Of a stretch of DNA of 64,000 nucleotides, positions 1 to 64,000 are shown piece after piece. Origin of the DNA: Physcia stellaris (Eukaryota > Ascomycota > Lecanoromycetes > Caliciales > Physciaceae); NCBI GenBank assembly GCA_018902385.1, contig JABSSW010000059.1, forward strand, positions 62,001 through 126,000. The letters are read 5' to 3'. Positions within the stretch are counted from its first letter, which is position 1. The number at the start of each line of letters is the position of its first letter. The notes beneath the pieces are model-generated. The model made no database searches. It worked only from the letters and a program-made list of their open reading frames with translations, and was not told the origin of the DNA. The position numbers and the translations under genes are program-made.

Positions 1-150
1 TTTGGTCAGGTTTTTTGTTTTGAGAGACTTATTGTCCACCTCTTTCTCCAAGCCCAATCCTGCTTCCAGCCCGCCTCCTGAGGAAGACTGAATTCTTTAT
101 CGGGTGCAGTTGTATTTGGCAGTCCATTTTATTGGCAGAGATGGCAGAGC

Positions 151-688
151 TCATCCTACACCCCTCTCCCCAACCCCACTTTCACTTCCAGCCCGCATCT
201 TCTGCCTCACTGCCGCCTTTTCCGCCGCTTCTCGTTGTCGTTGCTGGAGTTCTGAGATCTTACTCTCTAGCCCTGATTTATTGGCCACTAAGCGTGCTTT
301 CCTGTCTTCGAGGACTGAGATCCGCTCGGCTGGGGATGTTGTGGGGAGGTATGCTTTGTTTTCCTATATTCCATAAGCCTAGTATCAGTAGCGATTCCCT
401 TGGGACGCGTTGATAGGTGTGGATAGGATGGGCTGGTTTGGACTGGGGTGAGTTGAGTCGAAGGGAAATGAAAGGAGTAATAGTTACCTGGCTTGAGGTA
501 GAGGCTTGGGCGAGACTGGCACCGTACCAGGAACCTGTAGCGACTGTGGCGACTACGGAGATGGCGAGCAGGAGTGGTCGGAAGCGTGGGAGTGTGCGGC
601 TGAGAGATTTGGGTGCTGTGGAGGAGACAGGAGGTGATGGTGGTGACACTGGTGATGCAAGGTTGGGAGGGGAGGGTAGGGGTGGCAT
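151..688 (-). CDS. small single-pass membrane protein with C-terminal coiled coil
   Basis: Two exons on the minus strand (688..488 and 363..151) give 137 residues. The ATG at 688 opens a proline/serine-rich N-terminus (about residues 1-35). One hydrophobic helix follows (about 38-62, core LLLAISVVATVAT). The donor is GTAACT and the acceptor TATAG, phase 0. Exon 2 begins ENKAYLP and continues into a charged, helix-forming stretch rich in E, K, R and Q (about residues 75-125) that looks like a short coiled coil. I do not recognise the family. The shape (basic/proline-rich leader, one membrane span, coiled tail) resembles small mitochondrial inner-membrane assembly or tethering factors, but that is inference. 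The gene is divergent from the SHB17-like gene, about 400 bases apart. Confidence 0.6.
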
Positions 689-1083
689 TTTGTAGGTTCT
701 ATGCCCTGAGATAGAGCATTGGACGAGAAGGGATAGGAGAGAGAGATGAAGAAAGACATGGGATTCAGTTTTGCATTCCAAGGAAACGTGGGGGCGGGAG
801 CGGAAGGGAGCGGGCGGGTGCGTGGTGGCTTGGCAGAATTGGCGCGGGGTATTGTGGAGAAATGCGATCATGCAGAATGTGAGTTTAGAAATTCACGATA
901 CTGGAGTAAGAAGTGTAGACGATCATTGTGCATACCAGTCGATACAGTACTCATCAGTAATCAAACTTCTCACACTCGCAACCAATCCCTCGTCATTCTT
1001 TCTAGATCCACCTTCTCGTTAGCTTTCTTCTCGAACTTTCAACGTCTCACCCTCAGTTCCATCTCTCCTCTCCTACCAACTCA

Positions 1084-2367
1084 ATGCCTCCAACTCCCCG
1101 CGTCTTCATTATCCGCCACGGCGAAACGGAGTGGTCCCTTAACGGACGACATACAGGTACCACAGAGCTCCCACTCACACCGAATGGCGAAAGTAGGATA
1201 CGAGCTACAGGCAAGGCGCTGGTGGGGGATGATCGATTAATTGTTCCGCGGCATCTGGCTCATGTGTGGGTCTTCCCCTCCTTGTAGCTTCGAGGAGAAG
1301 AAAGTGGATGAAGAAGAAGGTAGTAGGGCCAGACACAACCGCCCACATGGACAATAGCGACGAAGTCTAGTCTAAGAGCTATGGAAAGCTGACGATTTTA
1401 CTTTCCGTTTCAGATACGTCTCTCCCCGCCACCGTGCTCAGCGTACCCTCGAACTTCTAGATCTAGGATGCAGGGATCAAATGCCCTGGCATCAGTCCTC
1501 CGCTTCTACCTCCTCCATATCCTCGGCCCCCCACCCACCAGAAGAAGCACCACTCACCGTCAAAACAAACGCCAAAGTTCAGATCACAGACGACATCCGC
1601 GAATGGGACTACGGCGACTATGAAGGGAAGACTAGCAAGCAGATCCGTGCCGAGCGCGAGAAAGATGGAGAGGAAAAGTGGGATATCTGGAGGGATGGGT
1701 GCCCAGGGGGAGAGTATGTCATGTTCGCTTCTTGCATAATTCATCTTAGCTTGTCCCAAACTTGGTTGTCTTGAGAGCTTAAAAGGGGCATTGGGAAGAG
1801 GTATCGAAGGCTGATGGATGTTCTCATAAAAAGATCGCCGTCCGATATAACTTTCCGCCTAGACCGCCTGATCGCCGATATCAGAAGTCGCTTTCACGAG
1901 CCGGCTATCTCTTTTTCTCTGGTCGATGGGAAGGAGAAAGCGCCGTGTGGTGATGTACTGCTTGTGGCGCATGGACATATCTTGAGGGCGTTTGCGATGA
2001 GATGGATTGGGAGGGAGTTGACGGAGGGGGTTAGTCTATTATTGGAAGGTATCGTTGCTCTCTCTCTTTCCCCTTCAATCAAGATGCGATCAAAGATAGG
2101 CAACGAGCAATAGGAGAAGTGCAGGAAAATAGAAGATCAGAGATTGAGACAGTAGAATGTAGAAGACTATTTGAAGCTGACGACGCACAACAGCGGGCGG
2201 CGTGGGTACGCTGAGCTATGAGCATGGGAATATTGATGAGCCGGCGATACTGTAAGTCATTCCTTTCGCTACAATCCGTAACATCAGCAAACGAACAGAA
2301 TAGAGCAGCTAACGTCGTCCATCACATCAGATTGGGTGGTGCATTCACAGTGGACGCCGCTTCTTGA
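1084..2367 (+). CDS. SHB17: histidine-phosphatase family sugar bisphosphatase (SHB17-like)
   Basis: Five exons (1084-1265, 1414-1713, 1834-2048, 2194-2251, 2331-2367) join in frame to 263 residues, the usual size for this family. The N-terminal RHGETEW motif carries the phospho-accepting histidine of the phosphoglycerate mutase-like superfamily. SPRHRAQRT supplies the second phosphate-binding arginine, and AHGHILR the C-terminal catalytic histidine. DIREWDYGDYEG, WDIWRDGCPGGE and the tail GTLSYEHGNIDEPAI match the fungal sedoheptulose-1,7-bisphosphatase branch (yeast Shb17), which hydrolyses sedoheptulose 1,7-bisphosphate in riboneogenesis in the cytosol. Each intron has GT..AG ends and the reading frame is preserved at all four junctions. 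A related broad-specificity sugar phosphatase cannot be excluded. Confidence 0.88.
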
Positions 2368-3037
2368 CAGTATCTTAGCGGCTCTGGTCTGGCGAAGGAG
2401 ACAGGGCGAGTATTCGTACTGGCATGTCATGTTGTGCAAAAACCAAGGTGCGATCTTTGCCCACGGAAAGCAGAAAATTTACCACAGAGTCCGCTCTCAA
2501 ACTCACATCGAATGCCGTTTGGATCATTATCTAGCGGTTTAAAATGCATATAATACATTTACATCCTCGCAGCGGTTCTATTTAAGTGCGATGGTTGTTC
2601 ACATGATCATCAGCAAGAAGTGCTAACCCATCCCAGTTTCCTGCTTTGACCGAGGTCTGTCCTAACAAGGAGCTCTTGCTAGGAGTACAGCTTGCGCGTT
2701 TTATCGACGCCCCTTAAGCTACACGGCTTAGCCAAAAATCAAATCCAATCCTACCGCAATCCACCTTCATATCCCACTACCTTGCCCGACAAAGTCCCGC
2801 TTGCCTGGATAAACTTTCATCACCATATCCACAGCAACGTGCGCAACCTGACCATGTAAAGCAGTACCACCCTGGCGAAGTACAAACAGCTGTTGAAAAA
2901 GCATCAGCCACAAAGCCTCATAGCGGCCACCGAAATAAATACGTGCCGTGGTTCACAGGATCATCCAAGCCTGTAACCTCCTGTGACCAGGAAACTGAAA
3001 GTGAGCCAGCGTGGTTGGGTCGCATACGCTGCTGTTT
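2368..3037. other. intergenic stretch, no gene seen
   Basis: I see no convincing coding frame, RNA gene or repeat. It lies downstream of the SHB17-like gene and of the small minus-strand secreted-peptide frame, so it may hold both 3' ends. Confidence 0.5.
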
Positions 3038-3160
3038 TTAATTGAATTGACTATCATCTGGGATTTGGACGTCGATGTTGATATGCATCGGTTCAGGAAG
3101 GGCAATGGCTGAGGAAAGGCCTAGAAAGGCAGTAAAGGCCAGGGCGGACAAATTTTTCAT
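3038..3160 (-). CDS. possible small secreted peptide (40 aa)
   Basis: An ATG at 3160 opens a 40-residue frame. Its first 20 residues (MKNLSALAFTAFLGLSSAIA) form a textbook signal peptide with an alanine-rich cleavage region. The predicted mature peptide starts LPEP and is about 20 residues, acidic, without cysteine, ending DDSQFN. The same frame is open upstream to 3370, but the signal-peptide start fits best. There is no obvious donor before the stop, so I read it as single-exon, although it could be the first exon of a broken gene. Length and context are too little to prove expression. Candidate small secreted protein or effector; function unknown. Confidence 0.3.
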   Translation of the reverse strand: MKNLSALAFTAFLGLSSAIALPEPMHINIDVQIPDDSQFN

Positions 3161-5424
3161 TGTAATGGGCGGAGGCTGCAGTGTGGAAGTAGCGCCAAGT
3201 GTTGTGTGGCAGTGATGAAGAGGAGAGAGGTCTTTGGACGGTAGGTGCGAAGATGGTAAGATTGGGGGAAATAAGCTCGACATGGAGGGTTTCAGAGACC
3301 TTGGTAGCACGCCGGAAACATTGGACGGACAATCAGGGTATGCAATCTTCCCTTGCGTCGATTCAGTCAAACCGTTGTCGTTCTCTAGGTCCCTGATCTA
3401 GCTGCTACACGAGTTTTTGCCTTCTTTTCTTCAATGTAGAGTCACTCTCTCCATTTGCTAGCTACTGGGATCGGATATAATGCGCAATCGAACTTCTCCA
3501 ACATGGATTGGACGATCAATCAATGGATTTCGAGACTTTCAGCAGCTGATCTCGGCATGTGTTGACAGATTCAGACAAACCTCTCTGCTTCCTGATAATT
3601 AGACGATATTAATTACACACGAGGAGGTAGTGCAAGCCCCCTCACTCTAAATCCGCACATCTCCACCACCTGAAACTCACACATATTAACAAACCACCAA
3701 CGCAGATGATTGAAGGCCCGTACAGAACACCAAAGAAAAGCAATCTGCTTTCCGAGAAGCAGCAGAATTCATCGAGTTCGCTCTTGCCGTCCCACTCAAG
3801 ATGGTCGTCTAGGGAAAAAACACCCTGTTACCTTAGGGAAGAGATGCACTGCATCTTATCACTTGCCTGCCTTCCGTCAGCATCGAACAGTCATCACTTT
3901 ATCTACACTTGGTTGCTGATACTACCCCGATCACTCGGAGACTCGGTGACGAATAGACAGCTCTGCACTTCCCTAGATTCAAGCTCGTGCCAAAGCGCTC
4001 TAGTATCAACAAAGTTAGATTGTTATCCATCGTTTTTTCGGTCGAGAGTAGACGCAAAAAACTACGCTCGTAGATTTGCTGCTCGGTATCGATCTTAGAA
4101 CCCATGGGCACGTCAACGTTTTCAACGTATAGACAAACACCGCAGGTACATGGGCGTGCTATTAGCCTCAAATTCTTCCGGCAAGAACGAAGCGAAATAA
4201 AATATCGAACCCGCACATTCCAGAAGCTTTGACAAACCAGCGCCCGATTTCGAAGCGGGGTTTTCATGTGCCTCGTGCTAAGTCGTGCAACATTTCCATT
4301 TGCAGGATATATACCGACAGATCTGCGAATTTCCTGATTTGGGACGATTTTCATCTGCATACATATAGCATATGCCTTTGTGTACCAAGAACGGGTATTC
4401 ACCAGGAATATAATAAGCAGCGATACCATAATACAGCACCCCACATCAATCCCACCAAGCAGCGACGCCACTCCAAATTCCTAGTCACAAAAGCCCAGGC
4501 CAGACGCGTATCGTTATTGCATCATGATACTTCGCACTGTATCAGAACGGCTTTGAAGCAATAAATGTGATCATATCTTAGGTTTACGGACGTCGGGGTT
4601 TGATGGCTTTTTGAGAGTTGAAGCTGGGGATTGGGTTTTGGAAGGTTTGGATGGATGGATTGTTGGGGGGGTGGGAGGGGCTGGGTATTGGGATGGGATG
4701 ATTTTGGGGAGATGGGAGGATGGGAGTCGGGAGTTGTCGATGGTGGGAAGAGCTATGAGGGGTTTGATGTGTGCGTGGAGGTGTGTGGGGTTGGGGTTGG
4801 ACGGGGTTATAGTATTGGTGTATAGATATCTAGGCAAGGAAAGAATATAGACTTCGAGAAATCCCGCATAAGAAGCTCTGCTCGAAAAGGGTGATCGGAA
4901 AGGGGACTGGGCGATAGCAAGATGTCATGACAAAGGAAGGAGATTTTTTGACTTCTACTTGTCCCATGAAAGCAGTGTTTCCCTTGAGCTGTTGCGCAGC
5001 TTAAATATTCATGGCATTGCGATCACGAAAAAAGGACCTCATCACATGATGAAATAAAATGTCGAAATTTCCACGGGCAGATCACATGCGAGATGGTAAC
5101 AAGTTGAAATTTTCAAATCCGTATTCAGCGCTCGTTCTATAGCTTGATAGGGATTCAGAAATTCCGATGGGGTGCTCTTCGGACCAGTAGAGCCATCCCG
5201 TGTCAGCCGGCTCGTGGGACACGACTACCAAACAGTTGAGAGTCAGAAATGCACTCATCATCCCATAAATCGCAAATAGGAGTCTCCAGGATTGAAAGGG
5301 ATTTCTAGCTCACAATCAACGGAATTCGAGCGACCTGAACTTAGTTATTTCACCTTTCAAGGGACTTTATACGACGGATAAGGAGAGTAAAATAGGATAT
5401 ATCATAGGAAGCTCAATGAGGCAG
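3161..5424. other. intergenic stretch with a G-rich, strand-skewed tract
   Basis: I found no supported gene here; the open frames have poor coding character and no recognisable motif. About 4590-4830 has an extreme G (and T/A) bias on the plus strand with runs of GGGG and GGGGGG and almost no C. This could form G-quadruplexes and also creates long spurious open frames on both strands. Confidence 0.45.
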
Positions 5425-6606
5425 CTAAGCATCGAAATCAATTTCCCCGCCAAGAGCCACAGTCCCGAGCACGGGCACCGCATCAGCAGCAGTCTGGTTC
5501 GCTCCATTGACGAGCAGCGCGTCGAGCAGTTCCCGATCAGGCGGCCGAGCTGCCGGGAGGCGGGGGTAGTTGGTGCATTGGCCGTGGATCACTGGATTAT
5601 TCCAATCAGCATAGTGCCCATCTAGGCACAAGGCTTCTTTGATCGTCCAAAAAAGGGAATCCCCCAAAAAGGGCGAAATGGGACGAAGCGATGAGGGATT
5701 GTGAGCTGAGGTAAAACTTACTAGCAGCGTAATAGATATAATTCCTCGTATTCCGGGCACTGGGTTCGCCGCCTAGCGCCATCGCCTCGTTGATATCCAA
5801 CACCTCGGTCTCGCTACCGGTGAGGAAGTAGAGGTAGAACTGCACGAGTTCCTGCATTACCAGCCAAACGCGGAAGAGCGCCAGTCGAGCGCCATTGTCT
5901 TTGAATTTGGTGTTTCGCACAAGCGGGCAGTATCCTAGGGAGTGAGGATTCGGCGTTAGTAACCTGTTGCTCGCATACTCATCTCGTTCCAACTCAATGA
6001 TAATCCGATAAATCTGATATCGGGGAAGTGGCGGAAGAAAAGGCACCTACCATCCGCCGGCGTATCTGGAATCAGCAGCGTCCAAAAATGTGGGCACACA
6101 ACAATATACGGCGACCCATGCATCCCCTGCAGCGGTCCCCCGGAAAATCCTTACATCTGTTCCACATATCGCCCTTGGTGCCCGTGTTCCGATCTTGATA
6201 GACGAGCTCGCCCTTGCCCTGCACGCACCAGAAGGTCGGGGGTTTCTTTGGTGTACCCATCGCCTCTCCCGTAGTCACTTTGGTAAGGATATCGGCCACG
6301 AAGGGGGCGTATTGGATGTCATTGAAGAAGGTGCTGTAGGCGGTGCTGGGGTGTTTGCTTTCAGCGTCCTGGATTGTGGGCACAAGTGATGAGTTAAGGG
6401 TGCCGAGGAGGGTAGTGAGGTGTGTTTCATTGCCGGGAGAACAATTTACGATGTCGTAGCCGCCGAAATGGATCCCGGGGTATGTCTCTGGGACCTATTA
6501 GAGGGACAAAATAGACTTGAAAGGGAGGAGACGCACTGGCAGCAGCGGTGAAGGATGTTAGTGCAATGAGAAGGGTGCATATGTGAAAGACTTTGAGGGT
6601 GGCCAT
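5425..6606 (-). pseudogene. secreted fungal peptidase-like protein, probably degenerate
   Basis: Start at 6606 with a clear signal peptide (MATLKVFHICTLLIALTS..AAA). A 49-bp intron (6536-6488) leads into YPGIHFGGYDIVNC. Later exons are 5934-5722 and 5636-5425, joined by GT..AG introns (6050-5935, 5721-5637) that preserve frame. The order (signal, DIVNC, PTFWCVQG, CPHFWTLLIP, GYCPL, zinc-helix position, NYIYYAA) recalls the fungal secreted 'putative peptidase' proteins related to M35/lysine-specific metalloendopeptidases. Two defects stand out. First, between MWNRC and YIVVCPHFW the frame changes by one base near 6135-6155; the only GT..AG pair there would make a 28-nt intron, too short. Second, the helix that should hold HExxH reads QELVQ, so both zinc histidines are missing. 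It is either a pseudogene or a non-catalytic relative with a sequencing error. Confidence 0.55.
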
Positions 6607-9148
6607 CTTGCCATGCGCAATTGAGGATTTGCAAAATGGGAAGATAATTGTGCGTGCTGAAAGATTGTTACAACTCTCGGAAAATATAAGGCGAGGGGGC
6701 ATATCGTTATAAACCGGCTGTGCGGATAACGACGAGGCGGGCCATGGCAGAGAAGCGACATCGCGTTTAAAAAAGAGTATTAAATAGAATGAAACGGCTG
6801 GCGACGCGTAAACTTGAAGCTCCGATTTCTTCGGAAGTTGTCCCTAGACCCTGACTGGAGTAACCGCAGAATCCATTTAGGTATGCGGTGACCTCTTTCA
6901 TAGTCGTCTCGTCCCCATCAGTCAACCTCTTAGCCAAGACATGAGACTTGATAGCATTGTAATTTATGCATGCTTTGTGAGTGCGAGTATCGATATGGTA
7001 CAACACTCTCGCGTCATGAGCCACAGCACCGTATCAGGAAAGTCTGAAAGCATATAGAAAACGTGATCGAGACTGGGTTGAAGAGAGGACGGGAGAGGTA
7101 GAAGAAGGCTGTTTGTCAGCGGAATCTGGTATGCGACACCTTATTTCGATGTGTAGACCCCCAAGAAATTACCTGAACGCCCCAGAATCCGGATGCTTTC
7201 CCTGCATGCCTCTAAGAATCCTATGTCGTCTGCCTGTACCTGGAGACATCGTCTTGCCGTACAAGCCGGCGCTCTCTCGGGTGGAGCCTTTCCCTTTATC
7301 GAAGACCAAGTCGTCCGATGCTGCAGTCTTCGAGGAACCCTTCAGCTCCGCCGTCATAACTTGGCTCCGCGAGTAAGAGAGGTGGCTTAAAGCCTGGGTT
7401 GAGTAGGTGGCCACGGCAGTTTATGTTACAAAGCCGTCCAAGAGAACTTCTCATATCTTGGCCATCAAATTTTTTTTTTGGCTCGTTTGTATCTTTGCAG
7501 AAGGAGATACAACGTAGCCTTCTCCTGCTTCTTCTGCAACTCGGCGTCATACCATATAGTTGATTCGGGTAGATGGGTAAGGAGGCTTTCTGCCTGCCTA
7601 TATGGTACATGGAGCGTGCGAGTAAGGTATCTAGATTTTGGGGCATGGCGGGAGCCTTCTGAGGCATGCAATTGAGGCACCCACTCTCCGAGGGTTCTGC
7701 ATCTCGAATTAGGATATCCGCTGGTGGGTAGCCGAACCGACTTTGTGCAAATAGGGACTCAGACGGCATTCTAGACCCTTAAAATAGGGCGTATGTCGTC
7801 GAATGCCTCTAATAGTACCCCAACACTCCAGGCACAGCCGCAATGATTCCAAACGTGGGTTACTGCTTCTTCAATCACTACCATCCCGGGGCCCAACACT
7901 GATCCTCAGAGGATCACCAGGCAAATACCACACAACTTCGCTCCTCCTGTTCAGGCTCCATTCCATGTGCCGCTCGAAGGTCGTGCAAGTGGATTGTTGT
8001 CCGTGAAGTCAAAGGTCTTTTGAGTCACTGAGTCAGCGTTACACACTACATATCCTCTCAGACGCTGTGGCGCTAGACCGCAAACTTCCGAGGAAAAAAA
8101 GTAGGGGATGCGGAGTGTCTGCTTGACCTAGATTTTCAGCAATAAATGGATCATACCAACTCACGGTCAAAGTTAGAAGTGACTTGGACTTGCAGTCTCA
8201 CCGTATGGGAGAGCCCGTTCAGAATACAATATGCCCAATGGATGTTTTGGAGACTAACAACGTGGCTGTAAGTATCGTCGCAGAACATTCAACCATTGTC
8301 CTGCGTTTTCATAATCCCGGCTGGTGCGCTTCGATCGTAGACTGTTTCCGGAGAATTTCCTTATTCATAGGCTAGCAGTATACGGATACGGAGCTCCCAT
8401 CTTGGTTAATGACCCCCTCCCCGGAAGGGCATCGGAGCCGCGCCCGGAGGCCATCCGACCTTCCTGGCACTAACATCAAAATCATATCACTCAAGTGATG
8501 GCGTCTCCCAACTATTACACTCCAGAATGTTCGTCGGGTGGTTGACAGCATGCCACGTGACCAACATTTCATTTCCTTGGAGTTGGATGCCGGCCGTTGG
8601 TTTCTCAAGAATGTTGCTCCTCGGGCTCTTCCGCTCCTACAGATGAGCATTAATATTGATCAACGACCCGAAGGCCTTGGATTGGCCTTGGACCGAGTTG
8701 TATCTAATCCGTGCTGTTGGAAAGGGTGTCTGATACGTCAGCCAGAATCTCAGCCTCACTTCAGCTAACGACCCCAAATACGACCCCCTGCAGCAACCCA
8801 ATTCCTTGGGTTTCGCTAAGGCTGATTCAGTTCATACCGTCCGACAAAATAATGTCCGAAGTCTACGAAATGTGCCAGATCATGCAGTCAGCCTTCAGGA
8901 AGATACCACTGATTCGCTAGGAGCCATGCGTCTTCAGACCCCTGTTTTTTTGGCTATATTTGGACGGCTGCTTTCACCGTTGGGATGCATCCATGTGATT
9001 ATGGCATTCACCCAGGACGCGCCCCTGATATGGGTATAAGAAGGGGGTCCCTAGCACTCCAGCGCTGCCCATTCAGCTACTAATTTTGCCGTCGCCATAA
9101 TAACGCTTCTACGACCTGGGAAGCGTGACTCACGATCTAGGCTGTAGG
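6607..9148. other. intergenic stretch, no supported gene
   Basis: Several short open frames occur on both strands, but none has a recognisable motif, signal peptide or consistent splice structure. The last several hundred bases probably include the promoter of the lipoxygenase gene. Confidence 0.4.
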
Positions 9149-11056
9149 ATGAAGCACACAGCTTTGTGTGGGCTGGGCTTGGCTGCCTTTGCCCGAGCAC
9201 TCCCACAATCTTCAAGCTATGGCACTCAGACCTCAAACGGAAGCACCGTAACAAATGGGACTTACGTGCTGCCAATGTTCGACCCGAATCCTGCCGCACG
9301 CGCGAAAGAAATTCAAGAGAATCGTGCTGGATATCTCTATGGTCCTTCGTTGATTGGTAATTCATCTTTCTTCTTGACTGGTCCTTTGGGCGACAAGCTT
9401 GTACAGGCAGAGGTCGCATTATGGAACAAAGATGCAGCACCAGTCAGAGCCGCAGTGCAAGCAGAAGCAACTCCAGTGCTTCAGAGTGTAGGCGCTGTAA
9501 GTCGCCAACAAGCTTAGAGGTCTTACTAAATTGACACTGTGACTTTGTCAGGCTGGCGGTATCAAAGACCTATCGAGCTATGATCGTTTCTATGAAGGCC
9601 AATGGAAGACCGCAAACCCCGACGGCGTGGATCCTGGCGTTTTAACCAATTATACCCAAGACCTTTTCTTCTCCATGGAACGACTGTCGAACAATCCATA
9701 TATTATACGCAGGCTTCATCCAAAGAAGGACACTCTTCCATTCGAGGTTAATGACGAGATAGTACGAAAACTTACAACAGAGTCTCTAAGAGGTCTTCAT
9801 GCTGGTGGAAGGCTCTTCATGGCCGACCATTCCTATCAGGCTAACTACACCAGGATACAAGGTCGTTTTACCGCAGCTTGCACCGCATATTTCTACATCC
9901 ACCCACTCTCGGGAGACCTGCTACCTTTAGCGATCAAGACGAACGTCGGAAGCGACCTGATTTATACCCCTCTCGATTCAGACCAGGATTGGCTGCTAGC
10001 CAAGATCATGTTCAACGTCAATGATCTGTTTCACGGACAGATTCTGCATCTGGGCAGCGTCCATGCAGTGGCGGAGATTGTCCATGAAGCAGCACTGCGT
10101 ACCTTGAGTGTGAAGCATCCTGTGCGCGCATACCTAGATAACAGTGAGTGCCTTACTCTGCTCTATTCTCTGTGTTAACCCTCTTGTCAGTCATGTACGA
10201 GGCCTATGCGATTCGTCCTGTTGGATCTCAAATCCTATTCAATCAGGGAGGACTCTTCGATCGAAATTTTGCGCTCGGTAGTGCAGCTGTGATACAATTC
10301 GTTGCAGACTTTTATCAGACTGTTGCAGGACCATTCCAAGCAAACTATCTCCACCGATCTCTGGTGGATCGCGGTTTAGTGGAATGCTCTTACGGTCCGA
10401 ATTTGAAAAGCTTTCCCTTCGCCGAGGATGCCGGGACTATCGTGGGCTCGCTCCGAGGTTTTGCGACGGCTTTCGTAGATGCCTACTATGCCAGCGACCG
10501 TGTTCTTTCTCAAGATAAAGAGTTGCAGGCGTGGGTATCCGAAGCCACTGCCGCTGCCAAGGTCGTCGATTTCCCAGCTTCGCCGCTGAGTCAAAAGAAG
10601 ACGCTGGTTGACATCCTCACCCATCTTGCTTATCTTACTGGTGTAGCTCACCACACGCTTAACACTGGCAGTCCTGCCGCGAGCTCAGGTGTACTTCCAT
10701 TTCATCCAATGGCTCTATACAAACCTATGCCCACAGAAAAAGGGGTGGAGTCGGTATTGCCATATCTTCCTAATTTGAACGCGTCGATAGGGCAAATCAG
10801 TCTGCTACTAGGTTTCAATCGACCCCAATTTGCCAACTCCGAGAGAGATTTGGAGAATATTTTTGACCGGTCAGGATTTCTTGCAGGTGCATCGGTAGCG
10901 GTCAAAAACGCTGCTGGTAAGCTCCAGCATCGATTGATGTCTATAAGTGAGCAGATACAGGCAAGGAGATTCGATGCGAATGGCTTGTCTCAGGGTATGC
11001 CATTTATCTGGAAAAACATAGACCCAAGAAAGGTCCCATACTTCCTAGCCGTTTAA
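9149..11056 (+). CDS. secreted fungal lipoxygenase (Mn/Fe-LOX family)
   Basis: Three exons (9149-9496, 9552-10143, 10191-11056) give 601 residues, the normal length of secreted fungal lipoxygenases. A signal peptide (about residues 1-18, [17 protein letters not shown]) precedes a glycosylation-rich N-terminus with several N-x-S/T sites. Metal ligands are all visible: His282 and His287 (HLGSVH, an Hx4H spacing), His467 and Asn471 (HHTLN), and the obligatory C-terminal Val601 (PYFLAV). The enzyme adds O2 to linoleic or linolenic acid to give hydroperoxides; fungal members use Mn or Fe and act outside the cell. The published Gaeumannomyces Mn-LOX has its first two histidines spaced Hx3H, so the Hx4H here leaves the metal and regiochemistry open. 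Both introns have GTAAGT/GTGAGT donors and CAG acceptors. The start was chosen at the ATG that opens the signal peptide; an in-frame ATG lies 24 bases upstream. Confidence 0.93.
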
Positions 11057-11944
11057 AGTTGACCAGTAGGTAGCTAGGAACTATAGGTTCTAGTCGATTC
11101 AATTGTTGCGATGTCAACAAGTTTCGGCCTCTGGTATTAATTCTGCGGAGAGGCCTGCTTCCCAGTCGGGGAAAATGCTAGAATTTAACCGAGGCCCCGA
11201 GTTCTAGTGAGGTCCTGATCCACGACTATGTCGGTTGCGATAATCTCACGCTTAAAAGCATTGAAGGATGTAAAAGGCCAGCGACCCATACATATAACTC
11301 GAGGAGCCTTGTCTTTCTCCACCGCGACTGTCCATTCTGATTCGTATTCGTGGGAAGAGGGTTGTCAACCATAGAACACTCTCAATTGCGTCAGGCAACG
11401 ACGGTCGTAAGTGTTTGTCCAAGATGGGTTATGTAATGCTCAGCAGCGCGTGATGGAGATTATTGCATTCCGACCTTAGTAATTACTCGTACGCGTTGCG
11501 TGGAGGAAGAGAGGACGCTAGGATATATTACATGTAATATATCACCTAGCTCCCTTCTGCACATCATCGCGGTCGGCTTCGGACAAGTAGCAGCTCCCAT
11601 TCACAATTAGAAGCACTAGCATCGCTTCCTGTCGGTACCATCGCTTGCGAAGCTTATAAAATTTGAGACGGGTGTACATTTCAGTGGCGCAGTTCTCCGG
11701 GCGATGTGTTTCCTCCCAGGTTTCTGAGCTATTGGATGAAGCTCCGACTTCTAGCAACTTATGGACTTCTAGCAATTCACAAGATCTTTCTTTCATGCTC
11801 TCTTTTCTTCACTTCACGTCGTCGAGTCTTGGTTCATTTCGCTGACATGAGATCTAGCAGTCTCTAATAGCCAACACATAGTCCCACGAGTGCCACCTTC
11901 CATGGACCCCTCCCTAACGCCTACCATGAAAGAACCATTACATG
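11057..11944. other. intergenic stretch, no gene seen
   Basis: Between the convergent lipoxygenase and acetyltransferase genes. It has no supported coding frame. About 11743-11775 contains a short imperfect direct repeat (CTTCTAGCAA occurs twice). It probably holds both 3' ends. Confidence 0.45.
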
Positions 11945-12728
11945 CTATCCCTTCGGCCGCTCAAGCTCGAAATAGACACTATCACACCACCCAAGATGCG
12001 TCTCATACGTCTTCTCCGCCCGCCCTGTCTCGCTGAACCCAAACTTCCGCATAACCCCCAGACACGCCCCATTCCTCGGATCCGCATCTGCAACTACCCT
12101 CTCAACCCTCGCACCTTTATACCTCTCCATCCCGCCTCTCCTCCTCCCGTCTGTCACGCTACCCTTTGAGCCAGCGTCCATTCCGCCATCGTCGCCTTCC
12201 AAGACACCTCCACCTCTATCGTCAAGCGCATCAATCTGCTCTCCTGCTACCAGGGTCGCGCAGGCTTCGCTCCAGAGATATTGCAACCAAGCGCCCAACG
12301 CTTCAGCCATTAGCCCCTTCCCCCAATACTCGCGCGCAAGGATGAAGCCGATCTCAGGATTCGTCGGGTCGCTGCACCAGATCCCTGCTTTGCCGATCAC
12401 CGTCACGGAGGAGCGGGGTACGATCACAAAGTCTAAGATACCGTTGCACGGTGATGCGATCATACTGGCGAGGTAGTCTTTGGTCTTTGCGTCAGTGGCG
12501 TGGGGAGGGGTGGACCTGGGAGTTTTATAAGCTATTAGTGAATCAGAAAGAGAATTGGGGGAGGGTAAGGTCAAAAAGCAAGGGGAAAGGGGAGTACCAA
12601 TATCTCATCACTTCTGCGTCGCTCATCGCGATGTGTAGGCCTTGCAGATCGCCTGAGCGGGCCTCTCGTAAGAGAAGTCGTGACGTTTGTATCGTTGCTT
12701 TTCCGTCTTTCACTGTGAATTCTTCCAT
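11945..12728 (-). CDS. GNAT-family N-acetyltransferase
   Basis: Two exons (12728-12598, 12515-11945) with donor GTACTC and acceptor CCCAG rebuild 233 residues, joining RYW to STPPHATDAKTK. The layout follows the RimJ/RimL-like GNAT fold: beta1 IQTSRLLLREARSGDL, the central strand IGFILAREYWGKGLM with the acetyl-CoA pyrophosphate loop (WGKGLMAEA), and the C-terminal ADADPRNGACLGVMRKFGF motif with the final strand. It should transfer acetyl from acetyl-CoA to an amine; the substrate is unknown, with small molecules and protein N-termini both possible. An unusual low-complexity insertion rich in D, G and R (about residues 135-170) sits between the pantetheine helix and the last motif. Likely cytosolic; no signal or membrane segment. 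Confidence 0.85.
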
Positions 12729-13744
12729 TCTTACTCTCTCTTACGTTCCTGCAGTATCTCGCGTGTTCCTGATTTTCCGCCGTAGTGTAGGGCGGCTTGG
12801 GAGACCGGTGGGCATACCGGCTTTTTGTAGATGTATCTTTGGTGTTGTCAATAGCGGTGTACCATCAGCGTCAGCCCGGCCAAGAAAAGCTAGAGTGTGT
12901 GGCTGCAGAATCAGCACGCTTGTCATGATTGTGGGTGGACATTCCTATCTAGGCAGAACACGGCACCCTTCTTGCAACGTGCTGATCGGAAAGGTATTCA
13001 TTGTATCTCTTTCACCTTGTACTTCACATTTATATTCATTGATACCAAATTACTGCTGCAGTTGGAGGATATCCCCTCTTCTAGGAAGCTCTCTACAATC
13101 TTCGAGTATCTCAAGCGGGCTATCCAAGCTTAAGAACAGCTTCGTATCAGGCCGTGGCTCGTAGGGTTTATTCGACCGGATTGCGTCGCATCGATACTGT
13201 ACGATACGCTAGGAAACACCACTCATGGAATTCCATTGAATACTCCTTCAACGTGTGGCGAATTGCAGCTCTCCCCTCCGTCTGTTGTTCTCGGAGCCAA
13301 TTCGCCTACATAGAGGAACTTAGTAGGTGACATGGATGTGTTGGCGCTCTGTGGTCGTCTTTCGCAAGGTGCAGCATATTCATAGCTCTCAAAAAGCTGC
13401 TCCACTTCATCACCACTTCTCAAAGATTAGGTTTTCGATAATGACCGTCGCCCTCAGGTACCTCTTTCCAGTGTAGGCGGACGCTGGCGCCCTCGGGGAA
13501 TCTGTCATCCAGATAAATAACTGCATGCGTATCCCTCCCGCCAGACACCAATCAACAGATCAAGCATTGCAATTCATCCTCAAACAACTACTACCGTTGC
13601 TCCCTATTTAATAAATCATTTCGTGCCAAACCACAGCTGCTCCTCAAGACATGTGACACCCAAGCATCAAAAGCTGCCTGTCTCAATCCACCCATACACA
13701 CCGATCAACGCCAACCAAACCCGCCGAACCCACAAAAAGCAAAA
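12729..13744. other. intergenic stretch, no gene seen
   Basis: Upstream of the acetyltransferase and downstream (in gene sense) of the 5S rRNA gene. I see no supported coding frame or repeat. Confidence 0.45.
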
Positions 13745-13862
13745 ACATACAACAGCCAGTATTCGCTGGTGGTCACCCACCCAACTACTAATTGGCCGCT
13801 AACCAGGTTCTCATGGCCGATCGGACGAGAGGCCGAGCTTTCTGGCTGCTATGGTCGTATGT
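13745..13862 (-). rRNA. 5S ribosomal RNA
   Basis: Read on the minus strand, the 118-base segment begins ACATACGACCATAG and ends CTGTTGTATGT, the two complementary ends that pair as helix I of fungal 5S rRNA. The internal promoter and conserved loop block are present: TTAGTAGTTGGGTGGGTGAC followed by CACCAGCGAAT. A T-run (TTTTTG) follows directly, as expected for a polymerase III terminator. It stands alone, away from any 18S/28S sequence, which matches the dispersed 5S genes of filamentous ascomycetes. Some positions of the central stem-loops differ from the Neurospora-type sequence, so it may be a divergent variant, but the core looks intact. Confidence 0.9.
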
Positions 13863-14720
13863 ATTCTTCTCTCAGCTAATATGATTATATATAGATCAGC
13901 AACAGTTGCACACTCTGTCCGAGCTCCGATCGCTCATACATCATGGTCAATTTTTAGATTCCAGTCTCAACTCCCACACCCCCAACCATTCCCCGTCGCT
14001 AAGAAGGATACTCTGATTTGTTGAGCAAGTCCGAGCGCCAAGAATGTTTGACACCCTTTTGCAGCCCGCACCAAATCTCAGGCCAATAGCATCTCAGAAC
14101 TGCAGCCACAATCTCAGTCAGATTCGCAGCCTTGCAGCAAAGGTTACATTGAAGTGAAACGCAAGCCTGCCGCCTTTCCCTCTCGCCGACAGTTCCTTCA
14201 GCCATGGTTTACGTACTAGCAATTTCATTGTCAACGTGCACAGTATAAAATTTCACTTTGACTCATGCAATCGAAGATCTCGAGCATACACGCACATCAA
14301 GTCATATGATAAATATTAACTCATATTGTAAGCCTGAATAAGAGGATTCCAACGCTGCAAAGATGACAAAGATCCATCTGTGATGCATTGAGATATTGCC
14401 TAAGGAAGATCAGGCAAGTGTGTTTACCGAAGCGGTAGGTGTACTTCCCGGCAACCTATGTTTTCTTAAATAGAAAAGTATGACTGCGAAGGCGATGTGT
14501 CCCCGAGGATGTTGAGATCAAACTATATTTAGACAGCCTCATGGCAAGCAGATAAGTAACGCACATCCTTATCCCATTATAAGTACAACTTCTGAAAACC
14601 GCTCTTGTGCTCTTTCGCTATCTCTCCTTACACTCAGACTTCTTGAAAGACTTCTTGAATAACTCCTATATAAATTGTCTACATCAATCTAGTCCAATTT
14701 GCATTGTACTCTTCAGTACC
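13863..14720. other. intergenic stretch, probable promoter of the 14721 gene
   Basis: No supported gene. Between the 5S rRNA 5' end and the start of the two-exon gene at 14721; the final hundred bases are CT-rich as in fungal promoters. Confidence 0.4.
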
Positions 14721-16255
14721 ATGAATTTCTCCCATACGGAGAGTTTAAACGAGTGGGCGTGGAAATGGGGCGAAGAGAAAAGAATCATCTATGATCGCGC
14801 CATGCGAGCAGCTCAGAACAAATTAAAGGACATTACCAAAAACTATTCGGACGAGCAACTCGGAAGGACTATTGTGAGAGATTTCGACGAGCACCTCGGA
14901 AGAACTCTGCCCGCACTGGCGCAAAACTTCGATGGAAAGGCTTTGGCTGACTTGAAGCGAGCTAATCTATGGCTCGCCGTGTTTGAGCCTGGCTCGAAAC
15001 GCAGTTGGGGAGAGGCGAAGGACGCTTTTCTTGCCGACGGTCCAGCGGTGCTTGACACCCTCACTTCGTTAACTGAAAAAATACGTTATGAGAGTGGGAT
15101 TGGGGTTATCCTAAGTGTAGATGCTAACATATCTACTCAGCTCCTACTAGCCATCCTCGAAGAGCTTGAGAATGATCCAAACTGCTATGGGGGTGTGCGG
15201 GTACTACGACCGTCCACAGAGCTAACAAAGGATACCTTGGCCGCCGGTGAGGCAAGGGGAATTGCAAACGACAGACTAGAAACACTGGTGAAAACCCGCT
15301 TAAAAGCAGATGGAAACACAAGCTGGTTCACGAAACTCCATCTTAGGTTATTGGGGTAAAGTGAAGAATCTCGTATTAAATTGTACGGATATGTGATTGC
15401 TTACATCTTCTCAGGCATTTCATCGCTAGGATACTCTTTCATCTAATCTGGGATACTCTATGTGATGAAAATGGATCTCCACGGTCACAAGCCCCATTAG
15501 AAGATGAAAACGAGAGCCTTATCATCGACCGCTTTTCCCACTACATGGTGGGCGTCATGCGAGCTCTCAGTAACGCCAAACACGCGTACATCTGGCTTGA
15601 TTATTCGAGAAAGGTACAGAATTTTGTACGACAAGTTGGCTGCGCCAGAGTCCATGAAGACCCCGAGGAAAACATAGCCGAGCTTCGCCTTTTTCACTCC
15701 ACGACCATAGGTTATTTCGCAAAGTTACAAGAGCAATATGTGAAGCAGGAGCTCCAGATCAAGAAGCTTCGGCACCATATATCCGCTCTCGAACTCCGTC
15801 ATCTACTCGAACACCTGCCGGACATTAATTTGGATAAAAACGCGGGTCCCAGATGGGTGAAATTCTGGCAGAATGCTCTTGACGATGAAGCTGACAACTA
15901 CTTGAACAAAAAAGTGCGAGCACAGCCTCACGCACTCGAGAGTCTCGTCGAGAAGCGCAATCAGACGCGTGCAAAACAGGATCCGCATGGTAATATTTCC
16001 GGGCCGAAAGGACCAATGACGATCCATAAAGAAGGGCAGCATGGTTTTCTCTTCAGCACGGGTCACACGCTGTACTCAATCCTCAGTGATGAGATTCACC
16101 ATTATCGTGGCGAAGAATTTCTTGTTGGAGATGAAGATGGCTGGTCAGAGGTGGTGACTGAATTGCTTTGTGCTCTGAAGCCGCTAAGTGCCAATATTAT
16201 TAACTCTACTACTTTTGAAGTGGATTTGAATACAGAGCGGCTAAGATATGTATAA
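14721..16255 (+). CDS. protein of unknown function (491 aa), possible NLR-linked gene
   Basis: Exons 14721-15355 and 15415-16255 join across a 59-bp intron (donor GTAAAG, acceptor TCTCAG) to give 491 residues with no internal stop. The protein is mostly helical and soluble. The N-terminus carries ESLNEWAWKWGEEK and AAQNKLKDITKN. A charged helix follows at about residues 320-355 (EEQYVKQ/IKKLRHHISALELRHLLEH region). The C-terminus has IHKEGQHGFLFSTGHTLYSI and DGWSEVVTELLCALKP. There is no signal peptide, membrane span or recognised catalytic motif, and I cannot assign a family. Its 3' flank shares a diverged but clear segment with the 3' flank of the NLR gene at 30-34 kb (see findings), so the two loci may share ancestry or have been copied together. 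Confidence 0.7.
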
Positions 16256-16504
16256 GCTGGGATGAAACCCTTGTGCTTATATCTAACTGGCTCGGTAAGC
16301 CATGCTCGCTTACCATGAGGGACGGAGTAACAGACTGACAATGCATAGCAGTCAGCAGTGCCAGCGATTAACACAGAACCTCCCTTACATTGAATTTGCA
16401 GTGCTTCGCGTGGAAAATACTACGTAGATAGTCCAGAATGGAGACAAGACATGGCTTTTGGTCATCCTTAACTCAAGACGATAGACGAATACTAGCGATC
16501 AAAC

Positions 16505-16605
16505 ATCAAGCCGCTATATCAAGAACCCAGCGTTCAGCCTGTAACTCCTTGTGACTACCTTATCGAATCGTGAGATTGAAATCGTTAAGGTACACATTGC
16601 TAAAA
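16505..16605 (+). repeat. 3' flank segment shared with the NLR locus (copy 1)
   Basis: The 20-mer GTAACTCCTTGTGACTACCT followed by TATC is identical here (from 16541) and at 34427. ATCAAG(C/T)(C/T)GCT upstream and CACATTGCT downstream also match at corresponding distances. The match lies 3' of the stop codon in both cases. Confidence 0.6.
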
Positions 16606-17469
16606 AATTCAAGCTGTTCTTCCTTGAAGATTATGCTGCTGCCAAGTTTGTGCTCGCCTTGCGTCGATGCTGACCCTAATCCTGAAGATCAGTTCTCAAA
16701 TTTTTTTTTGGCTTCGGATTTTTCCGATGGAAAGTAGTCTGTTGTCCAATGCGAGTGCTGCATGATTCCACAGTGATCGCGTATCATGATGTCTCTCCTC
16801 AACAGTCAGCTTACGGCCCGAACGGAGCTAGAACGATGGATAGCTAGCTTTAAAGAGTCTGCTTGACGATCTTTACTATGTTCCAGGAATTTATCCCAAT
16901 TCACAACGTGGCGTGAGATCACCTTCTGTGAAATCATGTCACTCATGTGGTAAAAGTGATATGCTTGATTCTACTGGTTGACAATGAGTCATGGTGGCAG
17001 GGTAAGCGTGCATATGCAAGCTCTTGGAGTTTCCCCACAGACTGATAGAAGACGCTGACACGCTTCTAGAAGGTTGCAGAGCTTGACCCTGTTAGGCTAA
17101 TTCTCCGATGCGTGTCAGAAAAGCATGTAGAGTACGCCAATCAGTCATGGGCAGGTAGGCTAGTCATCTTACTTGCATTGGTGTGCCTGCAAGTAAGCTA
17201 TTCTGCCTACATTAAAGCAGCAGCGGATTTAAGCCTTGATATGGTTCTGTGATCGACATCCGAGGCGAACAGGTCTTAATCATGAAGGGAAGCACGGGTG
17301 TCGGTGTCGGTAAGAGTCGCCCTGTTAGAGCCTCATAGGGACTCAGTGCCGCTAGTGTCTCAAGATCTTCAAGCTCAACTTTGTATCGATACGATCCCCC
17401 AAAAACATTTCACTCTCATAGTCCTCTGCTGTGGCTCGAGGCTAAGCACGACGTAGGACCTGCCGTCCG

Positions 17470-17560
17470 GCAAATTTTCGAAGACGGGCTGAGAAAGCAA
17501 ATTTTCGAAGACGGGCTGAGGAAGTGGTCCGCACCCAGGCAGGCGACCAGGCAGGCGACC
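17470..17560. repeat. two short tandem repeats
   Basis: A 27-bp unit containing CAAATTTTCGAAGACGGGCT is present twice in direct succession with one or two changes, followed at once by two copies of CAGGCGACC. No function is apparent; probably replication slippage. Confidence 0.7.
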
Positions 17561-18107
17561 CTATCCGAAAGAACTGCATTTACAATGGCAATGAGCTTCT
17601 CGCTGCATCTTTTTCAGAAACTCGAGGGGGAAGGGTCGCCTATATAGGCGTGCCAAGCCACAGCCACTGCAATTGCGTCTCATTTCCTTTACCACTCTGG
17701 TCCAGCCAGCCGAATTACAGGCGGAATTTAATATGAGTCCTCCCGTCCCGTCCCTTCCGCGCCAACCCGCTTTTCCGTCAGCCACGCCACAAGAACACTG
17801 AATTGACTCAACTGAGACGGTGTGCGCCCCAGTACTCCGTATGACTGATCACCTCAGCTACAGACTTGGACAATCCTGGTGCTCGAGAGCTACGAGATTC
17901 TAATTCACCTTATACTTGAGTGAAATGGACGGTGACTATCTAGCTACCTCAACTCCTATTCTCGAAATGGGATCAAAGTGTCAGACCAAACGCCATAAGA
18001 ACGCGCGTGATCCAATGGGCTCAAGCAACAGAACTTCATAACTATTAAGACATGCCCAACCATTACTTTGAGCATGCTTGCAGCGTAAATCTGCCGAAAC
18101 CCTACAA

Positions 18108-19956
18108 TTAGACTCTGATTCTTGGGCTACAGCGCACCAATACATCATCGCCCTCTCTCGGCCCCAACGTCGCAAGTCCAGGCTTGAGGTCTTCTGCGCG
18201 TGGAAAGCGACGATTACAGGCCCACTCGTCATCAAGTTCTTGCGAACCTGCTTTCTCGTCGCATTGAAGGCACATTTCAAACCTGGAGAAAGTCAGAGCA
18301 ACAAAAGCAAAGATTGCTTGCTTCGCCACGAAACGCCCCGGGCACATATGTTGTCCGCCGCCAAAAGGTCGATAATTCGGGTCCCGTGCTAGCTCTTTCC
18401 TAAGGAGGAAACGATCGGGATCAAAGCTAGAAGCGTTGGCGCCCCACACCTCCTTATCATAGTGCAATAGCCGATAGGGCATCAAGACGTTGCGGTTTTC
18501 TTGGAGGATTTTACCGCCAATACTCGTCGGTACTGTTACATGGCGCATGAGGGAATTGGACATCTGCAAGCGAAGTACCTCGTGGTAAACAGCCTCTAGT
18601 CGGGGACAACTCTCGAGAAGATACGGGATGTTTGGTGCATCATCCACAACACCTGGCGCTGTTTCTTCTTTGATGGTTTCGAGAAGTGCGGGCCTATGGA
18701 GTAGGTGGGCCATGATCCAGAAGGTTACCTTGTGCATGTTTCCATTAATGCTAAGAAGATATATTAGCTTGGTTAAGCAAGTGAGAGGAGATATCTCTGG
18801 TTGTATAGATGGAAGGCGAAGCATGAGCGTTGAGACAGAAAGGAGTTACTTACGCCCAGTGCTGCAACATATGTGCCCTTCCAAGATCGCGCTCGTCCAA
18901 GCCAATGTCCCTCATTTCTGCTTCTGCAATTGAAACGAACCAGGCAGCGTTCGTCCTCTCTGCTTGAGGGAGCCTGAAGTAGGTAGCGAAAGTATTGACT
19001 AATTTGTCTCGCGCGCTGTACATGTCTTGACTGAACAAGCGGGGGATTTGAAAGACGTATTTCCAACTTGTTCTTTCCCAAATGGTATATGTCTGCAGGA
19101 GGTCAGGATTAATCTCCAATATCTTCTTCCCCCAATAGGTTTCAGTCGTGCTGCGGATAAAAGTGTGCGTGGTCCAATCAATCAGCGACAGAGTAAGCCA
19201 CTGATCTGAGGAAGGGCAAATACTGGTCTGGCCAACGGCCAGGCTTTGCCATTGGAGTAAGCAATTGACGTGATTAATCATGGATTTGGCAAGAATATCG
19301 AGATGCTTGCCAGGGCGCAGTTGGCGGCGTTGATACTCTGCAACCATCTCATTGGGCGAAAGGATACGGACCGGGTCAATCTTTTTTGCTGTCTCCGTTG
19401 GGGGCTGCCAAAGCTTTCTGACTGCTTTGTTTGAAAACCCAATCCAACGATAAAGCTCCTGAACGAAAAGCTCCCATGAGAGCGTTGATTTGTTTCTATA
19501 CAATTCCTCGATATCTTTAGCAGAGGTGATGACGTATAGGCTTTGTCCAGCGATGGTAATTGTAAATGGTTCACCAGTGTTTCCAAAATATTCCCCATAG
19601 TATCAGTCAGCATTAAACCACGATGGCTGCTCATACGAAGCAAACACCTACCGTCCTTCCTGAAGAAGACTGAAAGAATTCCTCGTGAATCTGAACAGGT
19701 GACCTGCGCGATTCTGAGCTCGGTGTCTCGAAAGAACAAGTTCACAATAAGAGAACGAGACGAACCTAGCCCTGTGTTGCTCTGTTAGAACTAATCTTTC
19801 GCCATCGGATATTATTCTCCGAGGCTTACAAGGTATCCAATAAGGAAGCTCCTTTGGATCTTGGGGATGCAAAGCCGGCCTGATATGGAATTTCCAGATT
19901 CTCCAGGCAAACAAAATGGGCAAAAGCCCAGAAACGCAAAAGATCAGGGCTCCCAT
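18108..19956 (-). CDS. cytochrome P450 monooxygenase, possibly disrupted
   Basis: The start at 19956 gives a membrane anchor (MGALIFCVSGLLPILFAWRIW) and the ELPYWIP hinge. Downstream come GHLFRFTRNSFSLLQEGR, EYFGNTGEPFTITIAGQSL, INGNMHKVTFWIMAHLL (I helix with an N-x-N-M-H type pattern), EAVYHEVLRL (ExxR), FDPDRFL and the haem loop FGGGQHMCPGRF. The order and I-helix resemble fungal CYP8/CYP7-like (oxysterol hydroxylase-type) P450s. Exons are 19956-19830, about 19710-19652, about 19594-18854 and 18750-18108; the last intron (18853-18751) is GTAAGT..TTAG. The exon 2/exon 3 junction is abnormal: the donor GTAGGT (19651) is good, but no AG exists between the in-frame stop and GAATATTTTGG, so the expected acceptor reads GG. 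It is either an atypical splice or a recently inactivated gene. Anchored in the ER; substrate unknown. Confidence 0.8.
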
Positions 19957-20877
19957 GCCTTTCGTCTCGGTTGCTATGGTGCGAAGATCGCCGGGCTAAT
20001 CAGGTTGATTATGAAGACGGCGGCCAAGGCAATGAGAGGATTAACTCACTCTCAACCAAACGCTCAGAGCTCACAAAAGGGTTAATAAGTATTGAGTGAC
20101 AATGGAGGCTTCGTATGGGCAATGTGTGTTGATGGCATGAATGAAACGTGATGATATTATGCAGCTTCCCTGAATGCCTGGAGCAGAGGATAGATCAGCC
20201 CACGAACGGTTGCTCGGCTGGCTGCTTGCTCAGCTAGCTCATGGTAAATTGGGCAACAGCGCAGATTGATCTGCGAGCGGAGGATTACATCGAGCTCCGC
20301 CGGGTTGCCTGGACGCCTTGCTCTAAGTGCAAAACCTCGGAGCCCACTATTCGTATGCCCGTGTGCGGCTACGACGCCTCCGTTCACGTTTAGTCGTAAC
20401 TCCGTACTCTCATTTTCCAAGTTAATATAGGGCCGATGTTCTCCATGTCGAGCCACACCTGTTTTAAGGGAGGTCGATTGGTTGTTTGGGCCATGTCGTG
20501 TCACACCAAAAAGCTGCAAGCACCGAACATCATGTGGAATTGACGCCGCATCGCACGTACCTCGTAGGTTCAGCTCATGCATGTAAGATGAGTCTGACTA
20601 TGCAAAGGATTTCGAGCCGAGAGCGTCATAACCGCCCATTAAATCCGGTGACAGATAAGATTGAATGCGCGACGAGAACTCGTGCATAAGTAGGCGTGCC
20701 AAGACTGGACGTTCATTGGCGTAAAGTTGTTCTCAACAATTTTCAAGAACATTTTGTGTCACCTTCTACGGCGTGGGCTCCTGCTGATCTGAATACCGGA
20801 TCGCGCACGTGTGTTTGACCGCTCTCTGGATTTAGATTGCCGCAACGTCAACAGGCAAGTCCACTTCATCGAAACAC
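19957..20877. promoter_or_regulatory. divergent intergenic region between two P450 genes
   Basis: About 0.9 kb separates two head-to-head P450 genes, a layout that often carries a shared promoter. The minus frame at 20582-20157 has no recognisable domain and I do not call it a gene. I cannot name a specific binding site with confidence. Confidence 0.4.
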
Positions 20878-23194
20878 ATGAATAGCACCATGTCTATGAT
20901 GGATTTCCTGCAACACCTCGATGATCGAGCCCTCTACAACATGACTGGGATTCTGGACTACGACACGAACCTCAGGATAGTTGGAGGTGTACTTTTGATC
21001 TGTCTGCTACTCAGAGCTACGGTATTTGAGAGTCATCTTTGTACATCTGCAGTTGGCGGATTGCAGACTGTTATCCCTTGCACGAGAGTAGATAATGAAG
21101 TCTAACGTACGGTGTAGCTAATCCAATATCACTGTGAAAAGAAGCCCTCGATCTGGATTGCATCTTCGGCTCAAAGAGTAAAGGCTCTCGTATCCACTGT
21201 CAAGAAGGTTTTTTGGGACTTTGTGGGTTCAATCTTTCAATAAATTTTCGCAATGACGACGCTGACCCATTAAAGCAATCGGGAACATACTATCAACCCT
21301 TTGGGCGAAAGACAGCCCTCGTAATACGCTCAACAGAAGCAATACAAGAGCTCTGTGAGGCACCGCAGCTTTCTCAAGCCGCCGCTTATGGGGACGTATG
21401 CAAATCCCTCGTAGGTAGATCAAATTACTCCTATTGATCTGGAGCCAGATATTCGGGTTCCAACTTACCATTAGCCACAAAACCTTCGATTGGGAGCCAA
21501 GTGATCATATAAACCTTCGTCACCGACTAGCTACGCGTGCAATCAGAGCAAAAGGTTTACCGCAGATCGAGTCTCTCTTTCCCTATCTCCAGGCAGGACT
21601 GAACCAGACCATTGCTCAAAACCTCGAGGCTCATACTAGCTCAGACGGTGAGAATTGTCAGTCTGCCCTGCAAATACGTATTAGCTGACCTTTCCTCGGT
21701 GTGGGCTTCCATTCCGATTGCCCCTTTGATGCGGCAATGCGCTACTGGTCTGCTTGGCGTGTATATATTCGGAAATACCCTGTGTAGGCCAAACCCCCAA
21801 CTCGCATTTTCATTTGGAAAAAAATCATCCTACAAATTGAACAGCACGGTGCATTCCATGGGAAGACTCAAATAGATGTCTGGTATTATAACTAACAATG
21901 CCGCAGCTGGTGAAAAGGAATTTTCCTGGGCGATGTCTCAGTATTATAACGATACAGTTTCGTGTATGGGAGCTTTCCAAATCGTGCCAGCTTTCTTGAG
22001 AAGGTACGCTCTCGAATCCAAAAGATTTGAGCTCCATCGTAAATCTTGGCAGGTTCACATACAAATTGATCACCAAAGGAGGTCGCGCTCTTGATGTTCT
22101 AGTCTCTCGTTTAGACCAAGCTGCGGATCCTGAACGAGACGCTTGGCGGGAAGAAGAGCCTTTGAAATCGGTAGGTCATTTCTAACTCAACGTGTAAGTG
22201 GCTGAGACGGGAAAAGGTCACACTTTTTTATAATATGTTGGAAGGCTCGAAAGACTCCAATTTTTGGACGCCGCTTGCGGTTATTCAAGGATTGCTTGGT
22301 ATATGGTTCGCTGCCTCTCACCAGCCTTGGATTGTACGTATAACCTCACGCGTACTTCGAAGAGAAGCTGAAGTTGCAAAAAGAATCTCCATTTTGTTCT
22401 CTTGGAACTTTGCAATCGCCCAGAATATGTCGAGCTTATTCGAGACGAGATTGAAGGCCTTAAAGGTCATTTGGATCACAATACCATCTGTCAGCTGCCG
22501 ATACTCGATAGCTTCATCAAAGAATCAGTACGGCTCAATCCATTGGACAAGGGTGAGTACAGCTTGGATAATCATGCTGTTGGGCATAATCAAATTAACA
22601 ATATGCTTCTCTCTAGTGGCCATCCGCCGTAAAGCTGTGCAGCCATTCGTCTTCCGAAGCACAGGCTGTCGGGTTCCGGTTGGTCAGATCGTATGCGTAC
22701 CTGCTTGGGAGTTCATGCACGATAAGTCTCGATACCCAAATCCGGAAGATTTCGATGGCCATCGCTTTGTAAGGAATTCCCAAAGCCGAAGGCCAAGCTT
22801 TCCCGAGAATCCCATGCGCGGAACCACCTTTACAGACGCATCTGAAGCCTTTCCGATTTGGGGTTTGGGATCTAAAGTCTGGTAAGTTCGAAGAACTTCC
22901 TTTATTTATGGTTCCGCCGAAGAACATCAATATCATAATGACTGCCCATCGCTGGAAGACCTTCCGAATGTCTTCTATAGTAGAAGACTAGGCGAGCTGA
23001 CTTTTGGTAGTCCGGGGCGTTGGCATGCTTCGCTCATAATCAAGATGGTTCTCGTGAAACTAATTCAAGACTACGATTTCCGTTTGGAGGCCGGCGGAAA
23101 AAGAGTCAAATGGTTTTGGGAAACATTCCAGATGCCATATGAGGGTACCAGGGTGCTAATGAAGAAGCGCAACGCTTTTGGAAAGAATCCATAA
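20878..23194 (+). CDS. cytochrome P450 monooxygenase (multi-intron)
   Basis: About eight or nine exons, of which I place the main ones. The N-terminus (start 20878 or 20896) has a membrane anchor with core LRIVGGVLLICLLL. Then come YYQPFGRKTALVIRSTEAIQEL, VFGFQLTISHKTFDWE, a central IPIAPLMRQCATGLLG stretch, the I-helix zone AVIQGLLGIWFAASHQPW, ILDSFIKESVRLNP (K-helix ExxR), YPNPEDFDGHRF and the haem loop. The haem loop is split by an intron: GLGSKV plus C-PGRWHA, joined by GTAAGT..GGTAG, which restores FPIWGLGSKVCPGRW with its cysteine ligand. The C-terminus ends RNAFGKNP at 23194. The pattern is that of fungal secondary-metabolism P450s (ent-kaurene-oxidase-like branch). It is divergent from the minus-strand P450 and convergent with the dehydrogenase. 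Exon limits between 21000 and 22600 are uncertain. Confidence 0.8.
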
Positions 23195-23501
23195 AGTAGG
23201 CGTACTGGTCTGTGTGAATGGTTCTACGCAACGTATGCAATAGGATGTTTTTGGCTGTTTGCTACCAGAAGGAATTACTCCATCGGCTTGTGAATTCCAA
23301 ATTGATGACACTGCAGCGCATGGATTTGTGAAAGGAAATAAGGGTTTGTTCTCTGGAGTCATGTATAATCAAATTAAGCATCAGGGAAGGAATTTCCATC
23401 CTGTCGTGCAGAAGCATTTTCTGACCTTTGGCGCTCATTGAATACACAACGAGTTCAGCGTCTCTATGGTACCTAGCTCTCTGGCGTTAACAACGCTTTC
23501 C
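23195..23501. other. short convergent intergenic region
   Basis: Lies between the 3' ends of the plus-strand P450 and the minus-strand dehydrogenase. No gene seen; probably the two 3' untranslated regions. Confidence 0.5.
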
Positions 23502-24862
23502 CTATAATCTTTCTGAGCCCTCGTAGGAGGACGACGGTCTAAGGGGCATGCCGGCTTTTTCGTAAGCTTGATCAATCATCTCCATTTGTCGGATCGAATC
23601 CTCGCCGTCGATCCATACCCCTGAACCTCTTCTCCCCCGTACCCTGTTCACAAATTGCTCCAGCTGGTATCTATGAGTGGTCCAAGTATCATCTCCATGA
23701 CTATCAACGTGATTGTACTGCTTAAAGTAAGTCATGTTGGTCCACTTCTTTTGAATGCGGCCATCTGTTGTTTGTCGAAGAACATGATCTTCTACCACAT
23801 CGATGCGATGCCATATCGATGCGAAGGTAAGGTTCCAGATAATTACAGTCCTCGTAACAGCTTCCTCCATATCTTGAAGATCCGGGCGCTGGATAATCTT
23901 CTCCAAATGCTTGACTGAGCACATGGGAACTTTGGCTGCTGGCAGATCCTTGGTGAGCCAAGGCACAGAGTATCCTCCTGTTGCAGCCAAATCCGAAACA
24001 ATGCTTCCGAGACCCCCGTTTGGGAACTTCCAAGTGGCACTGAACGCCTGATCAATGTTTTGGTCTAATCCGGCTGGCATACGTCGGACACTCGCTTCCA
24101 CGCATTCGATGGGTTCGGTACCAAAGGCCTGCCGTAATGTCTGTACGTTGTAGGAGCCAAAGTCCATCAAGCAACCACCGGATAGCGCGTATTGGAAGCG
24201 GATATCATCATTAGGTAAGGCACCTTTGGGAAGATGGTGTGTAGATGTTGCTTCTACAATGGTTGACGAGTCTATCAAGGACAGAAATTTTTGCCACGCA
24301 GGATGGAATCGGACATGGACGGCGTCTAAAACCACCAACGAGGCCCTCGCTTGCAGAGTGGCGTCTCCAATGTCAGCTACAAGCGGATTTCGAAAAAGAC
24401 TACGTGCTTCCTCGGCGTTGGATGTTGACGGCTTTTCGAGCAAGACATGTTTGCCAGCCTTGAGAGCTTTCATGGCCCATTCATAATGTAGAGAGGTAGG
24501 AAGAGCGACATAGACCACGTCGATTGCCGGGTCGTCCAGGAGCGCCTGGTAAGAGACGTGGACGTTTGGGATGCCGTGCAGCTTAGCATAACTCCGGGCA
24601 CGTTCCGGGTCTCGAGCAGCTACCGCAGCAACGATCACTTCCGGGTGCGACTTGGCAGGAAGAATGACAGCAAAAGGTCTGGAAACAAGTAGTCAGCCGC
24701 TGAGCATACGGGCAGGTGATGTCTCTCGCAGCACAAGCGGGGAACACACGCGATTTTCGAAGCTCCTAAGAGGCCCAGGCGGAGAGCATCCGAGCTCTTT
24801 GCTAATTCTACGGGATTGAACGAGCGCCAATTCCGCTGCGCCCATTGCGCGAAGGAGATCAT
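23502..24862 (-). CDS. Gfo/Idh/MocA-family NAD(P)-dependent dehydrogenase
   Basis: Exons 24862-24750 and 24678-23502 join across a 71-bp intron to 429 residues. The joined N-terminal Rossmann motif reads LGLLGASKIAPFAV (GxxGxxxxA type). It is followed by AARDPERARSYAKLHGI, DVVYVALPTSLHYEW and the family-defining EKP motif (HVLLEKPSTSNAEEA), whose lysine is catalytic. The C-terminal alpha/beta domain includes GALPNDDIRFQYALSGG and LMDFGSYNVQTLRQAFG. The family oxidises sugars, dihydrodiols and related polyols. The closest shape is fungal D-xylose 1-dehydrogenase / dimeric dihydrodiol dehydrogenase, but the substrate is not readable. Cytosolic. Its proximity to two P450s suggests it may process a P450 product, which is inference. 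Confidence 0.88.
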
Positions 24863-26291
24863 TAAGACTCGAGTGGCTTGAACTTTAGGTTTCAGAAAAC
24901 GTATGAGTTACAAGTCTGGCGTAGAATGGGAATTCGTCTGGCAATAGATAGATGGAGGTGCTGACTGTCAAGGTAAGCACAATAGGGAAAGGTTTCGCAG
25001 CCCTGTTTATAGCTGGTTTATAGCTGGGTAACTTCCTCTTTAAGAAGGAAATGACCCGATCGGGAAAGAGAGATAAACAGGTCTGTTTATGTCTTTTCCT
25101 TCCGAATCAGGAAGGTAATCGATTCTAACCCTAACCATCTTTCACATCATTGGACCAAATTCCTGAGCGAGACACAGGAGCTGGTCCATTTAAGGCAAGT
25201 TCGCAATTGTAACGCAGACCGTGAAAAATTATAAACAGGGCTGCGAAACCTCTGATGCCAACTCATTTGGTGCGAGCCTCCGCAGCACAGCTGCTTACGC
25301 CGTTCTGGTGGGCTTCAGAAATGCACGTGGAACATCAGACCATGTAAGCAGGGTTCCTGCGAGAAGCCTCTTACCCAAGCACACGTCTTTTTCTAAATTC
25401 CATGTAGGAAGCCGAATGGGTGTGGAGGCATGGACGTCGCATGATGCTGGTTAGTGCGCGCCACTCGGATCTTACCTTGATAAGAATGTGGTGTTCCAGC
25501 CAGTAGTAGCGGTCGGAGTTGACGCATCGGGTGCATTGGGAAGGTGCATGTTTTCGGTGCATTCGTGACCGCATCTGAATACATATCAGACGATACGCAT
25601 CGTTAGGGTCAGTAAAATCGGATGGTGCACACCTCCTCGTAAGCAGGTGATGCGCACCGTCTCGATGGCGTGTGTCAAGTCTAGCCGCCCCCAGCATTAA
25701 GAGTCTGCAGACCATCGTGTTTTGTGCAAGGGGGCGAATGACTGAAACTCTTTTCAGCCCCGAGGCTGCATAAACGGCAAGGGATTGCATGCACTTCGCC
25801 ATCATACCATGGATGTTACCGTCTAGGACATGATTATCGGAATGTTGCACAGAGATGGCGGGATTCTGGCTGTGATCGTCGAATAAAGTCGAGCTGCATC
25901 AACAGCCGGTCCCGCTGATTGGCGCCCTTTGTTTTACAGCATCACAAGAATTTCACTCCGGTGTCGTAGCATGGGCGTGACACAGCAGTGTGTTGCTACT
26001 TTTGATCCTTGCAACTTACTGACATGAACGCGTTGAACGGTGGCTCTATTCGCCGCAGGGTTGCATCAGAGAAAACCATTTCAGCCCCCAGTTTGTCGAT
26101 CGCTAGGCTTTTGATGAACCTCAATAGTAATCTTTCTTATCAATACCATCCTTTCTCACCACATACTCCCATTTTATTCTTTTTCACGCGAGCCTCTAAT
26201 AGACGTCCTAGCTTCGAGTTTTTCTCCTTTCTAAGCAGCTATAAACTTGTGAGATTGAATTGAGATCATTGACTTACCTTTCCCTCTCAAA
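24863..26291. other. intergenic stretch holding a small inverted-repeat element
   Basis: Contains the 260-bp inverted-repeat element at 24991-25250 upstream of the dehydrogenase. The rest, to the ATG at 26292, has no supported gene; the last 200 bases are CT-rich and resemble a promoter and 5' leader. Confidence 0.45.
24991..25250. mobile_element. MITE-like element with perfect 20-bp terminal inverted repeats
   Basis: GGTTTCGCAGCCCTGTTTAT at 24991-25010 is the exact reverse complement of bases 25231-25250. The 260-bp unit has no coding capacity. No flanking target-site duplication is evident. An internal CTAACCCTAACC at about 25135-25146 resembles two telomeric units. It sits some 130 bases upstream of the dehydrogenase start and could carry promoter elements. 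Confidence 0.6.
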
Positions 26292-27820
26292 ATGGCCGAT
26301 CAGCTCGCGAAGCTAGATCCGGCTCAATTGAGCAAAATGCCGAGTGTAGCACCTCCGCCAGGTGCAACGGTCGACTTCAACGGGCAGAATCCATTGGAGA
26401 CAACTAGCATTGCTGTAACATCTGTGTTTATGGGCTTAGCTTTCTTCTTCGTAGCTATCCGAGCTTGTACTAAGATGAAGGAATATAACAGGAGATCTTG
26501 GGATGATGGTAGGACTCACATTGATACTGTCGAGAGAATCACTGCTGACATACCAACAGTGACGTGTGCGATTGGTTTGGTAGGTTCCACAATCACACCC
26601 TGCAAGCTGCCCAATCCCAATTAATCTCGGTGAAGTTAGGGACTTTGGCCTACTGGATAGTATTCTTACTGCGTTAGTCTCACAAGGACAATGCTCTTTC
26701 GTTTTCAAACTGAACCTTTTCAAGAGGTTGTAAACGAAGGTTTCGGTCGACACTATTGGAATGTCCCGCTCATCATTACTCTGAGTGATGCTTTCTTCAA
26801 GGTAACTGGCTCTCTCTCTCGCGGATAGATGAACGCGTCTCACACCTTTCTTTCAGCTGGCCTTCTTGAGTGACTGGATGTGTAACGTTGCGTACCTCTT
26901 CGTCAAAATTACCTTCTTTATTATCTACTGGAACATCTTCAAGCCTTTCCACTGGCTGAGAATTGGTATCATTGGGGGCGCAGTTACTTTTGCCATCGTC
27001 TACGTTGCTTTCATCGTCGCCAGTCTGGTGGGAGCCGCCCCACGGCCAGGACGTACTTGGTTTCAGGCTTACACGGAACCGAACGACGGAATTGGCAAAA
27101 AGCTTTCACTACCACTAGCAGCATGGGCCCTGGTGTCGGACATTTACATTATTATTTTACCGATTTGCGGGGTGTTGCAATTGCAGCTTTCTCGGCAAAA
27201 GAAATTCGGCCTGTCGATGTGCTTTATGGCGGGAATTGGGTGAGAGAAGACCATGGCTTCAAGCGTCAACAGATCGAACGCTGACATTCATGCTGGACAG
27301 AGCCATCCTCTGTTCCTCCTTAAGCCTGTATTACAGGACACTCTATCGAGACGCAGACTTGACACACACTGTTGTCTATAGCCAAATATTAATGTAGGTG
27401 GACAACAGCTACAGCATATCTGATGGAGCAAAGGACACTTACCGCTTATAGTATTGTCGAGCTTTCGGTGGGAATTTGCATTACCTGCATGCCAGCCACA
27501 TCAGTGCTTTTTCGACATGCTCTACCTCACGCGACAAGATTACTGTCTAAAACCACCTCCTACGCGAGCAAGTTCCGTAGCAACATTCCCCCAGTTTGAG
27601 TAAGGGCTCGCAAGAGGATGGCGGAATTGAAAAGGTGACAAATTATGCGAAAAGACAATACCGGATTCTTGGAGACCGAGAGCTGATGCTAAGTGACAAC
27701 GAGTCACATAAATTTGGGCTCTATTCCGCCCAATCTGTGAAGACGGATGTTACAACAGGGTCTCTTGGAGACCACTCTGATGGTAAGATTCATTTGAGGG
27801 TGGACCTCGAGCAAGGTTGA
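26292..27820 (+). CDS. rhodopsin-domain (PTH11-like) integral membrane protein
   Basis: Start at 26292 in a good context (CAAAATGGCC). The first exon gives an extracellular N-terminus and a first membrane helix (SIAVTSVFMGLAFFFVAIRAC). Exon 1 ends at 26509 (donor GTAGGA) and exon 2 starts at 26560 (acceptor ACAG). Later exons give LAFLSDWMCNVAYLFVKITFFIIYW, then GGAVTFAIVYVAFIVASLVG, a cysteine-free PGRTWFQAY loop, SLPLAAWALVSDIYIIILPI, QKKFGLSMCFMAGIG and a final ELSVGICITCMPATSVLFR helix. The cytosolic tail ends IHLRVDLEQG at 27820, typical of this fungal seven-helix family, members of which include putative GPCR-like surface sensors. It lacks an N-terminal CFEM domain. Splicing around 27390-27440 and 27590 is not fully resolved; a frame change lies just before LSKGSQEDGG. 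Confidence 0.78.
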
Positions 27821-29549
27821 AACAGGCATGTCGGCTACTTTGAGGTCCATGATCTGGGGTTCCAAGTAAGACTAGTAAAGGCACGGAACTAAACATTGTG
27901 ATGTATAAAAAAGGCAAGCGTCGCATTCGACGGGGATGATATCGTCTACTTTCCTGTTTGCAGACCACATATCCCTGTCTGATATGGCAGGCAGAGGTAG
28001 ATGTTTGGATTGGCAAAGGATTGAAGCAGCCGCATCTTGTGCCGCTGATGGCGTGGAAGGATCAAGCTTAGGCCGGAGATTGGAAATTTCTGCATGGAAC
28101 CGTCAAGCCCCCTATTTACAATTTTATTTTTGGCACAGTTGCCATGTAGGCTATTCTAGGGACTTCACTGGATAGAAAGAGTTCCACATGAATGCCGTAC
28201 ATGCAATTGGGCATAGCATTAGCCGGTGTGACGATATTGCTATTGTGACTCGACTGACTTAAGAAAATCTGAGTTGAATAGATTCCGCTCGCGGGCCGAT
28301 GCCGTTCCGATCGATCACGAAGATACCAATGCTAATTCTGAATCCTAGAGCTTTATGCAGTACTTTAGCGGAGGGAAGAATTTGATCCATGATCGGGGGA
28401 GAGTAGAGGTGTCTGATTTCCATGATCGGAGAAGAGTAGAGGTTTCTGATTAATGGGTGGGAGACTCCGTGTGTCGAATATGAAGTCGGACCCAGCAGAG
28501 CGCTTCCGCTCAGAAGCTATAGCTTCTGAAGATGTTATCTGAGAGCTCTTGTCACCATCGCTTCCAGAACCCTGAGACCTGTGCCGTCGAGATAATCTGT
28601 GCTTTTCCGTAATATCAGACTCTTGAACGCAGCTTCAGTGAATAATAGCTCACCATGCTTAGCTATCAGATCTCTCGTGTTCGATTCATGTCGATAGTTC
28701 AAGTCTGTAAAAGGAACTGGAAGAGAATTTTACAAAAATTGTCAGTTGATGCAAGGCTGAGATTCCCACACTGAGTACTCCGAGCATCCCTGCCACGGTA
28801 CAAGTATTGATCTTAGCTCTTCACAGTCTAGCGCATCCCGTTATCGCGTGAAGATCGGGCTGCCGTGCGGGGTGTATGAGATTCGCAAGCCTCGCCGCAC
28901 CAATCACTACAACCGAATGGTTCGGAGCTTCTTATCTCGCCACTGTGTTGGCATTGTGGCTTTGTACTCGATGCATGGCTTACATCTGCTGGAACCAATA
29001 ACAACAGCACAAGACTCTTACCGCCGGACAGCAGTGATAGCGCTGCACTGGGAGCCGCAATTACCCGGCACCGGTAATTGTTACCGGTCGCAGATTGGTT
29101 CTAGCGGCACGGGCCATGGGTTCGTCCTGGTTCGCAAATCGTTAAAGTACTCTCTACCCAAAGATAACCAGACCTTTTAAACTTTTCAGGTATGAACTCA
29201 AGGCTTCCTGCTGCTGAACATCAACATCAGGGACTTCAGGTGTGCACGACTCATGCGGAAAAGCACGAGTCGTAGTAACCGTACAGGGCACATGGCCGCT
29301 GAAGCTATCAAAACGTGACAGGTCATGACAAAGGAAGGGATGCGAGGTCCTGATAAATCATATGTCCGCTTTGAGTGCTAGTGAGATGTGTTTGTGGTGA
29401 GGCACAATTACTTACTATTTCAAGATTCAAGACCACGATTAACGTAAAACCTCGACATGGTTGAGATCTCGTATCTATCTGTTATCTGTACGTGTGGGCG
29501 AGGCTGAGGCATTGCTGGACCTTGGCGACTTCCCAATCGACGATGGCAT
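27821..29549. other. intergenic stretch with a short tandem repeat
   Basis: No supported gene. About 28387-28452 holds two tandem copies of a 33-37 bp unit (CCATGATCGG followed by AGAGTAGAGGT and TCTGATT). Other open frames lack recognisable features. Confidence 0.45.
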
Positions 29550-29925
29550 TCTTGCCAAGTTTTTCGAGCAAGCTAGACCTCGGTGCCAATGCAGAGACGA
29601 CGAAACGAGGTAGACCACTTAGGTAAAAAGAACGTCAATAACAATGCCTCAACTGTTTTGTCCTCCTTATTCATCTCTTCTTTCTGTTTCGCTCATTTGC
29701 TTTTGTCTTCTTCGACGTTTTTCACCTCTTCAAAAGGCTTTGCTTTAAATTTTTTGAAGGTTTTTGTTTTTCGCTCATAAACCAGTCGCAAAGACAGGAG
29801 GAATAGCTAGGCTTTGAAGCTGCTTTACTGAGCCATGATGAGCTCAGCAGGCGGCCAAAGGCCGGCCTTGCCCAAAAGACCAAGATTTTTGTACATAGCA
29901 ATGAAGAAGGTACGCCGCATTAGCA
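29550..29925 (+). repeat. unmutated copy of the retroelement terminal (A2-B2) repeat
   Basis: This segment aligns with the AT-rich right end at about 61635-62022. GCCAATGCAGAGACGACGAA here corresponds to GTTAATGCAAAAATGACGAA there. TTTTTGAAGG, the sites around CAGTCGCAAA, and the end block TTTTGTACATAGCAATGAAG with ACGCnGCATTAG are shared. Here C is retained before C and T, whereas the AT-rich copy shows T. The middle part of the B portion is shorter and contains a GC-rich palindromic stretch (GGCCAAAGGCCGGCC). It ends some 130 bases upstream of the NLR start. Confidence 0.7.
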
Positions 29926-30058
29926 TGCGTCCCATGCGCTATATACGCAAACATATGTCCAAAAGGAGAAGGTAGACGGCAGTCAGCGAGGCAGTGCAAG
30001 AACGCCTTCGCCTAAACCACCGACAGACCATCGTGCTGCGCCAACGACACAGCCTGAT

Positions 30059-33000
30059 ATGCCGAAAGATGAGGGTGATAAATCGTCACCAGACACTACT
30101 ACAGAGGCTGAGAAACAGAATGAGGAACTTAATCGCTTCCCACTGGACAAGTTCTGGAGTTCAACAGCCAAAATCCCCGATGCCGAACTTGTTAAAGCTC
30201 GAGACAAGTATCAAGAGTCAGTTGAGAAACTTGCAGGAGTGTTGATAAAGCGCAACGACCCGAAGTTCACCCCAGATGTGCAAGCATACCATGCAAGTGG
30301 GCAGGCACAGGCTTTAGAGATTCCCGATTTCGCCGCAGTGACCAACTCTGTCCAGGACTCCAGAGAACAGCAAGTACAAAAGCGGTCTACTCGAGTTGGT
30401 CATGCCATCGCTAGCGCGTATCCTGCAATAAAAGTTGTCCTTGGCCTCACTGGAACAGTCGCGGAGAACGCTGGCTTCGCGCCTGTCAAAATTACCGCCA
30501 ACGGGTTGGGTACTGTCTTTGATGTAAGCTACACCTACGGCTGCCTTTTCGATTTTGCCAAACTGATTGTCCAAGCTTGTTATGAAAGCACACGAAGAGA
30601 CCGGACAAGTCGTAACGACTCTTGACAATCTGTGGTCAGATCAAAATGATCTTTCGGTCTTGAGTAAAACCCCACTCAGTATGATCTCGATCGAGGTGCA
30701 GGTTAGGGCCACACAGCTGCAAGTCGCATTGGTAGACTTTATCCGAGAGGCCATCTTGTGGTTGGATCATGATTTCTTTGCGAGAATCTTCATCGCTGGT
30801 CTTGGAAACGATCGGACTGCGGGTGCGAGGAGAGCTCTTTTGACAAATCGTTCGGACTTGTTAAACTCTATCCCGTTAGACCTTTATTCTAGTAGTAAGC
30901 GCGAGCAGTGGCAGAAAGACCAGAAACACTTTCTGGAAGAGAATTTGTGCAAATCTGAGGTCTTCAATCGCCATGAGAAGTTCCAAAACCAATATCGTGA
31001 CGAGAGATTGAAGAACACAGCAAATTGGTTGTTCGAGGAGGGAACTGAGGAGAGAAGAGACTTCGAACGATGGGTCTCTGGCGACGCGTCATTTCTCTGG
31101 TTTACTGGCATAGGTCAGTTCATTCCACCTCGGCTCGGTGTTAATCAATGCTGACAGGCATTCATTTAGGTGGAACAGGGAAAACTTATATGATGTCGGT
31201 ACATTCAGAACCTCGTTGCTAATTTTTGCTGATTGCCTTTAGATCCAAAATTGTGGATCACATGAAAGATCTCCACGCCCGGCAAATCGTTGGCGTAGCC
31301 TATTTTTACAACCAATACGAACTACGAAGAAACCAAAACTTAGACGATGTCGACCGTGTTCTGTGTCGACAATTGTTACAATCAAGCGAGATGGCGTGTG
31401 AGAGTGTGACTGAGAAGTATCGCAAGGATACCGTAGATCGAGAAACTTTGAAAAAAGTGCTGAAGAGCACGGTGGACAATTTCGACACTGTTTTCCTAAT
31501 CGTGGATGCACTGGATGAGTATTCGGCAGATCTTGACAAACGGAAAACACTTGTGTCCCATTTAGTGAACCAATCCATTGAGTCCACGAAAATCAAGATC
31601 TTGATTTCATCACGGCCGGCCGATGATGTGCACACAGCTGTTGAAGAGCGGTTCGCTCGGGCCGAAAAGATCGGACGTCAGACATCACCGCCTCTAAGTG
31701 GTGATACACTCCCGGCTGTTCAAAAGCGGTCACGTATCGCTCACTTGGAAGCGCGTGCAAGCGAGGAGGAACCTGAAAGAAATGATCCGCTGGCTCGCAT
31801 ATGATGAGCATTCTGAAGTATACAACAGAGCGCAAACGCTTCTTCAGAAGGATCCAAGTCTTGAAGCAAGACTTCTCGCAGGTATCTTGGAGAAATCACG
31901 AGTGTAAGGAGACGAAATCTTTCCGAAGGCTTCGATCAATAACTTTGCGTAGATTCAAACTGGCGAGTTTGCAGGCTCAAGCCGTGCTCGGGAAATTTCC
32001 CATCGACGCTGCTGAGTCGGAGTTGCGAGATCTTCAAGATAGCATTCCGCACTACTACAAGAAGACTGTAAAGCTTATCAATACCCTCGAGTCTCCCAGT
32101 AAGAATCGAGGCTTGCTCTGCTGAGTTGGGTCTTCTACAGCAAGACTCCTGTACGAAAACATCATTTCAGCGTTGCGTTACCCGTTGGTGAGAAACGCGA
32201 GAGGACTTTGGATAATGTACTGCAATGGCTGTGGGGTGACCAGGTTTCTAGCATTGTGAGTGCGTCTGAGGGGCTTGTGATTGAACAACACGTCCCTGGA
32301 ACGGATGATACACTGGTATTTGCTCATAATACGGTCCGAGACTTTATCCAGACGAACCCCAGCTTACCGCTATCAATCGATCTCATCATTGAGACCTCGA
32401 TTAAGTTCCTCCAAATGTCTACGACAGACCTAAACGAGCTTCAAATGTTGCGTCTTACGTCGTCGCGCGACGTCGAACACGACGACAAGGTGCTTAGAAT
32501 CAGCGAGAGCGACTTGGAGGCAGTAAAGTCAGGTGCGCTTCAATGCTTCCAATCTCTCTTTTTATTGAAAGACTAATCTCGAGAAGATTTTCCCGAGGTC
32601 ACGCATGGTTTTCTCTTTCAGGCTTTGGACTGGGGTCAATACGCGGAAGATATCTTGAACGAGCCACGCGAAATGCCCAAGATGGCACGGGAATTCATGG
32701 ATCACCTATCACAACCGAAATGGACAACGGTAGCAACTCCTCTGCACTGGTGCGCTGGCAACAATTGGGCACGAATGTGCGAATGGCTGATCAAAAAGGA
32801 CGCTGAGCCCAATGCTCAGCTGGCAGGAGTGGAAGATCGTTTGGAAGTAGATCTAGTGGACTCCGGAATCGCCTCATACACTGTTGACTTGCCTTCCGGA
32901 TGTACACCGCTCCATGTTGCAGTGTACTATAGAAGTGCTGAGACGGTGAAGATTCTGGCCCAGCAACCGCAGGTAGATCTTAACGCCCGTGACTTGCAAG

Positions 33001-34121
33001 GCTATACGCCACTAGTCTATGCAATTTGCGGTTTTGGCTACGAAAGCCTTGAATACCTCATCGCTAGGAAAGACCTGGAGGTCAACGACCAGTACTGGTT
33101 GAGTGACACTGGATGGATGCCAATCTCAAAGATTGGGCCAAAACACCTGGAACGCTATCATGAACGCTATGAAAGGGCTTTGGAGGAGCCAACACACCGA
33201 GGGTTTCATCTTGGACCTATTCATTTGGCTGCTCTGGATTTAGATGCAAGGTCAATCGAAATTCTCGATCGCCACGGCAATCTCAAGGTCACAAAACCCA
33301 CAGAGGATGGCATAACAGCACTCATGATTGCCACCTGGGCTTTCAAATCTTCGTATAGCGTGGCTACTATGCAAAGGCTACTCAGTTACCCTGAAACCAT
33401 ACTTGATGTTCAGGATGACCTGAAGCGTACAGCCCTAATGCACGCTATCATCTACAATCCAATGGACCTGGAACCAGTCACATCGCTGATTGATGCAGGC
33501 GCCAAATTGGACCTTCAAGACAAGAAAGGGCATACAGCTCTCATGCTGGCAATCGCACAGAAAAATGTCCCGCAAGTCGGTGACAGGGTGGAACTGCTCT
33601 TGGACAACGAAGACAGAGGGTTAAATGTCAACGCGAAAGACATAGAGAATGGCCGCTCAGCGCTCATGATGGCAGCATGTCCAGATCGAGACCCGCCTCT
33701 TGGCCCAGACTCGATCTTACCGGTTGATGTCTTGCACGTCAATCGCCTATTAAAAGTCGTGAATATCGATCCGCATGCCGTTGACAATGACAGCCACTCT
33801 GCTCTTGACTTGGCGAGAGAGCAAATGGAGAAAACCAAGTCTCTGTCCGCTCGAATTCAGCAAAACCTAGAGGAGGAAGACTTATTCGGAGTAAATCTTG
33901 CAAACCTGGCTGACAATGCAGAACGTGCTCGTTACCTTCGTTTGGAATACCAAAGTACTCAAAAGAGCGAATCTGATACTAAAACCCGGGGTAGGAAATT
34001 AAATCACATCGAACAGCAGATGTTCAAAATAAAACGAATTGAGAAGTGTCAGGGATGGATAAGTCTCCGTCAGGAAATTGTTGCTTTACTTGAAAATGCG
34101 ACAACAAAGGCAGAAGGGTAG
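30059..34121 (+). pseudogene. NACHT-ankyrin NLR (STAND) protein, probably frameshifted
   Basis: Supported exons: 30059-30523, 30576-31113, 31170-31194, 31243-31903, 31953-32522 and 32622-34121, all with GT..AG introns. The N-terminal domain (about 350 residues, helical; PLDKFWSS, RVGHAIASAYPAIKVVLGL) precedes WVSG..FLWFTGIGGTGKTYM, the NACHT P-loop, rebuilt across an intron and a 25-nt exon. Walker B is VFLIVDALDEYS and the sensor region ILISSRP. FKLASLQAQAVL and ALLSWVFYSKTPV are the normal post-NACHT helices. The last exon encodes several ankyrin repeats (TPLHVAVYYRSAE, TPLVYAICGFG, TALMIATW, TALMHAII, TALMLAIAQ). Such proteins act in non-self recognition and cell death control. The frame shifts twice without a usable intron: near 31650-31720 and near 32095-32115. 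It may be a pseudogene, an allele under relaxed constraint, or contain sequence errors. The first ATG in frame is at 30059; an upstream exon is possible. Confidence 0.75.
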
Positions 34122-35404
34122 CGTCAATTTTGGCCACTACACGAATCTACGGTTTCAGTTTGACAAATGTATATCTTCAACGATCCGGGCAGTTTCCTTT
34201 TATGTAGCTGGAAGCGTTGGAGGAAGCGTACCGAGCAGTTAGACAAATTGAAGAGGCGGACAATTTGCTTCAGAGACTGTGGTCGAGCGGGTGTATTGCA
34301 CTGGCTGGTCTCGCAAAGCATCTTCCTTGCTCGCGTTACGGTTCTCAATTCGCAAGGCGTGGAAGACGAACAAACCAGCATGTCCACATGCGGAGATCAG
34401 ATATCAAGCTGCTCCGTATTAAGCCCGTAACTCCTTGTGACTACCTTATCTAATCGTTGGGTTTAAAAGGCAGAACTGCGGTAGAGGCCCACATTGCTGA
34501 GTCTTTCTTGGTGATTAGTTCCTCTCAGGTCAATGGCAAGTGTCCTGCGAGTTTCATTGAAGTGAGAGTCAGGCCTGTGCCCACGATCGGCGGATTGAGG
34601 TGACTAGCGCACTGGAATAGATGCTCTGTCCGCAATTATATGTAGGCGACTACTAAACTGACATCCTGTTCTCCTATTCTGACACCCCTACCCTGGCCCC
34701 TCTGCCTCCAAGCCACCTCTATCTTCACACTGACTCCCTGGACCGACGACAATCGACCATTCGATACCTGAACAGAGAACGGCTTCGTTGATTGAAATGT
34801 CCGAAACCATGGCACAGAAAAGGCGTACGATTATCGGTAGATCTAACTACACGACATCGAATCATGAAAAATGAATGGTACTTTCGAGTACACTATGCCT
34901 TTGCGAATTGAAGAAAGTTCGATGATACTAGGATTTTGGCGCCATCCTTGGTGGAGAATGGGGCTCCTTCCCCGGAAATCGCTCGGCTGATGAGGGTACT
35001 CTTTACCGAATCGAGCGAGATTGGGTGTCAGGATAGTGGATGGGGGTGTCAGTGTGGTAAATCCTATGTGTATATATACATACATATACATCGGCTATTG
35101 GGATTGGCGACCTACTCGGGCGTTGAGCAGCGGTAATACATCGCTACTAGGACTGTCAACCTGCTCGGGCGTCGAGCAGCACTAAGTTGTCATTGGAGAA
35201 GCCCAGGCAAAGTTATGTTCTATGATGATGTCTCCCAAGCTCACCATACAATGATTCGGTCATACGAATACGGACAAGCATTGGTCTTTCAAGGCTAATT
35301 GATGGGCGAAACGGTCGTTGCCAACCCGATCAGGTGCAGTGTTGAGGCTGAAGGGCACTCTACTTGACGACCAAGACCGCAATGATTTCCCCAAATTCCG
35401 AGAC
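34122..35404. other. intergenic stretch, NLR 3' flank and short repeats
   Basis: No supported gene. It includes the shared 3' flank segment (about 34395-34500). A diverged direct repeat lies around 35108-35190 (CTACTCGGGCGTTGAGCAGC versus CTGCTCGGGCGTCGAGCAGC). Confidence 0.5.
34395..34500 (+). repeat. 3' flank segment shared with the 14721 gene (copy 2)
   Basis: Matches 16505-16605, with an identical core GTAACTCCTTGTGACTACCT from 34427 and the flanking motifs given at copy 1. It lies about 0.3 kb after the NLR stop codon. Confidence 0.6.
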
Positions 35405-36847
35405 TCAACCCAAAACAGAGGTGATATCCATGCAACGAGGCACGTGGCCGATCAGATCCCATCCATAAGTCCGTCCCTCCAAGCTGGTTGGAAACCTACA
35501 AAGGCAGTCGGCTCCGCAGTCGTTGTAGTTAGAGCAGATGTTGCCGCATTTTTTACCCTGATCCCAATTTTCGATAGGAGGTGGGTTGGCGGAACCAAGG
35601 TCAAGAGTCTCTAGTGCTTTTGGCAGTGGCCCCAGAACCTCCAATGGCCATGGAGCCGTACATGTTGCAGGCTTATCTGGCGTGGCAGCACACTGGTTCG
35701 ACGGATTATTCGCTCCTCTGGAGCTCGTCCTTGTCTTTCCTTTCGAGTCAGTCGAAGATCCCAAAGGCCATTGGTTTCCTTTGGAAATGTGCAAGTCGGG
35801 GAATTTGGCGATCAGAAACTCCCAAATCCGCACTTGAGGGTCTACATAGTTTTTCAGCTTGGTTCTGTTCTCGCAAAGACAAGTTTTCCAGCAATGAAAG
35901 CGAATAGCTGCCGAGAATAAGAAAGCACCGCCGTTCTGTCCACCCCATGTCCATGATAGCCGAGGCGTCTGGTCATCGGCGAAAGAAATGAGTCGCTCGA
36001 TATCGCTGGAGGAAGGACTTAAGCGCCAACAAAAAGCACCAGCGTTCGCAGCTGGATTGCCACCTGCTAATTGAGTAGCACAGAGTTCTTGATTATCGGC
36101 AAAGTCATTTCGGTCGAATCCATCCGGTAGGGGGAAATCAGGTAACGGTCCCTGGCACCGAATGCCGTTGCCTGGTGTGATGCCTATGTCCGTGCCTTTG
36201 TATAATAAGTCTAACGGTCCTGTTATACCATATACGTGTGTAGATAGGTACGGCCGTCCGCTTCGCACCCTCTGTCTCCGGTCTAAAGCTATAACCAGAT
36301 TGGCGTGGGTGCCTACTGTACGCACAACTGTCTTCCGTGTCTCTGCGACCGAGTTTGGCTGTTGATGGGGATCCTGAAGACCATGGTTGCAAAAGCATCG
36401 ATTGCGACACTCGAGGATGGACCGTAATAATCCTACATCTTTGCCTAATCCCGCGAAGAAAACATCGCCCTCATGGCAGTATCCGTCAAAATTGGGGAAG
36501 CTGGCTTTTCCGCCGTAGGTCGGATGTGCACAGAGTTCTTGCATTGATCGCCCATCGTAGATTGGCCTTGCCAGGTTCCGTCTCCCTGTAAAATCCAGAT
36601 TCCATCCTATGTCCGTGTGAGAACCAAGGCACGTAATATTCCTCGTAGCATTGAAAACCAGTAGGTCTTGTTCCGTTGGCATGTCAGTGGGATCTGGTGC
36701 AGGATTGATCGAAATCAATGGATTGATCGGAAACGGAATCACACATTCGCCAATGTTGATAAGTGTGCAGAAATAGAGTAAGTGAGCGATGATGACGATA
36801 CAGGACCATTGCTTGCTCCCGATGCCACCTGATAGATTGTGAGACAT
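35405..36847 (-). CDS. cysteine-rich secreted protein of unknown function
   Basis: A single open frame of 480 residues from the ATG at 36847. After a short polar start comes a hydrophobic helix (residues about 14-33, core SCIVIIAHLLYFCTLI) that should act as a signal peptide or anchor. The mature part is rich in cysteine and proline. It contains NATRNITC (glycosylation sites), ARPIYDGRSMQELCAHPTYG, SILECRNRCFCNHG, AFCWRLSPSSSDIERLI, HCWKTCLCENRT and near the end CGNICSNYNDCGADCLCRF, a knottin-like cysteine spacing. There are no catalytic motifs I know. It is probably extracellular. The frame is open upstream to 37036 inside the AT-rich tandem repeat, so the first codons lie in repeat copy A (36821-37680). 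The gene body has normal base composition and ends exactly where the mutated block begins. Confidence 0.7.
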   Translation of the reverse strand: MSHNLSGGIGSKQWSCIVIIAHLLYFCTLINIGECVIPFPINPLISINPAPDPTDMPTEQDLLVFNATRNITCLGSHTDIGWNLDFTGRRNLARPIYDGRSMQELCAHPTYGGKASFPNFDGYCHEGDVFFAGLGKDVGLLRSILECRNRCFCNHGLQDPHQQPNSVAETRKTVVRTVGTHANLVIALDRRQRVRSGRPYLSTHVYGITGPLDLLYKGTDIGITPGNGIRCQGPLPDFPLPDGFDRNDFADNQELCATQLAGGNPAANAGAFCWRLSPSSSDIERLISFADDQTPRLSWTWGGQNGGAFLFSAAIRFHCWKTCLCENRTKLKNYVDPQVRIWEFLIAKFPDLHISKGNQWPLGSSTDSKGKTRTSSRGANNPSNQCAATPDKPATCTAPWPLEVLGPLPKALETLDLGSANPPPIENWDQGKKCGNICSNYNDCGADCLCRFPTSLEGRTYGWDLIGHVPRCMDITSVLG

Positions 36848-37679
36848 TACGAACGAAATGAACAAATCACCAAATATGCACCTACAGAATCCGAAATCAT
36901 CACTTTTTATTACTTGTCGATTCGCCTGTCGCTTGTAAGAGTATATATGAATTTCGACAAGCGATTCGTTGTTTTTCATCAGCGCGTATAAATTGATTCG
37001 TACAAGTTTGTTGAGATTTAATATCATTGACATCATTCGAGCTATTTTTTTGATCGTGATTCATAATCGATAAAACGTGTTTTTTCAAAAATTCGATAAA
37101 TTGAATTTTTTATCATTTTGAAAATCGACACAAAAAAAATCAAAAATCATATCAAACGCATTGATCGATAAATTTTCATCATTTTCAAACAATCAATCAA
37201 TCATTTTAATCATTCGCGAATTTTAAACTTGTCGAATCATCATGTTATTGATGTAATTCAAAATTCAATATTCATGAAATTTTTCGCGTCATGCAAAATT
37301 ATGCATACAAACAAAACAAATTTATCAAAAAATAATGATTTTTCGAATTTGCATGTAAAAGATATTTCGACGTCATCAAACGTGATATTTTTTGAAAAAA
37401 TCGTTTCTTTTTTGAAAATGCGATGCATTTATGATATTATTTCATTCATTTTTTTCAATATTTCATTGATTATTTTCAAGATTCGCAATAATACAAATCG
37501 TGCAAAATCGACTTTGCATCACATCAATTACTAAAAAAAATTTTACACGATGCGAAAATCGATCGAAATCACATCAATTGTTGACATTATTAATGAAATG
37601 ACAAATTTTGATGTTTTTATTTCAATTATATCTCGTCGATCGTTTTTTTGATGTTTTCGTTCGATTATATCACGTTCTC
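36821..37679. repeat. tandem duplication, copy A (859-bp unit)
   Basis: Begins GATGCCACCTGATAGATTGT and is followed directly by copy B at an offset of 859 bases. Its first 260 bases, next to the secreted-protein gene, retain most C before C/T; further right it is as AT-rich as copy B. It contains the N-terminal codons of the secreted protein on the minus strand. Confidence 0.85.
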
Positions 37680-38540
37680 GATGTCATTTGATAAATTGTG
37701 AAACATTACGAACGAAATGAACAAGTCATTAAATATGCATTTACAGAATTCGAAATTATCATTTTTTATTATTTGTTGATTCGTTTGTCGTTTGTAAAAA
37801 TATATATGAATTTCGACAAACGATTCGTTGTTTTTCATCAACGCGTATAAATTGATTCGTGCAAATTTGTTGAAATTTAATATCATTGATATCATTCGAA
37901 TTATTTTTTTGATCGTGATTCATAATCGATAAAACGTGTTTTTTCAAAAATTCGATGAATTGAATTTTTTATCATTTTGAAAATCGACACAAGAAAAATC
38001 AAAAATCATATCAAACGCATTGATCGATAAATTTTCATCATTTTTAAACAATCAATCAATCATTTTAATCATTCGCGAATTTTGAGTTTGTCGAATCATC
38101 ATGTTATTGATGTAATTCAAAATTCAATATTCATGAAATTTTTCGCGTCATGCAAAATTATGCATGCAAACAAAACAAATTCATCAAAAATAATGATTTT
38201 CGAATTTGCATGTAAAAAATATTTCGACGTCATCAAACGTGATATTTTTTGAAAAAATCGTTTTTTCTTTGAAAATGCGATGCATTTATGATATTATTTC
38301 ATTCATTTTTTTCAATATTTCATTGATTATTTTCAAGATTCGCAATGATGCAAATCGTGCAAAATCGACTTTGCATCACATTAATTACTAAAAAAAATTT
38401 TACACGATGCGAAAATCGATCGAAATCACATCAATTGTTGACATTATTAATGAAATGACAAATTTTGATATTTTCATTTCAATTATATCTCGTCGATCGT
38501 TTTTTTGATGTTTTCGTTCATTATATTACGTTTTCGATTT
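37680..38540. repeat. tandem duplication, copy B (heavily mutated)
   Basis: Begins GATGTCATTTGATAAATTGT. Over its first 300 bases it differs from copy A by 28 transitions and no transversion that I found. I count 23 of these at CpC or CpT sites (either strand), four at CpA and one at CpG. It ends at about ACGTTTTCGAT. Confidence 0.85.
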
Positions 38541-41261
38541 TCATTTCGTCTAACAGCTTGAGTAGAGCGATGAGCTTTGTATTGATGTAAATTTCGATTT
38601 TTAATCAATATTTACAGCATTTTATTCATTCAATTGTTTCGAAATTTATTGAAATTCGTTTTGACGTAATTGTATGTTTGATAAACGAAAATACACGTTT
38701 AAATTCGAAAAACATAATTGATATCGAAAACACGCTCATAATCATACGTGTAAGAATCGATAATTTTATTCGTTGATTTTTTTATCATGCAACAAGATCA
38801 ACGCGATTTTGTATGATTGATTCGTTGAAATATTGTTTCAATTCGTTTGTTGATATCATTTCACGATTCTTGATCATTCAAAACATGAATTTGAATTCGT
38901 TTTGATTTTCGAAAATTGTAATTCTTGATAATTCAACAGACGTGATATTGTAAATTTGTCACAATTTTTGCATTTTTTTTTTGATTTTTTTTATTCAACT
39001 CATCGTTCAATGTTGATCGAAATAAGTTCATTTTTGAATTGAATTCAATACGATGACGACGATATAAACGAAAATCAAATCGATGATTTTATTTCAATAT
39101 TTTTGAAACTTTTTCAGTCGATATCAATGAATGTTTTCATGAAATCGTTGTCGACGAATTTCGTGATTTCGACAACGTATTGATTCAATAAAAAGTTCAT
39201 AACAGAAAACGATCGATTGATCGTAATTTTTCGATTTTCGATGAATAAAATACACTCGTAAAACGATTTCAAGAAATTTCGTATATCATTTAACGTTCGT
39301 CAGTCAATTGAATTCAGATAATTTTTGATCAAATCGACTTTTTCGATTTGTAAAAATTGAATGATTGTTTTAATTTTCTTTTTCGCAATCGTTCAATCAA
39401 TCATTATATATCAGAAATTTCATTTGATTTGATGATTTCGTTTAGACATGATTTTTTTGCTTAATGCTTTGAATCGTTGAATGCGTTGAGAAATGCGTAT
39501 GACGTAAATCGTGATATTATGCAATTTGTTTTGTGATTCGAATTTTTTGTATTTAATCAACTTTTTTTCATTGAGATTTTCGAAAGCATTTTGTATTTTT
39601 TCGTTGTCAGAATGATCATCGAATAAAAAAATTTTGACAGAAAAATTGATAATGTGTTTCATGCATCGAAAACGATGTTGAATTGAATCGTAATGAATAT
39701 CATAAATCGTTCGCAATTTGTTCGATATGACGATCAACATCGTATCGTTATTTTCGACATTATTCATAACGAAATAATTCAAATTATTTCGAATTTCGTA
39801 TTTTTCAAGCATCGTTCAAATAATTGAAATCATATTTTTTTCATTATGCACGTCGATAATCTTTCTAAAAATCAATAGCAATGTATGAAAATTTTCTTTT
39901 TCGTCAACGAAATGAGTCACAACATCAAGAAACGCGAATTTGTTGTTTGACGTTCAGATATCGCAAATAATATGTATATCAAACGTTGTCGAATTAAATA
40001 ATTGACGCACGCGTTTTTGTTTTTCTTAATAAAACGAATGAACTCGAGCTTTGATGATATTGACAGAAAAAAAAAACATTTCGTTGGCGAATTTACTGAT
40101 GTAATGTAAAAAAATTCTGAAGTCAAAATTTTCGATTTGTTAATATATCAGTTTGTACGATTAAACGAACAAATAAAACATATTTGATTCAAAAGCACAT
40201 TGATCGAAATAATTCAACGAAAATACAAATACATAAGTTGCGCTTTGTCAAGATTGTTAATTATGTATTTCATCGTATAGCGTTTTTTTTTCAATCGTTT
40301 TTTTTCAGAAATTCGAGCAAAAACGATTTGAATTTTGTCATCGTAAATTGCAATGCGCGCGACATTGCGATCGATCAAATCGACTTTATGCTTGATTCGC
40401 AAATGATTTCGTGATATTTTGATTTTTTCATTCGTTTTGTAAAATGTCGTGCAATATTTGCATTTAAATTATTTTTTTTCAAACTCAAGCACAATATTCA
40501 TGTTTTCGTAAATGTTTGACGATTTCGAACGGGCCGCAAAAACAACAGACGAAGCTCGAAAAAATTCTGACGATGTGAAATTCGAACGAGAAAATACGAA
40601 CGAAAATAACATGTTCAAATCATCAAGCAATTGCTCGTTTTCGTCGTTTTCGTGAGAATTGACGTTTGAAAACGGTTGAAAGACTTTCGAGATCAAATTG
40701 ATTTTGATACGTTGTCGTTTTGCAAACCTAAAAGGATTTGACGGCATTACAGATCGTCGTTGCGAAAAATGACGCGTTTTCAACGCAATTGAAATATTTG
40801 AAATCGTGTTCATGAGAACAGTGAATTTGCGAGATTTTGAGATCGATTTGATCATCAGTCTAATTCAAAGAGTTTTTTGATCGATTGTAGAGTTTGTGAA
40901 AACAACAAATAATTCGAAATCTGAATTAATGTTCATATTGAGATGTATTAATGACGTTGTTTGAATATAAAAATATAATGCAAATAATGTAACACTTGAA
41001 ATGTGTTACAATTGTTTGTCGATTGAAAATTTTTTTACGTTCGAATATGCGAATCGTTTTTCAATACAAATTTATTGTTTTTGACAACATGTAAAATACG
41101 TCAATAAATAATAATTTATTGCAACATCATTATACAAAAATGATATTTTGTTCGCGTTAATAATTTTTTCGTTATTTATCATTCAGATTTGATATTTTTA
41201 ACAATTCACAATTCTGAATATATGTTTAAAATTGAAAAAATATTTTTACGATTTACATTAA

Positions 41262-41405
41262 TAGTGCAAACATCGAAAATTCGTTCAAATTAAACATGAA
41301 TGTTAATGCAAAAATGACGAAATGAAAAAAACTTGAAAAAGTTGATTTTTTAATTAAATAGAAAATCAATGTTTCATTTATTTCATTTTTCATTTTTCGT
41401 TTTTT
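41262..41405 (+). repeat. terminal-repeat segment A1 (matches 61625-61760)
   Basis: ACATTAAT, then a short insertion and ATTCGTTCAAA, followed by AAACATGAATGTTAATGCAA, AAATGACGAAATG and AAATCAATGTTTCATTTATT. These match, in the same orientation, the segment between the two direct repeats at the right end of the AT-rich block. It may mark the left end of the same retroelement or of another copy. Confidence 0.6.
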
Positions 41406-44400
41406 CTTTTGCAAATATTTGCAAAAGTCAATTGTAAAAATTCTTACATTAATTTTTGATGTAACATATTTCAATTTTTCGATTTTCGCACACTTTTTGA
41501 TGTAATATTTCGTTCGACTTAATTAAAATTCGATTTTATTGTTTTTTCGTCGTCGCAATATGAACATCAAATTCAATTTCGTTTTAAACAAAAACAATGT
41601 CGTTGTCGTCAAGAAAAACAATGACAACGATGCATTCAAATTCAAACAAATTGTTCGCAAACGAATCACATTCGAAATAGAAAATCGTATTCGAATTAAC
41701 AAAAATACACGTTTTCGTTTTATTTCGAAACGTTTGCTTTTTCAAAAATTTCGTCGAAAAAAAGTTTTTTCGACGCATCGATTTGCGAATCAAAATTTGT
41801 TTTGTTTGATATTCGAACGCTCAAAATCGATTCGAAATTATCGAATATTCTCAACGCATGTTCGCGAAACTCGATTATTTATTCGTTTTTCGATATGAAA
41901 AATTTACAAATAAAAATATTTTTTTTAACATCAAATTTATACAGAAACAAAATGTCATTTATTTAGTAATTTAAACAATTTCGTTTTTTTTTTTTATCTG
42001 TCGATACAATCGTTTTTTTTACGACATTTTCGTTTTTTTCAAAATCGATGTCATTGATTGATTTTTTTTTGTTGTCGTTTTATATTGTTTCGCGAATTTC
42101 ATGTCGTTATTCATGTAATTTCTATCGTACAATTTCTGAAATTGATTTCAATCGATCATATTGTTGATATAATCAATGTCGTCGATGTTTTTTGTTCTCG
42201 AAATTACATGAACATTTCGAATTAATGATGACAAAACGTAAAATCGTCGATTTTTAAAAATCGTCGATTAATTTCAATCGTTTGATGTTATTTTTTTTAT
42301 TTTCATTATATCGTGAATTGAATTAATTTGAATTTTATTACGTATTCGTAACAATAAAATCAACGTTTCAATGTATTTCGTCGATTCAAAATTGTTTCGA
42401 AAATTTCGCGAATTTTTAATAATCAAAATCAAATTTAAACGATTTATCATTTTTTCATTCAATAAATAAAATTCGTCGTTTCGCATAAAATTGTTTGATT
42501 CGTGTTTTTGAATTCATACAAAATCGCATCAACGTTCGTTTATTTTTTGTCAATCGAAAATACATCGAAATATTTTTTCGATAAAATGATGCATATTTTT
42601 GAAATTTTTTTTCAATTTGTTTCACATTTTCAAATTTTCATGCATTTGTACAAAACATTGAATCATTCAATCAACATTGTTTTTCAATGTATAATTAAAT
42701 TTTCGAATCATTTTCGTGAAAACATTTTCGATCGAATCGATCATTTTTTTTTTCGTTTTTTTTTGTTTTATGAACACGATTAATATTTGCAACATATCAA
42801 ACACGTCGATTTTTTTCGTTGTTATTGACGTTCAACATCAATTTTTTGAAATTACATTTTTGACGTCGTAAATGTTGCAATTCAATTTTTGAACGCGATC
42901 ATTTCAAATTTTCAATGTTTTTCGTTTTTGTGATTCGATTGATTTTTAACGTTTTATCAATTTCGTTTTCGTTTTGTTGTCAATTTTTGATATATCGTTT
43001 CATATTTTTTATTGCGAATACGTTCAATTTTCGAATATCATGTTCAAATATTTGCGTTTCGAAATTTCGTCGTTTATTGATACGTTGAAAATTTTTTTTC
43101 AAATGATTTATGTGATTTTGTTCGTCAATGTCGATGTTTAAAAAAATTAAAATTTCGAATTTTTTGATGAAATGAATATAATGCACGAAATTGTGCATTT
43201 TGAATTGATTGAATTGATTATTTGCATGATATAATCGCAAAACATTTTTGATCGTGTCAAAAAATTTTAAATAATAATTTATTTGTCGCAGCGTTTTTTT
43301 TGTGTGCGAATACGATTTCGTTATTTGATAAAAATTGATCATAATTTTGATACAAAACAATATTTTTGATTTCGTTTTTTTGAAAAACGACGTCATCGTC
43401 GATAACATTTGACGCAATATTTGTTTATGTTGTAATTTTTGTCATTTATTCATTTTTGTGAAATGTTTAAATTCATTCAATTTTGTATAAAACGAAACGC
43501 GACGATATGTTTTGTTCAATTGCACAAAAATTTCGTTTTTCGTCGTGCAATTTGCAATCATTGCTTTTTTCATTCATTCATTGAAATAGATGTTCGCGAT
43601 GTTTTTTAACATTTGATGTAACAAATCAAAAAACATTTTTTCATGTACATTGAATAGATGATGTTTTTATGCAAAATTTCGAACTGATTTGACGTATTCG
43701 TGTTTTTTTTTATTTTTTTTATTTCATCGCTCGATGCGTTGTTTTTTGATTTGTCGTTTGATTTTTTCGTGAATTCGAATGTTTCAAAATTTTTGTAAAT
43801 TTTCAAATTCTGATTTTGAAACATAACAAATAAAACAATGTTGTTCATTTTTTACATCAATGATCAATATTTGTTCGAAATAATCGACGAAAATGTCAAT
43901 TAATATCGAATGACATTATCGCAATTTGTCGTTAACACATAATATTTTCAATTCATTTTTGACATATTTTTTCAAAATTATGAAATGTTATTAGCGAAAA
44001 TACATCGAACGTTTCGAATACGAAAAATTTACGTTTCAACATGATTTTCATTGATTCGTGATAAAATTCGTTTTTCACAAAATCTTTCGAATTGTTTGTT
44101 TTTTTGAATATTGATATCAAGTTCAAAAACAACACGTTGAAACGTTCTCGCTGTTTTCGAATGATTTTATTCAAGTTGTCAATGTTTATATATATTGATT
44201 ATAATTTTTGTTTTTCGCAAATCGTCGTCAATGTCGTTTCGTCGATTCATAAACAAATAAATATCACGATCGATTTTTCATTCAATTGTTTTTGAATTCG
44301 TCATCATCAATCGTCGATATGCATTTTCGTTCAGATTTTTTTATTATCGTTTGTGACATCGAACTCATTAAGATTGTGTGTAATATATCGTCGTTCTGAA

Positions 44401-45594
44401 ACATATGTTAAATTGTTCACGAATTTCTTGAATTTCATGAGAAATTTGATCATTTTAATGATGTTTTTATAATAAAATTTGTATTTGTTAATCGCAACAT
44501 CACGTGCGTTAACAATCGTTTTCAATTTTTTTTCGAATCATTCGTCGTCGAAAATTTCAATTTTCATTCGTTCAAATTTATTCAATCACTTTTCGTCATT
44601 TTTGAAAAATATATGTTGTCACAAAAATTTTAATTTGAAATTGTCAAAAAAATTATTCACAACTTTTTTCGTTACACGAATATTGAATAAATATTTTGCG
44701 AAAACGAAATCGATTTCGATTTGAAAAAAATGATAAATGACGACGTAATGTTCATTAAAATTTCTGAATTTTTGAGTTATGTCGATATTGACATACGATA
44801 TTTCAACTTTTTTGTCAATGATTTGTTCGTATGTTATTGTTTTGTTTCAACGATTTTTCGTTTCATGATCATTTTCATACAATTTCGATACATTGTTGAC
44901 GTTTGTCGAAATCTGATTTTCATTTATATTTTTCGAAATTTGTTTTCGCGTCAATTTTTAAAGTTGTTTTAACATCGATGCGAATACAATTGATTTTTTT
45001 GTAAATTTCAACATTTTTTTGCGTGATTGAATCGTCGCGATCGCGTCATAAATTTCACGACAAAATTTGACGTGTTTTAATCATAATTTAGATTTCGACG
45101 CGACAAAAATACAATTGTTACATCGTCAATCATTCATTTTTTTCAGTCGTATCTGTGTTTTTGTCGAAAATATCGTGATGTTTTGTTGATGATTATCGTA
45201 CACAACAAAATTTTTCGATTATTAGATTTTTGCGTCGTTTCGCAAAAAACAATACAAAAAAAATCGAAATCGAACGATCAAATATCAAACAAACAATAAT
45301 ACACGAATTTCTGAAAACACGCGTGTTCGAATCAGCAATGACATTGACAATTCGAATAAAATATATAAACGAATTTGCGTGTGTGTTCGATTTGATATTT
45401 TCTGTTATATCAATGCAAACAATAATTTTCATTGAATCATTTATTCAATGTTTATTGCGTGAATGAATCGACAAATGATCATGCGAATCACGATAAATAT
45501 TGTTGTTGATTTTCACGCGATTGCGTTAATTGTCGAATTGCAAATTTTCGAAATCAATTTGAAAAAATTAATCGATTCGAATTCATTCAAACAC

Positions 45595-47405
45595 ATCACA
45601 ATTCGAAACGACAACATTTGTTTTTGAATTTGTTCGTCATTTCGATATCGAAATTTGACGAACGAATTGATTTGTGATGTTGACGATACGAATGATTAAA
45701 TTGACAAAAAACAAAAAATGAAAAATAATCGAAAAAATCGAAAATTGTCGTTTTGCTGATTTCGTGATAATGTTTGTATGAATAAATGAATAAATTGCGA
45801 AATCAAAATTTTGTCAAATTCGAATCAATGAAATCGATCGACATGTTTCATGTATTGAAATTCGTTTCAATTATTTATGCAAAATAATAAACATGTGAAA
45901 AAAATAAATACAAACAAAAAAATTTGAAAAATAATAATTCATTTCGAAATTCATTTTTCACATCAAATTTTTTTTCATCGTTTCGAAATTGAATTTTTTG
46001 AAAAAAATCACAATCATTGCGATCATATCGTGTTGATACAAAAAATTTTCGTTTTCGTAATATGTTTTGATTTCGATCACGTAATTTTGAAAAAAAAAAA
46101 ACGCGTTCGTTCAAAAACAAAAATTTTTTGATTAAATATAAAAAATTTCGAACAATCATTCACGATTGCATTCAATCGTGTTTATTCGTCATTTCGTTTT
46201 TTATCGCAATTCGTTGAATTGATATGTCGTTTTCAATTTGTAATTCAATCGTTTTGATTAAACGATTGACATGTTTTCGCGCGACATTTTACAATGTTTT
46301 TTTTGTTATTTGAAAATCGTGAATTTCGCGTTCGAATGAATTCATAAAAAACAAATCAAAAAAAATCAAAATTGCTTTTGAGCAAATTCATTCGATTTCG
46401 AAAACGCGACAAAAATGACAAATGTTCATTATCAATTTGTCGTTCGACGCGATCAAATTCATTCACGTTCGTAACGTATGCGATTGTTTTTTAGACGAAA
46501 CGATTAATAAAATTCGTTGAACGATCATCAAATCGAACAAAAAAAAAATTGAACAATTGAAAACGAATTTGTTCTCGACAATTTTGCGAATTACAAAAAA
46601 TTTCAATCAAAATGATTTTGATTTCAAACGACAACGTAAATTTAACGAAACGATCGAAAATTATGTTCAACATAATTCGCATTGCATTCATTAAAATCAA
46701 CTCGACAAAAATGTCTCGAAATTGAATCACATTTTTCACGATTTCAACGATGTTTTCTGTGTCACATTCGATGTCAAAATACATTTCGACGAAATGAATG
46801 AAAAACAACGAAACAGCGAATAAATCGACAATAAATACATGATCAAACATGAAAATGTCGTAAAATTTATTGACATGTTAAACATAAACGACATTCAAAA
46901 ATTCGACGATCGTATAAATGTGTTTTTTATCATTGCGAATCATTGCGTGTTTCATTTTTATGACAATTATCGAAACGAAAACGTCGACGATTGCAAATTT
47001 AAAAATAATCAATTTGCGAAAATTATTTTGATGATATTTATAATGTCGTCGTTAATATCGTCGTTGATAAACATTTGTTTTCATCGATTAATCGAACATT
47101 TTCAAAATTTCGAAATATTGAAACTAAAAATATTTATTTCGATGTTGAAAAGTCTGAAATAAAAATAATAATTGAAAAAAATAACAACAAAAATTAAATC
47201 GAAATAATTGTGTTTCAAAAACAATATTGTAAAAAAAAATCAAAAATTGATGAAATGTTACATTATCAATAAAATCGTTTATTTGAAAGTTTTTGAATTC
47301 AGAAAAAAAATTATGCTGTATGTGAAAAGATAAATAAAGAAATTGAAATGAACAAATGAAAAAAAAAAATCGACGAATTCATACGTGTCATTGTCATGAA
47401 AATGA
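45595..47405. repeat. 1.8-kb repeat array, unit 1
   Basis: Shares in order with units 2 and 3: AATCAATGAAATCGAT and CGACATGTTTCATGT, then a long minus-strand frame resembling FIVDLFAVSLFFIHFVEMYF, then AACATTTGTTTTCATCGATT. Period to unit 2 is about 1.8 kb. Origin unknown; probably a degraded transposon. Confidence 0.65.
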
Positions 47406-49190
47406 AATTCATTGCGACGACAACGCGTGTTTGTCGAATTTGTCGTTATATTCATTGCGAAATTCAACGAAAAAGTTGTCTTTTTGATGTGAATGATATG
47501 AATAAATGAACAATCAAAATCGAAATATACAATATTGTTGAAATAGTTGAAAATTGTCGTCGAACTGAATCGTAATGTTATTTATGTGAATAAAAAAATA
47601 AATTGAAAATAAAAAACAAAACATTGTCGAATACGAATCAATGAAATTTATCAACATGTTTCATGTTTTGAAAATTATCTATGCGAATTATTAAAATTGC
47701 AAAGAAAAAAATACATACAAAAAAATTCAATAAGAAATAAAAAAAGCATTTTTCATTCAAATTTTCAAATCAAATTTTTCTCATTGTTTTTTCATTGTTA
47801 CAAAATTTGAATTTTTGAAAAAAATTACAATCATCGCGATCAAATCAAACTGATGCACATAATTTTCGTTTATGTAATGAGTTTTCGTTTTCGACACGTA
47901 ATTCTGTAAAAAAAAATTGCGTTCGATCAAAAACAAATTTTTTTTGCTGAAATACAAAAAATTTCGCGCAGTCATTCACGATTTCATTCATTTTCGTTTG
48001 TTCGTAAAAATTTTTTTATTGAAAATTTTTGAAACGACATATCGTTTTCAATGAAAAAATCGATCGTTTGAATCAATCGTCGAACGTGTTCGCGCGTTTT
48101 TTTTTTATATTTTTTTTTTGCAAATTGAAATTCGTGAACGTCGATTTCGAACAAATTCAAATTTTTCAAATTTTGACGACGAAAAATCGAAATTGAACAT
48201 AATCATTCGATTTCGAAAATGCGAAAAAAATGAAAAACATTTATCATAAATTTGTCGTTTGAAACGACGAAATTCATTCATGTTTGCAAAATATGCGTTT
48301 GATTTTTGAAAAAAACATTGATTAACATTCGTTGTGCGATAATCACGTCAAATAAAAATAAAAATTCGATGAAACGCGAGCGAATAATTTGTCGACAATT
48401 TTGCGAATTGCAAATCGTTTCGATTATGAAAATTTTAATTTCTGACGACAACGAAAATTTGACGACACGAACGAAAATTATGTTTAACATGAACGTCACG
48501 ACATTCATTAAAATCAATTCGACAAAAGTGTTTCGAAAACGAATCACATTTTTCATCGTTTCAATGATCATTTTCGTGTCACATTCGAAATCAAAATAAA
48601 TTTCGAAAAAATGAATCGAAAAAAACGAAACAACGAATAAAACAACGATAAACGCATGTTCAAGCATGAAAAAATCGTATGAATGATTGACATGAAAAAA
48701 ATAAATGATATTCAAAATCGCAACGATCGTATAAATATGATCAATTTCATTTCGAATCGTTGCGTTTTTCATGATTCGAATAATTTCGAAACGAATGATT
48801 TGATTGACGAACAAACGAGAAAATATTCAATAAAAAAAGATTGCGTTCACGATAATGACGATGTACATGTTGAAAAACATTTGTTCGCATCAATTGATCG
48901 AAAATCGTTAAAATTTCAAGATATTGAAATATAGACGTTTATTTCGAAATCAAAAATTGCGTAAATCGTAACAAATGTGAAATTCTAAAAAATTGTTGCA
49001 AAAAAAATTAAACGATTGATGAAAAATAATGACGTCAATGAAATTATTTACGTTGAAAAAGATCGAACAACGTCACGATCGAAACATGAATTGAATTTTA
49101 TTTCGAAAAATGAAATACAACAATGTGAAAAAAAAATAAAAAAAAAATTCAACAAAATCGTATTCGTCATTGTTCTGAAAATAAAATTTA
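47406..49190. repeat. 1.8-kb repeat array, unit 2
   Basis: Begins near GACGACAACGCGTGTTTGTC (47415). It contains the minus-strand frame FIVVLFVVSFFSIHFFEIYF, paralogous to that in unit 1, with NSQNCR conserved in both. It is followed directly by unit 3, which starts with the same 20-mer at 49195. Confidence 0.7.
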
Positions 49191-49925
49191 TTGTGACGAC
49201 AACGCGTGTTTGTCGAACTTGTCGTCACATTCATTTCGAAATTCGACGAAAAAGTTGACGTATGATGTTGACAATATGAATAAATGAATAAACAAAAACG
49301 AAACATACGACATCGCTGAAATAATTGAAAGTTTTCGTCGAATTGAATCGTGATATTGCTTGTGTGAATAGAAAAATAAATTGAAAATAAGAAATTCAAC
49401 ATTGTTAAATATAAATCGATGAAATCGATCGACATGTTTCATGTTTTGAAATTTGTTTCATTTATTCATGCGAATCATCAAAAAGCAAATACAATTCAAA
49501 AAGATTCGAAAACAATAAAAAAATCATTTTGAAATTCATTTCTCATCGTACAATTTCTTTTTTTCTTTTTTTCGTCACAAAATTTGAAGTTTTGAAAAAG
49601 ACAACAATCACGACAACTAAATTCAATTGATACATTTATTTTTTGTTGTTATAATGCGTTTCAGCTTTCATGACGTAATAATTGAAAAAAAAAACGATAA
49701 TGAACATTTGTTCGCATCAATGAATCAAAAATCGCTAAATTTTCAAAATATTGAAATCAAGAACATTTAACTCGATGTCAAAAATCGTATAAAAAACGAA
49801 AATAAAATCGCGTCAAATGCGAAAACATGAAAAGAAATCGAAAAAGAAAATGCGAAATTGATGAAATGACGATTTTATCAATAAAATCGCTTATTTGAAA
49901 ATCGATGAACGTGAAAAATATAAAT
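49191..49925. repeat. 1.8-kb repeat array, unit 3 (internally deleted)
   Basis: Starts with GACGACAACGCGTGTTTGTC and CGACATGTTTCATGTTTTG like unit 2. It then jumps at about 49690 to the right-hand part of the unit (GAACATTTGTTCGCATCAAT; TCAATAAAATCG). About 1 kb of the unit is missing. Confidence 0.6.
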
Positions 49926-52900
49926 TGAACGATTGTTTTTGAAATGAAAAAATTATCAATAAACAACATTAACGAAAAACACGTTTCGATAAACATTCAA
50001 CGACGATTTTTTGTCATCACGCGTTCGAAAAGATTTATCATTCAAATTCGCGTTATTTTTTTCAATTTTCGAAACGATGTGTTTCTGAACAAAAACGTAA
50101 CATATTTTTGACGTGATCATCGATTGAAATTTATTTGTTTGATAAAATGTCGATTGTTTCGACAAAATCAAATTAATTCATTGTTTATTAAATTTTTCAT
50201 GATTGTCATCATCATGTTTCGCGAAAAAATTTGACAAAAAATAATCGTCGACTATTGATCGAATGAACGCATTCAACGAAACTTGAATATAAACGAAACG
50301 ATGTACAAAAAAATCAATGTTGTATTAAATATCGAGATTGCAATTTATATATTTGTTGACGACAAAATAAACAACGTTATCGTTAAAACAAAATTGCAAT
50401 CGATTTTCGATCGATTTATCGAACGATTCGAAAATGTTTTTCGTGACGTTTTTAAAACATGAATTGAAACGTGTTTTGTTTATTGAGCACAAAAATGTAA
50501 CAACAACAAAAAAAAAAAAAAACGTGATGATTTTTTTTCAGTTTTGAAATCACAAGAATTTTTTTTTCAATTCGATCAAGTCATTATTAATTGTAAACGT
50601 CGAAAGAAAATTATAAACATGAAATGCAAAATGCGAAAATTGATTAACATCGACATATCATTTGTTAACATAACGATGAACGATTTGAAGTTTGAATTAT
50701 TTATGAAAATGCTGAAAAAAAATTTGAAATTCGATTTCGTCACAGAGACTATTTACTACAAACTGAAAAACAGTAAAAAACAATGATGTAACTCGATTCG
50801 ATTTTGAAAAATCGTTTTGTTTGAAATGTATTGTTTGAATCTGATTCGCATTTTTTTTACGATTGATTTATTTAGCGAAAATACGATGCAAACTTTGAAT
50901 GACATTTGAAATCATTATTAATCACATTGTAATTTGCACAAAATTCATCAAAAGATTTTTCGAAACAAAAACAAATGCAAAAACGATCGTCATTGAATAT
51001 TCAATGTCGAACAAAAATTTTTTTGAAAAAAGAAATTTTCATGAGTCGTCGAATTCAAAAGAAAATTTTCAAAGAATTTGTCAACGTTAATTGTGACAGA
51101 AAAAGAATGACGCGAAACATCGTGACGACGAACAATCGAAAAAAACGCAAAACGATTTCTGATTGAAAATTTAATTACAATCGAAAATCGAATTGAATTG
51201 CGATCAATGATCAAGTCAAATTTAAATCAATTCGATTCGAATTTATATGTTAAAATTATTGATACAAATTCAATTTGAATCAAAACAATTCAAATCAATG
51301 CGTCAAAAATGTTGATGTCAATATTCAATTCATTTCGTAAAATTACACATTGTTATCAAACAAATCGATTCGACGCACAACATATTTCGCATAATTTTCG
51401 ACAATTTGTGTATTTTCAATCAAAAAAATGATCAGTTTTTGCAAAATCGTCATTATTTCATTCAGTGTTTGAAAATAGTGTTTCATTTTCTCGAGACGAT
51501 TTTTCATCGTTTCGACACGTTTTTGCAATTTTTTCATCGATCGATATTTCGATTTCACAACATTGAAATTTTCGACACGCGTTTTCAATATTTGCATTCG
51601 TCGTTTCAATCTTTTTAATTTTTTGAATTGTTGACACAGATTTTGAATTTCGTTGACATTAAAATGATCATTTCGATCGAAACGATGATGTACAAAAATG
51701 ATACGAAAAATAATGAAAAAAGAAAAATCGTTGTAATTTGAAATTTGCGATTTCGTTAAAATGAATCAATTTGACGTCACGTTTATCATTTATCATGACG
51801 AATGACAATCTTGATACGATATTTTGATTACAACGAATGTCATTAAAAAAATGAATCAAATGTAAAAAAAAAAAAAACGACATGTTATTCAAAACAGAAT
51901 TCACAACAATCAAAATCATAACAACGCGTGAAAAACACGTTATAACGATTAAAAAACAGAAATTTTTATTTGCGCGTTAAAATAATTTAATCGATGCAAT
52001 CGATTTTAACGATTTTTGACGATTAACGAAAAATTTCTGATCGTGATATTGTCATTAAAAACGCGAAATTTGAACATTTGTTTATCGTCTCGTTTTAAAA
52101 AAAATGAATTCGTTTTTTTTTTTTTTTTATTTTTTCTATCATACACGAACAGTTTATCATTTTTTGTTTTAAATTATTCAATAAAAAATTATCGAAATCA
52201 CACATCACGCGACATATTTTACGATATATTTTACATATTTTTTCGTCGTGTTTGATCAAACACAATTATGTTTTTTAATAATTTCATTGCAAAAAAGCGA
52301 AAAACGTCGTTTCAACTTAAAATTTTGACGCGTTCATTTCAACTGATACGTTGTATTTTATTGATTTGACAGAAAACAATATTGATAATTATTGATATTA
52401 CGCACAGAATCAAAGAATTTCAAACGAGATGAACACACGCGTCGACGAAAACAATCAAAACGTGAATTTTTTTTTTCAGTTTCGCGATACACAAACATTT
52501 AATCACGAATCAAAACGTTATTTTTTTATTTTTCGTCGCAAACGATCATTAGAAATCGCACAAAACACGCGATATCAAATTCACGAAATCGACGAAAATT
52601 TGATATCGTTTCGCAAAATCAAACGCGTAATGAATAAATTAATTGACAATGTTACGAATATCAAACTAATATCGCTATACAGAATGAAAATGATAGCATC
52701 ATTCAAATATCATTTTCATCGCGAAATCAGAAAAAAAAACAAATGTTCGTGAACGCAACACGTGATATTTTTGCAATTTTCGAAAAACGATTTCGATTTT
52801 CACATATCAATGAACATGTTCGCGCGAATTTCGACGTCAACGAATTTGTCGACGAATTCGAAAATCATAATAAAAAACAATATTTTTGAAACAATCTAAA

Positions 52901-55900
52901 TCGTCGTGTTTGAACGAAACACAAATCGATTTCAATTCATCGCGCGATGTTAATCAAAACATTGAATTATTTAGTGATTATGATGATGTCGAACAATGCA
53001 TCGATTTGAATAACATTTTGATCAAAACATAACTCGAACGTTTTTAACGAATTTATAAATCGAATCTGAATTCATTGCTCGAAAAAAATAAAATGACACA
53101 AAAATCGTGTCGTGAAAATTGACGCGATTTCAATCGAATTTGAAATTCGTTAAATTCGATTTAAATTTTCGTTACGAAATACAATTATTAACGAACAACA
53201 AATTTTACGACAATATTGAATCGCACAAATTTCATATCATAACAAAAATCAAAAATTTTGTTTTGATTCATTATGATTTCAATATTGTGAAAAATTCACA
53301 CGAATTGACAATTGAATTTTTTCACGAACACGTTTTCAAAAATTGAAATTGACAAAATTTTGTCGTGAAAACACATATTTTCATTGTCAAAATTTGACGT
53401 TATTTTGAGATTTTAATCATCGTTTTTTGTTACGAATATTATTGTTCACGCGATATTCGATATATATTATCGTAAATCGAATAAAGATTTGACAAATCAA
53501 TCAATCAACAAAAATCTATTCATTTTTTTTCGTTCAAGATTAATGTGTTTCATTTTCATCATGATTCACTGTGCAATATTCGAATACTCGTCTGAGAATA
53601 TTCGAAATAAAATGTCATTTGAAAACATCAAACAGAAAAATACGATTACATCATTTTTGAAAAATTCTGTTAATCACGAAATAAACAATTTTGATCGATA
53701 CATGATGATATGAAAAAAACTGAAATCAAAAATGCAAAACGAATTGACGATTTATTTTCGCAAAACGATACACAATCGAATCAAATTGAAAAATAATGAA
53801 AATGATACGTCGACAGCAATATCGAACAAACATAAATACATTTTGAAATTTTTGACAATTTTGAATCAATTCAGACAAATCACAAAATTTCATTTCAAAA
53901 ATTCAATTCGATCGATGTCGAGTCAATTGTTTCGTGATTCGATTCGAAAATTTGTGTCATTTCAAAATCGCATTTCGTTTATTTCAAATTTGAAATTGAA
54001 CAATAATGTCATCAACGATTTTGTTTCGATTGAATCGAAAAAAACAATTTTTTTAATTTCATCGTTTTTTTGTTTTTTTTCGTCGATTGATAAAAAAAAC
54101 GACACACAAACGACAACATTTAAATCAAATGTCGAAACGATCGATGACGATGTTGCTGTGAAAAAAACGATAAAAAACGTGATAAATTTGTCGAAAACGT
54201 AAATATTCAAATCTTGATTAATTTTCAACACAGACGAAAATGTCGAACGATAAATTGCAAATGTCGAATAAAACGATGTATGAAAACGAAAAGACGTTCG
54301 ATATCACAATGAACGATCAATTTTTCGCGTTGTTCATTTGCGCGAATTACGTTGATTTTCGAAAATCGTTTTGTTTGAAAAATTCGTCGATGATATGATA
54401 CAAAACTGATGATAATAATAATCAAAACAAATGCATTCGAAATCAAAAAAATTTTCGACAATTTAAAAAATATTTGACAAAACATCAATGACGTGCGAAA
54501 ACAACGATTGAAAAATTGAATGTAAATCGTAATCAATTTTCACAAAGATTCTGATGAATTAATTAACACGTTCGTGAAAAAAAAAAAAAATAATGTCGAA
54601 TTACATGAAAAAAAATGAAAATGTTTGAAATAATTAGAAAACAATCGTCAATCGATTCAAACGAATTAATGTTGATTATACGTTTATGATATACGATGTT
54701 ATTTGATTTATTCAATGTCGACGACAATTCATATTGTTGTATATAATTATAATGTGAAAAATCGAATTGATTTTGATGTCATGATCACGTGAACAATGTT
54801 GAATTTCACGAATATTTCGAATGATTCGTGATTTCGAAACAACAATGACAAATGAATACAACAAATGAATTCAAAAAATTTGCAACAACAAAATACTTGA
54901 ATTAAACATAAAACGTAAACAAGACAAAATGAACGCGATTTTCAAATCAAACGAAAAACACAATACGTCAATTTTGTCATTAATCAAAAAATACATCATG
55001 ATTTTGCGAACATTTCATCATAATTTTTGATAATTCATAATATGTTCGAAATCAATGTATGCGTAATTTCGAATGTCACAAAACGAAATTTGTGAATTTT
55101 CGATTTCACGATTCGAAATCAATTCGCAATTTTTCATGAAAAATAAACTTTTTCTCGACGTCGTCAATTTTCGTCGCAAGATTTTTTTTTCGTTTGAACA
55201 TTTCGAAAATCAAATCGAAAATCTCGACGATTTCGACGTTCACGACGATTTCGAATTTATCGACGTAAACGATAACGACGTATTCGATCAATTTCAAATT
55301 CGACGATCACGTTCGAAAACGACAAAAATTCAAAATTTGAAAAAATATTATGTTGATTTTCGTCGTCAATTGAAAATCAAAAAAATGAAAAAACAATTGA
55401 ACATCAATTTCGTTATTCAACGTATGTTGTTTTTTTTTTCACATTTTTTTATTTTTTTGCTCGTCGTGTTTTTTGCGTTCGATTTTCAAAATTTTTATTT
55501 TCAAAACGTGTTTTTTACGCACGATTTGATCAATTCATATTTTGATTCATCGAATTTTTGAGTTTTCATCTTTGCGTTCACGACGAAAACTCGCACGAAT
55601 TTCTTGTTGAACAACAATTTCGAATATTCGAAAATTGAAAGAAAATATTTCAACGTGTCGTTGCGTCTGCTCAAAAACGTGTACAACGACACGTTGAAAT
55701 TCAAAAATTTTTCGAAATTTTTTTTTTTTTGATTAGCGTTCAATGTTTTTGTCGATTTTCGTGCAAAAATTTTCAAAAATTTTTCATTTTTGTTGACGTC
55801 ATTGAAAATGTATTGCAACATCGTGTTCGATTTCGCTCATTCGAACATGCGATACGAATTGATTTACGTCATGAATCAATATCGTGTTCGCATTTTGAAA

Positions 55901-56022
55901 ACATATTTTTACAAAACGTGATCATCGATTCTGATTTGACATGAAAAAATTTAATTCGAATCATACGCATTGATCAAAATATCGCAATCAATTGAATTAT
56001 CAAACACAATATTATCGAATGA

Positions 56023-56265
56023 ATGTTTAAAAATATCGTCATTATCGAATTTAATCAAAAATCGACGAATTCGCAATCGTTTTTCATTTCACGCACGATC
56101 AAAAAGAAATTCGATCGTTTGACAATCAATAACGAAATTTGTCACGCGTTCAATAACAACAATCGTTGCGAATTTGAATTTTGCAAAGGAAAATATATTT
56201 GCATCAAATGTCAACAATCAAATCATAACAAATTCGAATATTTCGATATCAAAATCGTCAAATGA
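56023..56265 (+). pseudogene. retroelement zinc-knuckle relic
   Basis: A frame with CHAFNNNNRCEFEFC followed by CIKCQQSNHNKFE. The Cys/His spacing matches the zinc-binding segment found upstream of the reverse transcriptase in fungal tyrosine-recombinase retroelements. The flanking protein is a string of N, K, I and F, as expected after heavy C-to-T mutation. It is the left-most recognisable part of the relic that continues at 57.1 and 60.6 kb. Confidence 0.55.
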
Positions 56266-57115
56266 TTGATCGATGCGTTTTCTTTTGACTTTTTCTTTTT
56301 TTCTTTTTTTTTTATTTTTCAAAATGATCATGTCGACGTCAATCGAATGATCGTCGAAAAACTTTTATATGACGTCGTTTTCGACAATTTTTTCGATTTC
56401 GAAATCAAAATGTCATTGAAAATCAAAACATGAAAATTTTATTTGTTAAAACATTTCGATCAACATTTTGTTTCGAAATTGCTTCGACATCATTAAGCGA
56501 AACGCGAACGTCGAATATATCGAAAATAAAAAATTTTTCGTTTTTATTAATCATCGTTCGATCAACGAAATTTCAAATATATTCATTGTCGATTTCAACA
56601 AACAGCGAGTTGTTCAACGAATGTCAAAAATGTTTTTTTTTTCTTTTCACATTACATTTGTTTATTTTTAGATTTGATATTCAAGCACGACGACGAATAA
56701 AAACGTATTCACGATTTTTCGTATTCGAAAAACGATTCAATCAATGAAAACATTATTGAAAATGCAAAAATTTTGAAATACGTAACGTTCGATGAAATCA
56801 TTGCGATATTCATATTTCAAAAACGTGATGTTGTTATGTTCAAAAAAAATTTTGTCAATACATTCAGACACGTTTCGATGATTTTTTTGAATCGTTGATT
56901 ATTCGATTTCGAATGAATGAAAATGTATTATATGAAATTGTTTTTATCGTTCGATTTACGTATTGTCTTCTTTTTATTCGATTTATTTGTTAAGACGTTG
57001 CATTGAATCTTGATCGAAATTTGCGAATTTTGCATAATTTTTCATTATTTGAACGACTTTTTGATCATCATGAAGTTTTTCACGAATTCGAAATCATTCA
57101 AGAAAATATGACAAC

Positions 57116-57451
57116 ATGTTTGTCAAAATTTCGATTTCGAAACAAACGAAAAAAAAAAAATCTGACACAAAATTCGAATTTCTTGACATCGAACTCGACA
57201 ACGAAACTATAAAAATCAAATTTTTTTCAACAAAGTTGACGAAAACAGTAAAATTTGTCAACGAAATTTTCATCAAAAAGTTTTTCACGTATCGCGAAAT
57301 CGATTTTTTCGTGAATTTTTTGTTTTTTTGCACGAAAATCGTCGTTTCGAAACGTTTTTTTTTCATTTCACTTTATATCGTTCGAAATCGAATTCGAAAC
57401 GTCAACAGATTTTGCAAAATCATCGAAATAATACGTTTGAATTTGCAATGA
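57116..57451 (+). pseudogene. reverse-transcriptase C-terminal relic (DIRS-like)
   Basis: The frame contains FEFLDIELDNETIKIKF, then LTKTVKFVNEIF, TYREIDFFVNFLFFCTKIV and SKRFFFISLY. This follows the pattern 'FLGIELDT....L..LR.L..L.G.L.F..KVV..GR.FLR.LYD', the palm/thumb end of DIRS/Ngaro-type reverse transcriptases. The upstream part (about 56.4-57.1 kb) is broken into several frames. The next part of the element is interrupted by the LTR insertion at 57925. Confidence 0.6.
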
Positions 57452-57924
57452 TGACAAACGTTTTTATTTCAATGAAACGACGTGAAGATTTTGCGAACGA
57501 TTTCGTATCGATTTTCGAATCACATTTGAACAAATGTTTCAGACAATTGAAACATAAAAAATTTTTGATTTCGAAATCGTCAAAACAAATTTTTCGAAAA
57601 ATTCAATTTACGATATTCAATTCGTTATCGTAATCGCACGTTCGATATTCAAATCAAAAAAATGCGAATTGTGTTGAAAATTTTGCGTTAATAATTATTT
57701 CATTTCGAAAACAACAAAATCATTATTCATTGCGATAATTAAATCGTTTGTTTTGAATTTATCAAAAACACGATACACGATTTAACAATGACGTCGTTTC
57801 GAAACGTCGTCATGTTGTTTGTTTTTCACGATATCATCGTCGAAATGAAATGATTAAATTCGAAATTCAATTATTTGATTGATTTATTTTCACGTGATGA
57901 ACACGATAAAATCGTTGACGAGTA

Positions 57925-58108
57925 TGTAAGGTGTCATGCAATGATATGGATAAACAACAGGATTCTAGACTGCAGAACTAACTATGAGGGCCTGACAGAT
58001 CATATGTAGATGATTTGGTCATAGCCGGGATCCGGGCCAGGATCCCGATGTGATAAGATAAGGATCCAAACATCTACCAGGATCCAAACACATAGTACGC
58101 TCGTCACA
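57925..58108 (-). repeat. 3' LTR (element sense), mutated copy
   Basis: Differs from the other LTR by ten transitions. In every case this copy has the T (or A) and the site in the other LTR is CpC (or GpG). No other change seen. Confidence 0.9.
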
Positions 58109-58128
58109 TTACCCCCCGTTCTCTCCCA
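58109..58128 (-). other. polypurine tract of the LTR element
   Basis: Directly adjacent to the 3' LTR on the minus strand: GGGAGAGAACGGGGGGTAA. This is the expected site for plus-strand priming and fixes the element's orientation. Confidence 0.7.
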
Positions 58129-58145
58129 GCTTCGCTCCGAAGCGA

Positions 58146-59777
58146 CTAACCATCTCTCCCTCCTCTCATCGGCCGGCGATTCGAGGGGTATCGTTGGCTA
58201 GAACGTGGGTAGTTGAACAGGCCATTGCGAAAGCTGAAATGACCGAAGCAGATGCAACAAACGTGATCTGGGGTCCGAGATCGAAAGGATGGCGGAGATG
58301 TAGACGGAGACGCAGGCGGAGACGTAGACCGAGACCATGCGAATGAGAACCTTGACTGCAGGAATGAGGACCTTGACTGCAGCGAGGTGTAGGAGATGCC
58401 TGACTTTTTGTATGGTGAAATGGCCGATTTCTCTGGCAGAGCAGGACGGATCGTTTCCGCAGGCGTAGGCTGCTGAAAACTCTTCGGATTCGAGCTTTTC
58501 AGACCCTGACTAATCGGTGCCTTCTGATTGGCTGCAGGCAGGAAGTAGGCGGTGATGCGAGACTGATAGAGAGTGCCAGGGCTTCGTGGAGAAGGACGGC
58601 GCTTTTGGTGCGAATGTAGGCCAAATGGCCTAGGCTTCCCACGAAACATGCGGATCAGGTCATCGATAGTGAGATAAGGTTTCTGGTGTTTTAGTACAGG
58701 TGTTCGAGGAGGTGAAGCCGAAGGTGTAAGTGAAGCTGGTAGTTTCTCCATCGATTCTGGTGTGGTTCTATGTGTCGCAATCGGGAGACTCGAACACTTC
58801 GGTGATACTGGTTCAGATATCGATGCAGGCCATGATATCGGCTTTGATGTTGCAGGGGAGGTCGGTGGAGCAAGCGGGCAATTGAATGCTGCAATTTCGG
58901 CGCGCTTTGGTGTAAAACCTCGTGTGGCTAGCATCGCTGCTATCTCCGCTTGCTTTGGTGTAATATTGGGTGTCGCAATAGGGAGATGCGAACACTTTGG
59001 TGATATCGATGCAGGGTAGGATATCGGCTTTGGTGTTGCAGGGGGGGTCGGTGGAGCAAGCGGAGCAGGCGGGCAAACTGCTGGCTTCTCCTTGGTTTTG
59101 TACATAGATTCTGGTGTAGGGGATCGGAGATTCGAGTTGGTATTCGATTTCTGAGTATGCTGCTCGCGGATATGCTCGTGAAGCTTGTTCTTGGAGTTGA
59201 AGCCTTGCTCGCAATGCTTGCAGACGGCCCTGGAGCAAGCGTTCTCTTGCTTGGTATGCTCCAGAAGTCGACTTAATGAGGAGAATTGGGCGGAGCATTC
59301 GACGCACGAGTGATACTGAGGCGGAGGATGTGAAGCAGGTGTAGTAGATGACTGATTTGGTGTTTTCGGTGCGGGTTCAAGCGAGGTAGTAGGAAATGCA
59401 CATGCTAGGCCGCGGCCGAAGTCCTGTATGGTGGTGAAACTTGACTGACTATTGAACCATACGAAAGCTGGTCCTCGAAGGCATTTGGGTAACAGAGCGA
59501 GCACATCTGACTTCCGATATTGGTGTTGACTTTGCTGGCGCTCAAGGTGTTGCAGAAAGCCTGTTACTTGACTATATAGATCGAACTCCTGGATATCACA
59601 TATGAGTGTTGGATCGAATATACCGATATCACGGGGTGTTGGTATAGGTCTTGCAGCTTCGATAGCCTCTCTTTGAGCTCGTCGTTGACGTAGAACTTGC
59701 AGCCGTTGTTTGGCTTTCAGGATTTCGGCTTTCGCGATCTCGGGGTCTGCTCGCTTCTGAACTTCTGGACAATGCAT
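58146..59777 (-). CDS. Gag-like protein with C2H2 zinc fingers
   Basis: 543 residues from the ATG at 59777 (MHCPEVQKRADPE). An N-terminal helical, basic part (KAKQRLQVLRQRRAQREA) precedes a Gag-like core (FDPTLICDIQEFDLYSQVTG, LPKCLRGPAFVWFNSQ, with the conserved A..W pattern of retroelement capsid-like domains). Two C2H2-type fingers follow (CVECSAQFSSLSRLLEH and CKHCEQGFNSKNKLHEHIREQH), replacing the usual CCHC knuckle. The remainder is long, proline/serine/threonine-rich and probably disordered, with an internal duplication (TPKQAEIAAM / TPKRAEIAAF; LPIATPN / LPIATHR). The C-terminus has CCICFGHFSFRNGLF, a possible third finger. The frame is intact, so it could still be expressed. Similar genes in fungal genomes are often annotated as C2H2 proteins. 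Confidence 0.8.
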   Translation of the reverse strand: MHCPEVQKRADPEIAKAEILKAKQRLQVLRQRRAQREAIEAARPIPTPRDIGIFDPTLICDIQEFDLYSQVTGFLQHLERQQSQHQYRKSDVLALLPKCLRGPAFVWFNSQSSFTTIQDFGRGLACAFPTTSLEPAPKTPNQSSTTPASHPPPQYHSCVECSAQFSSLSRLLEHTKQENACSRAVCKHCEQGFNSKNKLHEHIREQHTQKSNTNSNLRSPTPESMYKTKEKPAVCPPAPLAPPTPPATPKPISYPASISPKCSHLPIATPNITPKQAEIAAMLATRGFTPKRAEIAAFNCPLAPPTSPATSKPISWPASISEPVSPKCSSLPIATHRTTPESMEKLPASLTPSASPPRTPVLKHQKPYLTIDDLIRMFRGKPRPFGLHSHQKRRPSPRSPGTLYQSRITAYFLPAANQKAPISQGLKSSNPKSFQQPTPAETIRPALPEKSAISPYKKSGISYTSLQSRSSFLQSRFSFAWSRSTSPPASPSTSPPSFRSRTPDHVCCICFGHFSFRNGLFNYPRSSQRYPSNRRPMRGGRDG

Positions 59778-60183
59778 CGTTCGTATCGCAAAGGTTGGAG
59801 AAGACGGCCGATTTGCTAGGAAATAGGTAAGGATTTCGAAAGGTTCTCGAAGCAGGTAGGTGGTTCGAGTGCTGAGTTATCGTGACGGTTCTGAGGTCTG
59901 GTATGAGGTTTCGGAATCCACTTTCTGAAGGTGAGGGGGGTGTGAATGCTTATTTAATCTCGCGTATCACAAACGAGCGATAGGTAGGTTGTTGTATTGG
60001 TCTGAGTAGGCGTGTAGGAGGGAGGAATCGAGATTCGTTGGTGGCCCAGATATCTGGTCCTGGTCGACGAAGCTCTGCTGCGAAATGGAGTCCGCAGTGC
60101 TCGGTCCAACTGCCTGCCTTCAGGCTATGGTTGAGGCATGTACGAAGACATACCCCGATGGGTTTGGTAAGAGTCTAGAATAA

Positions 60184-60367
60184 TGTAAGGTGCCATGCAA
60201 TGATATGGGTAAACAACAGGATTCTAGACTGCAGAACTAACTATGGGGGCCTGGCAGGTCATATGTAGGTGGTTTGGTCATAGCCGGGATCCGGGCCAGG
60301 ATCCCGGTGTGATAAGATAAGGGTCCAAACACCTACCAGGATCCAAACACATAGTACGCTCGTCACA
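60184..60367 (-). repeat. 5' LTR (element sense), less mutated copy
   Basis: Retains C or G at all ten sites that differ from the other LTR. Followed by the right copy of the target duplication GAGTA. Confidence 0.9.
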
Positions 60368-60612
60368 GAGTATTCACAATTGCAAACTCGTCATGATCAA
60401 TTTTCGAATTAAATTTTGCATTCAGCGACGATGTTTCAAAATATTGATACGTTCAAATCTCGTTGAACAAAATGACAACACGTTTTTTGTGATGAGATTT
60501 GATTTCGAACATTCGCAAAACATACAATTTCGCAATCAAATCATACGTGAAATTTTGCGCATTTGATGACATTCAAACATTTTTTTTTTTCATTTTCGTT
60601 ATCGACGATTGA

Positions 60613-61326
60613 ATGAATTCGTTGAGCATACGACAATTCAAATCGAAAATTATCAAAATTTATATAACGACATTACGTTTTGTTTGCGTGAATCGAAAAT
60701 ATTTCGATTTCAACATTTTCAACGAGCTTTTGTTGCAACGCGAAATCGATAAAATCAAACGTATGTATGAAAAAAACGAAAAACGTGAAAAAAAAATTAT
60801 TATTCGTGATATTCTGTTAAATATTTTGCAATTTTTCGATATTCGCATCAAACGAAATGCAACGTTGCACGTCGCATTCTGTTTGATTTTTGCAAATTTT
60901 TTGCGTATTGATGAATTTATTTGATCAAATGTTGATCGTATTTTCGAATTTAACAAATGAAACGTTATTCGTTTTTCGATGATTTTTTTCGACGATCATT
61001 TCATTTTGACGTTTTTTGTTTCGAAAATCGATTCATTTCGCAAAAAAATTTCGATATTCATTGCGATCATTGACGATGTCGTTTGTGCGTTGATTTCATT
61101 ACGCAATTTTTTCGAACGTTTTTTTGTTTCAACGTTTTTTTTTTTATTTCAAATCGATCAGTCAAAATTTTTCAATGCAAATTACGTCATCATCGTATTA
61201 CAAAACGCGATTACGAATTTGAAATTCGAAAATCATTATTCAAATCATTTTTTTCGTCGAAACGTTGCAATTGAAATTCGCAATGCGAATGTTTTTGACG
61301 ATTTGATCAAATTTTTAAAAAAATAA
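60613..61326 (+). pseudogene. tyrosine recombinase relic of a DIRS/Ngaro/PAT-like retroelement
   Basis: Two consecutive frames (60613-60924 and 60979-61326). The first has LHVAFCLIFANFLRIDEF, the helix that carries the first catalytic arginine. The second has DDHFILTFFVSKIDSFRK, then SLRNFFERF and HYSNHFFRRNVAIEIRNA, the HxxR box. These match the order in the tyrosine recombinases of fungal DIRS-like retroelements (..AAFCLAFAGFLRMGEF.., ..LPASKTDPFRKG.., ..YSGHSFRRGAAT..). The final catalytic tyrosine region is lost: the frame stops soon after. Typical changes are Gly to Asn/Asp, Pro to Phe and Leu to Phe, as expected from C-to-T and G-to-A mutation. Confidence 0.7.
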
Positions 61327-61472
61327 AAATTCGAAACGTTTTTGTTGTATATCGAAAATAACAAAAAATATATTTTTTATGCATCGCGACATCATCAAAA
61401 CGATTGAATTGTTTTTTTTTTCGTTTTTTTGACGACGACGTCGTTTTTCGACGTGTCTTGAAATTGTGAAAA

Positions 61473-61630
61473 AATAATTAAATTTTGAAAATTGTTTTGT
61501 TGAATCATTTTGTTACACGAAATCGATTTTGCAAAATCATTTTGTTTTGCAAAATCATTGTTTACAAATCGATCATGTTCAAAACATCAAAAATTTTGTA
61601 CATAACAATGAAAAAAATACGCAACATTAA
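61473..61630 (+). repeat. direct repeat B1
   Basis: From AATAATTAAATTTTGAAAAT to ACGCAACATTAA, repeated as B2 at 61863-62020. It differs from B2 by at least 13 transitions, all with T/A here and C/G in B2 and all at CpC or CpT sites. Confidence 0.75.
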
Positions 61631-61862
61631 TTCGTTCAAACTAAACATGAATGTTAATGCAAAAATGACGAAATGAAAAAAATTTGAAAAAATTGATTTT
61701 TTAATTAAATAAAAAATCAATGTTTCATTTATTTCATTTTTTATTTTTCGTTTTTTTTTTGTTTCGTTCATTCATTTTTTGTTTTTGATTTTTTTCGACG
61801 TTTTCATTTTTTTTGAAGATTTTTGTTTTTTCGTTTCGTAACTCAGTCGCAAAAACAAAAAA
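61631..61862 (+). repeat. segment A2 between the two B repeats
   Basis: Its first 130 bases match segment A1 at 41262-41405 in direct orientation. With B1 and B2 it makes the order B1-A2-B2, the arrangement known from PAT/Ngaro-type split direct repeats. It matches the unmutated copy at 29550-29800. Confidence 0.6.
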
Positions 61863-62022
61863 AGTAATTAAATTTTGAAAACTGTTTTGTTGAATCATTT
61901 TGTTCAACGAAATCGATTTTGCAGAGTCATTTTGCTTTGCAAAATCATTGTTTACAGACCGATCATGCTCAAAACATCAAGAATTTTGTACATAGCAATG
62001 AAGGAAGTACGCAGCATTAGTC
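61863..62022 (+). repeat. direct repeat B2 (outer end of the element)
   Basis: Ends TTTTGTACATAGCAATGAAG and ACGCAGCATTAG. The same terminal block closes the unmutated copy near 29925. B2 is less mutated than B1 and abuts normal DNA. Confidence 0.75.
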
Positions 62023-62062
62023 ACATCAATTATTAATCATCATGCTCTGCATCAAATCATTA

Positions 62063-62084
62063 ACTATCGGTTTACACCGATAGT
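62063..62084. repeat. perfect hairpin, 9-bp arms
   Basis: ACTATCGGT-TTAC-ACCGATAGT. The right arm with its flank (ACACCGATAGTG) recurs at 62235-62246, and GTGCAC occurs on both sides of a 19-base spacer just downstream (62083-62113). No terminator context is evident; perhaps the end of another small element. Confidence 0.6.
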
Positions 62085-62716
62085 GCACTAATAGCACTAA
62101 TAGTTCAGTGCACTATTGCGAGCCTTGGTTATTTCACCATGGTCAGGACCCTTATCGGCTATGGTGTCCGCGACCGCTCTTACCATCTCGTGAAAGTTTA
62201 TCTCGTTGATCTTCAAATCCTGTTTATAACCCAAACACCGATAGTGGCTGGAATTCGTTTTAGGCGCCCGGAGGCTGGGCCGAGGATGATGAACGGGACC
62301 TAGTTTAGAGTAGAGGCTCACTTAGAAACGAGTGCCACACCGGCGGTGCGACCGTTGGAGGAGTGGCCTTCAGCAGCATTTTAAGCCTGGAATGTGCTTT
62401 GATTGGCTACACTTCTTCGCTATTATGATCATCTAATCGCGGAGTTGAAAGCAGAATATGTCCCCGCTCCCCTCCCCTGCCCACAATACATGTCCTAGGC
62501 AACTCTCACTGAAACCTCCCAGGTTGTGACTCACCGACAAGCTCTGAATCTTGACCCTCATTTGCCGATACAAGCATGGGAGCCCACATGATCAATATAA
62601 ATACTTGTAGCAGAGCTTGTAGCAGCGGGAGTAATACTCCTAAGCCACCGGAACTGGATTGAAGATCAGATCTTGCGTCACCGCCATGGCGTGCCAAACT
62701 TCCGGCTCTCCTCTTC
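62085..62716. other. intergenic stretch between AT-rich block and hydrolase gene
   Basis: A 74-codon minus-strand frame (62321-62097) reads INEINFHEMVRAVADTIADK in its middle. It has a coding-like composition but no family I recognise; it could be an exon or a transposon fragment. Nothing else seen. Confidence 0.4.
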
Positions 62717-64000
62717 TCATAAGGCAACCTTCACGATCTTCCTGTACTCAACGGCCGGCACGCCGACGTCATGAACCCAGAAGACCTTCTCAATCTCACC
62801 GTCACTGTTCGCCTCGAATCGCAGTTTCCAAAAATCCGCCCCTTGATCGACCCAGCGACCACGCTTTGCAAGCTCGTTGCGAGGTTGCAGCCAGGTAAAA
62901 GTGTCATTCTCGTAATGCTCAAGGCTGAATTTCTCTGAAGGTAGTCCCTGCAAGGCCCAATGCAGGTTCCCCTCCTCCAAAGATACTTCAATCTTCACGA
63001 CATGGATAGCGTCCCAGTAAGTCCCAATATATTCCTCTAGCTTCTTTGGGGAGGTATTGGTCTTGCGGCTTTTGGAGAGCTCCTCGCGCGTATCTGAATA
63101 CCATTTGGCATTTTGTGCGACACTGGTCGTAGCAGCTGCCACGTAATCATTCTTGTCAGGCACTTCAAGCATCTCTTCGAGAACAAGCTGAGAGACCCAG
63201 TCTGGAGTGTCGTTAAGGCTCAAAGTGTTCGTCAAGACTACGATCGCACTCTCCGTGTCGGGGAGCAGTACTACTGCAGCCAAAGCACCAGGTAGACTTC
63301 CCTGGTGATATATCACTAGCTGCGATGGAGCGCCCTTCCCAACAATGGGCATACCGCTTGGCATAAGGCCAGGATTACATCCTATGGCGCCCATTCTTCC
63401 AGGAAGTTGAGTTCGAGCCCAGCCGAACGCATACGATGTTTCTGAGCGGGTCGGCTGACTCATGGGCATCTTGGCGGACATGAGATAATTTACCTGCTTC
63501 AAAGGGGAATCTTTGGTCGACGTTCGTTCATTGGCGAACTGATCGTTGGCAGATGCGAGGAAGACGCCATAGAGTCGAAGGAGGTCTGTGACGCAAGAGC
63601 GAATACCACCACTCGAAGCACCGAATCCATCGTCACCAGCCTTCACGCAGGGAATGGCTGTCGGAGTGCCGTCGTCTAGCACGTTGTAACATGTTGCAAC
63701 GTTGTCGGTGCCTGCTTGTGGAGACTTGAAAGAAGTACGTGGCATACCAATTGGCTGAGTGAGCCGTGAAGTGACGAAGTCTGAGTACTTTTCCCCACTG
63801 ATCTTCTCGATAACGTAGCCAGCTAGCTCATAGTGAAGATTGTTATATCGGAATTGTCCCCGGAATGGCGATATGGGCTCTTGGCTATTAAGGTACTTCA
63901 TCCCAGCCTTGCCAGGTATGATGACATTGTTCTCACTGCTAATATAGTAATTATCGCCCCATGACATGCCAGTACGGTGACAGAGTAGATCTTCAACGGT
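62717..64000 (-). CDS. serine beta-lactamase-like hydrolase, 5' end cut by window
   Basis: The frame is open from the window edge (TVEDLLCHRTGMSWGDN at the end) to the stop at 62717, 427 residues seen. HRTGMSWGD, then FRYNNLHYELAGYVIEKISG with the Y-x-N motif of class C beta-lactamases / penicillin-binding-like esterases, ASSGGIRSCVTDLLRL, YAFGWARTQLPG and YHQGSLPGALAAVVLLPD (the HxG-type third motif) place it in PF00144. The nucleophile SxxK lies upstream, outside the window. A C-terminal lipocalin-like domain (LEEYIGTYWDAIHVVKIEV ... FTWLQPRNELAKRGRW ... KVFWVHDVGVPAVEYRK) follows. In fungi such proteins are esterases, transesterases or lactamases acting on small molecules. No intron is seen in this part. 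Confidence 0.88.
   Translation of the reverse strand, partial: TVEDLLCHRTGMSWGDNYYISSENNVIIPGKAGMKYLNSQEPISPFRGQFRYNNLHYELAGYVIEKISGEKYSDFVTSRLTQPIGMPRTSFKSPQAGTDNVATCYNVLDDGTPTAIPCVKAGDDGFGASSGGIRSCVTDLLRLYGVFLASANDQFANERTSTKDSPLKQVNYLMSAKMPMSQPTRSETSYAFGWARTQLPGRMGAIGCNPGLMPSGMPIVGKGAPSQLVIYHQGSLPGALAAVVLLPDTESAIVVLTNTLSLNDTPDWVSQLVLEEMLEVPDKNDYVAAATTSVAQNAKWYSDTREELSKSRKTNTSPKKLEEYIGTYWDAIHVVKIEVSLEEGNLHWALQGLPSEKFSLEHYENDTFTWLQPRNELAKRGRWVDQGADFWKLRFEANSDGEIEKVFWVHDVGVPAVEYRKIVKVAL

Follow-up and report, generated by a model that had tools for sequence, protein, structure and literature searches.

The window analyzed here, a 64,000-nucleotide stretch of the genome of Physcia stellaris (lichen-forming, Caliciales), contains a long AT-rich block beside genic DNA of normal composition, which raises the question of what process produced the block and which cytosines it acted upon. 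A first-pass annotation had proposed a RIP-like mutation that targets CpC and CpT instead of CpA, caused either by a RIP machinery of altered context or by a different kind of cytosine deamination. We examined this proposal in the window and in repeat copies elsewhere in the genome.

An AT-rich block depleted of CpC and CpT

On the two strands of the interval 37300-57900 (20.6 kb), we counted 9 CpC versus ∼742 expected by base composition; the dinucleotide odds ratios were 0.01 for CpC, 0.18 for CpT, 1.30 for CpA, and 3.40 for CpG, and the frequencies of CpA and CpG were near those of the flanks. A recount of 55081-55260 (32 C, with 0 CpC, 3 CpT, 9 CpA, and 20 CpG) matched the earlier figures exactly. 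When every CpC and CpT in the window's genic flank was converted in silico, the product had a GC of 0.242, with 6.86% CpA, 5.22% CpG, and 20.0% TpT, compared with 0.268, 6.39%, 6.12%, and 17.8%, respectively, in the actual block. Among five arbitrary 10-kb samples of the genome, composition was normal in four and mixed in the fifth.

The mutated block is interrupted by a young LTR element of normal GC (57925-60367) and continues to its right (Table 1). At the left edge, the outer end of tandem copy 1 keeps CpC and CpT that are absent from copy 2. The 4.3-kb piece 45700-50000, which is the sole part of the block that was searched genome-wide, has copies of 92-96% identity on three other contigs. 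No Pfam match was obtained for the block's three longest frames in the standard code or for the 543-codon frame of the young element. A second frame of 543 codons, at 35405-37036, shares its length with the one at 58146-59777, yet the two are unrelated.

Table 1. Features of the AT-rich block, its edges, and the repeats in and around it (positions in the window)
Feature	Position	Strand	Remarks
AT-rich block	37100..57919		GC 0.27; near-full CpC/CpT conversion; repeat-derived at least in part
Left block edge	36700..37100		CpC lost before CpT within ∼300-400 bases (100-base profile)
Tandem repeat copy 1	36821..37679		outer 300 bases mutated less than copy 2
Tandem repeat copy 2	37680..38517		mutated
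Older internal repeats	45811..50000		∼1.8 kb spacing, 65-87% alike; transitions now chiefly CpA/CpG
Left LTR, TG...CA	57925..58108		ten C:G>T:A, all CpC; 5-base target duplication GAGTA 57920-57924
543-codon open frame of young element	58146..59777	-	zinc-finger-like Cys/His spacings (by eye)
Right LTR	60184..60367		without those ten changes; target duplication GAGTA 60368-60372
Rightward continuation of block past young element	60373..61900		computed on 60368-61900: GC 0.267, CpC 0, CpT odds 0.12, CpG odds 3.54
Repeat B1	61469..61629		mutated
Right block edge	61800..62100		loss order as at left edge (CpC, then CpT)
Repeat B2	61859..62019		at block edge, mutated less

Repeat pairs within the window

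The three repeat pairs on which the proposal had been based gave nearly the same counts again. In the first 300 bases of the tandem pair (36821/37680), we found 29 transitions where 28 had been reported, and no transversions (CpC 6, CpT 17, CpA 5, and CpG 1); across 838 bases, the copies differed at 6/6 CpC, 23/28 CpT, 14/125 CpA, and 1/84 CpG sites. The CpA differences look like background, since their directions were mixed (8 versus 6). Repeats B1 and B2 were separated by 14 transitions, every one at CpC or CpT (2/2 and 12/12 sites; CpA 0/28, CpG 0/8), along with 2 transversions, and in a fourth pair (41278/61629, 132 bases) the differing sites were CpT 5/5, CpA 1/15, and CpG 0/6. Between the LTRs there were exactly the ten transitions claimed, confined to CpC sites of the left copy (10/32; CpT 0/20, CpA 0/30, CpG 0/10), eight of them on one strand. 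The older pairs D3 and D6/11 (78-84% identical, with 32 and 20 transversions, respectively) say little about context; 29/35 and 33/42 of their transitions are at CpA or CpG because CpC and CpT are nearly exhausted there, and the remaining CpT sites differ at 6/7 and 9/12. Little or no conversion was seen at 12 loci whose best stretch is 81-93% identical to the young element (L002-L009, L013, L015, L017, L019); some of these loci overlap, so that they represent eight distinct copies, and we left out a pooled total since some copies would be counted twice.

Mutated and intact transposon copies elsewhere in the genome

We compared mutated retroelement copies with a GC-rich relative, L025, in nine long alignments. 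In the cleanest of these, with L042, 3462 columns held 912 C:G>T:A changes, 1 other substitution, and 0 transversions, and conversion affected 430/432 CpC, 448/459 CpT, 26/441 CpA, and 0/407 CpG sites; it was nearly complete on both strands (371/376 and 507/515 CpC/CpT sites). The other eight comparisons gave an equal context, with several hundred transitions versus 9-21 transversions each, and an excess this large argues for a burst rather than slow decay. Two other transposon families showed the same context, which supports the central claim in three families. Repeat alignments within this genome showed neither a preference for CpA nor a context in which CpC/CpT was not dominant, the two outcomes that the first-pass annotation had named as contradicting it. 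Intact copies also exist: L026 and L027 are 95% identical across 3468 columns and both unmutated, and L018 is barely hit (CpC 22/116, CpT 25/142, CpA 12/146, CpG 12/126). Either the process is inefficient, or the unmutated copies are young, or they escape.

The 5' base was nearly without effect. Across nine pooled mutated copies, the changed fraction at CpC was 0.990 for ACC, 0.960 for CCC, 0.970 for GCC, and 0.984 for TCC, and at CpT it was 0.835 for ACT, 0.884 for CCT, 0.827 for GCT, and 0.897 for TCT. For the kinetics, 30 comparisons were tried, and the 18 that aligned over at least 400 columns were kept and the other 12 dropped; CpC was hit more often per site than CpT by a ratio of 1.2-3.8 in 17 of the 18, and by 1.09 in that with L018. 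A target preference in the order CpC > CpT >> CpA > CpG is the best reading of these data. Mutations were not clustered by strand in any of 11 comparisons of partly mutated copies, including the LTR pair (z −2.1 to 1.5). The copies scored are probably products of many rounds of mutation, which would blur such clustering; the hallmark is unseen here nonetheless.

Stop codons and RIP indices

The annotation had expected few nonsense codons from CAA, CAG, or CGA, and this was borne out, with 250 of the 286 stops in 150 reverse-transcriptase (RVT_1) rows being TGA (33 TAA, 3 TAG); ten DDE_1 rows held 44 TGA and 3 TAA. When a 441-codon frame was fully converted in silico, the stops produced were 9 TGA and no others with CpC/CpT as the target and 21 TAG plus 7 TAA with CpA, so that stops dominated by TGA fit CpC conversion of TGG and not CpA conversion. 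With fewer stops created (9 versus 28 in the same simulated frame), broken elements could retain long frames, and gene finders may call them genes.

The block also escapes conventional scoring, as had been predicted for indices of the TpA/ApT type. None of the 304 low-GC sequence windows passed a stringent set of RIP indices (PMC7882544), and the block itself (TpA/ApT 0.39; (CpA+TpG)/(ApC+GpT) 1.40) lacks the classical CpA-RIP signature. An index matched to the context, (CpC+GpG+CpT+ApG)/(TpC+GpA+TpT+ApA), had a median of 0.06 in the low-GC windows versus 0.89 in 309 other windows; RIPCAL, as described in PMC2621366, defines the two indices that are merged here and omits them by default.

Cytosine methyltransferase genes

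Four matches to PF00145 were found in the genome, apparently representing three genes. One of them, L022, has a long open frame and matches the solved DIM2 structure 9bap (E 2e-181). The other two, L021 (on C6) and L023 (on C5, annotated G7Y79_00005g016670), carry RID-like versions of motif VI (EET, EQT), and it is by this motif and by their relatives that we assign both to the RID family. Both RID-type genes are also present in Heterodermia, and the two types are placed apart in a quick tree (68 rows, a selection of the relatives found; 165 columns; no bootstrap), in which P0086 and P0160, probably miscut and on long branches, were disregarded. The L021-type group comprises proteins from Physcia and Heterodermia and about 30 more, which are probably from lichens. 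An AlphaFold model of the Heterodermia relative of L021 (P0007, mean pLDDT 78) matches DNMT1, MET1, DIM2, and CMT folds; nearly all of residues 430-458, within the stretch that presumably holds the target-recognition part, have pLDDT <50, so the base choice cannot be read from this model. A search of the genome with the deaminase profile PF08210 gave no match, and control genomes gave none either, making the search uninformative. It is possible, though doubtful, that the L021-type protein is a dedicated mutator reading a +1 pyrimidine, i.e., a naturally re-targeted RIP enzyme; with CpG and CpA spared, silenced DNA would keep methylatable CpG.

Candidate mechanism and alternatives

We conclude that a RIP-like C-to-T hypermutation with a switched target quite probably produced the block, largely from transposon and repeat DNA, and that a RID-family enzyme is its likely agent. 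The target is a cytosine with a 3' pyrimidine, on both strands and after any base; the process would require recognition of repeats and act during the sexual cycle; and the candidate agent would be L021 or L023, as a RID-family cytosine methyltransferase whose recognition has shifted to the +1 pyrimidine. The many unmutated repeats, the barely affected L018, and the absent strand-clustering hallmark count against this reading, and purified RID is reportedly inactive in vitro (PMC13297926). As to the two causes originally offered, they are separated in part, with the flat 5' context arguing against AID/APOBEC and both RID- and DIM-2-type genes being present.

A process blind to homology, in which heterochromatin itself is mutated at CpC/CpT together with any unique DNA trapped in it, seems rather unlikely. 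Mutation does fade 300-400 bases into the flanks at both edges, intact repeats are located elsewhere, and much of the block may be unique, given that the genome-wide partner search covered 45700-50000 only; but that piece has its three further copies, the mutated loci examined are transposons, although chosen as such, and fading at edges has also been described as leaky RIP (PMC10998396). We also consider unlikely a pathway that dispenses with a RID-type step altogether, in which the DIM-2-type enzyme would methylate heterochromatic CpC/CpT and mutation would then arise either as 5-methylcytosine deaminates or by a DIM-2-linked route during growth. The genome does encode the DIM-2 relative, a 2026 review assigns Neurospora DIM-2 a preference for CpT (PMC13297926), and functional Dim2 promotes mitotic C>T mutation in Zymoseptoria tritici, but there the linked mutations lie at CpA and CpT methylation is reported as hardly detectable (PMC8016269). 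Slow decay of this kind also fits poorly with the 912 transitions without a transversion between L025 and L042, and the lightly hit left LTR is already CpC-only.

The remaining explanations fare worse. Dense C>T tracts and the strand bias of the LTR changes would suit a DNA cytosine deaminase of the AID/APOBEC kind acting on single-stranded repeat DNA, but such enzymes read the 5' neighbor, whereas here the 3' base decides, and strand clustering is absent from the 11 comparisons; we regard this as very improbable. UV damage would yield C>T at YpC whatever the 3' base, hitting TpC and also CpC before a purine, and this signature is refuted by the nine pooled copies, in which 219/4038 YCR sites were changed versus 3653/4023 RCY sites, and by L042 (TCG 0/115, CCG 0/100). 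Although both CpC and CpT qualify as dipyrimidines and a thallus growing on a park bench was the source of the strain (PMC7513301), the genic DNA of the window is normal in composition, and sun exposure of the lichen has next to no chance of being the cause. Miscalls at modified bases are conceivable in an assembly built on Nanopore reads, but two rounds of polishing with Illumina data were applied (PMC7513301), although short reads correct repeats less well, and conversion comes close to 100% on each strand of some copies, is graded among copies and at edges, and is absent from genic DNA. DNA that was always AT-rich, or foreign, belongs with such artefacts as a highly improbable origin, and for the copies compared a native AT-rich state is excluded by alignment to GC-rich relatives, which gives the direction of change.

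Comparison with known systems

Like RID-dependent RIP in Neurospora crassa, the Physcia process makes C:G>T:A changes only, acts on both strands, destroys transposons, leaves AT-rich islands, and occurs in a genome with RID- and DIM-2-type genes. Neurospora, however, prefers CpA and uses CpC least of all RIP sites, whereas in Physcia CpC ranks ahead of CpT, CpA is scarcely hit, and CpG is left untouched. Crosses of Neurospora yield mutation clusters that are 91.9% strand-exclusive (PMC7296669); strand clustering was not seen in the Physcia copies compared. A CpT signature linked to RID/Masc1 is likewise described in transposons of Magnaporthe oryzae, Botrytis cinerea, and Sclerotinia sclerotiorum (Amselem et al. 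2015, PMC4352252), but there it accompanies CpA, and CpC goes unmentioned in the main text, while in Physcia CpC exceeds CpT and CpA is spared. For Stagonospora nodorum repeats, the RIPCAL paper notes that CpC is depleted, among other targets, and that certain classes of repeat show many changes at CpT (PMC2621366). Microbotryum and other basidiomycetes also show fixed-context C>T changes in transposons, but at CpG or TpCpG (PMC4352252), which is opposite to Physcia, where CpG is the best-protected dinucleotide (0/407 in L042). In Zymoseptoria tritici, methyltransferase-linked C>T change affects transposons too, but it is mitotic, tied to dim2, and directed at CpA (PMC8016269). Cladonia rangiformis, also a lichen-forming ascomycete, is reported to have a compartmented genome, RID and DIM-2 homologues, and mutated transposons; its mutated DNA peaks at a GC of ∼16%, versus a floor of 24% for pure CpC/CpT conversion here, so that contexts beyond CpC/CpT are presumably mutated as well in that species, and neither CpA nor CpC is named in that text (PMC12542154).

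In the open literature searched, we found no RIP with a preference for CpC, and RIP-like defences share a preference for CpA according to a survey that covered 1,239 fungal genomes (PMC12543289). CpA and TpA underlie the stringent set of indices that is commonly applied (PMC7882544), and this set scores as absent a near-complete conversion that follows the opposite rule. The choice of target dinucleotide in RIP becomes testable by comparing RID-type proteins of CpA species with those of CpC/CpT species. The published genome GC of 43.3%, set against 49% in genic DNA and 27% in the block, suggests as a rough estimate that one quarter or so of the Physcia genome may be affected.

Base composition of the AT-rich block

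The first-pass annotation had proposed RIP-like mutation aimed at CpC and CpT instead of CpA; we recomputed its counts, all of which were borne out with small corrections only. In the AT-rich block (GC 0.268), the odds ratios were 0.01 for CpC, 0.18 for CpT, 1.30 for CpA, and 3.40 for CpG. From the genic flank to the block, CpC fell from 5.65% to 0.02% of dinucleotides and CpT from 6.60% to 0.89%, with CpA at 6.39% in the block versus 6.86% in the flank and CpG at 6.12% versus 5.22%. When all CpC and CpT sites of the flank were converted in silico, the result came close to the composition of the block (GC 0.242; TpT 20.0%, 17.8% in the block; TpA 4.68%, 5.19% in the block), and conversion of CpA in the same flank did not reproduce it (TpA 18.4%).

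Low-GC DNA (<35%) was scored in 500-base windows under the stringent criteria of PMC7882544, and none of the 304 windows qualified as RIP-affected. The CpC odds ratio was <0.1 in 281 of them, and the CpA odds ratio was <0.7 in none; among the remaining 309 windows, CpC odds <0.1 occurred in five. These windows were drawn from the 64-kb window, from loci chosen mostly for transposon content, and from five arbitrary 10-kb samples, of which four had normal composition and one was mixed. We excluded six overlapping loci in advance, and some overlap persists.

Context of mutation in transposon copies

We compared three transposon families, with all copies taken from the same genome (43,974,083 bases searched, 147 contigs). 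Within it, the window spans positions 62001-126000 of contig C59. The young LTR element of the window was compared with 19 other loci, which represent 15 distinct copies because four locus pairs overlap. Six loci were converted (L010, L011, L012, L014, L016, and L020), L018 was barely affected, and twelve loci (eight copies) showed little or no conversion. Read against the window element, L010 was changed at 268/289 CpC, 214/307 CpT, 23/319 CpA, and 16/270 CpG sites; the window's own copy, read against L002 of the same family, carried light CpC damage (35/308; CpT 12/295, CpA 11/297, CpG 17/266).

Among 30 reverse-transcriptase loci, the CpC odds ratio was ≤0.11 in 22, conversion was partial in two (L030 and L041), and composition was normal in six. 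The cleanest of nine comparisons set L042 against the GC-rich L025, with 0 transversions, 1 other substitution, and changes at 430/432 CpC, 448/459 CpT, 26/441 CpA, and 0/407 CpG sites. Since all 26 CpA changes run in one direction, a weak activity at CpA is probably real. The other eight copies showed the same context against L025, with 9 to 21 transversions and 10–28 changes at 369–409 CpG sites; similarly numerous T>C changes suggest that these CpG changes reflect ordinary divergence. In the DDE_1 family, L055 differed from L061 at 221/278 CpC, 185/302 CpT, 20/294 CpA, and 18/309 CpG sites, with 64 transversions.

The types of stop codon are an independent sign of CpC conversion. TGG reads CCA on the opposite strand, and TGA therefore arises by CpC conversion. 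A sample consisting of the best-scoring 150 of 527 RVT_1 candidates contained 250 TGA, 33 TAA, and 3 TAG, with 10 rows free of stops, and ten DDE_1 rows contained 44 TGA and 3 TAA. Full conversion simulated in a 441-codon frame produced 9 TGA at CpC/CpT versus 21 TAG plus 7 TAA at CpA.

Order of attack and alternative explanations

CpC is mutated earlier than CpT. The LTR pair of the window element has changes at CpC only (10/32, versus 0/20 at CpT), the CpC:CpT hit ratio reaches 3.8 in partly mutated copies, and CpC disappears first at both the left and right edges of the block, where mutation tapers off into flanking DNA. The 5′ neighbor has almost no influence on conversion. Certain deaminases choose their target by the 5′ base, and the near absence of such an effect speaks against them. 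UV damage is excluded because YCR sites, which it is expected to mutate, were changed at 219/4038 but RCY sites, where a lower rate is expected, at 3653/4023, and because the 5′ base is nearly neutral.

An extreme switch of target in a RIP-like process is confirmed. Some results fit it poorly. Besides the tapering of mutation into the flank, eight copies of the window element are repeated yet intact, as are L026 (contig C5) and L027 (contig C12), two GC-normal reverse-transcriptase loci with 95% identity across 3468 columns and no CpC/CpT conversion; this pair is a sign that some repeats may escape. Unlike the strand-clustered RIP mutations described for Neurospora crosses in the accessible text of PMC7296669, those in P. 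stellaris copies showed no strand clustering in 11 comparisons.

Within the scope of our searches the switch of target is unreported: those of open PMC papers turned up no CpC-preferring RIP, and mention in subscription papers or supplements is possible. In the parts available, Badet and Croll describe CpA preference as common to RIP-like defences, and the contexts given by Amselem et al. are CpA, CpT, and CpG. RIPCAL defines a CpC index and mentions that CpC is depleted in Stagonospora nodorum, a species in which CpA is dominant. The Methods section and passages of the genome note of this lichen-forming member of the Caliciales (PMC7513301) contained no mention of RIP; they describe a culture from ascospores and an assembly polished with Illumina reads (46.57 Mb, 184 scaffolds, GC 43.32%), slightly larger than the copy analyzed here. 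The Physcia stellaris protein G7Y79_00005g016670 has an identical counterpart, over the region searched, on contig C5.

Candidate methyltransferases

PF00145 had four matches in the genome, apparently three genes. L022 matches 9bap (Foldseek title, apo-DIM2) at E 2e-181 and is a DIM-2 relative. L021 and L023 have PCQ, and their motif VI differs from ENV, which we take to mark both as RID-type. L021 contains two internal TGA, both in stretches that are absent, as introns would be, from its full-length Heterodermia relative P0007. In a tree, L021-type and L023-type proteins fall in separate groups, and Heterodermia has both. Beyond the switch of target, we infer the mechanism of this RIP-like process, and L021 or L023 would presumably be its agent. 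Two rid copies are reported in Anisogramma (PMC10998396, in part), so a second copy by itself is not new.

Other features

Coordinates of features in the window and of two methyltransferase loci elsewhere in the genome
Feature	Position	Strand	Remarks
5S rRNA gene	13744-13862	minus	Surrounded by normal genic DNA
Genic stretch with short shared pieces	29750-29923		
Long open frame	35405-37036		Start within left-edge gradient; start codon doubtful because first codons cross partly mutated repeat DNA
AT-rich block	37300-57900		
Dispersed repeat	45700-50000		4.3 kb; near-whole copies on contigs C34, C136, and C81, 92-96% identity
Recent LTR element (window element)	57920-60372		2.4 kb; TG...CA ends; GAGTA target duplication; within DNA mutated earlier
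Right block edge with short shared pieces	61580-62020		
RID-family gene L021	C6:791557		Motif VI EET
RID-family gene L023, in the same lichen fungus	C5:499307		Motif VI EQT

The short pieces shared between genic DNA and the right block edge span 49–55 columns and are 80–87% alike, with changes in the edge copies mainly at CpC/CpT. The window element contains a 543-codon frame without Pfam matches; its family has at least 92 matching pieces in the genome, and the little-mutated copies are 81–93% identical.
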